Assembly (NCBI RefSeq): GCF_029542785.1
Contig: NC_083371.1
Location: 744,001-808,000 of the forward strand
Length of the DNA stretch: 64,000 bases
Direction of reading: 5' to 3'
Source: Malassezia japonica
Taxonomy: Eukaryota > Basidiomycota > Malasseziomycetes > Malasseziales > Malasseziaceae
Every line of letters begins with the position of its first letter. Position 1 is the stretch's first letter. The position numbers and the translations under genes are program-made. This document shows, piece by piece, positions 1 to 64,000 of this stretch. The notes under the pieces were generated by a model. That model was not told the origin of the DNA. It did no database searches and worked only from the letters and a program-made list of their open reading frames with translations.

Positions 1-600
1 GTGCTTGACACCCGAGTCAAAGAGCTCCTGCGAACCGACATGGGTAAGCACCTCGGTACCGAGGGTGTAGTTCCAGTGGTTCAGGAAGGCAAGGTCGCCA
101 GTAGCGTTGAGCTTGCCAGCCTTGGTCGCGTTCTGGATCTTCTTGCCAAAGAGGTACTCACCTCCCGTGCTGCCGCCAGTAGGGTAGCGAGCACCGTGGC
201 GGTGAAGGATGTGGACCTGCTTGATGGTGCAGTTCTTAGGAACGACCTGCTGGCCGCTGGTTTCGGGGAACAGGTCATCGGCGGGGTGGTAAGGCGAAAC
301 CTGGCCGAGGTTGCGGAAGATGTCATCCGACGTCGCGTTGTTCTTCTCGCCGTCCTTGGGGAGCCAGCGCATCTCAACACCGTACTTGCCGTTGGGGCGC
401 GTAGTGTTCAGCTTGTCAACCTGCGCAAGGAAAGGCGGCGCACTGTAGACGGTCTGGCCCAGGAAACCGACATCAGTAGGGTACACCTGGCCTTCCGAGC
501 CGGTGACGTTGCCCCAGTTCACCGAGGGGCTCGCCGAGGCATCCGCCGCCTTGGCAACAGCGGCGCACACAAAGGGAAGGAGGGCGTAAATACTGACCAT
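1..600 (-). CDS. Secreted histidine acid phosphatase, copy 1 (3' part outside window)
   Basis: Partial gene: the first 200 codons lie in the window (ATG at 600-598) and the reading frame is still open at base 1. The product begins with a hydrophobic signal peptide (MVSIYALLPFVCAAVAKA) and carries the histidine-phosphatase signature RHGARYP at about residues 134-140, which holds the phosphate-accepting histidine. Several N-x-S/T sequons fit a secreted glycoprotein. It is closely related to the three phosphatases that follow on the same strand, so this is the fourth member of a tandem array. The family hydrolyses phosphomonoesters, including phytate, at acid pH; the substrate here cannot be told. 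The C-terminal HD proton-donor motif is outside the window and could not be checked. Confidence 0.9.
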   Translation of the reverse strand, partial: MVSIYALLPFVCAAVAKAADASASPSVNWGNVTGSEGQVYPTDVGFLGQTVYSAPPFLAQVDKLNTTRPNGKYGVEMRWLPKDGEKNNATSDDIFRNLGQVSPYHPADDLFPETSGQQVVPKNCTIKQVHILHRHGARYPTGGSTGGEYLFGKKIQNATKAGKLNATGDLAFLNHWNYTLGTEVLTHVGSQELFDSGVKH

Positions 601-723
601 CTTGAGGAGGTTGTGGTGGGGGGCGAAGCACTGTATTGACAGCCAAGTTATCGAGTCCCTAGCGCCCTTGCGCGAATTTACTGCGCCATGCGCTCTGCAG
701 CAAGATTTCAGTTTGTGCCCCTG

Positions 724-729
724 CACGTT
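724..729 (+). promoter_or_regulatory. CACGTT, weak Pho4-type site upstream of phosphatase copy 1
   Basis: CACGTT lies about 125 bp upstream of the copy 1 start codon. A matching GCACGTTC lies upstream of copy 2. CACGTT is the lower-affinity core known from the yeast PHO5 promoter. The assignment is by analogy only. Confidence 0.3.
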
Positions 730-841
730 CGCAGCGCCTGCAGCCTGGTTGGCACGGACCACATCACTTGACGGAACACATTTGCCTGATTAGGAAAGCG
801 CGTGTGGAGGGAGAATTAAAGTTCCTACGGAAGCAACAAAT

Positions 842-2479
842 TTAGTGGTGCACAATTGCGCTGTCGGGCACGACGCCGTCCGTGACGGTGCTCAGGCCCT
901 TGAGCTTAAAGTCGGTACCGTTCTTGCCGAAGCAGGAGAGATCAAACTTGGAAGCCTTGTACGCGTTCTTCTCCAGGTAGCTCGTGAAGTCGTCCAGCTT
1001 GCAGAGACCGTCCGGACGCGGCTTGCAGCCCTGGGCCTCGTTCAGGGGAACAATAGCCTCGTTCATCTTCATACGGATGTAGGTCTGGTTACCCTTCTTC
1101 TCGTTGCAGTCAAGGACCTCCCAGACCCAGCGAGCACCGTAAGGGAGCACCTGGCTAAGCTTGAAGTTACGGTTCTGGTCGTTGTGGTGGGGGTCGAACT
1201 TGGACTTGAATTGGGTGAGGTTCAGTGCGGCCATGATGCTGGTCATCTGACTGTGGTGCGAGACGTCCACAAAGAGGGGCTGGTCAAGGGGGAAGTACGT
1301 AGAGTTGGTGTCAAGCGTCATGTTCTGCGTCGTGACCGGGCCGGTGAACTTCTCCTTCTTGAGACGAGCGATAAATTCCGACACCCAACCGATACCGACA
1401 CCACGGGCCGTGGGGTTCAGGAAACCGTTGTCGGCCATCGTCTGCAGGTCCATGTCGTACTCAAAGTTCAGCCACTCGTTCTTGGTAAAGAGCTTGCAGA
1501 AGTCGGAGTAACCAATGCCCACCGTCTCGTAGGGGCAAGCGCTCATCATATTGTACACGTCAGTGATCGTAAGATCAATGCCCTTGAGGTTCTTCTGCAG
1601 ACGAGCCTTGGGGGCCTGCAGGTAGATGTTCTGCCAGATGGCACTGACGTTGACGCTAAGCTCGTAGTCGTCGCTGTCGGCGTTGCGGCAAGCGTTCTTA
1701 CCAGCCAGGGTAAGGTTCTGGAAATCGTCCTCGGTGAGGACTTCGAGGTGCATCTTGTCCGTAGCATCCCAGCCGAAGAAGCCCAGGGTCCAGTAGCGGG
1801 CCGAGTCAAGCACACGGCTGTGCGACGAAGTACGCACGACGGGCTTGTGGGCAGTGAAGTTGGACAGGAGCTTGGCGTAGTCGTAGTAAGCCTTGACACC
1901 CGACATGAACATCTCCTGCGCACCGTTGTGCACCAGGATCTTCTGGCCGAGATCGTAATTCCAGTTGTAGAGGAACTCGAGCTCACCCGAAGCCTTCAGC
2001 TTGCCGGCCTTGACGGCATCCTGCACCTTCTCGCCAAAGTTACCGGGGCCCGACTTGTGGCCCTTGTCGGGGTAGCGCGAGCCGTGACGGTGGAGGATGT
2101 GCACCTGCTTGATTTCGCACTGGTCCGGCACTTTCTCGTAGCCATACGTCTCCGGGAACAGCTTGTCAGCGGGCTTGTAGGGCGTCATGTTGGCGAGGTG
2201 ACGGAAAATGTCGTCCGAGGTGGCATGGTCACGCTTCGCATTCTTCGGGAGCCAGCGCATCTCGATCGAGGCGTCGGTGCGAGGGCGGTAGGAGATCTTG
2301 TCGATCTGAGCATTGTAAGGGGCACCACCCGGAACTTCGTCACTGCCAAAACCAACGTCCGTAGGGAAGAGGATCGGCGAGGTGCCAGTGGTGTTCTTGA
2401 AACTCGTCGAGTCCTTCGCAGCACCAGGCTGCGCGAGGAGCGCGAGATAGACCAGAGGCAAAAGAGAGACAATCATCAA
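842..2479 (-). CDS. Secreted histidine acid phosphatase, copy 2, with HD-to-HH change
   Basis: 545 residues. The signal peptide is MMIVSLLPLVYLALLAQPGA. The active-site motif RHGSRYP is at residues 131-137. Many N-glycosylation sequons and a full-length family fold are visible, ending near the stop at 842. The second catalytic motif, which reads FTHDSS and FTHDTV in the two complete sister copies, reads VSHHSQ here: His408 is kept but the following Asp, the usual proton donor, is His409 (codon CAC at 1255-1253). One base change (G to C at the first codon position) would explain it. The frame is intact, so this is not a simple pseudogene. The protein may have low or altered phosphatase activity, or a binding role. 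Confidence 0.92.
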   Translation of the reverse strand: MMIVSLLPLVYLALLAQPGAAKDSTSFKNTTGTSPILFPTDVGFGSDEVPGGAPYNAQIDKISYRPRTDASIEMRWLPKNAKRDHATSDDIFRHLANMTPYKPADKLFPETYGYEKVPDQCEIKQVHILHRHGSRYPDKGHKSGPGNFGEKVQDAVKAGKLKASGELEFLYNWNYDLGQKILVHNGAQEMFMSGVKAYYDYAKLLSNFTAHKPVVRTSSHSRVLDSARYWTLGFFGWDATDKMHLEVLTEDDFQNLTLAGKNACRNADSDDYELSVNVSAIWQNIYLQAPKARLQKNLKGIDLTITDVYNMMSACPYETVGIGYSDFCKLFTKNEWLNFEYDMDLQTMADNGFLNPTARGVGIGWVSEFIARLKKEKFTGPVTTQNMTLDTNSTYFPLDQPLFVDVSHHSQMTSIMAALNLTQFKSKFDPHHNDQNRNFKLSQVLPYGARWVWEVLDCNEKKGNQTYIRMKMNEAIVPLNEAQGCKPRPDGLCKLDDFTSYLEKNAYKASKFDLSCFGKNGTDFKLKGLSTVTDGVVPDSAIVHH

Positions 2480-2605
2480 GAGCAGGGAGTGGGGGTTCTA
2501 TAACAAGAAACGCGTCTAACTATATGTGGCATTCGCGCCCAAACACGCTTCCGCCCTTGGGCAAATCCGAACGCCCTGGCCAAGTCTTAATTCATGTGGA
2601 GATCG

Positions 2606-2611
2606 CACGTT
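2606..2611 (+). promoter_or_regulatory. CACGTT, weak Pho4-type site upstream of phosphatase copy 2
   Basis: GCACGTTC lies about 130 bp upstream of the copy 2 start codon, at a similar distance to the one before copy 1. A GTGGAG hexamer is at 2596-2601 just beside it. Function is inferred from the yeast PHO5 promoter. Confidence 0.3.
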
Positions 2612-2697
2612 CTTGCTTGATCCAGTCAGCCAATGCAATTATATCGGTTTATGCATATGCATGGAATTTGACATATCGCCCTTGGCCGGTCGTTATC

Positions 2698-4314
2698 TTA
2701 ATGCTTGCTGGAGAGAACCTGCGAACTGTTCAGGGAACCGTTCTCGACGAGGCCGGTCACGTTAAAGTCAGTGCCGTTCTTGCCATAGCAAGCAATCTCA
2801 AAGTGAGATTCATTGTAGGCCTTCTTGAGGTTGCTGGTAAAGTCGTTCAGCTTGCAGAGACCGTCCGCGCGCTTCTCGCAGCCCTGGTCCTTGTCCAGAG
2901 GCACGACACCCTCATTGAGCTTGACACGGATAAACTCGTTGCTCTGTTGGTTTTCGTCACACTCCATCACCTCGAACACGAAGCGGGCGCCAAATGGCGT
3001 CACCCAGCTCGTGCGGTACTTTCGGTGGGGATCCATCTTGGTCGGATTCAAGAAACCGGCGAACTGCGTAAAGTTCATAGCGGTGAGCATGGCTGTCATC
3101 GACGAGTCGTGCGTGAAGTCGACGTAGAGCGGCTGGTGCACTGGGAAATAGGTCGTATTCTTGTCCAGCGTAGCGTTCTGCTGCGTCACAGGGCCTTTAA
3201 AGTTGCTTTGGTCCAGACGCGCAAGCAACTCCTGCGCCCAGCCAACACCCAGCGCCTTGGCGTTGGGCGACATGAAACCGACCGTAGTTTGGAAACCGAG
3301 ATCCAAATCATACTCGTACTGTTCCCACTCCTCCTTGGTAAAGATATTGCAGAACTGCGAGTAGCCCTGGCTCACCGTCTCGTACGGGCACATCGACAGC
3401 ATATTATAAATATCCGTCTGCGTCAGGTTCAAGCCCTCTGCCTGGCTCTGCAAGCGCTTCTGGATGTTGGGAATATACACGTTGCGCCATTGGGCGACTG
3501 CAGCCGCACCTGCCGGGAAGGTGGTGTTGCAGCGCGGGGCGAGAGTATTGTTCTGTTTCGGGTCGATCTCGGTGATCACCTCCAGGTTGGCCTTGGTCGG
3601 CGCGTCCCAGCCGAAGAAGCCAAGCATCCAGTAGCGCGCTGAGTCGAGCATGCGGTTCTGCGAGGTAGTGCGGACCACAATCTTATCCGAGTACTTCTCG
3701 AGGAGCTTGCCGTACTGGTAGTAGTGCTTCACGCCCGAGTCGAACTCTTCCTGTGCACCAAGATGCACCATGACCTCGCTGCCCATCGAGTAGTTCCACT
3801 TGTTGAGGAAGGACAGATCGCCGGTCGCGTGCAGCGTGCCATTCTTGGTCGCATTGGCTACCTTCTCGCCAAAGTTACCGACACCCGAGACATTCAAGCC
3901 GATGGGGTAGCGCGAGCCGTGGCGGTGGAGAATGTGCACTTGCTTCAGTTTGCAGTTGTTCGGCAGCTGCTGGTACTGCCTCATCTCGGGGAACAGGTCA
4001 GGCGTCGCGCGGTAAGGCGAAGTCGCGCCTTGGTTGCGGAAGATGTCGTCCGACGTCGCATTGTCCTTGTGCGCGTCTTTCGGCACCCACCGCATCTCGA
4101 CAGGGAAGTTGTTCGTCTGCCACCTGGTCGTGTTCAGACGGTCCTGCTCAGCGAGAATCGGCGCAGCACCGTACACCATCACACCAGGGTTGCCCACCGC
4201 CGTAGGGAAGGTGATGTTCGACGTGCCCGTCACATTGTTCCAGTTCACCGACGTGGACTGCGCCGAGCCCAGCGACACGGCGCTCAGCACCACAGCAATC
4301 GGGAGGGCAATCAT
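2698..4314 (-). CDS. Secreted histidine acid phosphatase, copy 3
   Basis: 538 residues from the ATG at 4314-4312. That start is chosen because it opens a clear signal peptide (MIALPIAVVLSAVSLGSAQS); the open frame extends about 43 codons further upstream, but that extension is not hydrophobic and covers the promoter. Motifs: RHGSRYP at residues 131-137 and the canonical proton-donor motif FTHDSS near residue 400, so both catalytic elements are present. Many N-x-S/T sites suggest heavy glycosylation. It shares block after block of sequence with copies 1, 2 and 4 and lies in the same orientation, so it arose by tandem duplication. Expected role: extracellular or cell-wall acid phosphatase/phytase releasing phosphate. 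Confidence 0.93.
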   Translation of the reverse strand: MIALPIAVVLSAVSLGSAQSTSVNWNNVTGTSNITFPTAVGNPGVMVYGAAPILAEQDRLNTTRWQTNNFPVEMRWVPKDAHKDNATSDDIFRNQGATSPYRATPDLFPEMRQYQQLPNNCKLKQVHILHRHGSRYPIGLNVSGVGNFGEKVANATKNGTLHATGDLSFLNKWNYSMGSEVMVHLGAQEEFDSGVKHYYQYGKLLEKYSDKIVVRTTSQNRMLDSARYWMLGFFGWDAPTKANLEVITEIDPKQNNTLAPRCNTTFPAGAAAVAQWRNVYIPNIQKRLQSQAEGLNLTQTDIYNMLSMCPYETVSQGYSQFCNIFTKEEWEQYEYDLDLGFQTTVGFMSPNAKALGVGWAQELLARLDQSNFKGPVTQQNATLDKNTTYFPVHQPLYVDFTHDSSMTAMLTAMNFTQFAGFLNPTKMDPHRKYRTSWVTPFGARFVFEVMECDENQQSNEFIRVKLNEGVVPLDKDQGCEKRADGLCKLNDFTSNLKKAYNESHFEIACYGKNGTDFNVTGLVENGSLNSSQVLSSKH

Positions 4315-4432
4315 GTTGTGAGTGCAGATCAGCAGGCGGCGTCCCTTGTCGACCTGTGCGCACCGTGCGCGAAATTCGCCTGCACGCAGTGCATGTACAT
4401 AAATAAACGGCGCAGCTCCCTCGTGCGCCCCC

Positions 4433-4438
4433 CACGTG
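4433..4438 (-). promoter_or_regulatory. CACGTGGG, Pho4-type site upstream of phosphatase copy 3
   Basis: Read in the direction of the gene the site is CACACGTGGG, containing CACGTGGG, the high-affinity Pho4 site of yeast acid phosphatase promoters. It is about 120 bp upstream of the copy 3 start. Phosphate control is inferred. Confidence 0.5.
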
Positions 4439-4478
4439 TGCACCCATGAAACGCCAGTTTAGATTCGGTCGGGGACGC

Positions 4479-6053
4479 TCAGCGGGGATGGGCGAAGCAT
4501 ATTTCGGCAAAGTGCGCAGCATTGTACATCTTTTTCGTGTGTGCGATAAACGCATTAAGCCGACAAAGCCCGTCCGGACGCTTGGTGCACCCCTGGTCCT
4601 CGTTCAAAGGAATAATCGCCTCGTTGATTTTCGCACGAACGTAGTCCATCGTCGACTCGCCCTCGGCGCATTCCATCACTTCAAACACAAGACGGGCGCC
4701 AAAAGGTGTGATACGGCTTGCGCGAAAAGTGCGGTGAGGATCGGGGTGATGCATGTCCATAGGTCCGTCAAACTGCGTCATGTTGAGCGTCGTCAGGATC
4801 GCCATGAGCACCGTGTCGTGTGTAAAGTCGACAAAGACTGGCTGATCGAGCGGAAAGTAGGTCGCATTGGAATCCACCGTACTGTTCTGCGATGTGATAG
4901 GGCCTTCGAATGGCTTCTTTGCGAGGCGATCCGAAAACTCACCGACCCATCCCATGCCCTCCGCACGGCCCGTCTCACTGCCAAAGCCGTGGTCGCCATG
5001 GAAGCCTAGATCGAACGAGTACTCAAAACTCTCGTATTCTTTCTTGGTGAATACTGGGCAGAACTCGGAGTAGCCAAGCGCAGCCGTCTCGTAGGCACAC
5101 AGAGCCATCATGTTGAACACGTCGTCCGTGGTCAGTTCCATGCCCTTGATCATGGGCTGCAGACGCTCCACGAGCGCAGGCAGGTACTCCTTGCCCCATA
5201 CAGAGGCACGTTTGCGACCTAGCTTTTTCTCTTTGTTGTGGGCGTTCGGGCATGCGTGCTTGGGCGACAAGGTGCTGTTCCACGCCGGCCCTTCCGGCAG
5301 CACTTCCAAATCGACCTTGTCCACGGCGTCCCACCCCACAAACCCAAGCGACCAGTAACGCGCCGAGTCTAACATACGGCTCTGCGAGGTCGTGCGGATG
5401 ACCGGCTTGTGCTCTTTGAGCTTGTCCATAAGCTCTGCGTATTGGTAGTAGGCGTGTGTGCCTGCGTTAAACATGTCTTGGCCGCCCTGGCGAACAAGCT
5501 TGCCCTTGCCGAGTGTGTAGGTCCAATCGTTCAAGAAAGCGAGGTCGCTCGATGCCACAAACGTGCCGTGGCGCTTGGCCTTGTCGATCCGCTTGCCCAC
5601 ATGCCCCGGTCCCTTTTTGCGTCCTTTGGTCGGGTATCGCGCGCCATGGCGGTAGATCATGTGTACTTGCTTGACGGTGCACTGGGCCGGCACGGCCTCG
5701 TACGGGATCGTCTCTGGAAACAGATCCTTTGCTGGCGAGTAAGGCGAAGCGGGCCCAAGGTTGCGAAAGATGTCTTCCGAATGTGCTCCGTCCCTGGCAG
5801 CGTCTTTTGGCAGCCACCGCAGCTCGATGGCGGGATGGTCGCCGGTCCACGTCACGTTGAGCTTGTCCTCCTGCGCTTTAAACGGGTTTGCGCCATCGCG
5901 GACCTTTCCCAGCATGCCCAGATCAGTGGGAAACGCGCTAGGGGCTGTGCGCGTGGCACTATGAACGCTCACGGCCGGGGCTGGGGCGTCCTGCTCATAG
6001 AAGGCGGACAAGGCGCCCACCACAGCAGGAATAATCAAGGTTTTATTACCCAT
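4479..6053 (-). CDS. Secreted histidine acid phosphatase, copy 4
   Basis: 524 residues, ATG at 6053. The N-terminus (MGNKTLIIPAVVGALSAFYE) is a shorter, less classic signal peptide than in the sister genes. RHGARYP is at residues 135-141, and FTHDTV near residue 405 keeps the catalytic His-Asp pair. A basic insertion rich in Lys/Arg sits around residues 285-300, which the sisters lack. It ends in CFAHPR, earlier than the other copies, which continue for about 15-25 residues. It is the most diverged of the four copies. Same predicted role: acid phosphatase or phytase acting outside the cell. Confidence 0.92.
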   Translation of the reverse strand: MGNKTLIIPAVVGALSAFYEQDAPAPAVSVHSATRTAPSAFPTDLGMLGKVRDGANPFKAQEDKLNVTWTGDHPAIELRWLPKDAARDGAHSEDIFRNLGPASPYSPAKDLFPETIPYEAVPAQCTVKQVHMIYRHGARYPTKGRKKGPGHVGKRIDKAKRHGTFVASSDLAFLNDWTYTLGKGKLVRQGGQDMFNAGTHAYYQYAELMDKLKEHKPVIRTTSQSRMLDSARYWSLGFVGWDAVDKVDLEVLPEGPAWNSTLSPKHACPNAHNKEKKLGRKRASVWGKEYLPALVERLQPMIKGMELTTDDVFNMMALCAYETAALGYSEFCPVFTKKEYESFEYSFDLGFHGDHGFGSETGRAEGMGWVGEFSDRLAKKPFEGPITSQNSTVDSNATYFPLDQPVFVDFTHDTVLMAILTTLNMTQFDGPMDMHHPDPHRTFRASRITPFGARLVFEVMECAEGESTMDYVRAKINEAIIPLNEDQGCTKRPDGLCRLNAFIAHTKKMYNAAHFAEICFAHPR

Positions 6054-6368
6054 CGCGCAGCTGTCTCACTACACTAGCTCCGCCCCCCACACGTCCTGTC
6101 AAAATCAAAGGACAGGCGTAGTGAACGACGCTACGCCGCCTGCAGCTGCCCCGTGGGAGGGCTGCACGGCGCTGCAGTGTTGCTCCACTTGGCCCCACGT
6201 GCGGTGCGGCGGTCATGGAAGGTGGAGTAATCATCGTCAATTGCACCAAGTGCGACCAAAGGATCTATAAAAGACAAGCGTATGGCGCGACCATGCACAA
6301 CTTTTTTTTTGTCCCAGCCATGCAATGTGAATGGCACACAAATACAGGCATAGAGCTCACGGACAAGA
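6054..6368. other. Intergenic region: promoter of phosphatase copy 4 and 3' flank of RPL5
   Basis: 315 bp without a gene. It holds a Pho4-type CACGTG at 6196-6201, CTCCAC at 6183-6188, GTGGAG at 6222-6227 and a poly(dT) tract at about 6302-6310. No RNA gene or further ORF was recognised. Confidence 0.6.
6196..6201 (-). promoter_or_regulatory. CACGTGGG, Pho4-type site upstream of phosphatase copy 4
   Basis: Read in the gene direction the bases are GCACGTGGGG, again containing CACGTGGG. It lies about 145 bp upstream of the copy 4 start codon, in the same orientation and at a similar distance as the site before copy 3. Confidence 0.5.
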
Positions 6369-7336
6369 TTAGTTATCAGCGTCCACGTTGTAGGCCTTCT
6401 CCAGGGCAGCGATCTTGTCCTGGATCTTGGCCTTGCGCTGGTCGTACGAGAGGCGGACCTGCTTGTACTTCTTCGACTCAGCAGCCCAGTCCTTGTTCTT
6501 CTCCGAGGGGTGGAACTCGGGGTCCTCACGGATCGCCTCGTAGGCCTTCTCGTAGAGCTCCTCCATGTCCTCGCTGCCGATGTCGTCCTCGAGGTACGAC
6601 GAGAAGTGCTTCTTGAAACGCTCGTCATCCTCCTCCTCGAGAGCCTCCATGAACTCGGCGACGTGGCCACCGAAGATGTAGTTACGGAGGACGTCAGCGT
6701 CGAGCTCCTTCGACTCGGGGTCGAAGCCGGGGAAGCGGCGCTCGTTGTGAGGGATGAAGATACCACCGTCCGAGGCACCCTTCAGGGCACCAAAGACACG
6801 CGAACCGGTCGAGGTGCGCTTAAGACCGACGTCGAGGTAGCACTTGAAGGGGCGGGGCTCGTCGTCGCCGAGGGGCTCGGTGAAGGTGAGCTCACCGCTG
6901 GGCTCCTCCTCACCAGTGTACTTCTCGTCAAGGCCGAGCTTCTTAAGAGCACGGCGGGCCACAAGGAGACCAGTGGCGTAAGCGGCAGTCCAGTTGGAGA
7001 GACCGTGCTTGATGCCGTAGCGGGGCAGCTCACGCGAGCTGGCGTGGGTCAGCACGTAGTCGCCCTGGATCTTGGCGTGGACAATCTGGCAAGTGACAAA
7101 GCGGTTCGAGAAACGAACAACAAGGCGGAACTTGGGCGCATTGTACTTGTTCTTGGCCTGGGCGACCAGGCGCTTGCGCGCGTAGTAGTCGGTCTTACCC
7201 TCGCGGCGGCGACGGTACTTCACCTGGTAGCGCGAGAAGTAGGCATCCGACTTCACAGTCTTGGTGAAAGGCTACAGAGCGTTAGTATTCCATTCCTGCA
7301 GCGCCATGGCCTGCGCCCGGCGTGCGTACGTACCAT
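6369..7336 (-). CDS. RPL5: 60S ribosomal protein L5 (uL18), two exons
   Basis: 301 residues from exons 7334-7336 and 6369-7271. The first coding exon is only the ATG. A 62-nt intron follows, with GTACGT donor, a perfect TACTAAC branch box and TAG acceptor; exon 2 then continues PFTKTVKSDAYFSRYQVK, the conserved L5 N-terminus (RRRREGKTDYYARKRLV follows). L5 binds 5S rRNA and with L11 forms the 5S particle of the large subunit. Length matches yeast Rpl5 (297 aa). It is divergent from RPL15, with which it shares a short promoter, so the two are probably co-regulated. Confidence 0.97.
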
Positions 7337-7585
7337 GATGATCCGCCTGACGTCTGTGGTTAGGTTCAAACCGCTTGGCCGCGGCTGCTCCTTTTGCGCG
7401 GCTGCAGTTCTTCGAAACATTTCGGCCGAATTAAAACTACATCCTATATTTGCTCACGTGAGTTGCTAGCAAGAGGATGCAAGCGGGCCTGTTAGGCCCC
7501 TAGAAAATGCCGCGCGGGCGGCGGCGCTAGGCGCAGGCTGGGCCAAGAGCTTGCTTCTCTACCTCAAGTTCCTTCTGCAAGCAAG
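7337..7585. promoter_or_regulatory. Shared bidirectional promoter of RPL5 and RPL15
   Basis: About 250 bp between the RPL5 start codon and the RPL15 5'-UTR exon. It contains a perfect 10-bp palindrome CTCACGTGAG near 7454-7463, a GGTTAGGTT element near 7359-7367 and GGGCCTGTTAGGCCC near 7482-7496. These are candidate ribosomal-protein promoter elements; none is proven by sequence alone. Confidence 0.55.
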
Positions 7586-7683
7586 GTACGTATGCTGCGC
7601 GAGCATAGCAGCAGGCATTAGTATTTCTTCTGCCCTTTGCTTTCCTCGCTCTCTCCTCACTGAACGTATACTAACACACGCAG

Positions 7684-8298
7684 ATGGGTGCCTACAAGTA
7701 CCTTGAGGAGCTCTACAAGAAGAAGCAGAGCGATGTCATGCGCTTCCTGCTTCGCGTCCGGTGCTGGGAGTACCGCCAGGTGAACGTGGTGACCCGCGCC
7801 TCGCGCCCCTCGCGCCCTGACAAGGCTCGCCGCCTTGGTTACAAGGCCAAGCAGGGCTACGTCATCTACCGCGTCCGTGTCCGCCGCGGTAACCGCAAGA
7901 AGCACGTCTCCAAGGGTGCGACGTACGGTAAGCCCGTTCGCCAGGGTGTGAACCACCTCAAGCCCTCGCGCTCTCTGCGCGTCCTCGCTGAGGAGCGTGT
8001 TGGCCGCAAGGCGTCCAACCTGCGCGTGCTCAACTCGTACTGGATTAACCAGGACGGTGTGTACAAGTACTTTGAGGTCATCTGTGTCGACCCTCAGCAC
8101 AAGGCTATCCGCCGCGACCCCCGCATCAACTGGATCGCCGATGCCGTTCACAAGCACCGCGAGAACCGCAGCCTTACCGGTGCCGGCAAGAAGGCCCGGG
8201 GTATTGGCAAGGGTCACCGCTTCAACAACACCAGCGGTGGTGGTCGCCTCGCCGCCTACCGCAAGCGCCAGACCCTCCAGCTCAGGCGCTACCGTTAA
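7684..8298 (+). CDS. RPL15: 60S ribosomal protein L15 (eL15)
   Basis: 204 residues, the normal family length, starting [20 protein letters not shown] and ending in the conserved [10 protein letters not shown]. It is a core protein of the large ribosomal subunit. A 98-nt intron at 7586-7683 (AAG/GTACGT donor, TACTAAC branch, CAG acceptor) ends directly before the ATG, so it lies in the 5' UTR and its last base touches the start codon. The gene runs divergently from RPL5. Confidence 0.97.
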
Positions 8299-8530
8299 AC
8301 GCTTTATCCAGGCTCTATGCGGCAGGTGCTGTTATTTGGTTTGGTCTACAGCCCCAGTGTCCTGCTGGGCTTTGTCGATCTTGTCGCTAGCAGCAGTGTA
8401 ACGTTTACGTAGCGGAGCGCGCTGCGCCCAAAATCCATTAGGAACGCTTCCCTATCCTATTGATAGTGCCTGGATAACTCCAGCACTTGCGTAGATGCAG
8501 CGCTCTGTACCAGTACAGAGCGGCAGGCTC

Positions 8531-10090
8531 TTAGGCCGCAGGACGCGGCTGCTTGCTGGGCTGCGCCGCATCACTTTCTGTCGCAGGGCGCTTGCCAGGC
8601 ACCTCGCTCGCGGGCTCCACGAGCGCGTGCCTGGGCTCCTCGGCACCGCGCACCTTGCTCGCCTCCAGCTCAGACGGAGGAGCGCCCGTCGCGCTGCTCA
8701 CGTCAACCACGGGGTCCACAGGAACAGGTCGCTGCACCGGAGCGGCTGTACTACTGTACACGGACGAAGAGCGCGACCTCGCGACATTTGCATGGTCCTC
8801 GGCACCCGACACACTCATGCCGCCCGGCGCACCGACATTCGTAGAGGCACGCAGCTCGGCGATCGTCACAGGCGGAATCGGCGTTCCAGGGCCGGCATTG
8901 GCGTACTCCAGCGTACGGCGGCGCACGAGCTTGGAAAAGTGCAGGCCACAAGCATTGCACAGCGTCCGCGCACCATCCGGACCGCGCCGCCATTCGGGCG
9001 TGTCGCTGTTTCCACACGCATGACACACACCGGGCGCAGGCGCACGGCTGCGCTTGCGGTACTTGGGGACGTATTGGCCCGCATTCATACTGTCCGACGG
9101 CATACCCTTGCCCGGGCCGTGGGGGGCATACGGCGACTGGTGCAGGTACATGTGCTCGGACCGCATCGGTTGGCCAGCGACATTGGAGGCATAGGTGCCC
9201 AGGTCTTCACTGCTCGACATGCCACGCACTGCGCGCGAGCCCACGCGATCGCCCGACTTGCTCTGGCTGGGGCTGCGACGGCGCAGGTGCTTGTCGTCGA
9301 GGTCGCCGTCGTCGGGACGCATGCCTTTTCCGTCGCGGTCGTCACGTCCGCCGGGGATCCAGTAGGGGTGTGCGGGGTTGCTTCCGGAACTCCAGGGGTA
9401 GTAGGGTGCGCCTTCGGCAGGATCGCGGCCAGAACGGCCTTCATGCAGCGCCAGGAGCGAGCGCAGCTCTTGGTTAATTTCAGAGGCAATTGGCATCAGG
9501 CTGTACAGCTCATCAGCAGAAGGCGGGACTTGCCGCTCCATGTGCTCGCCGACGCAGTTGTACAGTGCAAGGCTTGCAGCATGAATGCGCTCGAGCGAGT
9601 AGGCCGTATTAGGCTCAAGCGCGCCATGCACAGCCGAGGACCACGGCGGCATCGCGGCCGTACCGGGCGCTCCACGGCTCGTCGAGTAGGCGCCATAAGA
9701 GGGATGCGGGGCATCAGTGGCCCGGGCCGACCGCTGCTCACCGTGCGTGTCATATGCACCCGCTTGGCCGGCCAAGTTGGAGAGAGGTGCAGGTGCAGGC
9801 GGCGGCGGCGAAGGCGACGTGTACGTGCCTTGCGTGGCCGGAGCTGCGGCAGGTGCCGCAGGGTTTGCGCGGAAATTCGAGCGTGCAGGAGATCCCATCG
9901 GGACACGCTCAGATGCCGTCCGTTCGTCGGAGACGGCTGCAGTAGGAGTAGAAGAAGTATGTGATGCGCCTTGGCGATGCATGGTATTTTCAGCGGCAGG
10001 GTTGGGCATCGGTTCAAGTGATCGCAAAGGGGGCAATTTGACTGTATCTGCCTCGGAAAAGTTAATCAATGACGGGTTTGGCTTGGCCAT
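8531..10090 (-). CDS. GATA-type zinc-finger transcription factor
   Basis: 519 residues. One GATA finger of the C-x2-C-x18-C-x2-C type lies at residues 356-381 (CHACGNSDTPEWRRGPDG then NACGLHFSKLVRRR). The basic tail after the finger is typical for DNA contact. The rest is low-complexity Pro/Ala/Ser-rich sequence with no other domain that I recognise. The 18-residue loop is the form found in white-collar-type and related fungal GATA factors rather than the 17-residue AreA/Gln3 form, but no PAS domain is visible. Target genes cannot be inferred. An AGATAAG site lies 84 bp upstream of the start. Confidence 0.88.
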   Translation of the reverse strand: MAKPNPSLINFSEADTVKLPPLRSLEPMPNPAAENTMHRQGASHTSSTPTAAVSDERTASERVPMGSPARSNFRANPAAPAAAPATQGTYTSPSPPPPAPAPLSNLAGQAGAYDTHGEQRSARATDAPHPSYGAYSTSRGAPGTAAMPPWSSAVHGALEPNTAYSLERIHAASLALYNCVGEHMERQVPPSADELYSLMPIASEINQELRSLLALHEGRSGRDPAEGAPYYPWSSGSNPAHPYWIPGGRDDRDGKGMRPDDGDLDDKHLRRRSPSQSKSGDRVGSRAVRGMSSSEDLGTYASNVAGQPMRSEHMYLHQSPYAPHGPGKGMPSDSMNAGQYVPKYRKRSRAPAPGVCHACGNSDTPEWRRGPDGARTLCNACGLHFSKLVRRRTLEYANAGPGTPIPPVTIAELRASTNVGAPGGMSVSGAEDHANVARSRSSSVYSSTAAPVQRPVPVDPVVDVSSATGAPPSELEASKVRGAEEPRHALVEPASEVPGKRPATESDAAQPSKQPRPAA

Positions 10091-10726
10091 ACCCTAGCAG
10101 CATACAGATGCTCTCAGGCTCAGCGCAAGACTCGGCCTAAGCAGAGATGCGCACTGCACTCGCGGATGGAGACAGATAAGCTCGATCAGACAATGAAGCG
10201 AAGCACAATACAGTACGTTGCGCCCTTCGTCGGTCTCTGTTACGATTACCACTGCACTGATTCCAGTCCAGCGAACGACACACTACCCGATTGCCCTAAT
10301 TCGCGATGAGAGAAAACCCACGATCCGTGGACCCGACCCATCCGCTGACTAAATATCGTCGCCCCGCACGGGGACTGGCCCGATGCGTCGTCATTGCTCG
10401 GCAGGGGGCCGATACATTGGACCAATCGGGTAAACACCGCGCGGGATTCGCTAAGTGGCCGTAGGGCCGCTCAAGCGCGTCGCGTCCCTTCGCAATCGGG
10501 CCTCCACTGCCCGCTGCAGAAGAAAAGCCAGGCCAGGGAACGCGCATCGCCTGCCAAGACGGCGCGGGAGAGGTCAACGCTAAGTCCGATAGGCCGATAC
10601 TCGCACAATATTTGAGTACATGAAGAGCATTTGGAATGATGGGCATTGCACAGAGTTCTATGTAACGATTGAGGAAACTAGAGACACGCGCAACTTTTTC
10701 CATCGATGCACCTAAGCACGGGCAGC
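10091..10726. other. Intergenic region between the GATA factor and CYC1
   Basis: 636 bp without a supported gene. It carries the GATA-factor promoter (AGATAAG at 10174-10180) and an imperfect palindrome at 10409-10429 with CCGAT/ATCGG outer arms and ATTGG/CCAAT inner arms. Short ORFs here have no recognisable product. Confidence 0.55.
10174..10180 (+). promoter_or_regulatory. AGATAAG (HGATAR) site before the GATA-factor gene
   Basis: AGATAAG fits the HGATAR consensus bound by fungal GATA factors and lies 84 bp upstream of the start codon of the GATA gene itself. Autoregulation is a plausible inference, not shown. Confidence 0.35.
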
Positions 10727-11320
10727 TTACTTGCAAGCCTCGCGCATGAAGGTGATGAGGTTGTCGCGGTCCTTGTCCTTCTTGAGACCAGCGAAAGCTG
10801 AACGGTTAGCATTTGTAGATGATTTTTGTACGTACCCATCTTGGTACTGTAATGAGAACCCAGCGCACCAACGTGCAAGGGAAATCGAGGTCAGCATCCA
10901 GTTCATAAAAACCCAACCACAAAGGGTAAGGCATTGCATTACGTACCCAGGAATGTACTGTAAGTGTTAGTCGCTGCTCTTTCTCATTGTGATCACGTAC
11001 CTTCTTGGGGTTCTCGAGGTACTCGAAGAGAGTCTCCTCGTCCCTGAAAGGTTAGTATATACACGGATAGATCGATACATACCAGGTGACACCCTTGTTC
11101 ACGTTGGCAGCGGTGTAGCTGAAGCCCTCAGCCTGACCGGACTTGCGGCCGAAGACACCGTGCAGGTTGGGACCAACTGTGGGAGTGTTAGTATTCCGAT
11201 CCAAAACAAAAGTCACAACATACCCTTGTTGGGGCCACCCTTCTCGGTGGTGTGGCACTGCGCACAGCGGGTCTTGAAAAGACCGGCACCCTTCTTAGCG
11301 TCACCCTCGGAAAACGGCAT
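10727..11320 (-). CDS. CYC1: Cytochrome c, six exons including two 11-nt microexons
   Basis: 108 residues from exons 11224-11320, 11083-11176, 11001-11043, 10947-10957, 10836-10846 and 10727-10797 (minus order). All five introns (47, 39, 43, 100 and 38 nt) have GT-AG ends with GTATGT or GTACGT donors. The spliced protein starts [20 protein letters not shown], has the haem motif CAQCH at residues 19-23 and the axial ligand Met85 in PGTKM, and ends TFMREACK. Exons 4 and 5 are 11 nt each; exon 5 encodes the Thr-Lys-Met that includes Met85. Cytochrome c carries electrons from complex III to IV in the intermembrane space. The gene is divergent from MDM35. Confidence 0.96.
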
Positions 11321-11411
11321 TGTCAATGAATATAGTCAAGGTGAAGTATCACAGGACCAGGGGCCTTCTCTTTTGGCGTCCCAGGGAAGTCCGACATTTT
11401 CCGCGCCACTG

Positions 11412-11481
11412 CCAATCGCAGCCGGGCAAATCGTCATACATTCTAGAATACCATTTTCTTAGCAAATCATGATCGCCCAAT
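11412..11481 (-). promoter_or_regulatory. Two CCAAT boxes in the CYC1 promoter
   Basis: CCAAT occurs at 11412-11416 and 11477-11481, about 92 and 157 bp upstream of the CYC1 ATG. The HAP2/3/5 complex controls CYC1 through CCAAT in yeasts, so respiratory control is a reasonable inference. Confidence 0.4.
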
Positions 11482-11495
11482 TTGCAAGCGCTTTT

Positions 11496-11536
11496 CTCCA
11501 CGAGGCAGAGTACCTCCACATCTCTGACACGTGGAG
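11496..11536. promoter_or_regulatory. Cluster of three CTCCAC/GTGGAG hexamers
   Basis: CTCCAC at 11496-11501 and 11514-11519 and GTGGAG at 11531-11536. The same hexamer recurs in many other short promoters of this window. No known factor was assigned. Confidence 0.4.
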
Positions 11537-12028
11537 TTCATGCCGGGAACAAAACGCGCCGAGCAGAAAATTCGGCCCTTGCGGCAAACGATCTCCGAGG
11601 GTAAGTCGGAATGCGCGGCAGCAGGGTCGCGAGGTCCAGATGATTAGAACTATTTTTTGCATAGTTCAAGTCTAGGATACGTCCGATGCGAATACCCATA
11701 CCATCTAAAAGTCTTTTGCTCCTATATGATGGCTTCTACAACCTTGCTGCTGCGATTTTACTCTGTTCAGTTACTAACCTAAAAGCATGCGATTTTCGTC
11801 CATGAGGACTGATAGTTTATAATACAATAATTGGATTCCTTGCCGCCCTATCCATGCGCTCATAGTTGCCTCTGCTCAGTCTAAAATTCGTGGGGGTGCT
11901 CCAAGTACGTCTTCTGGGTCAGCCTAAGAAGATCGGGCGATAATTGATTACGAAACATGACGAGAATCCACCGTCCATTGCGTACGTAGCAAGCCGTTCG
12001 TGCTTGACGTGAGACTCTGGCTGTGCGG

Positions 12029-12479
12029 ATGTCGTCCAACACAACTACTGAATCGACCGATACGGGTGCGCCCGTATCACTGGGACTCATGGATTCTATT
12101 TCGCCGCAGTGCACTCCTCTGAAGCACAAGTACGATGGATGCTTCAACGCGTGGTTCCAGGAGTATTTGGGAGCTGCTACCAATGCCGAAGCGGAACAAT
12201 CGGCGCAGTCGTCTGGTTCATGGACGAAAGGAATCCCGCGGTTCTCTTCGAGTAGCCAACGCATCACGCAGAAGCTGACGCTCCTTCGGGAGCGGTACGA
12301 GTACGACTGTGGCAAGCTCTTCACGCAATATCAAGCATGCGTTCAGGTACGTATAAAGTGAAGCTTTTTTTGGACATGGCTAACCATTTGTATAGCAAGC
12401 TATCAAGGAAAAGGGACTGGATCCGGCCATTGAAAAGGCGCGCCAGGAAAACCCGTTCCCCCTGCAACACCAACGCTGA
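12029..12479 (+). CDS. MDM35: Mdm35/TRIAP1-type twin CX9C intermembrane-space protein
   Basis: 133 residues from exons 12029-12346 and 12396-12479. The 49-nt intron has a GTACGT donor, CTAAC branch box and TAG acceptor. The product has the twin CX9C pattern: CTPLKHKYDGC and CGKLFTQYQAC, followed by the conserved tail KGLDPAIEKARQENPF. Mdm35 is imported through Mia40 and partners with Ups1/PRELI-type lipid-transfer proteins that move phosphatidic acid or phosphatidylserine across the intermembrane space. A Ser/Thr-rich N-terminus and a longer spacer between the two motifs (about 55 residues, with a Ser/Ala-rich insert) make it longer than yeast Mdm35 (86 aa). A GTG six bases upstream was rejected as start. 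Confidence 0.9.
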
Positions 12480-12619
12480 GAAATCGCAGTGTTTATACCT
12501 CTTAATCCATAGTGATCATAAGGATATATGTATCCTGCAAAAGGAAATACACGCTAGAGAATACCATGTGCTGCTGGGATCATCTTGTTCATATGCCCCG
12601 CATTGTCGTATAATTTAGG

Positions 12620-12626
12620 AAAAAAA
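12620..12626 (-). terminator. RNA polymerase III terminator of tRNA-Cys
   Basis: A run of seven A on the plus strand (T7 on the transcribed-sense strand) lies about 14 nt beyond the 3' end of the tRNA. Confidence 0.7.
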
Positions 12627-12639
12627 GAAATCCAAATTG

Positions 12640-12722
12640 AGTTCCGGGCGCGATTTGAACGCACGACCTGCAGATACTTTTTCAAGTTGCAATCTGCCGC
12701 TCTACCCCTGAGCTACCGGAAC
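12640..12722 (-). tRNA. tRNA-Cys (GCA) with 11-nt intron
   Basis: Acceptor GTTCCGG pairs with CCGGAAC; D-arm GCTC/GAGC; anticodon stem GCAGA/TCTGC; T-arm GTGCG/CGCGC with a TTCAAAT loop. The anticodon is GCA and the discriminator base is T (U), as expected for tRNA-Cys. Eleven extra nucleotides (12676-12686) sit after position 37, the canonical place of a tRNA intron. Confidence 0.93.
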
Positions 12723-12895
12723 AGTGTTTTGATAATAGTGAAGTATTAAGGGTATATACAGTAGCTGGAAAGCCCGTGCGCGCAGCGCCCCATCCATATC
12801 GCCCGACACTTTTGGAGGTTGACGTCGCGTCATCCACCGGGAGGGGCCAAATTTATTTCTGGTACTATTTATGACGATCCTTTTATAATTGGGAT

Positions 12896-15800
12896 ATGCC
12901 GCATTCTAAAAAGTCAGCCGGCGTTGCTACTGTCGCGCAGAGTGCATCTACATCAAGCATTTCGGTGGACAGTTCCAACGACGAAGGGCTTGCAACTTTG
13001 CGTGTACAAGTCTTGGGCGCCAAACTTCCAGAAGCAACAAATGGATCTTGCGTGTTTGCGACTGTTCGTATTCCCGGCGTGGATTGCCCGCACTTTCAGA
13101 CGGCTCCTTCTAGGAGTGTCGCCGCACCCGCATGGGATGCTTCCGTGGCTACGTTTGAATATACCATTAGCCGCACCTGGATTTTCCCTTCTAACTCACT
13201 CAGTGGTGTAGGTGAGCAAGGTCCAACCTCTTGTAAGCCGCACCGCCGCACCTTGCACGGAAAGCTTTTTGCCAACAAAGCAACGCAATACCTACGAAAC
13301 AGTGCTACATCTGGGGCGAAAGCTGTTCGCAAGCGGACCCCACGGCCTTTCATTTTGCGACGTCGAGGACGGACCACAGATGGAAAAGGAGCCGATTTAC
13401 AAGACTTGCCGATGGATACGCATGGCTTTGCAACTTCATTAGAGTTTGTCTTTTGGGCGGCACCGGATGCCGATGCACTTGACAAGCGCGTGTATTTGGC
13501 GGAGGCCAACATTCCGGTGTCTGAATGGTGCAGCTCTATTCCTCCTAATATTTGTTGGGGTGCCACTGAACCCCATTGGTATCCTCTACAAGTACCGACA
13601 AGTGAGCCAGGAAAAGCAGTCGAAGTCCGAATCGGTCTCCTCCCCCTGGCCCCTCATCGTGACGGTGTCGAGCCATGGTTGAATCAGGTTTATCGTGCCA
13701 TGTGTATCGCCAGCACTGACGATGAGACTGTGAGCCTTCGTAATATTCCAGCTACACAAGCTATTGGAATGTCTGAAGAGATCGATGATGTTTTGGACGA
13801 TGGCCTAGCTGATTCGGAGCTGGACGAGCTGCCTGATGTTGAACTGGATGAAACAGATCCTGGAATTGATTTGGAAGCGGAAGCCGAGGCGGAAGCTGAG
13901 GCAGAAGCTGATCTCGCTTTATCGTCAGATGCAGCTGAGTCCGATCCTGAGGCTGACTTGTCCGAACTGGAGCAAGGGGTGCATTCAGTGGCTTTGGATG
14001 CCGAAAAAAATGAGTTGAACCCGCAGTCCGACCGGCGGCGCTTCTTCCCCTTGCGCAGACGGCGCGGAAAGCATAAACGCAAGCACTCCCAAGCATCTGC
14101 ACTGAGTGATCCAGGTATGAGTGACACCGATACGCCCGCTTCGGATGTGGATGCGAATCGACGATACTGGCGCCTTCGCGGGCTTCGTCTGAGCTCGAAG
14201 CACTCTCTTTCGAGCACGTCAGCAATTGGAAGCGATGTCGAGCTGAGTGAGGGACGGAAACGCCGTGGCCGTAAGCGCCGTCGTCAGCGTGACTTTGCTT
14301 TCAAAGCCTCTCTGGGTCTCGATGTGATGGGCATTGTCATGATTGAGGTGGCGAGTGCGCGACATTTACCCCACTGGAAGAATATGACTTATACCTCGTT
14401 CGACATGGACCCGTTCACGATTGTTTCCTTCAATCGTAAAATTTTCCGCACTCGTGTTTGTCGCCATACCCTTAATCCGACATGGAACGAAAAACTTCTC
14501 TTTCATGTGCGCAGCGGCGAATCCAATTTTGACATCAAATTTTCCGTGTACGACTGGGACAAAATATCGTCGAACGACTACGTGGGGGAGACGCACATTT
14601 CCATGCGCGAACTTATTGACGCTTTCCCGGCGCCAGACCCCGCTACGGGGCTCTACAATGCTGAGGAAGCGACCAAACCGACGACACATGTCTTTGAACT
14701 CCCGTTGCGACGCACGGATCGGGCTGAAGAACAAAAGTTTGGATCCGGCAACCCCCCTACGCTGGTACTTCGCGCAATGTACCGACCCTACAAAGCCCTG
14801 CGCCAGCGATTTTGGAGGGAGCTTTTGCATACCTATGATACCAATGATACCGGCGGTGTGGATGCTATCGAGCTAGCTGCCATGCTGGGCAGTCTTGGAA
14901 GTACGCTGACCAAGTCGACCATTGACGACTTTTATCTCAAGCTCGGCAAGAACCCTGAGATGGATGAACTGTCGTTTGATGAAGGTGTCCGTGTGCTGGA
15001 AGATGCAATCCGCAAGCCACGCGCAGAAAGGCAGACAGAAGACCGTGGTTCCGACAGTGACAGCGACGACGCGACATCGTTCTCTGGGGAGCGGCCTGTC
15101 GAACGAGTGGTCCGCCTGCGTTCGTGCCCCCTTTGCAACATGCCCAATCTGGCGCGTGTCGATGAGATGGACATTCTTACGCATCTTGCCCTCTGTGCCT
15201 CGCGTGACTGGCACCGAGTCGAGGACATTGCCATGTCTCGTTTCGTCACTGCGAGTCAGGCACACCGGAAATGGTACACAAACGTGATTACCAAGCTCAG
15301 TCAAGGACACTATCAAGTTGGCGCAAACAGTGCCAACATCCTTGTCCAAGAACGTGATTCTGGTGCGCTGCTCGAAGAAAAGATGCAAGTGTATGTCCGA
15401 CTTGGCATCCGGCTGTTGTACCAAGGTGCACGCGGTCAGATGTCGGGCGCACGCATCAAGCGCATGCTACACAACATGTCGGTCAAGCAAGGCGTCAAGT
15501 TTGATGCGCCGGGTAGTACGCGCTTCATTGCTCCCTTCATTGCTTTCCATGGAATCAATACAGAGGAGATGGTGGATACGGTGGACCAGTTTTCGACCTT
15601 TAACGACTTTTTCTGCCGCAAAATCAAGATGGAGCTGCGCCCGATCGACGAGCCCGACAATCCCAATGTGTTGGTAAGCTGTGCCGACTGCCGACTCATG
15701 GCATTCCCCAGCGTGGAGCGCGCGACGCAGCTTTGGGTCAAAGGCCGAAAATTCACGGTCGAAAAACTCTTGGGCCCTCGGTACGGCGACGAGGCAGCAG

Positions 15801-16297
15801 GTCGTTCGCTGTCTATGATCATTTTCCGCCTTGCGCCCCAGGACTACCATCGTTTCCATATCCCGGCTGACGGCACGATTGGCACGCCTGACTGGGCCGA
15901 TGGCGAGTACTACACGGTGAATCCCATGGCCATTCGCAGTGCCATTGATGTCTATGGCGAGAACAAGCGCGTTGTTGTCCCACTCTACACGAAGGAGTTT
16001 GGCACTGTCTACATTGTGGCTATCGGCGCGATGATGGTGGGGTCCATCCTGCTTTCGGTCAAGCCTGAAGAGCAAGTGCGCCGCGGCGACGAGCTCGGCT
16101 ACTTCAAATTCGGCGGGTCCACCCTCGTCCTGCTCACCGACAGCCAGAAGCTTAAGCTCGATCCGGACCTCGTGACGAACGGTGAGGCGTGTATCGAGAC
16201 GCTGGTGCGTGTCGGTATGCATCTCGGTCGTGCGCGCGACGCGCCGCACAGACCGCTCGTGGGGAATGTCACGCGTGACTCGACCGACGCCAATTAA
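12896..16297 (+). CDS. PSD2: C2-domain phosphatidylserine decarboxylase
   Basis: 1133 residues, close to yeast Psd2 (1138). Order: an N-terminal C2-like region (about residues 30-260), an acidic Glu-Ala repeat (about 325-335), basic stretches, a second C2 domain (about 475-610), an EF-hand-like segment (YDTNDTGGVDAIELAAML, about 645-660), then the decarboxylase domain. The self-cleavage motif is GGST; Ser1075 would become the pyruvoyl group of the alpha chain. The enzyme makes phosphatidylethanolamine from phosphatidylserine. The C2 form without a mitochondrial presequence acts in Golgi/endosome membranes in yeast. It follows MDM35, whose partner proteins supply phosphatidylserine to mitochondria. 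Confidence 0.95.
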   Translation: MPHSKKSAGVATVAQSASTSSISVDSSNDEGLATLRVQVLGAKLPEATNGSCVFATVRIPGVDCPHFQTAPSRSVAAPAWDASVATFEYTISRTWIFPSNSLSGVGEQGPTSCKPHRRTLHGKLFANKATQYLRNSATSGAKAVRKRTPRPFILRRRGRTTDGKGADLQDLPMDTHGFATSLEFVFWAAPDADALDKRVYLAEANIPVSEWCSSIPPNICWGATEPHWYPLQVPTSEPGKAVEVRIGLLPLAPHRDGVEPWLNQVYRAMCIASTDDETVSLRNIPATQAIGMSEEIDDVLDDGLADSELDELPDVELDETDPGIDLEAEAEAEAEAEADLALSSDAAESDPEADLSELEQGVHSVALDAEKNELNPQSDRRRFFPLRRRRGKHKRKHSQASALSDPGMSDTDTPASDVDANRRYWRLRGLRLSSKHSLSSTSAIGSDVELSEGRKRRGRKRRRQRDFAFKASLGLDVMGIVMIEVASARHLPHWKNMTYTSFDMDPFTIVSFNRKIFRTRVCRHTLNPTWNEKLLFHVRSGESNFDIKFSVYDWDKISSNDYVGETHISMRELIDAFPAPDPATGLYNAEEATKPTTHVFELPLRRTDRAEEQKFGSGNPPTLVLRAMYRPYKALRQRFWRELLHTYDTNDTGGVDAIELAAMLGSLGSTLTKSTIDDFYLKLGKNPEMDELSFDEGVRVLEDAIRKPRAERQTEDRGSDSDSDDATSFSGERPVERVVRLRSCPLCNMPNLARVDEMDILTHLALCASRDWHRVEDIAMSRFVTASQAHRKWYTNVITKLSQGHYQVGANSANILVQERDSGALLEEKMQVYVRLGIRLLYQGARGQMSGARIKRMLHNMSVKQGVKFDAPGSTRFIAPFIAFHGINTEEMVDTVDQFSTFNDFFCRKIKMELRPIDEPDNPNVLVSCADCRLMAFPSVERATQLWVKGRKFTVEKLLGPRYGDEAAGRSLSMIIFRLAPQDYHRFHIPADGTIGTPDWADGEYYTVNPMAIRSAIDVYGENKRVVVPLYTKEFGTVYIVAIGAMMVGSILLSVKPEEQVRRGDELGYFKFGGSTLVLLTDSQKLKLDPDLVTNGEACIETLVRVGMHLGRARDAPHRPLVGNVTRDSTDAN

Positions 16298-16360
16298 ACT
16301 TCGGCCGGGTTACGAATTGTGTGGAAAAGGATTGGCTCCGTAGGTTTTTCTCTTGGAAGC

Positions 16361-18199
16361 ATGCGTCTCTTGAGCAGTGCGCCTGCGACGAGGCTTGTGC
16401 GTACGATGTCGAACTACGGATGTGCTCGTGGAATTGCCACATCGTGTGCGTGTGCTAGCACCGAACGTCCTGGCCCGGGCAACCTGAACCATTACTCGCG
16501 CCTGATCACGCAGCCGAAGGACCAGGGTGCGAGTCAGGCGATGCTCTACGCGACCGATGGCATCACTAACGACGACGATCTGAAGCGTGCCATGGTCGGT
16601 GTTGCGAGCGTGTGGTACGAGGGCAACCCCTGCAATGCCCACCTGCTCGGTGTTGGCCAGCGCATCAAGGAGTCGGTCGACGCTGCGGGCCTGACTGGCT
16701 ACCAGTTCGGCACCGTCGGTGTCTCGGACGGCATTAGCATGGGTACGAGCGCTATGAGCTACTCGCTCCCCAGCCGTGACCTAATTGCGGACAGCGTGGA
16801 GAGCTGCATGGGCGGCCACTGGCTGGACGGCTGTGTTGTGGTGCCTGGCTGTGACAAGAACATGCCCGGTGTGCTGATGGCGCTCGGCCGCTTGAACCGC
16901 CCCGGTATCATGGTGTACGGTGGTACGATCCGCCCCGGTGGATGTGGCTCGATCCCCGGCACGCTCGACATTGTGAGTGCCTTCCAGAGCTACGGCCAGT
17001 ACCTCTCGCAAGGTGGTACTCCCGACGCGGAGAAGCTGCGCTACGACACGGTGCGTAACTCGTGCCCGGGCCCCGGTGCATGCGGTGGTATGTACACCGC
17101 CAACACCATGGCCTCGTGTGCTGAAGCGCTCGGTATGACGCTGCCGGGTAGCAGTTCGTTCCCTGCCGAGTACCCCGAGAAGAAGAAGGAGTGCGAAGAG
17201 ATCGGCTCTGCGATGCGCAACCTGCTCGAGAAAAACATCCGCCCCCGCGATATTATGACCAAGAGCGCATTCGAGGACGCGATGATCCTGACCATGGTTC
17301 TTGGTGGCTCGACCAACGCCGTGCTGCACCTGATCGCCATGGCCCACAGTGTCGGTGTAAAAGTGACGCTGGACGACTTCCAGCGCATCAGTGACTCGAC
17401 GCCCTTCCTTGCGGACCTCAAGCCTAGTGGCAAGTACGTCATGGAGGACGTGCACAAGCTCTGCGGCGGTATCCCCACGGTGATCAACTACCTGATCGAG
17501 CAGGGCATGATGAAGGGTGAGCACATGACCGTGACGGGCCGCACGCTCCGTGAGAACTGTGAGCGGTGGGTTGCGGAGAAGGGCAAGCTCCCCGAGAGCC
17601 AGGACCTGCTGCGCCCCATCAACAACCCGATTAAGCCGACTGGTCACATCCGCATTCTCTACGGCAACCTCGCCCCCGGCGGTGCTGTCGCCAAGATCAC
17701 GGGCAAGGAGGGTCTTCACTTTACCGGCAAGGCGCGTGTCTTTGACACCGAGGACGACATGGTCCACGCCGTGGAGAACGGTGAGATCAAGAAGGGCGAG
17801 AAGACGGTGATTATCCTGCGCTACAAGGGCCCCAAGGGTGGCCCCGGTATGCCCGAGATGCTCAAGCCGACCTCACTCATCATGGGCGCAGGTCTCGGCC
17901 ACGACGTTGCTTGCCTTACGGACGGCCGCTTCAGCGGTGGCTCGCACGGTTTCGTGATTGGCCACGTCGTGCCGGAGGCGCAGGAGGGCGGTCCGATCGG
18001 TCTCGTGGAAGACGGCGATGTGATTGTAATCGACGCTGAGAACAACAAGATGAACATTGAGGGTGTTGACGATGCTGAGCTCGAGCGCCGCCGTGCCCAG
18101 TGGGTGCCGCGCCCGCTCAAGCCGACGCAGGGTAGCCTGCTCAAGTACACCCGCCTTGTCGCCGACGCCAGCCACGGCTGCGTGACGGACTTGGCATAA
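16361..18199 (+). CDS. ILV3: Dihydroxy-acid dehydratase, mitochondrial
   Basis: 612 residues from the ATG at 16361; the frame is open upstream to a GTG that I do not take as start. The N-terminus ([20 protein letters not shown]) is basic and Ser/Leu-rich, fitting a mitochondrial presequence. The Fe-S ligand motif GCDKNMPG is present, as are the conserved [14 protein letters not shown] and [10 protein letters not shown] blocks. The enzyme performs the third common step of valine and isoleucine synthesis, turning 2,3-dihydroxy acids into 2-oxo acids. It converges with HOM2, another amino-acid synthesis gene. Confidence 0.97.
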
Positions 18200-18223
18200 A
18201 TATAAACAGACGTATTAGGGAGT

Positions 18224-19327
18224 CTACGAGAGATAGCCCTTCTTGAGAGCAATTTCAGCGTTTAGCACAGAGCTGGTGGCCGCACCAAGCATGACATTGT
18301 TCACCAGCGAGATGAACTTGATATCCAGCACAGGGTCCTCGCGGACGCGACCCACGTTGACACCAGCGCCGTTCTGCCACTCGCGGTCCAGGCGGGGCTG
18401 TGGCCGGTCAGGCTCGTCGTGGATAGTGATGGCCTGCGCAGGCGCGCTGTGGCATCCGAGCTCCTGCGCCTCGCAGCGGTACTTGCGCAGCGCCTCGTTC
18501 ACCTGCTCGGGCGACGGCGCAGGTTGCTTCGCGAAGCGCACACTGATGCATGCAAGGTGACCGTCAATGACCGGCACACGGTTGCAGTGCGCACTCACCG
18601 TGAGGGGGCTCGCAGCATGCAGGTCAAATGCCTTCTTGTCGTCGGTGAGACCACCGAGGATCTTGCACGTCTCCCATTCCACCTTCTCTTCCTCGCCGCT
18701 AATGTAGGGCACGACGTTATCGAGGATATCCATCGAGCTCACACCGGGGTAGCCCGAGCCACTAATGGCCTGCATCGTATGTACCATGACCGTGTCGAGC
18801 GGTCCAAAGGCGTCTTCCAAGGCCTTGAGCGGCACCACGACACCGGTCGTCGAGCAGTTTGCGTTGGTGATGATGTAGCCCTGCTTCAGAGGCGGCGACA
18901 TGGACGCCTGCTGGTGAGGAATAATGTCAAAGTGCGACGGGTTCACGAGAGGAACCACCAGAGGACACAGCGGGTCGCGGCGGTAGTTCTTGGCGTTGGA
19001 AAAGACACGCAGGTTCGCCGCACGGAAAGCAGCCTCGATCGGACCAGCGGGGGTGCTGTCCAGACCACTGAATACCACAGTGCACTCTTTAAAGTTCTCC
19101 GCCTCGCACGCCGTCACAGGCATGTCGCGCACATTGTCGGGAATGGGGTGCACCTGCTTCCAGCGGCCGGCCACGGCCTCCTTGTACGGACGGCCGGCCG
19201 ACGAGGCGCTCGCGCCAAGCACAGCGAGCTCAAACTCGGGGTGGTTACTCAGTTGCAGGATGAAGCGCTGGCCCACCGTACCAGTGGCGCCCAGCACACC
19301 CACTTTCAACTTGCCCTGTGCAGTCAT
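18224..19327 (-). CDS. HOM2: Aspartate-semialdehyde dehydrogenase
   Basis: 367 residues. The nucleotide-binding motif GVLGATGTVGQRF is at residues 10-22 and the catalytic cysteine Cys158 lies in NANCSTTGVVVPL. Length and motifs match yeast Hom2. It reduces aspartyl phosphate to aspartate semialdehyde with NADPH, the branch step toward threonine, methionine and, through threonine, isoleucine. The neighbour ILV3 acts later in isoleucine synthesis. The stop codons of the two genes are 24 bp apart. Confidence 0.97.
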   Translation of the reverse strand: MTAQGKLKVGVLGATGTVGQRFILQLSNHPEFELAVLGASASSAGRPYKEAVAGRWKQVHPIPDNVRDMPVTACEAENFKECTVVFSGLDSTPAGPIEAAFRAANLRVFSNAKNYRRDPLCPLVVPLVNPSHFDIIPHQQASMSPPLKQGYIITNANCSTTGVVVPLKALEDAFGPLDTVMVHTMQAISGSGYPGVSSMDILDNVVPYISGEEEKVEWETCKILGGLTDDKKAFDLHAASPLTVSAHCNRVPVIDGHLACISVRFAKQPAPSPEQVNEALRKYRCEAQELGCHSAPAQAITIHDEPDRPQPRLDREWQNGAGVNVGRVREDPVLDIKFISLVNNVMLGAATSSVLNAEIALKKGYLS

Positions 19328-19452
19328 GGTAGGATCGTGGCAAGTAACCTTCGCGGAGTCATTCGTTTAGTCAGGGGCACAACGGCCGTAAGTCGCCGTG
19401 CTGCTTAACTGCGGTCGGCCGACAGTGGCGGCGAACGGGGGGGCCCGAAAAA

Positions 19453-19460
19453 TATAAATA
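19453..19460 (+). promoter_or_regulatory. TATA box of the U2 snRNA gene
   Basis: TATAAATA about 30 bp before the inferred U2 5' end, the spacing expected for a TATA element. Confidence 0.55.
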
Positions 19461-19485
19461 CCCGCCACCCAGCTATGGAGGTTCC

Positions 19486-19694
19486 TCACCTTCTCTGGCC
19501 TTTTGGCTTAGATCAAGTGTAGTATCTGTTCTTTACAAGTTAACGCTTGTAACCCTCCCCTCTGGGGAGACTTAAACGTTAACCATCTTTTTCGACGCGG
19601 GGAGTAGGCACAAGCTTGCTTGTGCCACTTCAGCTTGTCCTTTGCCTTTCACTTCCGCTCTGAGACGAGCACCGTACTGCCGGCCTCTGGCCGG
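19486..19694 (+). ncRNA. U2 spliceosomal snRNA
   Basis: The highly conserved 5' part is plain: TGGCCTTTTGGCTTAGATCA followed by the branch-site recognition element GTAGTA at 19519-19524. Downstream are a stem-loop II hairpin (TTACAAG/CTTGTAA), an Sm-like T-rich site near 19587-19596 (ATCTTTTTCG), a hairpin GGCACAAGC/GCTTGTGCC and a 3' hairpin (CCGGC/GCCGG). The 5' end is uncertain by 2-4 nt and the 3' end by perhaps 10-20 nt. U2 base-pairs with the intron branch site during splicing; many introns in this window have only a short CTNAY branch box. Confidence 0.92.
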
Positions 19695-19796
19695 ATTTTT
19701 TTGTGAATAGTTATGATTACGTAAGCCTGACAAAGCAATCCTTAGTCTTGCCTTGCTCAGATGGTCCGTGGACCTTGAATTAGGTGCGACTACCTG

Positions 19797-22700
19797 CTAC
19801 GAAAGAACCCATGACATAACACCTGGCTTCGTGTCCGGAATAAAAGCATCAGGGTCGTGACTCGGCGAAAAAAAGAATCCAGCGACAAAGACGATGTAGG
19901 CTAAGATGAGGATACTACCACGGTGGTAGTTGCTCCTCGCCTCGATGTAGGTGTACGTCAACAGGAAAATCGACAAGAGGATCGCAATGATGTCCCAACG
20001 AGGGAAGATGAGCGTGAACATGTGGTCCTCAATCGTGCCCGGCGGGAACGAGTGCGACGAGCTGTACCATGCGCTGAAACCGACCAGCACCGGAATTTGA
20101 ATAAGACACACCTGGAGCACATAGGCCGAACCGATCTCGAGGGAGAGCGCAATGTTGCCGTTGATGGCAAAGCTCATCGCATTCATGAACTCCGTCGTGT
20201 TGGGCACCAATGCAAAAATTGTCACACCAATAAACTTTTCGGGCAGGCCGGATCCCTTCACCACAACATCCACGACATCCACAAGAATCTCGGCGATAAT
20301 GGCATAGAGCACCGTGCATCCAAGCAGCACACTAAGTGCAGTCATGCGGCTCCACGATGGCGCATCATGACCACCGGAGCCCTCGTCTTCCTCGTCGTCG
20401 TGCACAGGCTGTTGCTGTTGCGCCGACTTTTGCTGGTTGAAGATGTACTGGTACATGCGCATCGCCGCTTCCGCCACAGCGTCTTCGGCAGAGGCCTTCT
20501 TGCTGCCTTGCTCGCCTTCGCGTGTGCCCTGGTGGCGCGGCTCATGCGGCTCATGCGGCTCATGCGGCTCATGCGCCGGCGGCAGATGCCACGGCTCTTC
20601 GCGTGGGGCCTCGCTGGCGGCAGACAACGATTGCACGGCGTCGTGAGCGCGATGTGCGTCCTGCGTATCCAGGCTCGCATCGCGCTTCTGGTGTGAAGGA
20701 AGCAGCTGTTGCATGACATGCGCCGGCATCATGCGTTTATATACAGAGGCACGGTGCAGACCTGGCGGCATGTGCTCCGGCATGGCATTTGCAGGCGTCT
20801 GAGGCACAGGCTGGGCATTGTTCCAGATCTGTGAGGCATGCGTACGCAGCGAGAACCACAGACCAACTCCATACGCAAGAATCAGCACGACGGCACACGT
20901 GTAGATCAGACCCTTGACGTTCGTCTGGAAGAAGGGGTCCTTGACCGGCGACAGGTGCTCGTACGAGCACTGGCGGCACATCCAGCTGTCTTCCGGGCCG
21001 TGCGTGCGGTCGGGGCAGCCACTGCACTGCAGCTCAAACGTGCCATAGATCTGGTAAAAGATGGTCGGCGTTAGAATACCGATGATGGCCATGATCAGCA
21101 TGGTGCTGGTCACGCCCGCCGACTGTGCGTTGAACTTTTGTTCCTTCCGGCGCGTCGCACCCGAGCACATACTGAGACCCGGCATGAGCAAGACACCAGC
21201 GAGGATCGATCCGATCAGAGACCCCTCAACAAGCCCCGCACGGCCTTGGGTCAGCGCAATGGAGTAAAGGAGTAGCTCGATAATCGAACCAAAGGTGGCG
21301 TTGATCACCGCACCCATACCGATACTGCTCTGTGTGCTGATGCTCGCGACTGCCATGCCAATAAAGTAGGACAGCGGCAAAACGCTACACAGCGACAGAA
21401 AGAAGATCATGCCATCGCTCGTGACCCACGGGAAGATGCCATCGACAATGTCGTGCTTCTTCAGGAAAGGACGCAGGAGGAAGAAGGCAAAGATCGTAAA
21501 GAAGACGATCGGGAGCGTGTTGATAAAGAGGATATTCACGCCGCCGATCGTGTACTTGAAGTATTCCTTGCCGACCGCGCGGTAGTTGCACAGGAGAATC
21601 ATGCTGCGGCGCTTGCTGGTGCCCTTCTTGCGGTGCTTTGCCTTGAGACGCGGCGCAATCTGGCCAGCGCGCAGAGGATACTGGACTCCCTCGTGCGCGT
21701 TGCCGTCGTCCGCGCCCTTGACGCGCATCACGGTAGTGTCGATCTGGAGCGGCGAGCGGAAGTGCATCGCGAGCGGCTGTGTCGCCATGTTCTTCATCAG
21801 GACCCAAGTAAGCTTGGCCATGGGGATCGTCACGACAAGGCCCCAGCACAGTAGGCACACCAGACCCAGCACTGGGAAGAGAATCAGGGTATATACAATG
21901 GCGTAGACGATAATACCCACCCAGCGCTTTGTCACGCCGACGTCGCTTCCGTGGTCGTCGTAGACATAGTGGTACACACCGCGCTCCGAGGCGATACGCT
22001 CCTCCTCCGTCGGCGGCGTGTCGTCCTCGTCGGCATCGTCCTCGTTGCAGGTCGCGGCACCGTACGATGGGTTCGTGGACGAGCCCGCGCCGTCCAGCAG
22101 AAGCGTACCCTCTTCGGGCTCGTTGTTGGCATTCAGTGTCTTGTCACTGTCATCGTCCTTCACATCATGTTCATGGATATGCGCCCAGTGGCAAGGGCCG
22201 TGGCGATCGCCGCTCTGGTGCGTGCACTCCAGCTCGACATAGTTGCCAAACGGCCACATGATATAAGTAGCAAGGCCGTACAACACACGCGAGTACATCG
22301 CACCGCCGCGAGGCACAAGGCGCAGCAGACCAGAGAGGATAAAGCAAAGCGCACCGAGCCAGATCCCAAAAAAGACGAACCAGAAAATGTTGCCAGGCAG
22401 GACCTTGCTGCCGTGGTCCTGGCCGGGCATGCACTTGAGCGCCGAGTCGGCCGTGCGCGTAATGGAGCGCGACTTCTTGTAGAGCGCAGGCTTCCAGATC
22501 GGCAAACCAAAGGGATGTTCAAAGTTGAGTGCATCCTGACGGTCCTTCAGAGTGTACTCTAGGTCCTCGTCGTCCTCGTCGCCGTCGCCGTGCTCCTCGT
22601 CGTCGTCGTCATCAAAGGGCATTTCGTTTTCATATGGCTCATCATCGTCGTCATTGGACATGGTGTCGTCTCCTTGTGTGCTTGCAGGGTGCTCCGGACG

Positions 22701-23198
22701 ACGCATCGACTTGGGGCTGCGCATTGAATCAGGGAAGTAGTCATGGCTCTGTATGGCCGAGTTCGCCTGGCTCCCGCGCATTTGGCTGTCGACGCTCTCG
22801 GGCGTGTACGAGCGGCCGAGGTCATTTCCAAGCTCTTTCTGCTTCTTCAGCTTCTCGCGCTTGCGCTCGCGCATACGGTGGCGGATGAGCGCCTCGCCAC
22901 GGTCGCGTGCCTTGTGCTCATCGTCGCGTCGCTCAAAAGACTCGACGTCCTCGTTGTCGTCCAGATGCTCACGGATCGTCGGCGCCAGGCTCGCACGGCG
23001 AATGTTGGACGCAGAGTCTTCCGAGTGCACAAACGAGCGACGCGAGCGACGCGCGCTCTCCGAGCGGTGCATGTCGGGACGGATGGCCAAAGGGGAAGAC
23101 ATGTAAGGAGAAGAAGGTACATCACGGCTCGACGTGGGTGCTCCACGGGAGGCATCCCGTCCGCGTGGGCGGTCCGACGAAGACGGTGCTTCGCTCAT
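19797..23198 (-). CDS. VNX1: Vnx1-type vacuolar cation/H+ antiporter (CaCA superfamily)
   Basis: 1133 residues from the ATG at 23198; the open frame runs 27 codons further but only to a TTG. The first 250 residues are charged, disordered and Ser/Asp/Glu-rich. The domain HPFGLPIWKPALYKKSRSIT is a hallmark of the Vnx1 group. A dozen or so membrane helices follow, with the two antiporter alpha repeats (FGSIIELLLYSIALTQ and PNTTEFMNAMSFAINGN). A cytosolic loop carries HEP repeats encoded by a 9-nt tandem repeat. In yeast this protein exchanges Na+ or K+ for H+ at the vacuole rather than Ca2+. Relative to yeast Vnx1 (908 aa) the termini and loop are longer. Confidence 0.9.
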   Translation of the reverse strand: MSEAPSSSDRPRGRDASRGAPTSSRDVPSSPYMSSPLAIRPDMHRSESARRSRRSFVHSEDSASNIRRASLAPTIREHLDDNEDVESFERRDDEHKARDRGEALIRHRMRERKREKLKKQKELGNDLGRSYTPESVDSQMRGSQANSAIQSHDYFPDSMRSPKSMRRPEHPASTQGDDTMSNDDDDEPYENEMPFDDDDDEEHGDGDEDDEDLEYTLKDRQDALNFEHPFGLPIWKPALYKKSRSITRTADSALKCMPGQDHGSKVLPGNIFWFVFFGIWLGALCFILSGLLRLVPRGGAMYSRVLYGLATYIMWPFGNYVELECTHQSGDRHGPCHWAHIHEHDVKDDDSDKTLNANNEPEEGTLLLDGAGSSTNPSYGAATCNEDDADEDDTPPTEEERIASERGVYHYVYDDHGSDVGVTKRWVGIIVYAIVYTLILFPVLGLVCLLCWGLVVTIPMAKLTWVLMKNMATQPLAMHFRSPLQIDTTVMRVKGADDGNAHEGVQYPLRAGQIAPRLKAKHRKKGTSKRRSMILLCNYRAVGKEYFKYTIGGVNILFINTLPIVFFTIFAFFLLRPFLKKHDIVDGIFPWVTSDGMIFFLSLCSVLPLSYFIGMAVASISTQSSIGMGAVINATFGSIIELLLYSIALTQGRAGLVEGSLIGSILAGVLLMPGLSMCSGATRRKEQKFNAQSAGVTSTMLIMAIIGILTPTIFYQIYGTFELQCSGCPDRTHGPEDSWMCRQCSYEHLSPVKDPFFQTNVKGLIYTCAVVLILAYGVGLWFSLRTHASQIWNNAQPVPQTPANAMPEHMPPGLHRASVYKRMMPAHVMQQLLPSHQKRDASLDTQDAHRAHDAVQSLSAASEAPREEPWHLPPAHEPHEPHEPHEPRHQGTREGEQGSKKASAEDAVAEAAMRMYQYIFNQQKSAQQQQPVHDDEEDEGSGGHDAPSWSRMTALSVLLGCTVLYAIIAEILVDVVDVVVKGSGLPEKFIGVTIFALVPNTTEFMNAMSFAINGNIALSLEIGSAYVLQVCLIQIPVLVGFSAWYSSSHSFPPGTIEDHMFTLIFPRWDIIAILLSIFLLTYTYIEARSNYHRGSILILAYIVFVAGFFFSPSHDPDAFIPDTKPGVMSWVLS
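20537..20572 (-). repeat. Four perfect 9-nt tandem repeats inside the VNX1-like gene
   Basis: Unit GCGGCTCAT repeated four times; in frame it encodes a His-Glu-Pro run. In-frame length variation between strains would be expected. Confidence 0.85.
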
Positions 23199-23297
23199 TC
23201 CGTCGTAGCGGGGAAGAGTTGTACGGAGGAGGCCGTTGTGCCCGCGCCGCAAGCCAAATTGGCTTTCGTAATCAAGCAAGTGGCCCGGGCGCTGACC

Positions 23298-25067
23298 CTA
23301 CATGGGGATCTGTATACTACTCTCCAAGGAGCGCCACGGGCGCTGCCGCACGGGCAGCTGCGCCCAGGCGTCCTTGCGGCACGATGGACATGTCACCCAC
23401 TTGCCTACCGTATTGTGCTTTTCCGGCACAGGTGAGGCGTGGGGCGGCTGGGGCGGCTGGAGACTCGCGTGGCTCAGCGACATGTCGCAGGGCGTGTCCA
23501 GGTCCGAGTCGGACTCGGAGCCCGTGTCGTAGTCGTCGGCCTCGAGTGACTCGCAGGTCTCGACACTCATGCCGGTACATAGGCAGTCCATGTGTACTTC
23601 GTGGCGACACGGCAGCATCGTGACCCATTCCATGCCGACGTTGCCCATCGTGCGTGACGCGCTTGGATCGTCCTCGTAGCAGGGGAGACAGGCCGGCGCA
23701 TCGCAGCGCCAGCCTTGTGTGCGCTCCTTGGCACGCACATGCTCGCGGAGAGAGACGAGCTCCTTCTCCTCCGCACACTTGTGGAGATTGGTGCGGCAAA
23801 AGGGGCACGACCACTTGCCAGGCGCGGTATTCTCGAGCCAGCCTTGCAGACAGGCACGGTGTAGGGTATGGTGGCCGTGGCACGGAACAACGACCACAGA
23901 CTCATTGGCACTCTGTTCCTCTCCGGCAAACCATGCAGGGCGGTCGTCGGACGCGTAGGGCTCGAGGCAGATACCGCAGCCTGTCACGGGCCCATCGGCG
24001 ACATCAAAGCCGCTATAGAGGCCAATGTCACTGATACCGAACCGGCTCATACGTAGCCGAAGCTCAGCATCAACAGGCTCGAGCGATTTCACATAGGAAG
24101 CAGCACGCGCAGGATCCGGGCGCTCTTCGGGCTCGGCATTGCGGAAGGCAAAGGTCATGTGGAAAGGCAGGCCGACGACGTGCACAGTCCGCGGCTGCCC
24201 ATCGGCAATGCCGGACGAGTCATGGTCGAGGATGGGCCACGCCATACTCGATTCTGCATCGTACAAAAACCCAAAGGGAAACGGCGATGCGGCACGGGGA
24301 ATATAGAGGAGGAACTGGGCAGGACGGGGGGTGTCGGTCGTTTCGGCAGACGCCTCGGGGGGAGCATCAGAGGCAGGTTGGGTATCGCGCTCTGTATGCT
24401 CGTCCGAGGACGGATGACGCAGAGCAGGACGCAGCGGGCTCGTGCCGACATCCAAGAGACGGATGGACAAGCCACGCGCGGGCGTTTCTGCCTCGGTCGT
24501 GGGGGGCATAGCAGGAGTATCGCGCTCTCCTGCATCCGTTTCCTCTTGCATGCCATGCTCGGCTACAGAGGGCGCCGTAGCTTCACGGTCCAAAGGCGGT
24601 GCGGTGGTGGCGTCGTTATCAGGCGTCAGCACGATCGGCTCTTCCCCGGTTGGTGCCGAGGCAAACGATTCGCGTATCCGGTTGACTAGCGCACAAAATA
24701 TCGATCGCAACGAGGGTAGTGCCTCGCTGGGATCAGTGCTTGCCTCAGAGGGAGGCACCGCCTCGGCATGCGGCTGGACTGGCTCTGCCTCTTGTGCGTC
24801 CGCATTCGGTGGGTCGGTAAGCGGTCCTCCCTCCGTGTCTGGGCACTCTTGATTGTGACGGCCGGATGGTTCGGGTGCATCAACGGCAATGGAGCCAAAT
24901 GCATGGGACCATGCACTCTCCTCCGGCTCCGAGTGGATGGAGCCAGTCAATTGGGGCGAACGGATTGTTACGATAGGAACGCCGTGGGCGCCAATGTCTA
25001 CATTGGTGTCAGCACGAGGACCTGCAAAGCTCGTACGTGAGCCATTCGAAGTAGGGCTGTCTGGCAT
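23298..25067 (-). CDS. RING-type zinc-finger protein, possible E3 ubiquitin ligase
   Basis: 589 residues from the ATG at 25067 (upstream frame starts only at a GTG). The N-terminal 240 residues are acidic and low-complexity. A RING-H2-like finger lies at about residues 364-424 (GCGICLEPY, PCHGHHTLHRACLQGW, WSCPFCRTN). A second, unusual Cys/His-rich region follows at about 455-570 (CDAPACLPC, LPCRHEVHMDCL, then an acidic insert, then CPSCRKD), so the protein seems to hold two RING-like units, the second split by an insert. No membrane segment is seen. A role in ubiquitin transfer is inferred from the finger; no orthologue is recognised. Confidence 0.8.
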   Translation of the reverse strand: MPDSPTSNGSRTSFAGPRADTNVDIGAHGVPIVTIRSPQLTGSIHSEPEESAWSHAFGSIAVDAPEPSGRHNQECPDTEGGPLTDPPNADAQEAEPVQPHAEAVPPSEASTDPSEALPSLRSIFCALVNRIRESFASAPTGEEPIVLTPDNDATTAPPLDREATAPSVAEHGMQEETDAGERDTPAMPPTTEAETPARGLSIRLLDVGTSPLRPALRHPSSDEHTERDTQPASDAPPEASAETTDTPRPAQFLLYIPRAASPFPFGFLYDAESSMAWPILDHDSSGIADGQPRTVHVVGLPFHMTFAFRNAEPEERPDPARAASYVKSLEPVDAELRLRMSRFGISDIGLYSGFDVADGPVTGCGICLEPYASDDRPAWFAGEEQSANESVVVVPCHGHHTLHRACLQGWLENTAPGKWSCPFCRTNLHKCAEEKELVSLREHVRAKERTQGWRCDAPACLPCYEDDPSASRTMGNVGMEWVTMLPCRHEVHMDCLCTGMSVETCESLEADDYDTGSESDSDLDTPCDMSLSHASLQPPQPPHASPVPEKHNTVGKWVTCPSCRKDAWAQLPVRQRPWRSLESSIQIPM

Positions 25068-25195
25068 GGTGTATTCATCCGCTCTACGATAGCAATGTGG
25101 CGTGGAGAAAGGCGTGCTTTTCCCCACACCGCGCCTATTTCCGCGCCCTGGATTGAATGTGGAGGGTAATAATCAAAATCACGCCTCCGTCGACC

Positions 25196-25813
25196 ATGGC
25201 ACAAGAGAGCGCGGCGGCCCCGCCTGTGGAGAAGAAGGACGTCTTGCCCAAGGCGGACGCAAACGAAAAGTGCGATGAGAATTCTTCTCAAAAAGCAGAT
25301 GCGCCCGAAGCAGTGACGTCAGAGTCGGCACCAGACGACAAAAAGGCGCCTGCTTCTTCTGACGAGCCGCCCAAGAAGGAGCCGGCTGCGGACACAAACC
25401 CTGCGCAAGAGACCAAAACAAGTGAACCTTCTAACTCTTCTCCTGGCGCAGAAAAGCCCTTATCGGCACCCGTCAAAAAGCGCACTTCTCAGCTGGGGGC
25501 GCTTGCGACAAACACACGCAAGAAGCGCAAGAGCCAATTGGCGGATTTGAGCGCGGCCGTCACGGCTCAGCCTGTCAAGCTCAACACGCTGGAAAAGTCT
25601 AAGCTCGATTGGGAGTCCTACAAAGGGACCGTCCCCGCCGCTGAAACCGAAACCATGACTGATGCCGAGCGCGACGAGCTCGAGTCGCAGACGCATGGGG
25701 GTGGAAGCGGTCTAGCGAACGTCAAGGGATACTTGCACCGCAAAGAGTTCCTGGATCGTGTGCATAATCGCCTCGACTCGCAAGAGTACGACGCTCACCA
25801 CTCGCTCAAGTAG
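25196..25813 (+). CDS. SWC5: Swc5/BCNT-C domain chromatin protein
   Basis: 205 residues from the ATG at 25196, which has a better context (GACCATGG) than the in-frame ATG at 25157. The first half is charged and disordered. The last 85 residues form the BCNT-C domain: KLNTLEKSKLDWESYK, an acidic linker, then GYLHRKEFLDRVHNR. Yeast Swc5 is a subunit of the SWR1 complex that exchanges H2A.Z into nucleosomes; animal CFDP1 is the counterpart. The gene is divergent from the RING gene over 128 bp that contain two GTGGAG hexamers. Confidence 0.88.
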   Translation: MAQESAAAPPVEKKDVLPKADANEKCDENSSQKADAPEAVTSESAPDDKKAPASSDEPPKKEPAADTNPAQETKTSEPSNSSPGAEKPLSAPVKKRTSQLGALATNTRKKRKSQLADLSAAVTAQPVKLNTLEKSKLDWESYKGTVPAAETETMTDAERDELESQTHGGGSGLANVKGYLHRKEFLDRVHNRLDSQEYDAHHSLK

Positions 25814-25920
25814 TGTATACCCCCACTAAACCACTGTCCTTTTGCCTGAAACAAAAACTAGGGCCTCTTAGGCCATCGTGCCGCGGCACCCTTGTAGCGC
25901 AGCCAAAAAAAATGGTGAGC

Positions 25921-25928
25921 AAAAAAAA
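25921..25928 (-). terminator. RNA polymerase III terminator of tRNA-Glu
   Basis: Eight A on the plus strand, i.e. T8 downstream of the tRNA in its reading direction, three nucleotides from the mature 3' end. Confidence 0.75.
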
Positions 25929-25931
25929 GTG

Positions 25932-26023
25932 TTCCCAATCCGGGAGTCGAACCCGGGTCTTGTCGGCGCTTCACAATCGAAATTCATGAGAGCGACATAT
26001 ACTAACCGTTGTACTAACTAGGA
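25932..26023 (-). tRNA. tRNA-Glu (CTC) with 20-nt intron
   Basis: Acceptor TCCTAGT pairs with ATTGGGA (two G-T pairs); D-arm GTAC/GTAT; anticodon stem TGTCG/CGACA; T-arm CCGGG/CCCGG with a TTCGACT loop. The anticodon CTC is followed by A37 and then a 20-nt intron at 25967-25986. Discriminator A. Confidence 0.9.
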
Positions 26024-26080
26024 GAACTGTTATTAACGAATAGTCCTTGGGAGTATATAACGTAGAAGTGGGAGGGGCGT

Positions 26081-27883
26081 CTACGCCAGGCTCGCGGCCG
26101 AGATCGACGCGGAGGACGCCTGGCGCTGCAGGCGCGCACGCAAGTTCTGGAAATTGCTGCCTTGTGCCGTACCGGTCGCTGGTGGATTCGCGCTTGACTC
26201 AGTTTGCGACATCATCGCGGGCTCATCGCAGAGCACAGCGCTGGAGTCGCCGCCTTTCGACGGGAACATAAGCGAGGGCGAAACCGAAACGATACTCGAC
26301 GTGCGGGGGCGGCCGAACGAAGGCACTTCGTCATTCATGCGCGCGAGATACGACGGAGGCTCTGCGATCGACGCGGTCGATGGACGGCGCTCGCGACGCG
26401 CATTCTCGCCCGACATCGTCCGCTGGTCCTTCTGCACGCCCGACATGGAGCGCAGCCTGGTCGATGTGATGCCAGCGTACCCCTTCTGATTCTGCACGGT
26501 GATGGCTTCTTGCGACGGCACAGGCATCACCGGTGCAATGGTCGCGCGCGAGAGCAGCGCGGGCCCCGCGGCTCCTCGCGTCGGGTAGCGACTCGACGAC
26601 GATGTCGTGCGGTTCTTGCGCGGGTTCTGCGACGCAGGCACATTAGGCTGCCTGAGCATGTTGCTGAGGTCCTGCAGAGCCGGCCCGGCGGCCTGGCGCC
26701 GCTTAGCGGCGTCCGGGGCAAAAGGGAAAATGCCTGAAATGCGCTTGCACAACGCAGACAATTCGGCGTCGCTCACGACTGCCTTAATCTTTTTGTCTTC
26801 GTCCGGCGCCGCCCACTGCTGGCCCTCGGATGCGACGCGGCGATAGCGCGTCAGGTTGAGCGAGTCTGGCACCTTTCTGCTCTCGACAAGGTAGTGCGAC
26901 CAGTCCTTGTAGGTCGCCTCGACGGCAGCGGACGACTTATTCAGGAACGCCGTGCGCATGGTAAGGAACGCGTGCAAGAATGCGATGTGCACTTGTGCAA
27001 GTGCCTTGTTTGCCTCGAGCGTCGCGGTATCGGTCGGCTCGTCCGAGCGGAGTTCGTCCGCAAAGAGTTCCTGGGCGTGCTCCATAGCTTCCTGCATCGC
27101 AATCCATACGGAGCGACGCTCGCCTTCCGCCTGGAGTGTGTCGTCGCCGGCCGTGCGCGCGTTCCACACCTCGCACGAACGCGGAAAGAGGAGGAGCAAA
27201 GGCATAGAGATGTCCGCGTGCGACTCTTCCGTCGTCATGGACTGGCACATTTCCTGTGAACAGAGGAGGGTGCAGAGGAGTGTCAGTGCCTGGTTGAGTA
27301 GTGACCAGTGTGCCGCATACTCTGCGCTCTGCGCGTCCATCTCCTTGAGCTGCTCAGGGATGCGCTGCAAGGCGACGAGCCCCCATGCCACGCCGCGGCG
27401 CGTATCGCGCTCAAAAAGAAACACGGACTGATTCGCACGCACGACGCCGAAGCCAAACAGCTTCGAAAGAAAAGCGCATGCGTACGCACTGCCCAGGTTC
27501 GACGCGCGGCGATACAGAACCGCGGCGAGTGTGTACTGGTGTGCCGAAAAGGCCATCTGAGCCTCGGAAAGCAGGCGGTTGATATCGGTCGTCTCCTCGA
27601 TAATGTCGTGCGTGAGTTTCTGCTTCTCGAGCCGTGTGCTTGCGTAGGATCGCAGACTCGCCTTGGACTGCGCTTCGGTGCCCTCGGCGGTGCCCGGCGA
27701 GACGAGGCCGAGGCCGCTGCGTCCCCGTGCTTTGTCGTACAAACACGCGTTGAACACCTGCACGCTCTTGGGCACTTGGCGCACGTCGCCCAAGGAGTAT
27801 TCAGGCCCTTGGCCCCGTTGCCCTGCGCTCCATAGCGCAGGCATCGACCGGTGGCCCAGTCCCGTCGGGTGCCAAATGTCCAT
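26081..27883 (-). CDS. Unrecognised protein with Sel1-like helical region
   Basis: 600 residues. No orthologue is recognised. Residues about 100-145 (AFSAHQYTLAAVLYRRASNL then a Gly-rich helix end) resemble a Sel1/TPR-type helical repeat, and helices continue to about residue 340. The last third is Ser/Arg/Pro-rich and probably disordered, with many S/T sites that could be phosphorylated, ending in SASISAASLA. No signal peptide or membrane segment is seen. It is the last gene of a minus-strand series and lies 65 bp downstream of the PPWD1-type gene. A role as a scaffold or adaptor is possible but speculative. Confidence 0.7.
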   Translation of the reverse strand: MDIWHPTGLGHRSMPALWSAGQRGQGPEYSLGDVRQVPKSVQVFNACLYDKARGRSGLGLVSPGTAEGTEAQSKASLRSYASTRLEKQKLTHDIIEETTDINRLLSEAQMAFSAHQYTLAAVLYRRASNLGSAYACAFLSKLFGFGVVRANQSVFLFERDTRRGVAWGLVALQRIPEQLKEMDAQSAEYAAHWSLLNQALTLLCTLLCSQEMCQSMTTEESHADISMPLLLLFPRSCEVWNARTAGDDTLQAEGERRSVWIAMQEAMEHAQELFADELRSDEPTDTATLEANKALAQVHIAFLHAFLTMRTAFLNKSSAAVEATYKDWSHYLVESRKVPDSLNLTRYRRVASEGQQWAAPDEDKKIKAVVSDAELSALCKRISGIFPFAPDAAKRRQAAGPALQDLSNMLRQPNVPASQNPRKNRTTSSSSRYPTRGAAGPALLSRATIAPVMPVPSQEAITVQNQKGYAGITSTRLRSMSGVQKDQRTMSGENARRERRPSTASIAEPPSYLARMNDEVPSFGRPRTSSIVSVSPSLMFPSKGGDSSAVLCDEPAMMSQTESSANPPATGTAQGSNFQNLRARLQRQASSASISAASLA

Positions 27884-27948
27884 ACCAGTCGGAGGTGTTG
27901 GTCTAAACCGGTCCTTTCCCCTGATTCGGGCGAATTTCTACGTGGAGG

Positions 27949-29895
27949 CTAATTGCCCAGCGAGACACTCAGGATTTCGATCGGCTCTTCGGGCCGGTCG
28001 CCGCGGCGTTTCTTGCAGTGCTCGATCTGGTGGATGACATCGAGGCCGGCGGTCGCCTGTCCGAACACGGTATGCTTGTCATCGAGCCACGGTGTAGGCA
28101 CGGTCGTAATAAAGAACTGCGAGCCGTTGGTATTCGGCCCCGCGTTCGCCATGCTCAATGTGTAGGGCTTGTCGTGGCGCAGTTCCGGCGTGAACTCGTC
28201 TTCAAACTCTTTGCCCCAAAGACTCTCTCCTCCGGTGCCGTCGCCCAGAGGGTCTCCGGTCTGGAGCATGAACTTTTTAATGACGCGGTGAAAGATGACG
28301 CCATCGTAGTACTTTTTCTTGGCGAGCCCCACAAAGTTTTCCACCGTCTTGGGCACCAGATCAGGGTACAGTTTGAGCTGGATATCGCCGAGTGTCGTGT
28401 GCAACGTCGCATTGTTGGCCACGACGCGCTTCCTGGCTGCCGGCACGGTGCTTGCAACCGCCTGCTCCTCGCGCGTGGGCTTCTCGTTGAACACGTCGCG
28501 GTCCGAGCCGCTGAGCTTGGAGTTGGGGTCGCTCTCCGGCTCGCTGCGCGTAAACATGTAGAAGCGGCCCCGCTTGAAAGCCGAGCAGAACAGCGTCGGG
28601 TCCTGCTCGGCCTTTTGCACGAGCGGGTTCTCGGACGCGGCAAGATCGATGCTCGTCGGGTTCTTCTTGTCCGGAATGCCCTGGTACATGGACAAATGCA
28701 GAAAGCGCATCGTCTCGTCCTTGCCCAGGAGGCGGCACACCTTGTTCGACTTGAGGTTCACGACCTTGATGCCAAACATGGTGCCGTAGAGCAAAAAGTT
28801 TCCGCTCTCGTCAAAGATGGCATTGGCTGTGCCCGCGCCGGTCGCGTTCAGCGTCGCGTCAGCGAGACCGCTGAGCGCGGTCGCGTCGAGCTCGCGCTCG
28901 ACTGCAAGGCGGCGCCCAAACTCCATGTCGTCGAGCTGGTACGCGGCTGTGCCTGCCTGCTGCATCTCTTGCACAGCCGTGAGCGACTCGTCGTACTTGC
29001 GCAGGAGCTTGCCCTTGGCAAACGAAAAGACGCGCACCTGGCGATCGCATGCGGACGTCGTGACAAACTGCGAATAATCATGCGAGAAGGTGAGCGTCGT
29101 CGGTGCGGAGCGCGTCTTTTTGAACTCGAACAGATCCGTGGACGACTTGAGGGAAAAGAGCCCCGGGGGCACCTGGTAGGGCTCGGTCGGCTGCCAGTAC
29201 TCGACCATGCCGCCAACGTCGGCCGACACCACACAGTCGCTCGGCTCGTGGTAGGCGAGCAGGTGGCACGGCTGGCGGTGCATGTGCGTCACGGTATCCG
29301 TCGGCGTGCCGTCGCCCCGCCCGTCGTAGAAGCGGACCGAGGTGCTATTCTCTTCGGCGATGGCGAGCACCAAATCGGCGCTGCCGCGGCGATGCACCCA
29401 GCAGCAGGCGCGGGGGGTATATGGGAGGTCGATCATGTTGATCAGGTCAAAGTTGAGCACATCAAACACCTTGACCGAGCCGTCGGCAGCGATCGTCGCA
29501 AAGTACGCGCCGTCCGCCGACGTGCATACGTTGACGACCATCGCGACGTGCGCGCGGTAGTGCTTGACGAACTCGATGCCGCTCGTCTGCTTTTTCCAAA
29601 ACTTGACGTGCCCGTCGATCGACGTCGTCACCACAAATGCGGTGTGCGGCGTCACAGACACAAAGTTGATCGTGTCGCGGTGCATCAGCGACTTGTAGTA
29701 GCGGTCTGCGCTCGGCAGCTGGTCGAGGTACAGGCGCTCGTACTGCAGCGTCTTGCGGCGCTTGCTCTTTTCCGCCTCTGCAGCACTCTCTGTCCCCGCC
29801 TGCACAGGCATAGGGCCCATTTCATCGTCGGAGCTCTCGTCGAGCGGCTCCGCGCTGCGCGGCCGCTTCGGCGCTGCGCTCGTCGCCTCGGTCAT
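27949..29895 (-). CDS. WD40-cyclophilin peptidyl-prolyl isomerase (PPWD1 type)
   Basis: 648 residues. An N-terminal basic/acidic tail is followed by WD40 repeats (about residues 60-430; for example DGHVKFWKKQTSGIEF and DGSVKVFDVLNFDLIN) and a C-terminal cyclophilin domain (about 494-648). Cyclophilin catalytic residues are present: FHRVIKKFMLQTGD, SMANAGPNTNGSQFFIT and the WLDDKHTVFG segment with its Trp. The architecture is that of PPWD1, a nuclear cyclophilin found with late spliceosomes; S. cerevisiae lacks it. The start codon is only 35 bp past the CCT5 stop, so its promoter must be very short or lie inside CCT5. GTGGAG lies 5 bp before the ATG. Confidence 0.93.
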   Translation of the reverse strand: MTEATSAAPKRPRSAEPLDESSDDEMGPMPVQAGTESAAEAEKSKRRKTLQYERLYLDQLPSADRYYKSLMHRDTINFVSVTPHTAFVVTTSIDGHVKFWKKQTSGIEFVKHYRAHVAMVVNVCTSADGAYFATIAADGSVKVFDVLNFDLINMIDLPYTPRACCWVHRRGSADLVLAIAEENSTSVRFYDGRGDGTPTDTVTHMHRQPCHLLAYHEPSDCVVSADVGGMVEYWQPTEPYQVPPGLFSLKSSTDLFEFKKTRSAPTTLTFSHDYSQFVTTSACDRQVRVFSFAKGKLLRKYDESLTAVQEMQQAGTAAYQLDDMEFGRRLAVERELDATALSGLADATLNATGAGTANAIFDESGNFLLYGTMFGIKVVNLKSNKVCRLLGKDETMRFLHLSMYQGIPDKKNPTSIDLAASENPLVQKAEQDPTLFCSAFKRGRFYMFTRSEPESDPNSKLSGSDRDVFNEKPTREEQAVASTVPAARKRVVANNATLHTTLGDIQLKLYPDLVPKTVENFVGLAKKKYYDGVIFHRVIKKFMLQTGDPLGDGTGGESLWGKEFEDEFTPELRHDKPYTLSMANAGPNTNGSQFFITTVPTPWLDDKHTVFGQATAGLDVIHQIEHCKKRRGDRPEEPIEILSVSLGN

Positions 29896-29930
29896 GGAGG
29901 TGGAGAAGATTGGTAAGCAACCTACTAGGC

Positions 29931-31582
29931 CTACATATCCAGTGCGTGCTGCTCGATCACGTCGTCGATCTTGAGCACGGCGCGGACGAGCTGCGCGGCG
30001 AGGAGGAACTGCTGGCGCTTGGAGACGAGCGGGTCAAAGACGCGGCACTCCTTCATGTCGTTGTCACCGACGCCCATGCAGTCGACGCCGAAACGCGCGT
30101 TCTTCTCGTTGACTTGCCGCGACTTGACCACCGCCAAGTTCTCGATGGGCGCCAGGCCGCTGTTTTCGGCGAGCGCCAGGGGGATCGCGTCCAGGGCTTG
30201 CGCAAACGCACGCATCGCGTACTGCTCAATCGTCGCAATCTCGTCGGCGGTGCGCGACACGGCAATCGACGCGCAGATCTCGGCAGCGCCGCCGCCGTAC
30301 ACCACGCGGTTATCCTTCACGAGGCTGCGGACGACGCACATGGCGTCGTGCAGCGCACGCTTCGCCTCGTCGATGATCATCTTGTTCGAGCCGCGGAGGA
30401 AGGCCGTAACCGCGCGCGAGTTGGCGCACTCTTCAATCACCAGCATGCGGTCGCGCGTCGTGCCAAAGCTGACCTCCTTGACGAGGCCCGCGTGGCCTAG
30501 CTTGTCGGCAGAGAGGTCCTCGAAGCGCGGCACGATGCGACCGTTCGTCGCAATGGCAATCAGCTCGAGTTCGGGACCGCCCACCCAGCGGACGGCCGGC
30601 AGCTCGTGCTGAAGCAGCAGGTGGTTCGCCTCGTCATCAAAGCCCCACTGGCACACGACGAGGTTCGCGCCGCAGTCCTTGATCTTTTGAATCATGCCCT
30701 CAAACGTTTTGCGCTCGTACTCCTCGAGACGGCGGTACTCTTCGACGGAGCTAATGTCGAGCTTGTGCTTCGTCTTGGGACGCGGGGGCTCGAGCGGGCA
30801 TGTGAGGATGGCGATGCGCGCGTCGCGGATCTCACGCGGCATCTGCGGGTGGGACATATCCTTGTCGATCACCACGCCGTGCACGAGCGCCGAGTCCTCG
30901 AGCGAGCCGCCGACCTTGCCGTCGACCTTGATCAGCTCAAAGTCCACGTCGCGGCGCTCGAGGTCCGCGACGCTGAGCACTGCGTCGATCGCGATGCGCG
31001 CAAACTTGTCGGACGCCTTGGAGACGCTGTGTGAGTAGAGTCAACGTACATTTTGCTTCCGAGACACGTCTTGGCGACCTTGAGCAGCTCGTCGATGTGC
31101 TCGCGGGTAAACTCGACCTTGTCGGCGGTCTTTTCGAGCTCGGCGACGGCAATGTCGCACGCGCGCTCAAAGCCGTCGGCGATGCGGATCGGGTGGATAC
31201 CGCGGTCGATCAGCGCCTCGGACTGCTCGAGGAGCGCACCGGCCAGGACCACGACGCCGGTCGTACCGTCGCCAATCTCGTCGTCCTGGCTCTTGGAGAG
31301 CTCCACGAGCAGCTTGGCAATCTGGTGCTCCAGCTCCATGTTCGACATGATCGTCGCACCGTCGTTCGTGACTTGGATATCGCCGTCGGGGCTGATCAGA
31401 ATCTTGTCGAGACCGCGCGGACCAAGCGAGGTGCGCACAATGTTGGACACGGTGCGCGCCGCCTGGATATGGTCCTTGATCGCCTGCGTGCCTTGCGCAC
31501 GCGTCTTCTTTCCCTGCTCACGCACGACAATGAACGGATTGCCGTACTCATCCTGCGCGTACGCCACCTGAGGTTCCGCCAT
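29931..31582 (-). CDS. CCT5: T-complex protein 1 subunit epsilon, one 23-nt intron
   Basis: 542 residues from exons 31050-31582 and 29931-31026. The 23-nt intron (31027-31049) has a GTACGT donor and ends CTCACACAG; removing it joins LGSK to [18 protein letters not shown], restoring the conserved block. Chaperonin signatures are clear: [34 protein letters not shown] and [10 protein letters not shown]. The closest family is the epsilon subunit (CCT5), part of the cytosolic TRiC/CCT ring that folds actin and tubulin. Start at 31582 chosen because [17 protein letters not shown] matches the family N-terminus. Confidence 0.96.
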
Positions 31583-31723
31583 CTTCGCAGCGGGCAGAGT
31601 GCGACGCGCCGCTTTTCGTCGGCCGTGACCCAACATGTTTTTCCTCTCCTGCTAGGTCTATGTGGAGTGTCACGCCCGGCGGCCTGGCGGGCGGCGAACG
31701 GCTACAATACACAGGCGCCAGGC

Positions 31724-32647
31724 TTAGTCCTCCTCCTCCTCGGAGTCGTCGTCGCCCTGCACCTCGGTGTTCTCCTTTTCGACACGGGCCATGAGCTGTG
31801 CGAGTTCCTCGTCCTCGACGGCGGACACCGTCTTGGGCTTCATCTTGATCGAAACCTTGCCGTCGCTCTTCTCGATCGACTCGGTGATCTTTTCGAGCGC
31901 CTGCTCCAGGAGCGCAATGCCGCCCTGCTTGTCCGTAGAGTGGGTAACAAGAACATAGAGCGGAGGAGCGACCAGCTTGATCTTGATGGGGATCGTTTCG
32001 GTGGAGAGCGCCTCGCCAGCGCGCAGCGCCTCCTTCACCGCGTCAATGCCCTCGTAGCCAAAGCAGGACACCTCGACGTCCGCACGGATCTTGACGGGCT
32101 GAGGCGTCAGGCGGCGCGCGATGTTCGCCTCGAGCTCGCGGCGCACGTCCTCGTCGATCTGCAGGCCGTCAAAGACCTTGGCAGCTTCGCTGGGGTGAGT
32201 CTAGGGTACGTACGTAACGGACAGCTTGAATGCATCGTACGAGTGGCCGTACGTACGGTCGAGCGGCCAGACCACAGTCTCGTACAGCTCCTCAATCGGG
32301 CGGCCGAGCTTGCCGGAAACGTGCGCCACAATGCTGTTCACGGCACGCGACTTGGAGTAGCGCTCCTCGCACTTGATCACGTCCTCGGGCGAGACACGGC
32401 GCTTAGACAGGTCAATGTAGCCCTTTTCCTTGTCCACACGGAGCACAACGACCACCTCGTTGCGGCCCACACGGATCAGCTTCTGGATACTGCGGATGCG
32501 TCGTCGCGACAGCTCGGACAAGAGAATCATGCCCTCGGCGTTGTCGTACTCGAGGAGCTTGACGTATGCACCCATCTCGGCAATCTGCCGGACTTGGCAC
32601 ATCACAATCTCCTCCGTGTCGGGGAGCGGTTTCTCGTAGAATCGCAT
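31724..32647 (-). CDS. SUI2: Translation initiation factor eIF2 alpha, one 24-nt intron
   Basis: 299 residues from exons 32214-32647 and 31724-32189; the intron (32190-32213) is 24 nt with GTACGT donor and CTCACCCCAG end. The S1 domain and the regulatory loop [20 protein letters not shown] are present; the serine phosphorylated by Gcn2-type kinases (Ser51 of the family) is Ser47 here. The C-terminus is acidic (DDDSEEEED). eIF2 brings initiator Met-tRNA to the 40S subunit. Length matches yeast Sui2 (304 aa). It lies between UFD2 and CCT5 on the same strand. Confidence 0.96.
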
Positions 32648-32713
32648 CGTGGCCAGTCTATCAAAGAAGGTCGCTACGACGCTCCGCACAAAAACGATCT
32701 GCTCTCGGCCGAA

Positions 32714-35700
32714 TCACTGCGGCCGCCGGGTGGTGGAGGCCTTGCGCTCCTGCAGGAAGGCCTCGATCTGCGCACGGAGCGCATCGTCGGGCTGCACCTG
32801 GTCGAGGGTGAGCGGCATGCGGTTGAAGGGGTCCTTGGAGTCGCTCAGGAGGTGTGCCTTGATCGTAGACCGGTCGAGCACCGTGCGGCTCGAGGGGAGG
32901 CGCACCGGGTCGCGCATGATCGTCGCCAGCAGAGGGTCGAGGAACTCGTCGGGGACATCGCCCAGGTCCTCTTCCTCGTCGGCGTCTGCCTGTTTGACGC
33001 GCTCGACACGATCGACAAGCGACGCAAGCGCGTCAATGTCGGGCGGGCTCTTGAGCATGTGCCGGTGCGCAATGCTCGCCGCCTTGGAAAAGGTCTCGCG
33101 CGAGTAGCTGCGCCCGTCGCGCGCAATCGCCGTCGCAAACTCATCGTGCGGCGCCAAATTCAAAAAGACCGAGAGGATCTCACTGAGCAGGCTGCGCGGG
33201 TCGAAACCGACCTTTTTGGGGTCCTTTACCTTGAGTTCCTGGCAGCGGGGACCGACCAGCAAATCCAGGTTGTAGTCGAGCATCGCCGCAAGGCGGTCGA
33301 CAATTTCGGGCGTCATGAACGACGCACTGGTCTCAGCCGTAAACTTGATCAGGAGCCGCAGGAACTCGTGGCCGAGGCCGAGGTCGCTGCGGATCTGTCC
33401 TTGGATACTGCGCATGATCCCTTCGTGCTCCTGGCGCTCTTCGGCCGTACGCTCCTCCCACGAAGCGCGGTCGTCGACCTCAACCTGCTTGGCGTGCAGC
33501 TCCACGAGCTTGTCGAGTGCATCGTCCAGCAAGAACGTGACGTCGTTCATCAGCCGGTTGATAAAGATGGTAAACTCGGTGGGGAACTGCGTCGCTTGCT
33601 GGTAGAGGTGCTTCTTGTGGTCAGGGTTGGTCCAGATCTCCTTAAAGATCTGCACGAGGTGGTAGCGGATATTGAACTTGTCGTAAAACTGCGAGTTGGA
33701 TCCGGTGCTCTCTGCATCGATCCAAAAGGCAATCAGCGCAGGCACGAGATGCTGCAGCGCAAGAGGGTGGCTGTTGATCGTGTCGCCCAGCACACCCGAC
33801 TTGTACGGGCCGTAGGGCATCACATTGTAAGAGAGCATCTCGGCGAGCTTGGCTTTCAAAAAGGGGTTCCGAATCCACCACCCAGAAGACAAGAACGTCG
33901 TACAGAACGCCACAACGCTGTTCTTTGCACTCTCGTCGAGCACGTCGGGCTTGCGGCGCGCATAAAAGAGGATCGTATCGCAAACGTCCTCAAACATGTG
34001 CTCGGGCAGCATGCGGAACAGCTCCGACGGCTCCTGCGACAGCGGAAGCGCCACCATCGGCATAGGGTGGGCGTGCTTGTCGTCGCCAAGGCGCACAAGC
34101 CACATCATGGTGAAGCTCGTAAACTGGATCACGCGCTGCACAAACTGCGGCGCGAGCAGCTGCGTCTGTGCGGCAAGCACCTCGCCGTGTAGCTTGTCGT
34201 ACTGCGCCTGCGCCCGCTTGATCACCTGCTCGACACGCGCGCCTTGCGGAAGTGCCTGCCAGTTGCTGCGGTCTGCCTCAAACTCATCGATCCGCTTCTG
34301 CAGGCGATCCATCTCTTTTTCGCGGTCATCGACACGCCGGATCGCCTTGCCGAGCGCAAGATTGGTCAGGCGCGTGCCCAAAAAGAAGATCTCGGTGATA
34401 AAGTTGGGCGGGGCCGGCGGCGCGGCGCCCGCGGCCATCCACGCCGCCGCGTCCGCCTCGGACGCGTGGATGCGCGTGAGGCTCTGCGTGTCCCAGCGGC
34501 GCTGGTACTGCAAGTAGTTCATGTCGATACGGTCAATCTTGGCACAGCTGACATCGACAAACGGCATCGCAAAGCGCAGCACGACATCGTACAGATTGAC
34601 CATGAACGCATCCGAGGCAATCTCGCGCGCACGCGCCTGCATCGCACCGCGCTTCACGTTGAGCGCGCACGCGTGCCCGACAAACGCAAGTACCTTTTCC
34701 CGCGCGCTCGCATCGGAACGCACGAGCGCGTTAAAGATGCGGAAGTTGTTCGACTGCACCACGTCGAGCGCCATGCGGAGCGACTGCATGCTGTTTTCGA
34801 GCTCGATCGGCGAGCGCGACTTGGCCTCGGAAAAATGCGACTTGGCCATGTTTGGATAGGCGTCGGCAAAGCACGACAGACGCAGCAGGGGGCCAAAGAG
34901 CGACTCGCGTTCGAGCATCGGCGCAGGCACGTTTGGCGAGAAGGAGGCAAAGCCTGGCACGGCCGCCGCAAGCGGGCGGCACTCGAGTGCCGCCACAACA
35001 GCCATCTGGATGGGGCGCCAGTCGAGGCCGGCAATCGTCATCCCTTCGCTCTCCTTCGGCGCGGAAGACTGCGCCCGGGGGTCGGCGACGCCAAGCAGGT
35101 GCGCAAGCACACTCTGAACGTCGTTGGGATCGACCGGCTGCTCCGCGGCCGGCTCTGGCGTGCTCTGCGGCTCGGAGAGCGCGCCTTTACGGACGCGCTG
35201 CACGAGCGCATGCATCGCCACGCCGAGCGTCTCGCCGAGCGTATCCTCCGGCCCGAAACGCGCGACCCAGTCGGCGATAAATTGTGGCGTATCGGCGATA
35301 CGCGGCGACGCCCACTCGTCGGTCGGTGCATCCGTCTCGTCGTCCATGCCAGCAGTCGATGCGAGGTGCAAGAACGTGGGAACCAGTGCACTCGGCGAGA
35401 GCGTCTTGCCGTGTTTTTCGTAGCATGGGAACATGTCAGGCATCTGCACGACAAGGCCTGTGTAGCTCGTGAGCAGGCCCCGCGCATGCTGCAGCGCCTT
35501 GAGGCCATGCTCGACGAGCGGCGCCGGCAGCTGCGTACGCGTGCGGCCCTCTGCGTCGCGGCACCGCGTCCACGCATGCACCAGGTAGTCCCAGCTCGTC
35601 TCGTTGTTGTATGTCGTATCCTGCGACAGGCGTGCGATCAGGATCCGGTCCGCCATGCCGAGCGACAGACGTACTTCGGCGCCTTCTTCGCGGAGCTCGT

Positions 35701-35834
35701 CGGCCAAATCGGGCAGATACACATAGTTCGGTTCACTCTCCTGCGTCAGCATACACACGTACCGTCAGCGTGACGTGGAACACGTCGGCGGCCGTCGCCG
35801 CCTCCCAGGCCGGCCATACCCCAGCGTCGGCCAT
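32714..35834 (-). CDS. UFD2: Ubiquitin conjugation factor E4 (U-box), one 22-nt intron
   Basis: 1032 residues from exons 35763-35834 and 32714-35740. The 22-nt intron (35741-35762) has GTACGT and CTGACGCAG. Exon 1 encodes MADAGVWPAWEAATAADVFH plus VTLT, which joins to ESEPNYVYLPDLADE. The apparent start MCMLTQ inside the intron is false. The core domain of Ufd2 fills the middle, and the C-terminal U-box is clear (PDEFLDPLLATIMRDPVRLP, SKDPFNRMPLTLDQ). Ufd2 extends ubiquitin chains on pre-ubiquitinated substrates and works with Cdc48 in protein breakdown. It is divergent from ALG1 with 62 bp between start codons. Confidence 0.95.
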
Positions 35835-35896
35835 CGCAGCACACGTAAGAACGTCACGCCTCCACAGTGCCCGGCCGAAACGCACGGGCATTCACC

Positions 35897-37234
35897 ATGG
35901 CGTACAGAGAGGCCGGCGCGGCTGGCGCGGTGCTCGCGGTGCTCCTAGCCTTGCTGCTAGTCTATCGACTGACGCGCGGCGTCGAGAAAAAGTGCGCGGC
36001 GGTGGTCGTCGTGGGCGACGTGGGGCGCAGCCCACGTATGTGCTACCACGCGACGAGTCTCGTGCAGCACGGCTGGAAAGTTCGTGTTATCGGCTATTTT
36101 GACACGCGTCTCCCCCCTGCGCTCGAAGGGAAAGTTGAGTGCGTTCCGCTCTATAATCCTCCTGCGTTTGTGGCGCGACTGCCCCGTGCGCTCTTTGCAC
36201 TTGTCGCTCTAATCAAGGTGCCACTCGTCGCCCTCTCGCTGTTCCACGCGCTCGCTGGCCGGGCGTCAGCGCCCGAGGTGGTTGTGGTACAGACGCCGCC
36301 TGCGATCCCGTCTCTGCTCGTAGCGCGAATCGCGTGCGTGCTGCGGGGCAGCCGGTTGGTGATCGATTGGCACAACCTCGGCTACACGATTCTCGGGCTG
36401 AAGCTCGGCGCGTCGAGCAAGCTCGTGCGCCTCGCAGAGCGCCTCGAACGGTGGTCGGGGCGTCGTGCGGATGCGCACTTCTTTGTTACTAAGGGAATGC
36501 GCGATGTACTGGTCAAGAGCTGGGGTCTCCAGGGCACGCCACGCGTCCTGTACGACCGCCCGGGCCAAAACTTTTGCCCCGTGACGCTCCAGGAGCGCGG
36601 CAAGCTCCTGACGCGCCTCGCGGACGATATCGGTGACGAAGGGCTCAGGAACGGCCATGCAGTCGTCGTCACCAGCACGTCCTGGACGCCAGACGAGGAC
36701 ATGGATATGCTCCTCGACGCCATGTCCAAGTACGAAGAAACGGCACAGAATCCCCGTATGGCCCTGCCGCCCATTTCGCTGCTAATAACCGGCAAGGGGC
36801 CGCTCCGCGATATGTACAAGGCCAAGTTTGCGACTCGTGCCGAGGCGGAAAAGTGGACCAAGGTGAATATGAACACGGCATGGCTCGCGGCCGAGGACTA
36901 TCCCCGCTTGCTTAGCGCTGCGGATCTCGGCATCTCGCTGCATTCGAGCTCGTCGGGTCTCGACCTTCCGATGAAGGTCGTCGACATGCTCGGTTCTGGC
37001 CTGCTCGTGTGCGCGCTCGACTTTCCGTGCCTCAAGGAGCTCGTCCAACCGCGGGTCAATGGCGAAGTGTTCCAGGACTCAAACGGCCTGGCACAGGCCA
37101 TGGTGCGACTCTTGCAGGGATTCCCGGACGAACACGAGGCAGGCGAGATCGCAGGCAACTTCTTGACGGGGCCGACGCCACGGACCTGGAACGAGAACTG
37201 GGATCAGGTCGTGCTGCCACTCCTGCCGTCCTGA
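35897..37234 (+). CDS. ALG1: Chitobiosyldiphosphodolichol beta-mannosyltransferase
   Basis: 445 residues from the ATG at 35897 (the frame upstream starts at a GTG). An N-terminal membrane anchor (GAVLAVLLALLLVYRL) is followed by the glycosyltransferase domain with the family blocks VVVVGDVGRSPRMCYHA, VIDWHNLGYTILGL and LGISLHSSSSGLDLPMKVVD. Alg1 adds the first mannose from GDP-mannose to GlcNAc2-PP-dolichol on the cytosolic face of the ER, an essential step of N-glycosylation. Its last 31 coding bases overlap the 3' coding end of CDC9 on the other strand. Confidence 0.95.
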   Translation: MAYREAGAAGAVLAVLLALLLVYRLTRGVEKKCAAVVVVGDVGRSPRMCYHATSLVQHGWKVRVIGYFDTRLPPALEGKVECVPLYNPPAFVARLPRALFALVALIKVPLVALSLFHALAGRASAPEVVVVQTPPAIPSLLVARIACVLRGSRLVIDWHNLGYTILGLKLGASSKLVRLAERLERWSGRRADAHFFVTKGMRDVLVKSWGLQGTPRVLYDRPGQNFCPVTLQERGKLLTRLADDIGDEGLRNGHAVVVTSTSWTPDEDMDMLLDAMSKYEETAQNPRMALPPISLLITGKGPLRDMYKAKFATRAEAEKWTKVNMNTAWLAAEDYPRLLSAADLGISLHSSSSGLDLPMKVVDMLGSGLLVCALDFPCLKELVQPRVNGEVFQDSNGLAQAMVRLLQGFPDEHEAGEIAGNFLTGPTPRTWNENWDQVVLPLLPS

Positions 37235-39692
37235 TGCCCTTGGGCTAGGTACATATTCGCAAGCTCGGTGGGCGTCATAGCACTCTCTGGCACGCGGTCG
37301 TCGCGGCGACGCACAAACCGGGGGAAACGCAGTGAGAGGCCGCGGCCGGGCACGGCGAGGTCCTGCGCCGCGGGGTAGGTCGGCGACACGGTAATGTCGG
37401 CGCCCCGGATCTCCCACACTTCGCGCGGCGGCCAAAAGACGGGCGGCGTGAGGCCGTTTGTCTCGTACAGCCCGTCATGGTCGTACGAAAGGGGGCGCTG
37501 CGCCCGCGCCGAGCCGTACCGCTCGTTCAGCTCTTCGTAAAAGGCGTCGGAAAAACCGCTCATACACTTGCACACCGCCTGGTAGGTGCCCGTCTCGCGA
37601 TCATGCACGGCAAGCAGGATGGGGCTCCAAAACGCCGCTTTGCGGCCCATACCGTGCCACGCACCGATCGGGACCAGGTCGAGCGCATCGCCAAGGCCAG
37701 CGAGGTAGTCTTTCTTGACCTTGAGCCACGCCTCGGTGCGCTTGTCGGGCTCGTAGGTCGCGAGCGGTGCGTCGCGCTCACCGGGCGACCCATCCAGGCT
37801 CTTGATCATTATACCTTCGCAGTGGCTTGCGACAGCATCCTGGAAAAAGGACAACACACCTTCCTCGGTCGTGTCTTCGGACGAGGCCGCGCACGCAAAG
37901 CCTGCATGCTGCGCCGTACTCGGAAGCGTGGGGGGGAAACGCGTGCGGATCGCATCGCGACGCTCGCGAAGCGGTGCGCCAATCATTGGCGTGCCGTCAA
38001 GGTACAGTAGGTCAAAAGCATAGAGGCATACACGGACCTGGACCTGGTCGAGCGACACTTGCTTCCGTGCGCGCCCTGCAAGCGTCTGAAAGGGGAGGAG
38101 CGCACCGCTCTCGGACACCGCAACGACCTCGGCATCGAGGATAAAGGACGAGACATGCTCCAAGAGCCGCGCGGCCATCGCGCAAATGTCGGGGTACTTG
38201 TCCGTAATCGTCTCGAGATGCCGGCTAAAGATGTGCGTGCCAGATGCGCTTGCATGCAGCTGGATACGCTGGCCATCGTACTTGAACTCACTCACAAACG
38301 CGCCGCCGCGCATCGTCGTATGCACCGCGTCGAGCGAGCGCGTAATGCTGCCGAGCATCGGCGTGACGGGGATGCCTGGGTTAGGCAGGGTACGTACCGA
38401 GCGCGAGCGACACGTCATCGAGGCCTTCGATGCCTGTAGCGCGTAGCGCATCGACGAGGCCTTGCCAGTTGGGATGCCGCGCGTAGGCTCGCTTGGCGCG
38501 TGTCTCGGCGAGCGCAAGGGACTCGTCGTCCTGGGGGCCCGACGCGAGCGCGTACGCACGGGCCAGTGCAGCAAGGATCGTCGTGCGCATCGCGTGGATG
38601 CGCAGGTTGGCGCTTAGCGTACGCACAATAAACCGCCGCTCCTCGCCCCGTGCAGCCATCAGCAGGCCACACGCAAGGCTCTGCTTGGCGCTTACCGACT
38701 TGGCGCCGGACGCACGCGCAATCGCATGCAGCGTAGTGTACTACATTAGCACAAAAACGTACCACTTTTCCGATCGTCAGCGGCTCGTGCTGTACGAGCT
38801 GCGTAACGCCGCGGCACGCCTCGAATGCGACGTCGCCCGCGTCACCATGCGCCTTCCACGTCTTGCGCAGGAACGCGAGGGGTCGGCCAGAGACTTGCAT
38901 GGTGATTTTCTGCAGAAGCGAGCCACCAAGTCCAAGCTCGAGGCCCGCGTACGACGGCGCAATCTCGTTGCTCATCAGGTAGAGGGCAGCGACCAGCTGC
39001 GAGGGTTCATGGTGCAGCACAATGCGCACAAGGTTCGTAAGGATGCGCAGGATCGTGATGCGCGAACGCTCGCCACTCGCACGAGCAAAACCGTGCGCAA
39101 AGAGGGCATATGGGACATGCAGCAAAGTATCGCACGGCCAGTGCGCCGTGTCGATGCATGCCGGCTCGAATTCGGCTGGGTCCTGTGTGAGATCCAAGGC
39201 GGCGATGCCCGCGTCAAGCTGGCCGACGTCGACCCCGCGGCGTGCCGCTTTGGGGGTATAGGTTGGCGCACTTTGGGTCTCTAGTGCACACTGGGTATCC
39301 TCGGCCTGTGCATCTGCGGCAGTCGCTTTGTCCTCGGCCGGCGTGCCGGCAGACGCCACCAGGGACGCATAATGCGCCTTGGACGGCACCCCATTGGTAT
39401 CCGTCTCTGGCGCATCTGACGGCCCTGGAGCGGGCATACTCCCTTCTTCTGCCCATGCCTCTTGCAGTGCACGCGCCATTGCTTCGTCCGCCTCGATTTG
39501 TGCCGTGTCCGAGGCGAGTTGGCGTGCATACGCCTCGTCTTCTGTAACCTGTGTCTTTTTATCGCCATCCTTGGGCGACAGAAACGAAAGGAGCGACGTC
39601 TGCGGCGAGCCTGCATGGCTCTGTGTGCGCCGCTTTGGTGTGCGCACCGGCGACCCCGGCGCTCCCCGGCGCTTGGACGGCGTCGTGGGCAT
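37204..39692 (-). CDS. CDC9: DNA ligase I, two 22-nt introns
   Basis: 814 residues from exons 38763-39692, 38398-38740 and 37204-38375. Both introns (38741-38762 and 38376-38397) are 22 nt with GTACGT donors and CTAATGTAG / CTAACCCAG ends. The N-terminus holds a PCNA-binding-like motif (QTSLLSFLS). The adenylation motif is FKYDGQR with the nucleotide-accepting lysine; LKVKKDYL is motif V and LRFPRFVRRRDD closes the OB-fold part. Cdc9 seals nicks between Okazaki fragments and in excision repair. The start codon is 36 bp from the divergent YKU80 start. Without the introns the gene looks broken into overlapping ORFs. Confidence 0.95.
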
Positions 39693-39728
39693 GGCCTGTG
39701 CGATGTGGAGAAGTTGGCTCTGGACGCG

Positions 39729-41976
39729 ATGGCCTCGTCGTTGGGCCAGCGGACGCTGGTCACGTTCGTGCTCGATGTGTCGGAGCCGATGGGTACAAGT
39801 GATGGCGGGCGTTCGCGCCTCGACCGAAGTACGGCGTTTGCATCGCTGCGCGTACTGGAGATGGTAAGTCGCCCTACTCATGCAGATGTTGCGGGGCCTC
39901 GCGACGATCAAAGTGTGCCTCATAGCGTATGGTTCCGAACGTATGTCGCCCATCTCACGCAGGAACCAACAACATCGTGCGCCGCAACGGTGTAACCGAA
40001 GGATACGAAGGTGTAGATGAAGTGTGGCCGCCGTCGCGGCCGACGCTCGCGACGCTCGAAGTGCTCAGCGCGCTGCGTCCTGCGCGACGCGCGACGCGCT
40101 GTGACCGTACGTGTTTGAACTAATGCAGCCCTCGACGCGCTTATTGTTGCGATCGTATCCATGGTCGACAAGCAGCACGGCGAGCCGTCGCCGGCGTGGA
40201 CGCGCATTGTGTATCTCGTGACGCGCGCCGACGTCACGCTCAACACGGCCGACGTCGAGATGATCAAGGCGCGGCTCGCGCAAGAGTCCATCCAGCTGCG
40301 CGTGATGGGATTTGATTTCCCCGCGTCGCCGATGCAGGCGCCGAAGCTCGAGGCGCCGCCCACCGTGCCGTGGTTCAACGTGGGATTCTGGCGCACGATG
40401 CTTGACGGCCTTCCTCATGCGGCGTACGCGAGCGCCGAAGACGCCGAAGAGCAGGCGCTCCTTCCGAATACACAGCTCGCCAGGTCGGCGCCGACCAGTC
40501 TGCAGCTCACGTTTGGGCGTCCGGATGGCGACGAGGCGCACACGCTCTCGATTGCCGTGCAGCTCCTCAAGGCGACCGCGGTGCAGCGCCCCATGACCCA
40601 GCGCAAGGTGCTCAAGAAAGAGGACGGCGCGCCACAGGCAGTTGATGCACGCCGCGTCTACTACAAGGTCGCCGACGTACTCCATGCCGAGGACTTGGAC
40701 CAAGTCAAGCCGCTCCCTGACGAGAGCCACGCGTCGTTCCAGCGCGCCTTTAAGCTCGGCGCGTCGCTCGTGCCGATGCAACATGCGATGGAGGCGCCGC
40801 TCGAGACGCACCAAGGCCTCGAGGTGCTGCACTTTGTGCACGCCTCGACCTACCGTCGCGAGTTCCACCTTGGCGAGACGCACTACGTCATCGCGAATCC
40901 CAAGTCGCCGCGCGCGCAGATCGCGCTCTCGAGTCTGGTGCAGGCGGCGCTCGTCAAAGACGTGTATATCTTGTGCCGCCTCGTCTCGCGCGAGCACGCG
41001 GATCCGAAGCTGTGTGTCCTTGCGCCGCTGGTCGAGCAGGAGATGGACTGCTTCTGCATGACGCGCGTCCCTTTCCGCGAAGACGTGAAGCGCTTCGCCT
41101 TCCCTCCTCTGGACCGCGTGCCGACCAAGACCGGGAGCGAATTGACAGAGCACGCGACGATTCCCACCGCGGCGCAGCAGCAGGATATGGATGCGTTTGT
41201 CGACGCGATGGATCTCATGGACATGGACCCCGACGGGGACGCCGAGGGCTGGTACGCGCCCCAGCTCAGCTTCAATCCTGCGATCCACGGCGTGAAGAAC
41301 GCGGTCAAGTGGCGCTTCCTCGCACCGGACAAGACCGAGCTACCCGAGCTGCACCCCGTTCTGCGCCAGTTCCTCGCGACGCCGGACGACGCCGAGGCGC
41401 GCGCCCGTCCGGTGCGCGACGCGTGTGCGAATGCGTTTGCGCCGCCGCAGCGCGCCGCCCCGAAACGCGACGCGCCTTCCACGCCGAGCAAGAAGCCGCG
41501 CGCCGACTCGGACTCGGACGCGACGCCGGACGAAGACGCACCGGATGTCTCTACGGAATACGTGGCTGTGCCCGACGGACGCATACGCACCGCGCACGCC
41601 GTCGACGATTTCGAGGCGCTCGTGTACAGTACCGAGGCTGTGACGGAGACGTGCAATGCGATGCAGCAAGTGCTCTTTGCCCTTATTGCACAGAACCCAT
41701 CGGCCTCCCAATTTCCCGCCATCTGCCGCGCCTTGCATGCATACCGCGCGGCAGCGATGGAGCTCGAAGAGGCCGTGCCCTTTAACCGGTACGTCGCGCG
41801 GCTGACCCAGGTTTTTGCGCAAATGGAAGAAGCGCGTGCTCGCTATGGTCCCTGCGCTATGGGACGACGCACTCCAGCACCGCGAGGATCTCGGCCTGAT
41901 CACCCACGATCAGGACGCGGCACACCGCTCCGACGTCACGGCGCAGGACGCCGTGCGCTTTGTAGCCTCCACATAG
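39729..41976 (+). CDS. YKU80: Ku80 DNA end-binding protein, four 22-nt introns
   Basis: 719 residues from exons 39729-39863, 39886-39940, 39963-40106, 40129-41788 and 41811-41976. All four introns are exactly 22 nt. The joined N-terminus reads MASSLGQRTLVTFVLDVSEP then MG, the von Willebrand A-like start of Ku80, and continues IKVCLIAYGSERTNNI. The beta-barrel region includes VLHFVHASTYRREFHLGE. The C-terminus after the last intron (FLRKWKKRVLAMV) completes the Ku core; an Asp/Ser-rich linker precedes it. Ku80 with Ku70 binds DNA ends for non-homologous end joining and telomere protection. The stop codon is three bases before the APC4 ATG. Confidence 0.92.
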
Positions 41977-41979
41977 ACC

Positions 41980-44556
41980 ATGACGGAGCAGCGGCGCGTC
42001 GAGCTGCCCAAGACGGCGCAGCTGCTAGCGTCCGCATGCAATCCGTGCATGGACCTGATTGCGCTGCTGTGCCTGGATAGCGCACCGCCACTCGCGGCGG
42101 TCGGTCCACCGGGCCTGACGCCCGCGCAGCTTGCGATGCGCCAAAAGATGCTTGCTTTTCAGGCGCGTCGCCTCGGCGTGACGAACCCAGCGGCAGGCCG
42201 CCAGCAGCAGTCTGGCGCGCGCCGTGGGCCCCAGATCAAGCTGGCACTGTGGCGCTCGGGTGCCAAGAGCAACCAGGTCTGGGAGGTGGACGTCGTTCTT
42301 CCAAAACGCCTCTTTCCAGAGACGGACGCCAAGGACTTTGCCGAGACGGTGCGCGTCGCACAGGTTTGCTGGAGCCCAAACGGTACGTATTTTGGCTCAC
42401 ACAGGCGAACGACTGGCTGTGCGCTTGTTTGCGATGCGCACAGGCGCCACGTCCGTGCACGCCTCGGCCCTGCTCCTCTATTCCGTGTATGACGGCAGCG
42501 TCCTTTATACTCGCACGCTCCCTTATCAGCCGTCAGGCTCGGGCGGCTCGTGCAGCATGCAGTGGATACCTCTGGAGGTGAGTCGCGTGCCGTCGCAAGC
42601 GCTCGCGATGCTACAGGCGCTTGCGCCGCTCCCACCGGTCGAAGACGTCCAGGCGCAGCCGGCGCATGTACGCCCGATCCCTGGCGCACGCCATGCGGCT
42701 CCGGCCGTGCCGAAACCGAGCGCAGGCATCGCGCAAGGCGACGGAGTCCTTGCGCAGCTCCCTGCACTGGCGCATGCCGCCGACGATGCCGAGACCGTGC
42801 AAACGTCGCTTCTCTATGTCTTCGACGATACCGGCGCGCTGTCCGTCTTTTTGGACGGTACCGTGTGCCTTGGTACGTGCGGCGTGCTTGCCGATGCGGT
42901 GCTTGTGCACGCCGCACCGCGCCGTGCGGCAGTGCTCGGCACGTCGCTCGCGCAAGTGTCGTTGCCGCTGCACGGCGACCGCCTACTGGCCGTGCACCAC
43001 CTCGCTCAGCTGAGCACGGCACTGCAGCACGAGCTTGCACATGCAGCAGATGCCGTGCACTGTGCGTCACAGGCGTGGCGCACGCTCGCACGTCCCCGCG
43101 CCGCTGAATGGCATACGCATCTCGAGGACCTCGCCAAGCGGTACGCGGTCGACATTGGCCTCGAGCTCATGACGCTCGTCATGACCGGGCGCGCGGCGCC
43201 TGCATCCGAGCAGCTGCTGTTGCACAATCTAACGGAAGGCGTACGTTTTTCTACTTACACAGACGACGATTGCCATGGAGCAAGACGCACGCCGTGGCCT
43301 CAAGCTTATTCGGCGGTACGCTGGCACGACGCTTGTGCCGGCATGTGAGCACATGCTCATCTTGCTCCAGGAACTGCAAGGATGTGCACAGTGGCCCGAG
43401 CGCTTTGCGTCGTTCTTGGGCCAGGCCGATGTCGAGCTTGCGCAGCTCGTTGGCGACGTGCAGACATGCCATGCCGTTGCGATCGCTCTGCAAGAGCAGA
43501 CGGAGCGCGAGCTACTGGCCCTCGACGAGTTTTACAAGTGGTGGCGCATGGGTACGTCGCTGAACTCACGCAGAACAAGACCGGCAGGAGCGGCTCAAGT
43601 CCGAAGAGGCGCCGCATGTCATTACCTCGCACGACACGCTCACGGTGCTCGAGCTGCTGCGCCGCGGCTTTCTCTCGCCGGAGCTCGACGCGCTGCTTGG
43701 CGCGCCCGAGCCGCCGAAGCGCGATGCGGACATGTCGGCGGACGACTCGAACGTCGCGCCGCCGATCACCGACGTCGGCGAAGTCGTGTACAGCGCGCCG
43801 AGCGAGACCCCGCCGCCGAGCGCAGCCGCAGTGCGCGATACGATCGCGTGGCTGGAGAACGGCGCGCCCGACCGTCCGGCGGACGGCAACGTGTATGCCG
43901 TTCCCCAGCTCTTTTCCGAGCCCGAGTCGCGTTTTCACGGCCCACGCACGCTGCCTGGCGATGCACGGGCGCTTGCTGAGCGTTTCGAAGGCGTGAGTGC
44001 ACGCCTTGCGTCGCTCCTTTCCAACGCACTTGGTCAGACCCTCGAGCATGTGAGCAGCGCCGAGCATGCGCTTCCCCTCGGTGACGTGTTGTGCCGCGAT
44101 GATACCCTGTGCTCCCTGCCGCCCGACACGCCCCGCACGCAGCTGCACCCCCAGCTCGTGCGCAGCGACGGGCCGTATGCGGTGCTTTCCGACGCGGAGG
44201 CCAGCCGGCTGCATGTACTGCACACCGATGAAACCGAGGTACGTGTCGTGGACGTGGCGCTGCCGCCGTGGCGTGGTGCGGCGGTGCGCATGGTCGATGT
44301 AGCGTGGCTCCGGCCTGGGCACCTGCTTGTCCTCGGCACGACCGGCGCCTTTTTCCTCGGCGTGCTCGCGGTGGACGACCCTCATGCGTGGCGCGATGTG
44401 GTCCCACTAGCGTGGCACGACCTGACAAAAGAGCGCGAGGCGATCGAGCCGAGCCGCCTTGCGGTGCGCCGCGCGTCAGACACGCTTGCCGTGCTCGGAA
44501 GCGACCAGCGGACGCTTGCGCACTATGCGCTTCCTCTCCCGAGTGACGCGATGTAG
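41980..44556 (+). CDS. APC4: Anaphase-promoting complex subunit 4, three 22-nt introns
   Basis: 836 residues from exons 41980-42382, 42405-43240, 43263-43551 and 43574-44556, separated by three introns of exactly 22 nt. The N-terminal part fits the Apc4 WD40-like propeller (ACNPCMDLIALLCLD; CWSPNGERLAVRLF). The middle matches the Apc4 long helical domain: LTEG then TTIAMEQDARRGLKLIRRYA and LVPACEHMLILLQELQG. The C-terminal third looks like more propeller blades. Apc4 is a scaffold of the APC/C ubiquitin ligase that drives mitotic exit. It starts three bases after the YKU80 stop codon. Confidence 0.85.
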
Positions 44557-44570
44557 CTATACACCTATTT

Positions 44571-45602
44571 CTAGAGCTTCTCGGTGAGCTCCGGCACAGC
44601 CTCGTAGAGGTCGGCCACCAGGCCCAGGTCGGCCACCTGGAAGATGGGCGCCTCGGGGTCCTTGTTGATCGCGACGATCGTCTTGCTGTCCTTCATACCA
44701 GCCAGGTGCTGGATGGCACCGCTGATACCCACAGCAACGTACAGCTCAGGGGCAACGATCTTACCGGTCTGGCCGACCTGCAGCGCGTTGTCCGCGTAGC
44801 CGGCGTCGACGGCGGCACGCGAGGCACCGACGGCGGCCTTGAGCTTGTCGGCGAGCGGCTCAATGTACTTGGAGAAGCCCTCGGCGGACTTGAGCGCACG
44901 GCCACCCGACACGACGCGCGCGGCGGTGCCGAGGTCGGGGCGGGTCGACTCGTTGATCTTCTCCTCGAGGAACTTGGTGAGCTCCTCGGGGCTGCCGACG
45001 TCCACGTCCTCGACAGAGGCGCTGCCGCCCTCGGTCGAGGCGGCATCAAAGGCGGTGCCACGGACGGTCACCACCTTGATCTTGTCCGTGGACTTGACGG
45101 TAGCGAGCGCGTTACCGGCGTAGATAGGGCGGACAAAGGTGTCCTCGCCGTCGACCTGGATAATGTCCGAGATCTGCGAAGCGTCAATCAGCGCCGAAGC
45201 ACGGGGAATAACGTCACGGCCAATGGCGGTGTGACCAGCGACAAGGTGCGTGTAGCTGTTCGATTCGACGAGCGACTTGAGGAGGGGCGCAATGGGCTCC
45301 GAGAGCTGGTTGGCAAAGGCATCCGAGGAGCCGACAAGCACCTTGGCAAGGCCAGAGACCTTGGCAGCCTTCTCACCGACAGCCTTGGCGTCCTTCGAGC
45401 TGCCGAGGACGATGCCGTGGATGTCACCACCGAGCTTCGTCGCGGCGGTCAGCGCCGAGAGCGAGGCCGGGTTGATCTCGCCATTCTTGTGCTCGAGGTA
45501 CACAAGCGTGTTAGCAAGACGCGACGAAGAAGTAGCAAACGTGCGCAGCGAAGTGCGGGGGAGACCCTGCAGGGTCAGACGCGAGGCACGGGCAGCAAGC
45601 AT
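44571..45602 (-). CDS. ETFA: Electron transfer flavoprotein alpha subunit, mitochondrial
   Basis: 343 residues from the ATG at 45602. The N-terminus [20 protein letters not shown] is a clear mitochondrial presequence. The FAD-binding C-terminal domain is intact: [33 protein letters not shown] and [20 protein letters not shown]. The protein (yeast Aim45) accepts electrons from acyl-CoA and amino-acid dehydrogenases and passes them to the ETF-ubiquinone oxidoreductase. CACGTGAC lies about 65 bp upstream. Confidence 0.96.
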
Positions 45603-45717
45603 GGTGGCAGTTCTAGAACACGACCCTGGCCATCCCCCGGGCGCTTGCGGAGACGATCGGACCGGGACTACACGTGACCTATGCATGAAATCGATCGCGC
45701 ACAGACCAACCACGTGG

Positions 45718-47600
45718 CTAGCGGCGGGGCTTGCCGGCGCGGCGCGCGGTGCTCAGCTTGTGCGAGGCGAAGCGCAGCGCCGGCTGCGCGTTCTCCGACT
45801 GCGAGCGGGAGAGCGGGCGCGCGGAGGGTGCGGTGGAGGAGGAATGGCTCCGGGTGCGCTGCATGCGTGCCGCGGCACGATCCGCGGCTTTCTTGGCCTG
45901 CGTCGCTGCCTCGACGTGGTGCGTGTGCGTGTGCCAGGAATGGCGCGCCCTGTGTGCTTCCAGCGGGTCTTTAGATGCGTCGCAAGGCGCGCACAGGCCA
46001 AGCGCCGCTTGCTGGACGTCGCCTTGGATCCACACGTCAAACGTCCCGCTCCACTCGCGCGCGGCCGCGGGGAAGTCGTAGTTCAGATAGACGGTACGGA
46101 TCGGCGACGTGACGCTGTCGTCGGCAGCGCCATCGCGCGCACGGCACGCCTTGGCAAACTCGCGCACGATACGTTTCGTGCCGGGGACCTTGAGACTCGT
46201 ACCCGCGACAATGAGCAGGTCCGGCGGCAATGGCTTCAGGCGCGTTTTCGGCTTTTGCACCACGGGCGGCGGAGCCTGCGCCGCGGGCTCGGGCTTCGGC
46301 GGCGCATCCACGGAGGGCTGCGGCGCAGGGCTTGCTTTCTCGTCCTTGGGCGCCTCGGCACTCGGCGCATCGTCGAAAAAGGCTCCGCCCAGTACCGAGT
46401 CCGCACTGAGCTCGTCGGCGTTCATGGAGAGGTCGCCCACCTCTTCGTCTTCCTCCTTGAGCGCGGGCTGCACCGGAGCCGCGAGACTCTGCGTACGCAG
46501 TGCCATAGCCTGCTCTCTCCGGACACGCGCGCGCTCTTCCGAGGGCGTCTCGGGCACCATGGGCTCATTGGGATCGCGCAGGCCCAGGAGATCGCGCTCG
46601 ACGCACGCTCCGACGCGCTCCGCCGTGTCGTTTTCGCCATTGTACAAGACCACATCGACCTTCATGCGGCCCACGCCCCGTGACCGCAGGCCGGCCGCGG
46701 TGCGCAGATCGTCCGCTGCCTCGCACTGCTCGCACCACACCGGCAGGCCGGCGCGCATCTGCTCCAGCGCAGTCTGCGCCTTTTGCGTCTCAGTACCAAG
46801 CGGCAGCGTATAAGAGCACAGCGCGCAGCTCAGCGTCGAGAGGCTGCCGTGCAGAGGGATCGCACGCGGAAACAGAGGCTTGACCTTTTCCTGCGTGCCT
46901 GAGACGCCCATAAGGACCGAGTCGGACTGTGAGCGTGCAAACGCCTTGCTGCGCTGCGGCATGCGTTTCCGCTTCCCGGCCGCCTCTGCCTCGTGATCCT
47001 CGTCGTGGAACCCAAAGCTGAGCCCTGCCTTGGCCTCGAGCCCGTCGATGTTTTGCGTATAGACGCGCTGCAGGCGCCCTTCCTCGTCAAGGCGCTTTAG
47101 CAGGCGGTGGAAGAGCGTCGGCTGCGCGGCATCGGCCATATCCTTGAGCTCGGCCATCATGGTATAGAAGAGCGCGGTAGAACTTTCCGACTAGGTCAGC
47201 GTCGTAACATACATTAAACAAACGTGCGTCAAACAAGTCCTTGCCACTCGAGAGGCCTGCATCAGGATACCGCTCCTTGAGCTTGGTAAACAGCCCGGAC
47301 GCCGAGCGAAAGTCGGGGATATTCGCAGGCGACGAGACCGAGATGCCCGCACCTGTGTCAGCCTCAGCACATACCGCATACGACCGCGATGCGGCGCGCC
47401 TGGCGGGTCGCGAGGTAAACACGCCCCAGGTCGAGCTCGACCTCGTGCGACACGCGCGCATACGCCGGCAGATGAATATCCGGCGGTGGCTCGCATGTCA
47501 AATTCTTCTCTGTGTGCGTCTTTTCCGCTTTGTGCGCTTGTGACGGGCCCGCAGTACGCGCAGGCGCCTCGCCTTGCGCCGGAAGACGCACGACCAGCAT
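45718..47600 (-). CDS. HST3/HST4-type NAD-dependent sirtuin, two 22-nt introns
   Basis: 612 residues from exons 47375-47600, 47213-47352 and 45718-47190. Intron removal (22 nt each at 47353-47374 and 47191-47212) joins RRIAVVC to GGAGISVSSPANIPDFRS and DARLFN to SESSTALFYTMMAEL. Sirtuin motifs: GAGIS, TQNIDGLE, IPLHGSL with the catalytic His, zinc ligands CALC and CEQC, and GTSLKVPGTK. Between the second zinc pair region and GTS there is an acidic, low-complexity insertion of roughly 100 residues. The group deacetylates histone H3 Lys56 in yeasts. The C-terminus is basic and Ser-rich. It is divergent from the SelW-like gene. Confidence 0.9.
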
Positions 47601-47686
47601 GCTCTGTTGTTTCCTCCACGCGCAGCGCTCGCCTCCACGTTCGTTAACACGTGACCTACGTGGAGCGTGCACGACTCTGCACCACC

Positions 47687-48736
47687 ATGGCGAGCAAGCA
47701 ACTGCCCGCGCTCCCGACGCAGCCCTCGGCGAACCACCCGTACCGTGCGTCGATGGCTCCGTCGTTGCCTCCGGTAGAGCTTTCGCCGCCGTTTCCACAG
47801 ACGGCGCCGCACGGCTTTAGCGCGTCGGAGAACGACGTATCCCTGGTCCGTCCTCCTGGCGCGCCGGCCGGCCAGCACGCACCGACGTCACGGGCGGTTC
47901 CCTACCTCGGCAAGAGCTTCTATCTTGCACCGCGTGCGCATTTTGGCAGTGAGCGTGCGGACGAAGTGATTCGGCCCGAGCCCGCTCGACCGAATGTGCG
48001 CTCGACGTGGGCGGGCGGCCGCCCAGCGCACGGCGCTCCGGCGCCGTTCCTGGTGGGCCAAGGCGCGCCGGTGCGCGCGCAGGTCGCGCCGCCAACCACG
48101 CAGCCGCTCACGACCGGAGGCGTGCCGACTTCGCCCAAGATGCGCGTTCCTGTGCCGCCAGTGCCCGCGGCGCCTGTGGCTCCTGCCGCGGCGCCTGCCT
48201 CGTCTCCTGCGCCGCCCGCCACTGCGCGTGCACCGGTCGCCGTCCGGGCGGCCGCCCCGGTCGCGGCTGCAACCGCCGATCCCTGCGATGTGGACCATGC
48301 GGCAGTGGAACCGCCTATCTCCGCCGTGGCTGCTACGGGCCTCGTGCAGCCGTGCGTAATGATCGAGGTATGTGATCTGTATTTACGCTAGTATTGCGAC
48401 CGCTGTCGCTGGCAGCATCGCGCCACTTGGCTGCAAACCGAGCTGTTCCTTACCTTTTCGCAGAAGGATGCGATGGATGGATCGAGCTCGCGTGCGTCAG
48501 GCGGCGGGTACCTGGCCAGCACCATGCTAATTCCACGTGCTGCGCCCGAGACCGCAGGCCGCTTTCGTGTGTGGCTGGCGATGCACCCCCATGGTGCAGC
48601 GAAGGGCGAGGTATCGGCGCTGCACCTCTTGTGGGACCGCAAAGAACGTGGCGGATTTCCCGAGCTTCCCGAGCTCAAGCGACTGGTTCGCGACAAGATT
48701 GCGCCGGAGCAGTCGCTGGGCCATTCGGAGAAGTAG
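47687..48736 (+). CDS. SelW/Rdx-type thioredoxin-like protein with long N-terminal extension
   Basis: 341 residues from exons 47687-48367 and 48392-48736. The intron is 24 nt (GTATGT donor, CTAG end). The last 117 residues form an Rdx (selenoprotein W/T-like) domain: MIEYCDRCRWQHRATWLQTE, then LLWDRKERGGFPELPELKRL and a conserved LGHS end. The redox motif is CDRC, with Cys where animal proteins carry selenocysteine. The first 225 residues are Pro/Ala-rich and disordered, unlike the usual 90-170-residue family members. The product may be a redox adaptor; the function is unknown. Divergent from the sirtuin gene over 86 bp with three CTCCAC/GTGGAG hexamers and a CACGTGAC. Confidence 0.85.
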
Positions 48737-48752
48737 GTATAATATAGGTGGA

Positions 48753-49800
48753 TCACAGTACAACACACGCGAACACAGCCGCGGCCGTCATGGCAGCCAT
48801 GAGCGGCATCGGCGTCGTGAGCGCGAAAGCGCTGCTTGGGCGGACGAGACTGTGTGAGCATAGGTGACGTACTGTCCGTTTCCGTGGTTGCGCAGGATCG
48901 TGTGCACGTACAGCACCGCGACACGGCCGTCGATCGCCGTACCGTTGGGCGGCGCCACCTCGGGATGGTTGATCCCGTCGGAAGTCGCATTGAGCAGGCG
49001 GCCTGCTTCGACCCACTGGACGGTGGCGCTGTACTTGTTGCCCTCCCACTCAATCCCTTCTTTTCTCGTAGCAATGTCCACGATGTTGTCACGGCCATTG
49101 TTGTATCCGTTCGGGGAGATTGTGTGCGCCTTGTCGAGGCCTTCCTCGTACGAGCTCGCAAGAAAGACGGCAGTGCCGGCCCGGCCGGTATTCTGGATGA
49201 ACCAGCGGAAATGGTTTCCGCCCTCGATCGTCTCACGACATGTGCCGACCGACGGCAGCCCATAGTTCCAGCGCAGCACACCGTTGTTGCCCGACATGGA
49301 TCCTTGCTGGACGTGTGGGTTCTCGGCGCCGAGGTTGGCGTACATGAAGCCCTCATCGTCGCCCTGGCCGAGGCACGACACACCAAAGCCAAGTGCCGTC
49401 GCCCACACCAGGAAGCCTTCAGGCTCGAGCACGTCGGGCGACGACATACTCGACAAGATCACATTCATCGGCTCGCCAAACGGATCCTTGACATTGAAGC
49501 GCTGGGTGAGTAGTGGATACATACGGCAAGCATCTCGCCGTGCGAGTCCAGCGGGTCCACAAAGCCCTTGGGAAGCGGCGGCAGTGTCGCTGTCGCCGTC
49601 GTATTCGTGCTATTTCCACTCGCGGTGGCCGTAACGTTTCCCGAGGCGGTGGCATTGCCGGCACTGGTCGCGTTCGCCGAACCCGCGCTCGAGCTGGATC
49701 CCGACGAGCTTCCAGAGGATGCGGACGAACTCGGACTTTGCGCAATTACGCCCTGGCAAACAGCCAGGAGAAGCAGGCCCAAGATGCGCCTTACTCGCAT
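48753..49800 (-). CDS. Secreted, probably GPI-anchored protein of unknown function, two 23-nt introns
   Basis: 333 residues from exons 49525-49800, 48873-49501 and 48753-48849. Introns are 23 nt each. The N-terminus MRVRRILGLLLLAVCQGVIA is a signal peptide followed by a Ser/Thr/Asn-rich stalk full of N-glycosylation sites. The body (FNVKDPFGEPMNVILSS, GGNHFRWFIQNTGRAGTAVF) resembles a fungal secreted-protein family without known activity. If the second intron is spliced, the end becomes a Ser/Ala stretch plus a hydrophobic tail (MAAMTAAAVFACVVL), a classic GPI-attachment signal; unspliced, it would end in a basic tail. I prefer the spliced form. Likely a cell-surface protein. Confidence 0.78.
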
Positions 49801-50206
49801 CGCGTAAAAGCTCAGTGGGTGTGCCTGGCGCAGTGTCACGCGCGATAGGGTGCCGCGTGGGTTTGCCAAGCAACGTGGCGGTGTAGGTGCGTCGCTCTCC
49901 AGATTGAGTGCAGCCAATCGGAATTTTTTTTTGTACGCATAAAGAACCCTCTCGCTGCAGCTGCATGCATTTCGAAAAAATTTGGGCACCTAGCGGGGAT
50001 CTTCATAGTGATTTCGTTCGTGTGTGCTATCAGAGTGCTCGTGCGCAGGCTTGGCATTATCGCTTGGCGCGAAATGCATGCAGCATCCCGAAACTTGCAT
50101 CACACCATCTCAGCTCGGACGGCCCTGTAAATTATAAAATGTGAGCAAAATTCCGCTAGGGTCCTCCCTAGTGCTACGCCCCCCCCGTTGCGAAGCGCAA
50201 GAGTAT
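49801..50206. other. Divergent promoter region between the secreted protein and the ENA-type ATPase
   Basis: 406 bp with no supported gene. It holds a poly(dT) run near 49924-49932, a TATAAA at 50133-50138 that would serve the ATPase, and a run of C at about 50180-50186 just before the ATPase start. No RNA gene recognised. Confidence 0.55.
50133..50138 (+). promoter_or_regulatory. TATA box of the ENA-type ATPase gene
   Basis: TATAAA, 69 bp upstream of the ATPase ATG. TATA elements fit a stress-regulated gene such as a sodium pump; regulation is inferred. Confidence 0.45.
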
Positions 50207-53200
50207 ATGAGTGGCAAACAAGTAAACCCAAACACCAACGAACAAACTACGAACGTGAACACTGCTTCATCTTCCAACGATGCTGCCCCTTCTGCTTCGT
50301 CAGCGGCTAACGCCAAGAATGTAAGCCGCGAAGAGGCGCTGGAACACCCTCACCGCTACCATGCGAACGCCGTGATGCGCGCGCTCGAGACGGACCAGCT
50401 CAAGGGTCTCTCGAACGACGAGGCGAAGAGCCGCGTGCAGACCTATGGTCAAAACCAGCTTGATAAGGGCGATAGCGTCAGCATCACCAAGATCTTGCTG
50501 AATCAGATCGCCAACTCCATGACGTTGGTCCTGATCATTGCAATGATTGTCGCTTTCGCTATCCAGTCGTGGATCGAGGGTGGCGTTATTGCCGGTGTTG
50601 TTGGCATTAACGTCTTTGTCGGCTTCTTCCAAGAGTTCTCGGCAGAGAAGACGATGAACTCGCTTCGTTCGCTCGCGTCGCCTACCGCGCGCGTGATTCG
50701 CTCGGGCCAGTCAGTGACGATTGCCGCCCCGGAAGTTGTTCCGGGCGATATTCTCGAGCTCACGACCGGTGATACGGTTCCTGCCGACTGCCGCATTCTG
50801 GACATGATGAACTTTGAGACGGACGAGGCCCTGCTCACCGGTGAGTCGCTCCCAGTGGCGAAAGACCACTCGGAAATTTTCCCCCCGAGCGCGGAGGGCG
50901 ACGAGGTGGGCGTTGGCGACCGCCTGAACATGGCGTACACCTCTTCGACTGTCTCCAAGGGCCGCGCGACGCTCGTTGTGACCGGCACGGGTATGAACAC
51001 AGAGATTGGTCGGATTGCCAACGCGCTGCAGGGCGCCTCGAAGGGCAACAAGATTCGCGAGGTCAAGCGCAACGCATACGGCAAGGCCCGGCCCCACCAC
51101 TACGTCCAGGCCGGTGCCCTGACTGTCTGGGACCAGGTCCTGGCATTTTTGGGCCTGACCAAGGGTACCCCGCTCCAAATTCTCCTCGCCAAGCTCGCCG
51201 TGCTCCTTTTTATTATTGCTGTGATCTTTGCGATTATTGTATTTGCTTCTAACAACTGGTCGGACACCGAGGTGATTATCTACGCTGTTGCCACCGGTGT
51301 CTCGATGATTCCCGCCTCGCTTACGGCTGTCCTAACCATTACCATGTCGATGGGCAGCCGCGCGATGGTCAAACGTAATGTGATTGTGCGCAAGCTCGAG
51401 TCGCTCGAGGCGCTTGGCTCGATCACGGATATTTGCTCAGACAAGACGGGTACCCTCACCCAAGGCAAGATGGTTGTCAAAAAGGCCTGGCTTCCTTCGA
51501 TTGGCCAATTGGCCGTGTCGGAGAGCAGCGAGCCGTTCAATCCCAAGAACGCCGATGTGACGCACATGGGCGGCAACCCTGCCGAGGATGAAGAAGGACT
51601 TCACCAAGATATCCAAGGCGATGTTGTCGCAAGCGAAGGCGCTGCCAAGGACCTCGACCAAGACAAATACAAGCCGCTGGTCCAGTATATTACGGTTGCG
51701 TCGATCTGCAATCTGGCCAAGGTGTTTTACGACTCGGAAAACAACCAGTGGGAAGCGCACGGTGACCCCACCGAGTGTGCACTGCAGACGTTTGCGTGCC
51801 GCTTTGACATGGGCTCTGACAAGCTCAAGGTTCCCCACGAGGACGATAACGAGAAGGGGCACAGCAGCGCCGAGTGGAAGCTGGTCTCCGAATACCCCTT
51901 TGACAGCAGCGTCAAGCGCATGGCTGTTACCTACACCAACTCTAACACCGGCCAGAACCGTGCGCTGATGAAGGGTGCTGTGGAGATGGTCATGCAGGCC
52001 TGCACGGACGTGCAACTCGAGTCGAGCAAGGAGCCGCTCGAGGAGGACATGAAGGAAAACATTCTGAGCCAGATGGAGGCGCTCGCCAAGCAGGGTCTGC
52101 GTGTCCTGGCGCTCGCGAGCCGTGAGCTGTCTGACTCGGAGGCGAGCAAGGGCTCGGAGCTCAGCCGCGAGGCGGTCGAGTCCAAGATGACCTTTATCGG
52201 TCTCGCCGGTATTTACGACCCTCCCCGTCAGGAGAGCAAAGGTGCCGTGGAGACCTGCCACCGCGCTGGTATTGAAGTACACATGCTTACGGGTGACCAT
52301 CCCGGCACGGCGCGTGCCATTGCTGAGCAGGTCGGTATTCTGTCGCCGGCTGGCCGCCTGGCGCGTCACCATTCGCAGGATGTTATGGATGCGCTCGTGA
52401 TGACTGCTACACAGTTTGACCGTCTTACGGACGAGCAGATCGACCGTCTTCCTGTCCTGCCCCTGGTTATTGCCCGTTGCGCGCCCCAGACCAAGGTCCG
52501 CATGATTGAGGCACTGCACCGCCGTCGCCGCTACTGTGCGATGACTGGTGACGGTGTAAACGATTCGCCCTCGCTCAAGCTTTCGGATGTGGGTATTGCG
52601 ATGGGTCAGGCTGGCTCGGATGTGGCCAAGGATGCGTCTGACATTGTGCTGACGGACGACAACTTTGCCTCGATCGGCAACGCGATTGAAGAGGGCCGCC
52701 GCATGTACAACAACATCCAAAAGTTTGTGCTGCATCTGCTCTCGCAGAACGTCGCCCAGGCCTGTGTGCTGCTGATTGGTCTTGCCTTTAAGGATCACAC
52801 TACGCTCTCCGTCTTCCCGCTGAGCCCTGTCGAGATTCTTTACATTATCATGGTTACGAGCGGTTTCCCTGCGATGGGTCTCGGTATGGAGCAGCCTGCG
52901 CCGGATATCATGGAGCAGAAGCCCAACACATCGCGCTTTGGTATCTTTACGGTGGAGATGCTTACGGACCTGCTCGCGTACGGCCTGTGGATGGCTTCGC
53001 TCTGTCTTGCCACGTTCTCGCTGATTGTCTACCGCTGGGGCGGTGGCGACCTGGGTTCGGACTGCAACAACTCGTACAACGACTCGTGTGACGTTGTTTT
53101 CCGTGCGCGCGGCGCGACGTTTACCGTGCTCACCTGGTTCTCGCTTTTCCTTGCGTGGGAGGTGGTCAACATGCGCCGCTCCTTCTTCCGCATGCACGAC

Positions 53201-53527
53201 GACTCGTCAATCTTTGTTCAATGGTTCAAGGACACCTGGAGGAACAAGTTCCTCTTTGCCTGCGTTGTGCTCGGCTTTTTGAGTGTCTTCCCGATCGTCT
53301 ACATTCCGGGCCTGAACCATGTGGTGTTCCTGCACAAGCAGCCGCAAGGTTGGGAGTGGGGCATCATCTTTGTCTGCACCTTCCTCTTCTTTTGCGGTGT
53401 GGAGCTCTGGAAGTTTTTGAAGCGCATCTACTTCCGCCGCAAGGCCAAGAAGGAAGAGAAAGAGGGTCTTCACCTTCACGATGTGCCTACGATGGAAACG
53501 CAAAAGGAGAAGGATGAGGAGGCGTAA
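50207..53527 (+). CDS. ENA1: ENA-type Na+/K+-exporting P-type ATPase (type IID)
   Basis: 1106 residues from the ATG at 50207; an upstream GTG in the same frame was rejected. A Ser/Asn/Thr-rich leader precedes the cation ATPase N-terminal domain (YHANAVMRALETDQLKGLSN). Catalytic motifs: TGES in the actuator domain, SDKTGTLTQGKM with phosphorylated Asp412, the KGA nucleotide-binding motif and MTGDGVNDSPSLK in the hinge. About ten membrane helices are visible, with hydrophobic pairs near residues 110-145 and 320-385 and more at the C-terminus. Similarity to the fungal Ena group suggests export of Na+, Li+ or K+ at the plasma membrane at high pH or salt. It ends convergently with TAF8, 47 bp apart. 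Confidence 0.93.
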   Translation: MSGKQVNPNTNEQTTNVNTASSSNDAAPSASSAANAKNVSREEALEHPHRYHANAVMRALETDQLKGLSNDEAKSRVQTYGQNQLDKGDSVSITKILLNQIANSMTLVLIIAMIVAFAIQSWIEGGVIAGVVGINVFVGFFQEFSAEKTMNSLRSLASPTARVIRSGQSVTIAAPEVVPGDILELTTGDTVPADCRILDMMNFETDEALLTGESLPVAKDHSEIFPPSAEGDEVGVGDRLNMAYTSSTVSKGRATLVVTGTGMNTEIGRIANALQGASKGNKIREVKRNAYGKARPHHYVQAGALTVWDQVLAFLGLTKGTPLQILLAKLAVLLFIIAVIFAIIVFASNNWSDTEVIIYAVATGVSMIPASLTAVLTITMSMGSRAMVKRNVIVRKLESLEALGSITDICSDKTGTLTQGKMVVKKAWLPSIGQLAVSESSEPFNPKNADVTHMGGNPAEDEEGLHQDIQGDVVASEGAAKDLDQDKYKPLVQYITVASICNLAKVFYDSENNQWEAHGDPTECALQTFACRFDMGSDKLKVPHEDDNEKGHSSAEWKLVSEYPFDSSVKRMAVTYTNSNTGQNRALMKGAVEMVMQACTDVQLESSKEPLEEDMKENILSQMEALAKQGLRVLALASRELSDSEASKGSELSREAVESKMTFIGLAGIYDPPRQESKGAVETCHRAGIEVHMLTGDHPGTARAIAEQVGILSPAGRLARHHSQDVMDALVMTATQFDRLTDEQIDRLPVLPLVIARCAPQTKVRMIEALHRRRRYCAMTGDGVNDSPSLKLSDVGIAMGQAGSDVAKDASDIVLTDDNFASIGNAIEEGRRMYNNIQKFVLHLLSQNVAQACVLLIGLAFKDHTTLSVFPLSPVEILYIIMVTSGFPAMGLGMEQPAPDIMEQKPNTSRFGIFTVEMLTDLLAYGLWMASLCLATFSLIVYRWGGGDLGSDCNNSYNDSCDVVFRARGATFTVLTWFSLFLAWEVVNMRRSFFRMHDDSSIFVQWFKDTWRNKFLFACVVLGFLSVFPIVYIPGLNHVVFLHKQPQGWEWGIIFVCTFLFFCGVELWKFLKRIYFRRKAKKEEKEGLHLHDVPTMETQKEKDEEA

Positions 53528-53574
53528 TTTTGTTTGTAGAGTATACCTGGATTCAATGAGACAATTATAATACA

Positions 53575-54673
53575 TCATTGCACTACGAAGCGGCGCGGGC
53601 GCTTGGCGACGCTGCCTTCGTCAGCACCGCCGCGCAGCCGCGCCGTGTACAGGTTCGCGCTCGGCAGGCGACTATCGTTGGCGCCCAGCGAGGCGTACCA
53701 GCTCGACTTGTAGTTTACCGCACGCAGCAGGGGTTTCTTGGTATCCAGGGCCACAGGGGGCAGCGGCGCGTGCACCTGCGCCGCATTTTCAGTCAGGGTG
53801 GTATCGGGGGCGGGTTCAGGCTGCGACGGCGCCGCGGCTGGCTCCGCGGCCGGGGACGGCCCGGCCGGTGCCGCAGGCTCCGTGGCGGCGGGCTCGGACG
53901 ACTTCGCGGGCTCCGAGGGCACGGGCGGCGCAGGAGCGGACGTCTGTGTCGTCTCGATCTCTTCGATCTTGGCGTCCTCACCCTCTTTGAGCTGCAGCTC
54001 GGGCAGGGCGGCCTTATCCGTCTCGCGGATCAGTCGCCGGAGCGACGTCTCGACGAGGCGTGCGTTATCGAGCTTGCGGTTCACCAGCTGCATCATCGGC
54101 AGCTCCGACAGCATCTGCGTCGCATACACTGGCGTAAACATCCAGCAGTGGCGCGGGGGCTGCGGCGGCAAATGATCGGGCACGACATCGTTCATGAGTT
54201 TTTTCCACACGGATTTTTCGTCCTTTTCTTCGTCCTCGTCCTCGTCGTCGGACGGGAGAAACTCAGCCATGGGGTCCGCCCACTCCTCCGTCTCGCGGCG
54301 CGCCTGCGGGAGGCGGAGGCGGGTACGCTCGGCGCTGTGCTCGCCGGCTTCGCGGGCGTACGACATAAGCGACGGCCCGTCGATGCCGAGGTACTCGTAG
54401 GTATACAGCACATCATGCACCGTCGGCGACTGCCTATTCGACTGCGCAGCAAGCTGTGAGGCGCTCCGCGTGAGGGTCATCAAGACTGGGTAAGATACGG
54501 CACATACAGTCGTCGACCAATTCGGTCATGCGGCGGATCGCGCTCGATTGCGCGCCTTCGTACCCACACTGCTGCGCAATACGCACCAGCAGCTCGTGGA
54601 TCACATACTCTGCGTCGGGCATGCCGAGATCCGGCTTTGCGCGGCCGGGCGGCCGGTACGTCGTCACGCCCAT
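53575..54673 (-). CDS. TAF8: TFIID subunit TAF8, one 22-nt intron
   Basis: 358 residues from exons 54508-54673 and 53575-54485. The intron (54486-54507, 22 nt) has GTATGT and CTTACCCAG. Joined, the N-terminus forms a histone fold (DAEYVIHELLVRIAQQCGYE, MTELVDD, then SASQLAAQSNRQSPTVHDVL). The TAF8 C-terminal motif VVPDHLPPQPPRHCWMFTPVY follows. A long Pro/Ala/Glu-rich tail ends in a basic RPRRFVVQ, possibly a nuclear signal. TAF8 pairs with TAF10 within TFIID. The start codon is 42 bp from the divergent YCH1-like gene, with GTGGAG between them. Confidence 0.88.
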
Positions 54674-54715
54674 CGTCACGGAGGCGTGGAGGAACTCTCG
54701 GCCGAAGTGACCTCC

Positions 54716-55216
54716 ATGCTCGGCTCGGCTCGTGCGGCGCCTCGGCGTGGCTTGTCCCAGTACTTTGTGCGCAACGCTTCCAGGATGTCCTTCACACCGC
54801 CCTACAAGTACGTAGACGCGGATGCGCTCGCACAAGAACTGCGTTCGCGTGCTGCCCAGCCGAAAAAGCTGGCGGTCGTCGACGTGCGCGACGACGACTA
54901 CGAAGGTGGCCACATTGTCGGTGCGATCCATGCGCCGTCGTCGACGTTCCTGGACCGTGTCGACTCGCTCGTGAAGGATATGGCGGACTATGAACAGGTC
55001 GTCTTTCACTGCTCTTTGTCACAGCAGCGGGGACCCAAGTCTGCGCGCATCTTCCGCGAGACGCGCGACGCACAGACGGCGGCCGGCAAGCTCTCGGGGG
55101 CCACGGAGCAGCAGGTGCTCGTGCTCCGCGACGGCTTTGCGAACTTTGGCCCCAAGTTCAAGGACGACAAGGATCTCGTGCAAGACTGGGACGAAGAGTC
55201 GTGGAAGTGGCGTTAA
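54716..55216 (+). CDS. YCH1: Rhodanese/Cdc25-like phosphatase (Ych1/Ibp1 type)
   Basis: 166 residues. The rhodanese-like fold carries VVDVRDDDYEGGHIVGAIHA and the phosphatase loop HCSLSQQRG (Cys-x5-Arg), the arrangement of Cdc25-related and Ych1/Ibp1/Acr2 enzymes. A second in-frame ATG lies at 54785 (MSFTPPYKYVD), where most family members begin. The extra 23 residues (MLGSARAAPRRGLSQYFVRN) are basic without acidic residues, as in a mitochondrial presequence. Either start is possible, so dual location is conceivable. The substrate could be phosphotyrosine proteins or arsenate; sequence does not decide. Confidence 0.87.
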   Translation: MLGSARAAPRRGLSQYFVRNASRMSFTPPYKYVDADALAQELRSRAAQPKKLAVVDVRDDDYEGGHIVGAIHAPSSTFLDRVDSLVKDMADYEQVVFHCSLSQQRGPKSARIFRETRDAQTAAGKLSGATEQQVLVLRDGFANFGPKFKDDKDLVQDWDEESWKWR

Positions 55217-55365
55217 TAGCACTATGTAAGATACGTTGGGTCACGGCGGTTGGCTCCGGCTTCTACGGTGGCGCATGACACCCTGCCGTGCGCCAAGGCG
55301 GCTTTGAAGTGGAGGTAGAGTCGGCGACCCGAATTTTGCGCAGCTTCTCTCGCGCTCCACGCACG

Positions 55366-57358
55366 ATGGCGACCGCGGCTGAGCACGGCATGAGCGAGCG
55401 TACGGGCTCGAACATTCAGGTACAGAGAGAAAAGGCGGATGTGGCGTCTGACCTCCCGCCACAGTGCCGCACACCCGTGACGGCGGCGGCGCTTGCGGCG
55501 CTCCCCGACAATTTGGAAGGCGGCCCTGCTCTCCGGGGCAATCTCTCCCGCAGGGCGAGTGTATCAGAAGCAAGCGATACTGGAAGCACACGCTCTGTTG
55601 TCGATGCGGTACGTGTTGATACTTATGCAGCTTGATCTCTCGCTCTCCCTACCCTACTGGCTGGCGTACGTGCGTGCCGAGGCGACACGCTACGCCGAGG
55701 ATCTGGACCGCCGTATGCATACGCTGTTGGACGAGCAAAGCACCGACGGACGTGCATTGCGTGCGCCGCTGGCCATGGTCGCGCACCAGCTCGATGCCGC
55801 CTACCATGCGGTGGGGCACATGTCGCAGCGCCTGCCGACGTCCACTGCTCTGTTCGAGAGCATCCCCTCGCGCAACGACCTGCACGGAAAGATGAGAACG
55901 CTGATCCACGACTGGGAGCACCGTGCACGCACCTTTCATCCTACGCTCTTCACGCCATCCGTGCCACTGTCGCTGCGGTCGGTGGAGCTGGAAGGCGTCG
56001 CCGATGGCAAGGTGGCACTCGTCGACGAGCTGCCTGCGTGGACGTATGCATCTCCCCTGGACATGATCCAAGGCGAATGGACATCCGGTGTCTATGTTCC
56101 GAGCACGTCCGAAGTCTCGGAGGAGGTGCACCGCCGTCTGAACCACTTTTTTGAGCAAATGTACAATATTCCGATGCACCTGAGCGCTGGTGCGCTACCT
56201 GCGCGCATCGTCGCGTTGGAGCAGCCCGCGTCCGACCTGCTGCACCGCTTCGAAGAGACGCTCGATTCGGTGAGCAAGCGCGGGCGTGCCGGTGCCACCG
56301 AGTTCGTGCACCGTGCGAGCCGTGCGGTGCACGACATGGAGGACGCCGTGTACCAGGCGGCGTGTGAACTCGCGCGCGAAGGGCGAGTTTTGATTTCGTA
56401 CGATAACCTCCCCATGCTGTGGCGCAACAACGACTGCATCCACACAGGCTATCGGTTCATCCCCGTGCGGAACTGGACGACGCTACTGCGCAGCATCTTT
56501 CAAATCCACAACGAGACGGGCAACATCCACACACACCTTGGCGGCCTGGTGCTCGTTGCTGGCCTGTACTACTTTGCCGGTGCGCTGGACTCCCTCACGA
56601 CGCCGATGGACCGCTGGATCCAGACGCTCTATCTGATTGCGGCGGCCAAGTGTCTTGCGTGCTCCGTGTCGTGGCATGTGATGGCCGGGTGTGCGGACCT
56701 GCAGTGGTTCCAGTGCTTTGCGTGTATTGACTACACCGGCATTTCCTGGCTGGTCGCTGCGTCGCTGCTTACGCTGGTGTACAATGGCTTTTACTGCCAG
56801 CCCCACTTGATTGCCTTGTACTCGGTCGGTGTCTTTGCGCTCGGCGCGACGATGGGCATCCTTCCCTGGGCGCCGTGGTTTGACGATCCCAAGAACCGCT
56901 CGCTGCGTATTTCCCTCTTCATTTTCATGGCGCTGGTCGGTCTCGTGCCCTTCTCTCACGGCGCGTACCTGCACGGCTTTTGGCGGATGTATGCCTTTTA
57001 CGCGCCGGTGCTCCCCAGTCTGGCGTCGTACGTGGCGGGTGTTGCGGTGTATGCGATGCGCTTTCCCGAGAAGTACTGGCCCGGGCGCTTTGACCTCGTG
57101 GGCCACTCACACCAGATGTGGCACATTGCGATTGTGGTGGCGATTGCGCTGCACTTCCGCGCCATCCTCCTCTTTCACGAGAACCGCTTCGCGTACAGCC
57201 ACGTGAGTGGATCGTGTCCCTCGATGCAGTGGCCGTCGCTCAACGTGGCGGCCGCCTGGCCCTGGCTATCGCTGCAGGCATCGAGTACCTGGCCGTGGCT
57301 CGTAGAGAATCTCGGCGCGGTGCGCGGCGCACTGTCGCAGCATCTGCCCGACTTGTAG
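55366..57358 (+). CDS. AdipoR/hemolysin-III (PAQR, IZH-like) membrane protein with long N-terminus, one 22-nt intron
   Basis: 656 residues from exons 55366-55608 and 55631-57358. The intron is 22 nt (GTACGT donor, CTTATGCAG end) and joins VVDA to LDLSLSLPYWLAYVRAE. About 375 residues of soluble, partly helical sequence precede the PAQR membrane domain. Zinc-binding family motifs are present: NETGNIHTHLGG, SVSWHVMAGC in place of the usual S-x3-H, and VGHSHQMWHI with the two C-terminal histidines. Seven or so helices follow. Fungal Izh proteins act in sterol and zinc homeostasis. The long front part has no domain that I recognise. Confidence 0.88.
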
Positions 57359-57426
57359 ATAAGGTAACCATGTACGATCAATGGCAGCCACAGGCGCTGT
57401 ACCAAGCATGGCTACGGTATCTGCGA

Positions 57427-58741
57427 CTACGCTTGCTCGTTCTTTGACGATGCCTTCTCCGACTCGTCGTTCGACGAGACGATCGCCGCGGCCGCGTCCT
57501 CGCTGGCCTGATCCACTTCTTCTTCGCTCGCGCCCTGACCCGAGAGCACGCGCGGGATGGCCGAGAGCAGGCCACCCGAGCCCAAGCCGTTGAGGGAGAG
57601 GGCCACGTTGCGTTGCGCAGCGTTGCTACCGCCAAACAGCGACTGCTGCTGTGCGTCCTGTTGGAGGTGCGTGCGGAAGACCGGGGGGACGTTCTCTGGT
57701 GTGTCGTAGCCAACCTTGTTCTCCACGCGCTGCTTCACCCACTGGTACCACTCCTGCTTGGTGCGGTCGCCGAGCATGGCCACAATGAGGAGGGTCATAT
57801 TATCGCAGCCAATGCCACCGACTTCTGCGTCGGGAGCGAGGCACCGGTCAATGATGTCTTCGCAGATGGTGGTGAGCTCCTTCTCCTGCGCAATCCCTCT
57901 CCGGACGAGATCGACCACCTGTTGGTTCGACAAGCAGTCCCAAATACCGTCGCATGCGAGTACCAAAAACTCCTCCTCGCCGGTGTAGTCGTGCGAAATC
58001 ACCTGGGGGTCGGCCGTGACAATTTGCTGCTCGGCGGGCAGCGAGGCGTTCTGCTTGAACTCAAAGTCGCCCAGCGCGCGGCTCAGCGCCAGGTTGCCGT
58101 TCACACGGTCGAACTCGACAAAGCCGCCCGCGTTGAGGATGCGCGAGTGCTCCTCGGGGTTGCTCGGCTTATGGTCATAGCTCATCGGCTTGGCCTCACC
58201 AGAGAGGCCGAGCACGCAACGCGAATCGCCCGAGTTGGCGCAGTAGATACGGCGGCCATTCGTCTCCGACTCGGGCACGAGCAGCGCAGCAACCGCGGTA
58301 CAGCCCGATGTGTCGTTCGCGTACACGGGGTCTGCTGTGAGATAAGCAACGTACCGATACGAAGATCCTCGTCAGTCTTGAGGAAGGCACGGCGCAGCGC
58401 CGACTCCCACTTGTGCTCCTTGAACTCGGGCAGTTCCACGAGACGGCCATGCACCGTGCGGCCTGCGTACCGTGCAACGTTTGCGCCTGAATGAGAAAAA
58501 ATAGAAACGTACCGCCGTGGCCGTCGTACACAGCAAAAAAGCTCACGCGCTCCTTCGACGGCACATTCACGTCCTCCGGGAGGTTCAGCACAGCAGCGTG
58601 CGCGTCCTCCATCGAGATACGCCAGCCCTGCATGTCGGACACGCAGTACAGGTGACGGTCATCCTCACCACGCGACGTGCGCTGTCTTAGAAATGATCCA
58701 CGTACCTTGTCCACAATGGGCTCCGAAAGAATTTGTCCCAT
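57427..58741 (-). CDS. PTC2: PP2C-type Ser/Thr phosphatase, three ultrashort introns
   Basis: 414 residues from exons 58706-58741, 58513-58681, 58355-58486 and 57427-58334. Introns are 24, 26 and 20 nt; the last has a second CAG three bases on, giving 23 nt and one residue less. PP2C metal-binding motifs are present: [64 protein letters not shown] and ACDGIWDCL. The C-terminal 100 residues are acidic and low-complexity. The N-terminal MGQ could be myristoylated, as in related enzymes. It belongs to the Ptc2/Ptc3 group that dampens stress MAP kinase and checkpoint signals; the exact paralogue is uncertain. Confidence 0.92.
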
Positions 58742-58939
58742 TTTTAAATCGTGTTGGTACTTCCCCCAGACTCAATCACCGGAGCGAAGAACGAGGGCCC
58801 GCGACAACGATCGCTCGGTCGCGCTGCGCTGTTTGGCACGTTGCTGCGCGCGCCGGGCGGCTGACCTCGGCCGAGGATTCACGTGACGGCCTCTTTTAGT
58901 TTTGCATCGCCAGCGCCGCCTCCGCTTGTGGACGAGAAG

Positions 58940-60009
58940 ATGGTGCGTATGCGCACGGCTCACAGCAGCGTCCTATTGTGCTTTCGGGGCACACCCGTTC
59001 TTTGAACCAGATCAAGTTCAATCGCGAGGGCGATTTGCTGTTCTCGGTTTCCAAGGATAACCTAGTCAACGCGTGGTTCTCGCACAATGGCGAGCGCCTC
59101 GGCACCTACAACGGCCACAACGGTACCGTGTGGTCGGTGGACGTGGACAACACCTCGACGCTGCTCGTGACTGGCTCGGCTGACAACCAGATGCGTCTGT
59201 GGGAGGTCAAGACGGGCCAGTGCCTCTATACGTGGGAGTTCCCTACCGCGGTCAAGTGCGTGCAGTTCAACCGCGACGGCACCGAGATTCTGATGATCAC
59301 GGAAGAGCGTATGGGCTACCGCGGCGCGCTGCGCGTGTTCAAGGTGAACCGCGACCCGGCGTCCTGGACGAAGCAGGCGGACGAGCCGACGCGCACCGTC
59401 ACCTTCTCGGGCTCCAAGGCGACCGTCGCCTCGTTTGACGCCCTCGACCACCACATCATCACTGGTCACGAAAACGGAAAGGTGGCGCTCTACGGCCACG
59501 ACTCCGAGTACCCGGAATCGGGCATCGACGCGGAGCTCGAGCTGCACCACGTCGACGCGCACACCGACACCATCACCGATTTGCAGCTGGGCTGGGACAA
59601 GACCTACTTGGTCACCTCGTCCAAGGACAAGTCGTCGAAGCTCCTCGACGCGCTCAAGCTCGACATCATCAAGACATACGCGACCGACACGCCGCTCAAC
59701 TCGGCCATCGCGCACCCCACGCGCCCGTACGTGATTGTCGGCGGTGGTCAGGAGGCGATGAGCGTCACGACCACCAGCTCGCGCCAGGGCAAGTTCGAGT
59801 CGCGCTTCTGGCACAAGGTGTTTGAGGAGGAGTGCGCACGCCTCCCGGGCCACTTTGGTCCCATCAACACCCTCGCCATCCACCCGACGGGCAAGGCGTA
59901 CGCGAGCGGCGGAGAGGACGGCTACGTCCGTGTCAACTGGTTTGACCCTACCTTCTTCACCGCAAAGCCGTACGGCAACGAATTTGAAATCCCGGAGGAG
60001 GACGAGTAG
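58940..60009 (+). CDS. TIF34: Translation initiation factor eIF3 subunit i, ATG-only first exon
   Basis: 347 residues from exons 58940-58942 and 58969-60009. The first exon codes only the ATG, followed by an intron with a GTGCGT donor. The acceptor is a tandem CAGCAG: using the second (26-nt intron) gives MRPIVLSGHTRSLNQIKFNR, which matches the family; the first (23 nt) adds one Gln. Seven WD40 blades follow, including the signature DNLVNAWFSHNGERLGTYNG and the C-terminal GKAYASGGEDGYVRVNWFD. eIF3i is part of the eIF3 scaffold on the 40S subunit. Confidence 0.95.
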
Positions 60010-60059
60010 AGAGATAGCACGATACCACCGACGCCTTTCATCACGTGCCAACGAACACG

Positions 60060-61361
60060 ATGAGCACGGAGCAGCGCGAGGGCGTCCAAGGTAGGTGCCG
60101 CGCCTGACGCAGTCGAGGTACGCCAGCGCTCCGACTCGCTCCTGGAGCGCGAGGAGGTCGAGCGCCGCATCGAGGCGGCGCTCGCCGCGTGGGAGGGGTG
60201 CACGACCGAGCGCGTCGTGCCGCGCGACGCGTACGCGTCGCTCGCCGACGACGTCGAGCGCGTGTACATCGCCGAGAGCGGTACGTCGCACGACTCACAC
60301 AGACTCGGGCGCACCGCGCGTGCAGCACGCCAAGCTCATCGTGCACGTGTACCGCCCGTGCCCGGTGGACAATGTCGACGAGTTTGGCGTGGGCGACGCC
60401 GAGAGCCAGGGCATGGACAATAGCGTGGCCGCGACGCTCGCCGAGCTGCCGAACCGCGGCCTGGACGGGGTGTGGGAAACGTACGTCACTTTGCTAACGC
60501 AGCCTCGTGTATACCGACGACGTCAAGGCACGTCTCTTGCATTATATCTATACCACGATGCGCTTCGCTGCACGCGGCATCGACCAAAACGTCATTACGT
60601 GCAACCGCGTGGTCCTCCTGCACGGGCCGCCGGGCACCGGCAAGACGAGCCTGTGCCGCGCTCTCGCGCAAAAGCTCGCGATCCGCCTCGGCGCGCAGTA
60701 CACACACGGCAAGCTCGTCGAAATCAACTCGCACTCGCTCTTTTCCAAGTGGTTCTCCGAGTCGGGCAAGCTCGTGCACCGCCTCTTTGAGCTCATTGCC
60801 GAGCTTCTCGAGGACGAATCGGGTTTTGTCGTCGTGCTCATTGACGAAATCGAGAGCCTGTCCAAGGCACGCTCATCAGCCGCTGCGGGCGTCGAGCCGT
60901 CTGACTCGATCCGCGTCGTGAATGCGCTCCTGACCGAGCTCGACAAGCTCAAGCAGCGCCAGAACGTGCTTGTAATGACGACGTCGAACCTTTCCGAGTC
61001 GATCGACCCTGCGTTCCTCGACCGCGCAGACATCCGGCAGTACATCGGCCTGCCGGGCACCGAGGCGGTATACAAAATCCTGCAGTCGTGCCTCGCCGAG
61101 CTCGTGCGCGTCGGGCTCGCCAGCCACGAGGAGCTCGCAGCGTACAGCGACGCGGCCGCGGCGGGCGGCGCGTCGGCGGCGCTCCTCGCATTGGCCGAGT
61201 CGTGCCGCGGCGCGTCGGGGCGCTCGCTGCGCCGCATGCCGGTCCTCGCACACGCACGCCATCTGCACGCACGCGCACACCCCTCGTGCCACGACTGGGT
61301 CGTCGCGATGCAGGCGGCATGGACAGAAATGCAGCGCGATGCCGCGCGCACGTCTTCGTAA
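60060..61361 (+). CDS. PCH2: Pch2/TRIP13 AAA+ ATPase, three 22-nt introns
   Basis: 411 residues from exons 60060-60090, 60113-60280, 60303-60480 and 60503-61361. All three introns are 22 nt, the first with a GTAGGT donor. The joined sequence includes LPNRGLDGVWETLVYTDDVK, Walker A LLHGPPGTGKTSLCRALAQK, INSHSLFSKWFSESGKLVH, Walker B VVLIDEIESL and the sensor segment TTSNLSESID. Pch2/TRIP13 remodels HORMA proteins (Mad2, Hop1) for the spindle and meiotic checkpoints. It starts 50 bp after the TIF34 stop. A Pch2 gene in a lineage without well-known meiosis is worth noting. Confidence 0.94.
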
Positions 61362-61373
61362 TAGGTAGGGTAT

Positions 61374-63187
61374 CTACGAACTGTCGCGCACGGCGCCATG
61401 CTCCGCGCCGCTCTTGCCCTTCCAGTACGCGTGGCGGTCCGCCTTGCTGAGGCTCGATTTGGACCGCTTTGCACGCCCCGCGATCGCCAGGCCCTGGCCC
61501 GCCTCGGGCGCAGGCGCGGGCGCGGGCGCAGGCGCAGGCGGCGCGTCGCTGTCGCTCGACTCGGTGACGAACGGCGCGTCGTTCGTGAGCAAATCTGCGT
61601 CCGAGTCGCTCGGCTCGGCGGGCGGCGCGTACATGTCGCGCTGGCGCTTGCGTGTGCGGCTCGGCGCGGCGTACTTTGAGTCTTCTTCGCTCGCGCCCGA
61701 GCTCGGCTGGAGCTTGCGCACCTTGGCCTGGGGCGTGCTGATCTCGACCTCTGGCGCATCGTCCGGGCGTACGCCCGCGTCGCGTTCGGCGGCCGCACGC
61801 TTGGTCTTGGCACGTTTCTTGGGTGCCTCTTCCTCCGCGGCGCGCTTCTCGCCCTTGGCGAGAGGCGGGAACTCGGCGAGGCGGCCCTGGAGCGCGTGCG
61901 ACTCGAACAGGTCCTTGATCTCGGTGCGCCGCTTGATCATTTCGCGCGACACGCCGAGCACCGAGCCGAGCAAGCTCTCGGGCTCTTTTGTCTGGCTGGT
62001 AATGTGCAGGCGCGAGTCGCCCTCGTCGCCAAAGTGGGTGTGCGTGCTCTGCTGCTGCGCGTCGTGCAGTGCGCGCTGGCGCGTACGAAAAGCGTGCAAG
62101 TCGTTGGCGCGCTCGCACAGCGCCGCGTGCAGGATATCGAATGCACCGCCGAGTGCGGACCGCACGCTGATCACGGCAAACGAGCCCTTGGCGATATCGT
62201 TCCCGACGTCGTGCGGGTCTTCGATGCAGAGCAAAAACGGCTTGCGTGCGTCGTACCACCCCCGCTTGCGCTTGTTAAAGTAACCCCCCAGACCCCGCAC
62301 GGTAATCCCGCTCTCGTCGTACCCAAAGTTTTTGCCGTACAGCTCGAGGAGCTCCATGAGCAGCGTGCCGAGGTTGCGTTCCGCGGCGATCTCTTCCATT
62401 TGCAGCTTGGGATGCAGCTGCAGAAACGATAGGATCATGAGCGTGACGCTGTATGAGCCGAGGCCGCCGGTGAACACTTCCGAGAGCGCGCGCTGCTGCA
62501 AGAGCTGCTTGACGACCATCACGAGCGGCCGCAAGCCCGGCATCTTGGCGAGCCAGCGGTTGACGAGCCGCGCGGCCTGCAGTCCGTTGGCCTGGTTGAT
62601 CGAGATATCGACGTGAAAGTGGCCATAGGTGCACACAAACTTGATGATCGGCACCTTGGCGCGTCCAATGACCTGGATGTCCTTTGCGAGGCCGTGCGCC
62701 CGGAGGCACCCCGCAATGCTGCGCAGCGTCGTCTCGCGGGGACGCAGGTCCATGGACTTGGACAGAACTACAAGGTCGATGTCGCTGCGTGAGCTAGAGT
62801 ACGTACCCCTGCGGCAGGTACAGCTGTGTGTCCTGTGACCCAAACGAGCGTACTTCGGCGTCCGGCCACTCGGAGCACAGCGCGCGCTGCAGCAGCTCGA
62901 TCACCATCACGCGGCACGCGTGCTCCTCTTGTGTAGGGCAGATCCACTGCGAGTAGGTCTTTACCTCTGCGTTCAACCTGCGTCAGCGGCGCGACGTACA
63001 TTTCGGCCACGTTCCGGTACCGGTGCCACTCGACATCGGTCGCCCACGGCGTGCTGCGCGCGGTGGCGTGCTCGCGCACCGCATCGTCGACAGTCGTCGC
63101 CTGCTTCTCCTCGGGCACATCACTCTCGCTCCCCTCCCCCAGGTCGAAGGCGATGTAGTCGTCCGCGCCGAATCCAGGCGCGCTCAT
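61374..63187 (-). CDS. TRF4: TRF4-type non-canonical poly(A) polymerase, two 22-nt introns
   Basis: 589 residues from exons 63000-63187, 62807-62977 and 61374-62784. Both introns are 22 nt (GTACGT; CTGACGCAG and CTCACGCAG). Intron removal builds the nucleotidyltransferase motif SFGSQDTQLYLPQGDIDLVV with the catalytic Asp pair; the third Asp lies in FHVDISIN. The PAP-associated region includes GGLGSYSVTLMILSFLQLHP. The C-terminal third is basic and Ala/Pro-rich. Trf4/Pap2 is the polymerase of the TRAMP complex that tails RNAs for the nuclear exosome. It is divergent from PRP5 with 54 bp between start codons. Confidence 0.93.
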
Positions 63188-63241
63188 GGCGAAAAGAAGC
63201 CCGATGGCCCGATGTATTTGTCGCTTTTCGTCCGTGTGGAA

Positions 63242-64000
63242 ATGTCAGGCAACGTGGGGCAAGGCGCCCAGCGTTCGCTAACCGAAGCAGAGGAGAAGCA
63301 GCGTGCAAAGCGGCAGCGTCTAGAGGCGTGGCGCCGCGAGCAGGCTGCGAAAAAGCGCGCCGCCGAAGCGGGCGGGGGGAGCGCCCCGAAAAAAGCGCGG
63401 CCGGAGCCACCGACGCGCACGCTCGGGCTGCGTGCGCCGGCGGCGCAGGCCGCGCCGAAGCTGCCTGCGCGTGCCTTTTCCGCGCTGGACGAGGAGGAGG
63501 AGAACGTCAAGCCGAAGCGGCAGCTGCACCATGTGCTCGATGACGCGCCGGCCGCGGCCGAGGACGAGGGCGAAGAGGACCCCCTGGACGCGTACATGAG
63601 CTCGGTGCAGACCGAGGTGCAGCGCGTGGAGCACGACAAGCCGTCTACCGAGGTGCGTGAACTGGTGTCCGAGGACGAGGAGGAGCAGCCGGCGGCTGCG
63701 GCGGCGTCGCGCCCGACGGGCGACTCGCTCGACGCGATGAGCGCCGAGGACCTCTTGTCGTTCACGGCGAAGCGGTCGAAGCAGCACGTTATTCCCCAGG
63801 TCGACCATTCCAAGATGGACTACGAGCCGTTCCGCAAATCGTTCTACCACGAGCCCGAAGAGGTGGCGCGCCTGAGCGAGCCCGAGGCGGACCGGATGCG
63901 GATGGAGCTCGACGCGATCTCGGTGCGTGGCAAAGACTGCCCCAAGCCCATTACCAAGTGGTCGCACTGCGGACTGCCTGTGAGTTGTTTGGATGTGATT
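63242..64000 (+). CDS. PRP5: PRP5/DDX46-type DEAD-box splicing helicase (5' part)
   Basis: The first 253 codons are in the window and the frame is open to the edge. The N-terminus is highly charged (SLTEAEEKQRAKRQRLEAWR), with the DPLDAYMSSVQTEV motif and the conserved pre-helicase block YEPFRKSFYHEPEEVARLSE, then IKVRGK-type sequence ISVRGKDCPKPITKWSHCGL (the Q-motif approach). These are hallmarks of Prp5/DDX46, the ATPase that remodels U2 snRNP at branch-site recognition. The DEAD core lies beyond the window. Confidence 0.9.
   Translation, partial: MSGNVGQGAQRSLTEAEEKQRAKRQRLEAWRREQAAKKRAAEAGGGSAPKKARPEPPTRTLGLRAPAAQAAPKLPARAFSALDEEEENVKPKRQLHHVLDDAPAAAEDEGEEDPLDAYMSSVQTEVQRVEHDKPSTEVRELVSEDEEEQPAAAAASRPTGDSLDAMSAEDLLSFTAKRSKQHVIPQVDHSKMDYEPFRKSFYHEPEEVARLSEPEADRMRMELDAISVRGKDCPKPITKWSHCGLPVSCLDVI

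Follow-up and report, generated by a model that had tools for sequence, protein, structure and literature searches.

Very short introns have already been stated in print for Malassezia (PMC7426719). Published figures are 2150 introns with a median of 30 nt for M. restricta (PMC9241646 Table 1), whose annotation used 20 and 15 as minimum intron settings (PMC6473144), and 3943 introns with a mean of 79 for M. globosa (PMC4634964). M. sympodialis is counted as intron-poor (PMC8476143), as is U. maydis, for which 4859 introns are tabulated (PMC2483917). Among more distant systems, Stentor coeruleus has introns of 15-16 nt with the branch A at position 10 of 15 nt (PMC9505925), and the mikrocytid Mikrocytos mackini, an intracellular parasite with a highly reduced spliceosome, has 224 introns of 16-17 nt (PMC10245619). 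Type B introns of Trichomonas measure 23-25 nt, with 63 active introns in T. vaginalis (PMC12316389), and 719 introns are listed for Yarrowia in a work that also states, as a trend, that very short introns accompany degenerate signals (PMC2483917). The original prediction for the DNA studied here regarded such short introns as best known from ciliates and nucleomorphs, to which, according to these sources, Malassezia, mikrocytids and the type B introns of Trichomonas have to be added. In the portions of the literature that were searched, no description of 22-nt introns or of branch spacing in Malassezia was found, which does not prove that none exists.

The whole stretch of M. japonica DNA analyzed here (64,000 nt; the window) contains a population of very short segments resembling introns (Table 1). 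All 19 predicted 22-nt introns were confirmed as 22-nt GT..AG segments on one strand carrying the motif GTANGT-N7-CTNAY-N-YAG, with a CAG end in 17 and a TAG end in two. When the window was scanned on both strands with a loose motif over lengths of 14-120 nt, matches of 22 nt numbered 21, where 20 dinucleotide shuffles predicted 0.5, while the runner-up length, 23 nt, gave four matches, where the same shuffles predicted 0.65. Two of the 21 matches, at 10847 and 58947, are probably due to chance, the latter being a 26-nt candidate read in another way. A tight motif yielded 26 units of 22-26 nt, comprising the 19 above and seven of 23-26 nt. The predicted total of 28 introns, of which only 19 had been given coordinates, was thus recovered except for two that were not found, and the accompanying figure of 14 genes disagrees with the prediction's own list of 15 names.

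Table 1. Predicted introns of the window and the U2 snRNA gene, with the evidence for each
Feature	Length (nt)	Position	Strand	Evidence
U2 snRNA gene, canonical GUAGUA branch-recognition sequence		19486..19677	+	Rfam RF00004, 123.1 bits
CCT5	23	31027..31049	-	motif; spliced protein vs TCP-1 epsilon ungapped over 528 residues, junction at residue 200.7
SUI2 (eIF2alpha), acceptor 6 nt past branch A	24	32190..32213	-	eIF2alpha alignment spans junction; one single-residue gap nearby
UFD2	22	35741..35762	-	motif; joined N-terminus fits M. brasiliensis and M. yamatoensis orthologs by eye
CDC9 (DNA ligase 1)	22	38376..38397	-	motif; no gap at junction in ligase alignment
CDC9	22	38741..38762	-	motif; no gap at junction in ligase alignment
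YKU80	22	39864..39885	+	motif and joined frame only
YKU80	22	39941..39962	+	motif and joined frame only
YKU80	22	40107..40128	+	motif and joined frame only
YKU80	22	41789..41810	+	motif; junction inside Ku_PK_bind domain; unspliced frame longer in crude frame test
APC4	22	42383..42404	+	motif and joined frame
APC4	22	43241..43262	+	motif; junction inside ANAPC4 domain
APC4	22	43552..43573	+	motif; junction inside ANAPC4 domain, six residues before domain end
Sirtuin gene	22	47191..47212	-	motif; junction inside SIR2 domain
Sirtuin gene	22	47353..47374	-	motif and joined frame; junction at SIR2 domain edge
Secreted/GPI-like gene	23	48850..48872	-	motif and joined frame only; Pfam search without a match above cut-off
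Secreted/GPI-like gene	23	49502..49524	-	motif and joined frame only
TAF8	22	54486..54507	-	motif; junction inside Bromo_TP domain
PAQR/HlyIII-domain gene	22	55609..55630	+	motif and joined frame; domain does not include junction
PP2C, using AG at 23 and passing over AG at 20	23	58332..58354	-	joined frame; PP2C alignment gapped around junction
PP2C	26	58487..58512	-	joined frame; no gap at junction in alignment
Candidate in gene named TIF34 by the original prediction	26	58943..58968	+	motif and joined frame only
PCH2	22	60091..60112	+	motif; ortholog alignment near N-terminus, reached by some orthologs only; weakest of the three PCH2 cases
PCH2	22	60281..60302	+	motif; ortholog alignment
PCH2	22	60481..60502	+	motif; ortholog alignment; metagenomic relative P0048 has 9 extra residues at this position
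TRF4	22	62785..62806	-	motif; no gap at junction in alignment
TRF4	22	62978..62999	-	motif; no gap at junction in alignment

The expectation that each removal restores a conserved block was borne out by homology for 16 of the 26 units (13 belong to the 19 that measure 22 nt), the other 10 being supported by open reading frame or motif only. This homology came from inspected alignments for CCT5, SUI2, CDC9 (two introns), TRF4 (two) and PP2C (one), from ortholog alignment for PCH2 (three), from comparison by eye for UFD2 (one), and from Pfam spans only for YKU80 (one), APC4 (two), the sirtuin (one) and TAF8 (one). In a 264-kb sample, removing 22-nt candidates made the joined frame longer in 67 of 83 cases, shorter in 14 and equal in two, and longer in 34 of 49 candidates above 22 nt, compared with 509 of 1614 nearby mock 22-nt introns. 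Moreover, 150 residues aligned without a gap across one 22-nt and one 21-nt unit at a single locus (L048), and joins involving 21-nt units at L055 and L046 fit SSM1/SDT1 and TsaD/Qri7 proteins; for METTL16, the spliced and retained versions at a 21-nt intron differed by only 1.9 bits in Pfam score. Considering the motif, the restored proteins and the longer joined frames, the segments are very probably spliceosomal introns, as originally proposed. Their GT..AG ends with donor (GTANGT-like) and branch consensus are those of U2-type introns, and U2 and U6 with canonical pairing sequences occur in the genome, the U6 snRNA carrying ACAGAGA.

Genome-wide counts were made with GTACGT donors only. 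The pattern GTACGT..CTNAYNCAG, in which the G of the acceptor lies 5 nt past the putative branch A (A-to-G 5), matched 2553 times at 16-46 nt, against 22 in the reversed control, and 2039 times (control, 1) at exactly 22 nt, giving a narrow genome-wide length peak below ~25 nt. At 15-21 nt, five matches equaled the five of the control, none with branch A at 16, so that in this class branch A lay at position 17 in 2039, below 17 in five and further out in ~510. Moving the acceptor nearer by one base (CTNAYCAG) gave 60 matches over all lengths against 13 in the control, of which 39 were 21 nt long with branch A at +17, one had it below 17 and 20 had it further out. The share with branch A at 17 was 80% raw and ~80% after control subtraction for A-to-G 5, and 65% and ~83%, respectively, for A-to-G 4. 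Two designs of 21 nt can therefore be compared, one with branch 16 and acceptor 5 (0 matches) and one with branch 17 and acceptor 4 (39 matches); since both are 21 nt, length and reading frame cannot separate them, whereas branch position does.

The 264-kb sample gave a similar picture for GTANGT donors at A-to-G distances of 3-7, with branch A at 11-16 in none and at 17 in 83. The combination of branch 17 and acceptor 5 arose from 79 of 389 GTANGT sites and from 0 of 1304 mutated-donor sites, and branch A fell below 17 in one unit of the A-to-G 8 class and one of the mutated-donor control. A-to-G 5 was the dominant class, meaning a fixed and very short branch-to-AG distance; at A-to-G 6, 7 and 8, branch A stood at 17 in 4 of 14, 0 of 8 and 0 of 5, and because these classes are less concentrated at 17, the ruler is best supported for spacings 4 and 5. 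The internal signals are not weak, given that the strict motif was ~100 times commoner than in the reversed control, in a scan that motif-less introns would escape, and the intron interior is 55% GC. The sharp 22-nt mode suggests that the splicing machinery imposes a constraint, in line with the original prediction, but the wall stands at branch A +17 and 21-nt introns exist; the fixed quantity thus seems to be a 16-nt step from donor to putative branch point and not the total length.

Compared with other Malassezia, as far as the cited sources describe them, M. japonica shares a compact genome, short introns and a similar intron number, as a member of the same genus, whereas its mode of 22 nt, with ~80% at 22 in the GTACGT/CAG class, and the fixed donor-to-branch spacing are not described there. 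Stentor resembles it in near-single length and in an A-to-G distance of 5, while its introns are AU-rich, lack a strong branch consensus and have a shorter donor-branch step, in contrast to the strong motifs here. Mikrocytids likewise show uniform length and conserved sequence, with 224 introns in a parasite versus an estimated 4000 here in a yeast. Yarrowia and Trichomonas share the fixed branch-to-AG distance without a polypyrimidine tract between, but have far fewer introns, the matches from one donor type alone being far above their numbers, and Yarrowia as described has no single-length peak. The trend of degenerate signals in very short introns (PMC2483917) fits poorly with thousands of such introns bearing strict signals.

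We consider it likely that U2-type introns have been shortened by deletion down to a lower limit set by the spliceosome, namely, a donor-to-branch distance with branch A not before position 17. Deletion would shrink old introns until this limit was reached, and the AG usually 5 nt past branch A (occasionally 4, or 6 and more) would then yield 22 nt (21, 23). The limit may be steric: only 5 nt lie between the donor hexamer (1-6) and the branch heptamer, which we take to occupy 12-18 from the UACUAAC register. The motif, the counts, the wall, the 21-nt class, the restored proteins and the canonical U2 and U6 pairing sequences can be read in the sequence itself, whereas A17 as branch nucleotide, splicing of the segments, deletion as driver and a steric limit are inferred. 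Position 17 is not a universal steric limit, because Stentor splices with branch A at 10 (PMC9505925). Possible, if rather doubtful, is a more far-reaching version in which the spliceosome would read a rigid composite that runs from the donor hexamer through a 5-nt linker and the branch heptamer to a single base and CAG, using the 16-nt step as a molecular ruler without a separate acceptor search or polypyrimidine/U2AF step, the donor having drifted to +4 C with an altered U1 missed by the standard U1 model.

A spliceosomal requirement that the intron as a whole, or its lariat plus tail, measure at least 22 nt would account for the mode and for the near absence of anything shorter in the A-to-G 5 class; it is very unlikely in view of the 39 matches that are 21 nt long and have branch A at 17, three of which were compared with solved-structure relatives, and of the absence of 21-nt matches with branch A at 16. 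This same contrast between the two 21-nt designs, together with the missing 19- or 20-nt class, is left unexplained by selection through mRNA surveillance against lengths of 3n, a highly improbable sole cause of the fixed length, even though 22 is 3n+1 and only 9 of 49 sampled units above 22 nt had 3n lengths (p 0.03). Surveillance may be an additional influence.

Equal length could also stem from recent copying of one mobile or introner-like element, as thousands of equal-length units with identical ends might suggest. However, positions 7-13 are biased without a common sequence, no similarity between intron bodies was found, and a metagenomic relative (PCH2 77% identical) has nine extra residues at the intron position, which fits an old shared intron, making such an origin just as improbable; the interior bases vary, which is what old introns shortened independently of one another would be expected to show. 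That the segments are a DNA or protein-coding motif and not introns at all is scarcely credible, since their removal yields ungapped joins against distant proteins and lengthens most of the frames tested. Shortening by deletion down to a donor-to-branch limit is the preferred explanation.

Regarding the splicing machinery, the search for a U1 altered to compensate for the GTACGT donor gave no positive result: no Rfam U1 match at E<=1 was obtained among the 41 of 132 first-look candidates scored, and the U1 5' end ATACTTACCTG was not found in the genome. The sequence ATACGTACCTG occurred six times (reversed control, 4), no site having an Rfam U1 match or being U1-like by eye; the reverse complement of these sites resembles the donor. 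U1 may simply have diverged. Loss of Slu7 or Prp18, predicted if the short fixed branch-acceptor step had made them dispensable, was rejected, as both genes were found, the Prp18 gene being interrupted by units of 34, 22 and 23 nt and scoring 143 bits after joining; both are "N/A" for Stentor in the table of PMC9505925. Similarly, loss of METTL16 as the cause of the few +4 A donors was discarded, since a PF05971 gene bearing NPPF was identified.

Uniform ultrashort introns are known in Stentor and mikrocytids, and what appears new here is the donor-to-branch distance as the wall. Gene callers barring introns below ~30 nt would be expected to break genes in this genome; such breakage seems to have affected the PCH2 record of M. 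brasiliensis. Malassezia is a yeast genus with published assemblies for several species, and introns pressed against the apparent limit occur in at least M. japonica. Thousands of natural introns at an apparent spliceosomal limit would constitute a natural test of minimal working intron size, and, since their signals are strict, the minimum donor-to-branch and branch-to-acceptor distances may be read from sequence.

The original prediction of 28 introns of 20 to 26 nt supplied coordinates for 19, and all 19 were verified as 22-nt segments beginning with GTANGT and ending with CTNAYN(C/T)AG on one strand. A loose motif scan of the window returned 21 matches of 22 nt versus 0.5 expected from dinucleotide shuffles, while no other length tested, to a maximum of 120 nt, exceeded four matches. 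With a tighter motif, 26 units of 22 to 26 nt were obtained, 19 of them being 22 nt; the predicted total of 28 was not reproduced, as only the 19 coordinates were available. Tight-motif introns were absent from positions 1 to 31000 of the window, and all 26 occurred in the next 32 kb (31027 to 63000). Across a 264-kb sample (the window plus stretches L011 to L030), intron density increased with GC content (rho 0.67).

To evaluate these units as introns, 13 joined gene models were constructed from the window, together covering 25 of its 26 units; solved-structure relatives were searched for five models, and a Pfam search covered eight models, with domain spans rather than inspected alignments as its basis.

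Homology evidence at intron junctions of the joined gene models
Gene	Junctions	Evidence
CCT5	1	no gap in alignment to solved-structure relative
CDC9	2	both ungapped versus solved-structure relatives
TRF4	2	both ungapped versus solved-structure relatives
PP2C	2	one of two ungapped versus solved-structure relatives
SUI2	1	aligned to solved-structure relative; one single-residue gap nearby
YKU80	4	Pfam domain across one of four
APC4	3	Pfam domain across two of three
Sirtuin	2	Pfam domain across one of two
TAF8	1	inside Pfam domain span
PCH2	3	all three joins fit orthologs of named Malassezia species and Ustilago
UFD2	1	join agrees with relatives, compared by eye

The expectation that removal of each unit restores a conserved block was borne out by homology for 16 of the 26 units, the remaining 10 being supported by frame or motif. 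Of the three PCH2 joins, the first is the least firm, since it lies near the N terminus and is reached by some orthologs only, and the nearest named relatives of UFD2 were all Malassezia (M. brasiliensis, 74%; M. yamatoensis, 65%; M. vespertilionis, 66%). In a blind frame test on the 264-kb sample, the joined frame was longer for 67 of 83 candidates of 22 nt (shorter for 14, equal for 2) and for 34 of 49 longer candidates, compared with 509 of 1614 mock introns. Three public protein records, P0054 (M. brasiliensis PCH2), P0048, and P0001, appear incorrect or seem to show readthrough of short introns: a stretch is garbled, nine residues are extra, and an N-terminal MLTQ would represent intron tail.

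Genome-wide, the commonest donor and acceptor combined (GTACGTN{1,31}CTNAYNCAG) gave 2553 matches versus 22 in the reversed control. Exactly 22 nt was the length of 2039 (control, 1), and only 5 measured 15 to 21 nt (control, 5). Considering that GTACGT accounted for 60 of the 85 22-nt matches in the 264-kb sample, which contained 132 tight-motif units, we extrapolate to a number of the order of 4000 such introns in the genome, an estimate based on the window, 19 stretches of one contig, and one stretch of another, and restricted to motif-bearing introns, as those lacking the motif escape detection.

This sharp mode agrees with the suggested constraint on the spliceosome. If total length were the limited quantity, 21-nt introns would not be expected, and the putative branch A (counted from donor G1) could lie at 16 when the acceptor is 6 nt away; an acceptor one base shorter (CTNAYCAG, with a branch-to-acceptor step of 4 nt) was therefore searched for. 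It gave 60 genome matches (control, 13), of which 39 were 21 nt with branch A at 17, one was shorter, and 20 were longer. Conversely, 21-nt units that combine the normal acceptor with branch A at 16 were found zero times genome-wide among GTACGT donors, where the five matches below 22 nt measured 17, 17, 18, 19, and 20 nt. Moreover, with the acceptor 6 nt away, none of 14 GTANGT matches in the 264-kb sample had branch A below 17, and four had it at 17. The presence of a 21-nt class with branch A at 17, and none at 16, argues that the fixed quantity is not total length but the step from the donor to the putative branch A (G1 to A17, 16 nt). In the PP2C intron at 58332 to 58354, an AG 3 nt past branch A (20 nt) must be skipped and the AG at 23 nt used, which is consistent with a minimum branch-to-AG step.

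Twelve loci contained 13 of the 21-nt units, and homology was checked at four of them. Against solved-structure relatives, L048 gave an ungapped alignment of 150 residues that crossed one 22-nt and one 21-nt unit, the L055 join matched a nucleotidase apart from a single-residue gap where the two exons meet, and the L046 join fitted a TsaD/Qri7 protein; at all three, the retained reading hit a stop in the coding frame. For the 21-nt unit of the METTL16 homolog, splicing was only weakly favored (183.3 versus 181.4 bits).

The branch was CTCAC in 36 of the 39 21-nt introns with the 4-nt step versus 22 of 84 22-nt introns (Fisher test, 2e-12), and in 7 of 9 introns of 22 and 23 nt with that step. 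Donor position +4 was C in 66 of 85 unselected 22-nt matches in the 264-kb sample, and in 89% of a pooled set of 173, 100 of which had been preselected for C. METTL16 has been associated with donor +4 A in the literature, and a homolog is present here despite the mostly +4 C donors. U2 and U6 were readily detected, unlike U1, for which the standard Rfam model gave no match at E<=1 among the 41 of 132 genome-wide candidates that were scored. The U2 gene lies within the window and has the canonical GUAGUA, and U6 carries ACAGAGA, despite which the +4 C predominance stands. In addition, lengths divisible by three were underrepresented among introns above 22 nt in the same sample (9 of 49; P = 0.03), and a similar shortage has reportedly been noted in Paramecium.

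Very short introns are already recorded in Malassezia (PMC7426719), including a median of 30 nt in M. restricta (PMC9241646), a species annotated with the intron minimum set to 20 and 15 (PMC6473144). Uniform ultrashort introns are also known in Stentor and mikrocytids. As far as the literature searched can show, the new elements are a 22-nt mode with a lower wall in a fungus, evidence that the limit acts on donor-branch spacing, and the joint occurrence of high intron number, very short length, and strict signals. According to PMC2483917, very short introns tend to have degenerate signals, whereas strict signals are found where introns are few; the degree to which this genome conflicts with that trend depends on the definition of intron-poor, because Ustilago maydis with 4859 introns (PMC2483917) and M. 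sympodialis (PMC8476143) were both so termed.

A probable mechanism is that deletion pressure shortens introns until they reach the minimum donor-branch spacing accepted by this spliceosome, so that the length peak would represent this minimum, with a one-sided tail to greater lengths; its abrupt lower edge and the variation among intron interiors fit such a process. In the UACUAAC register of the branch heptamer, the gap between donor hexamer and heptamer is only five bases. Candidate causes of the limit are a U1-U2 clash at assembly or later U6/U2 geometry. According to PMC9505925, Stentor shares the branch-to-G step of 5 nt, whereas its branch lies at 10 rather than 17, and Slu7 and Prp18, both present here, are given as N/A in the authors' table. 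Based on this comparison, the limit on donor-branch spacing would be lineage-specific.
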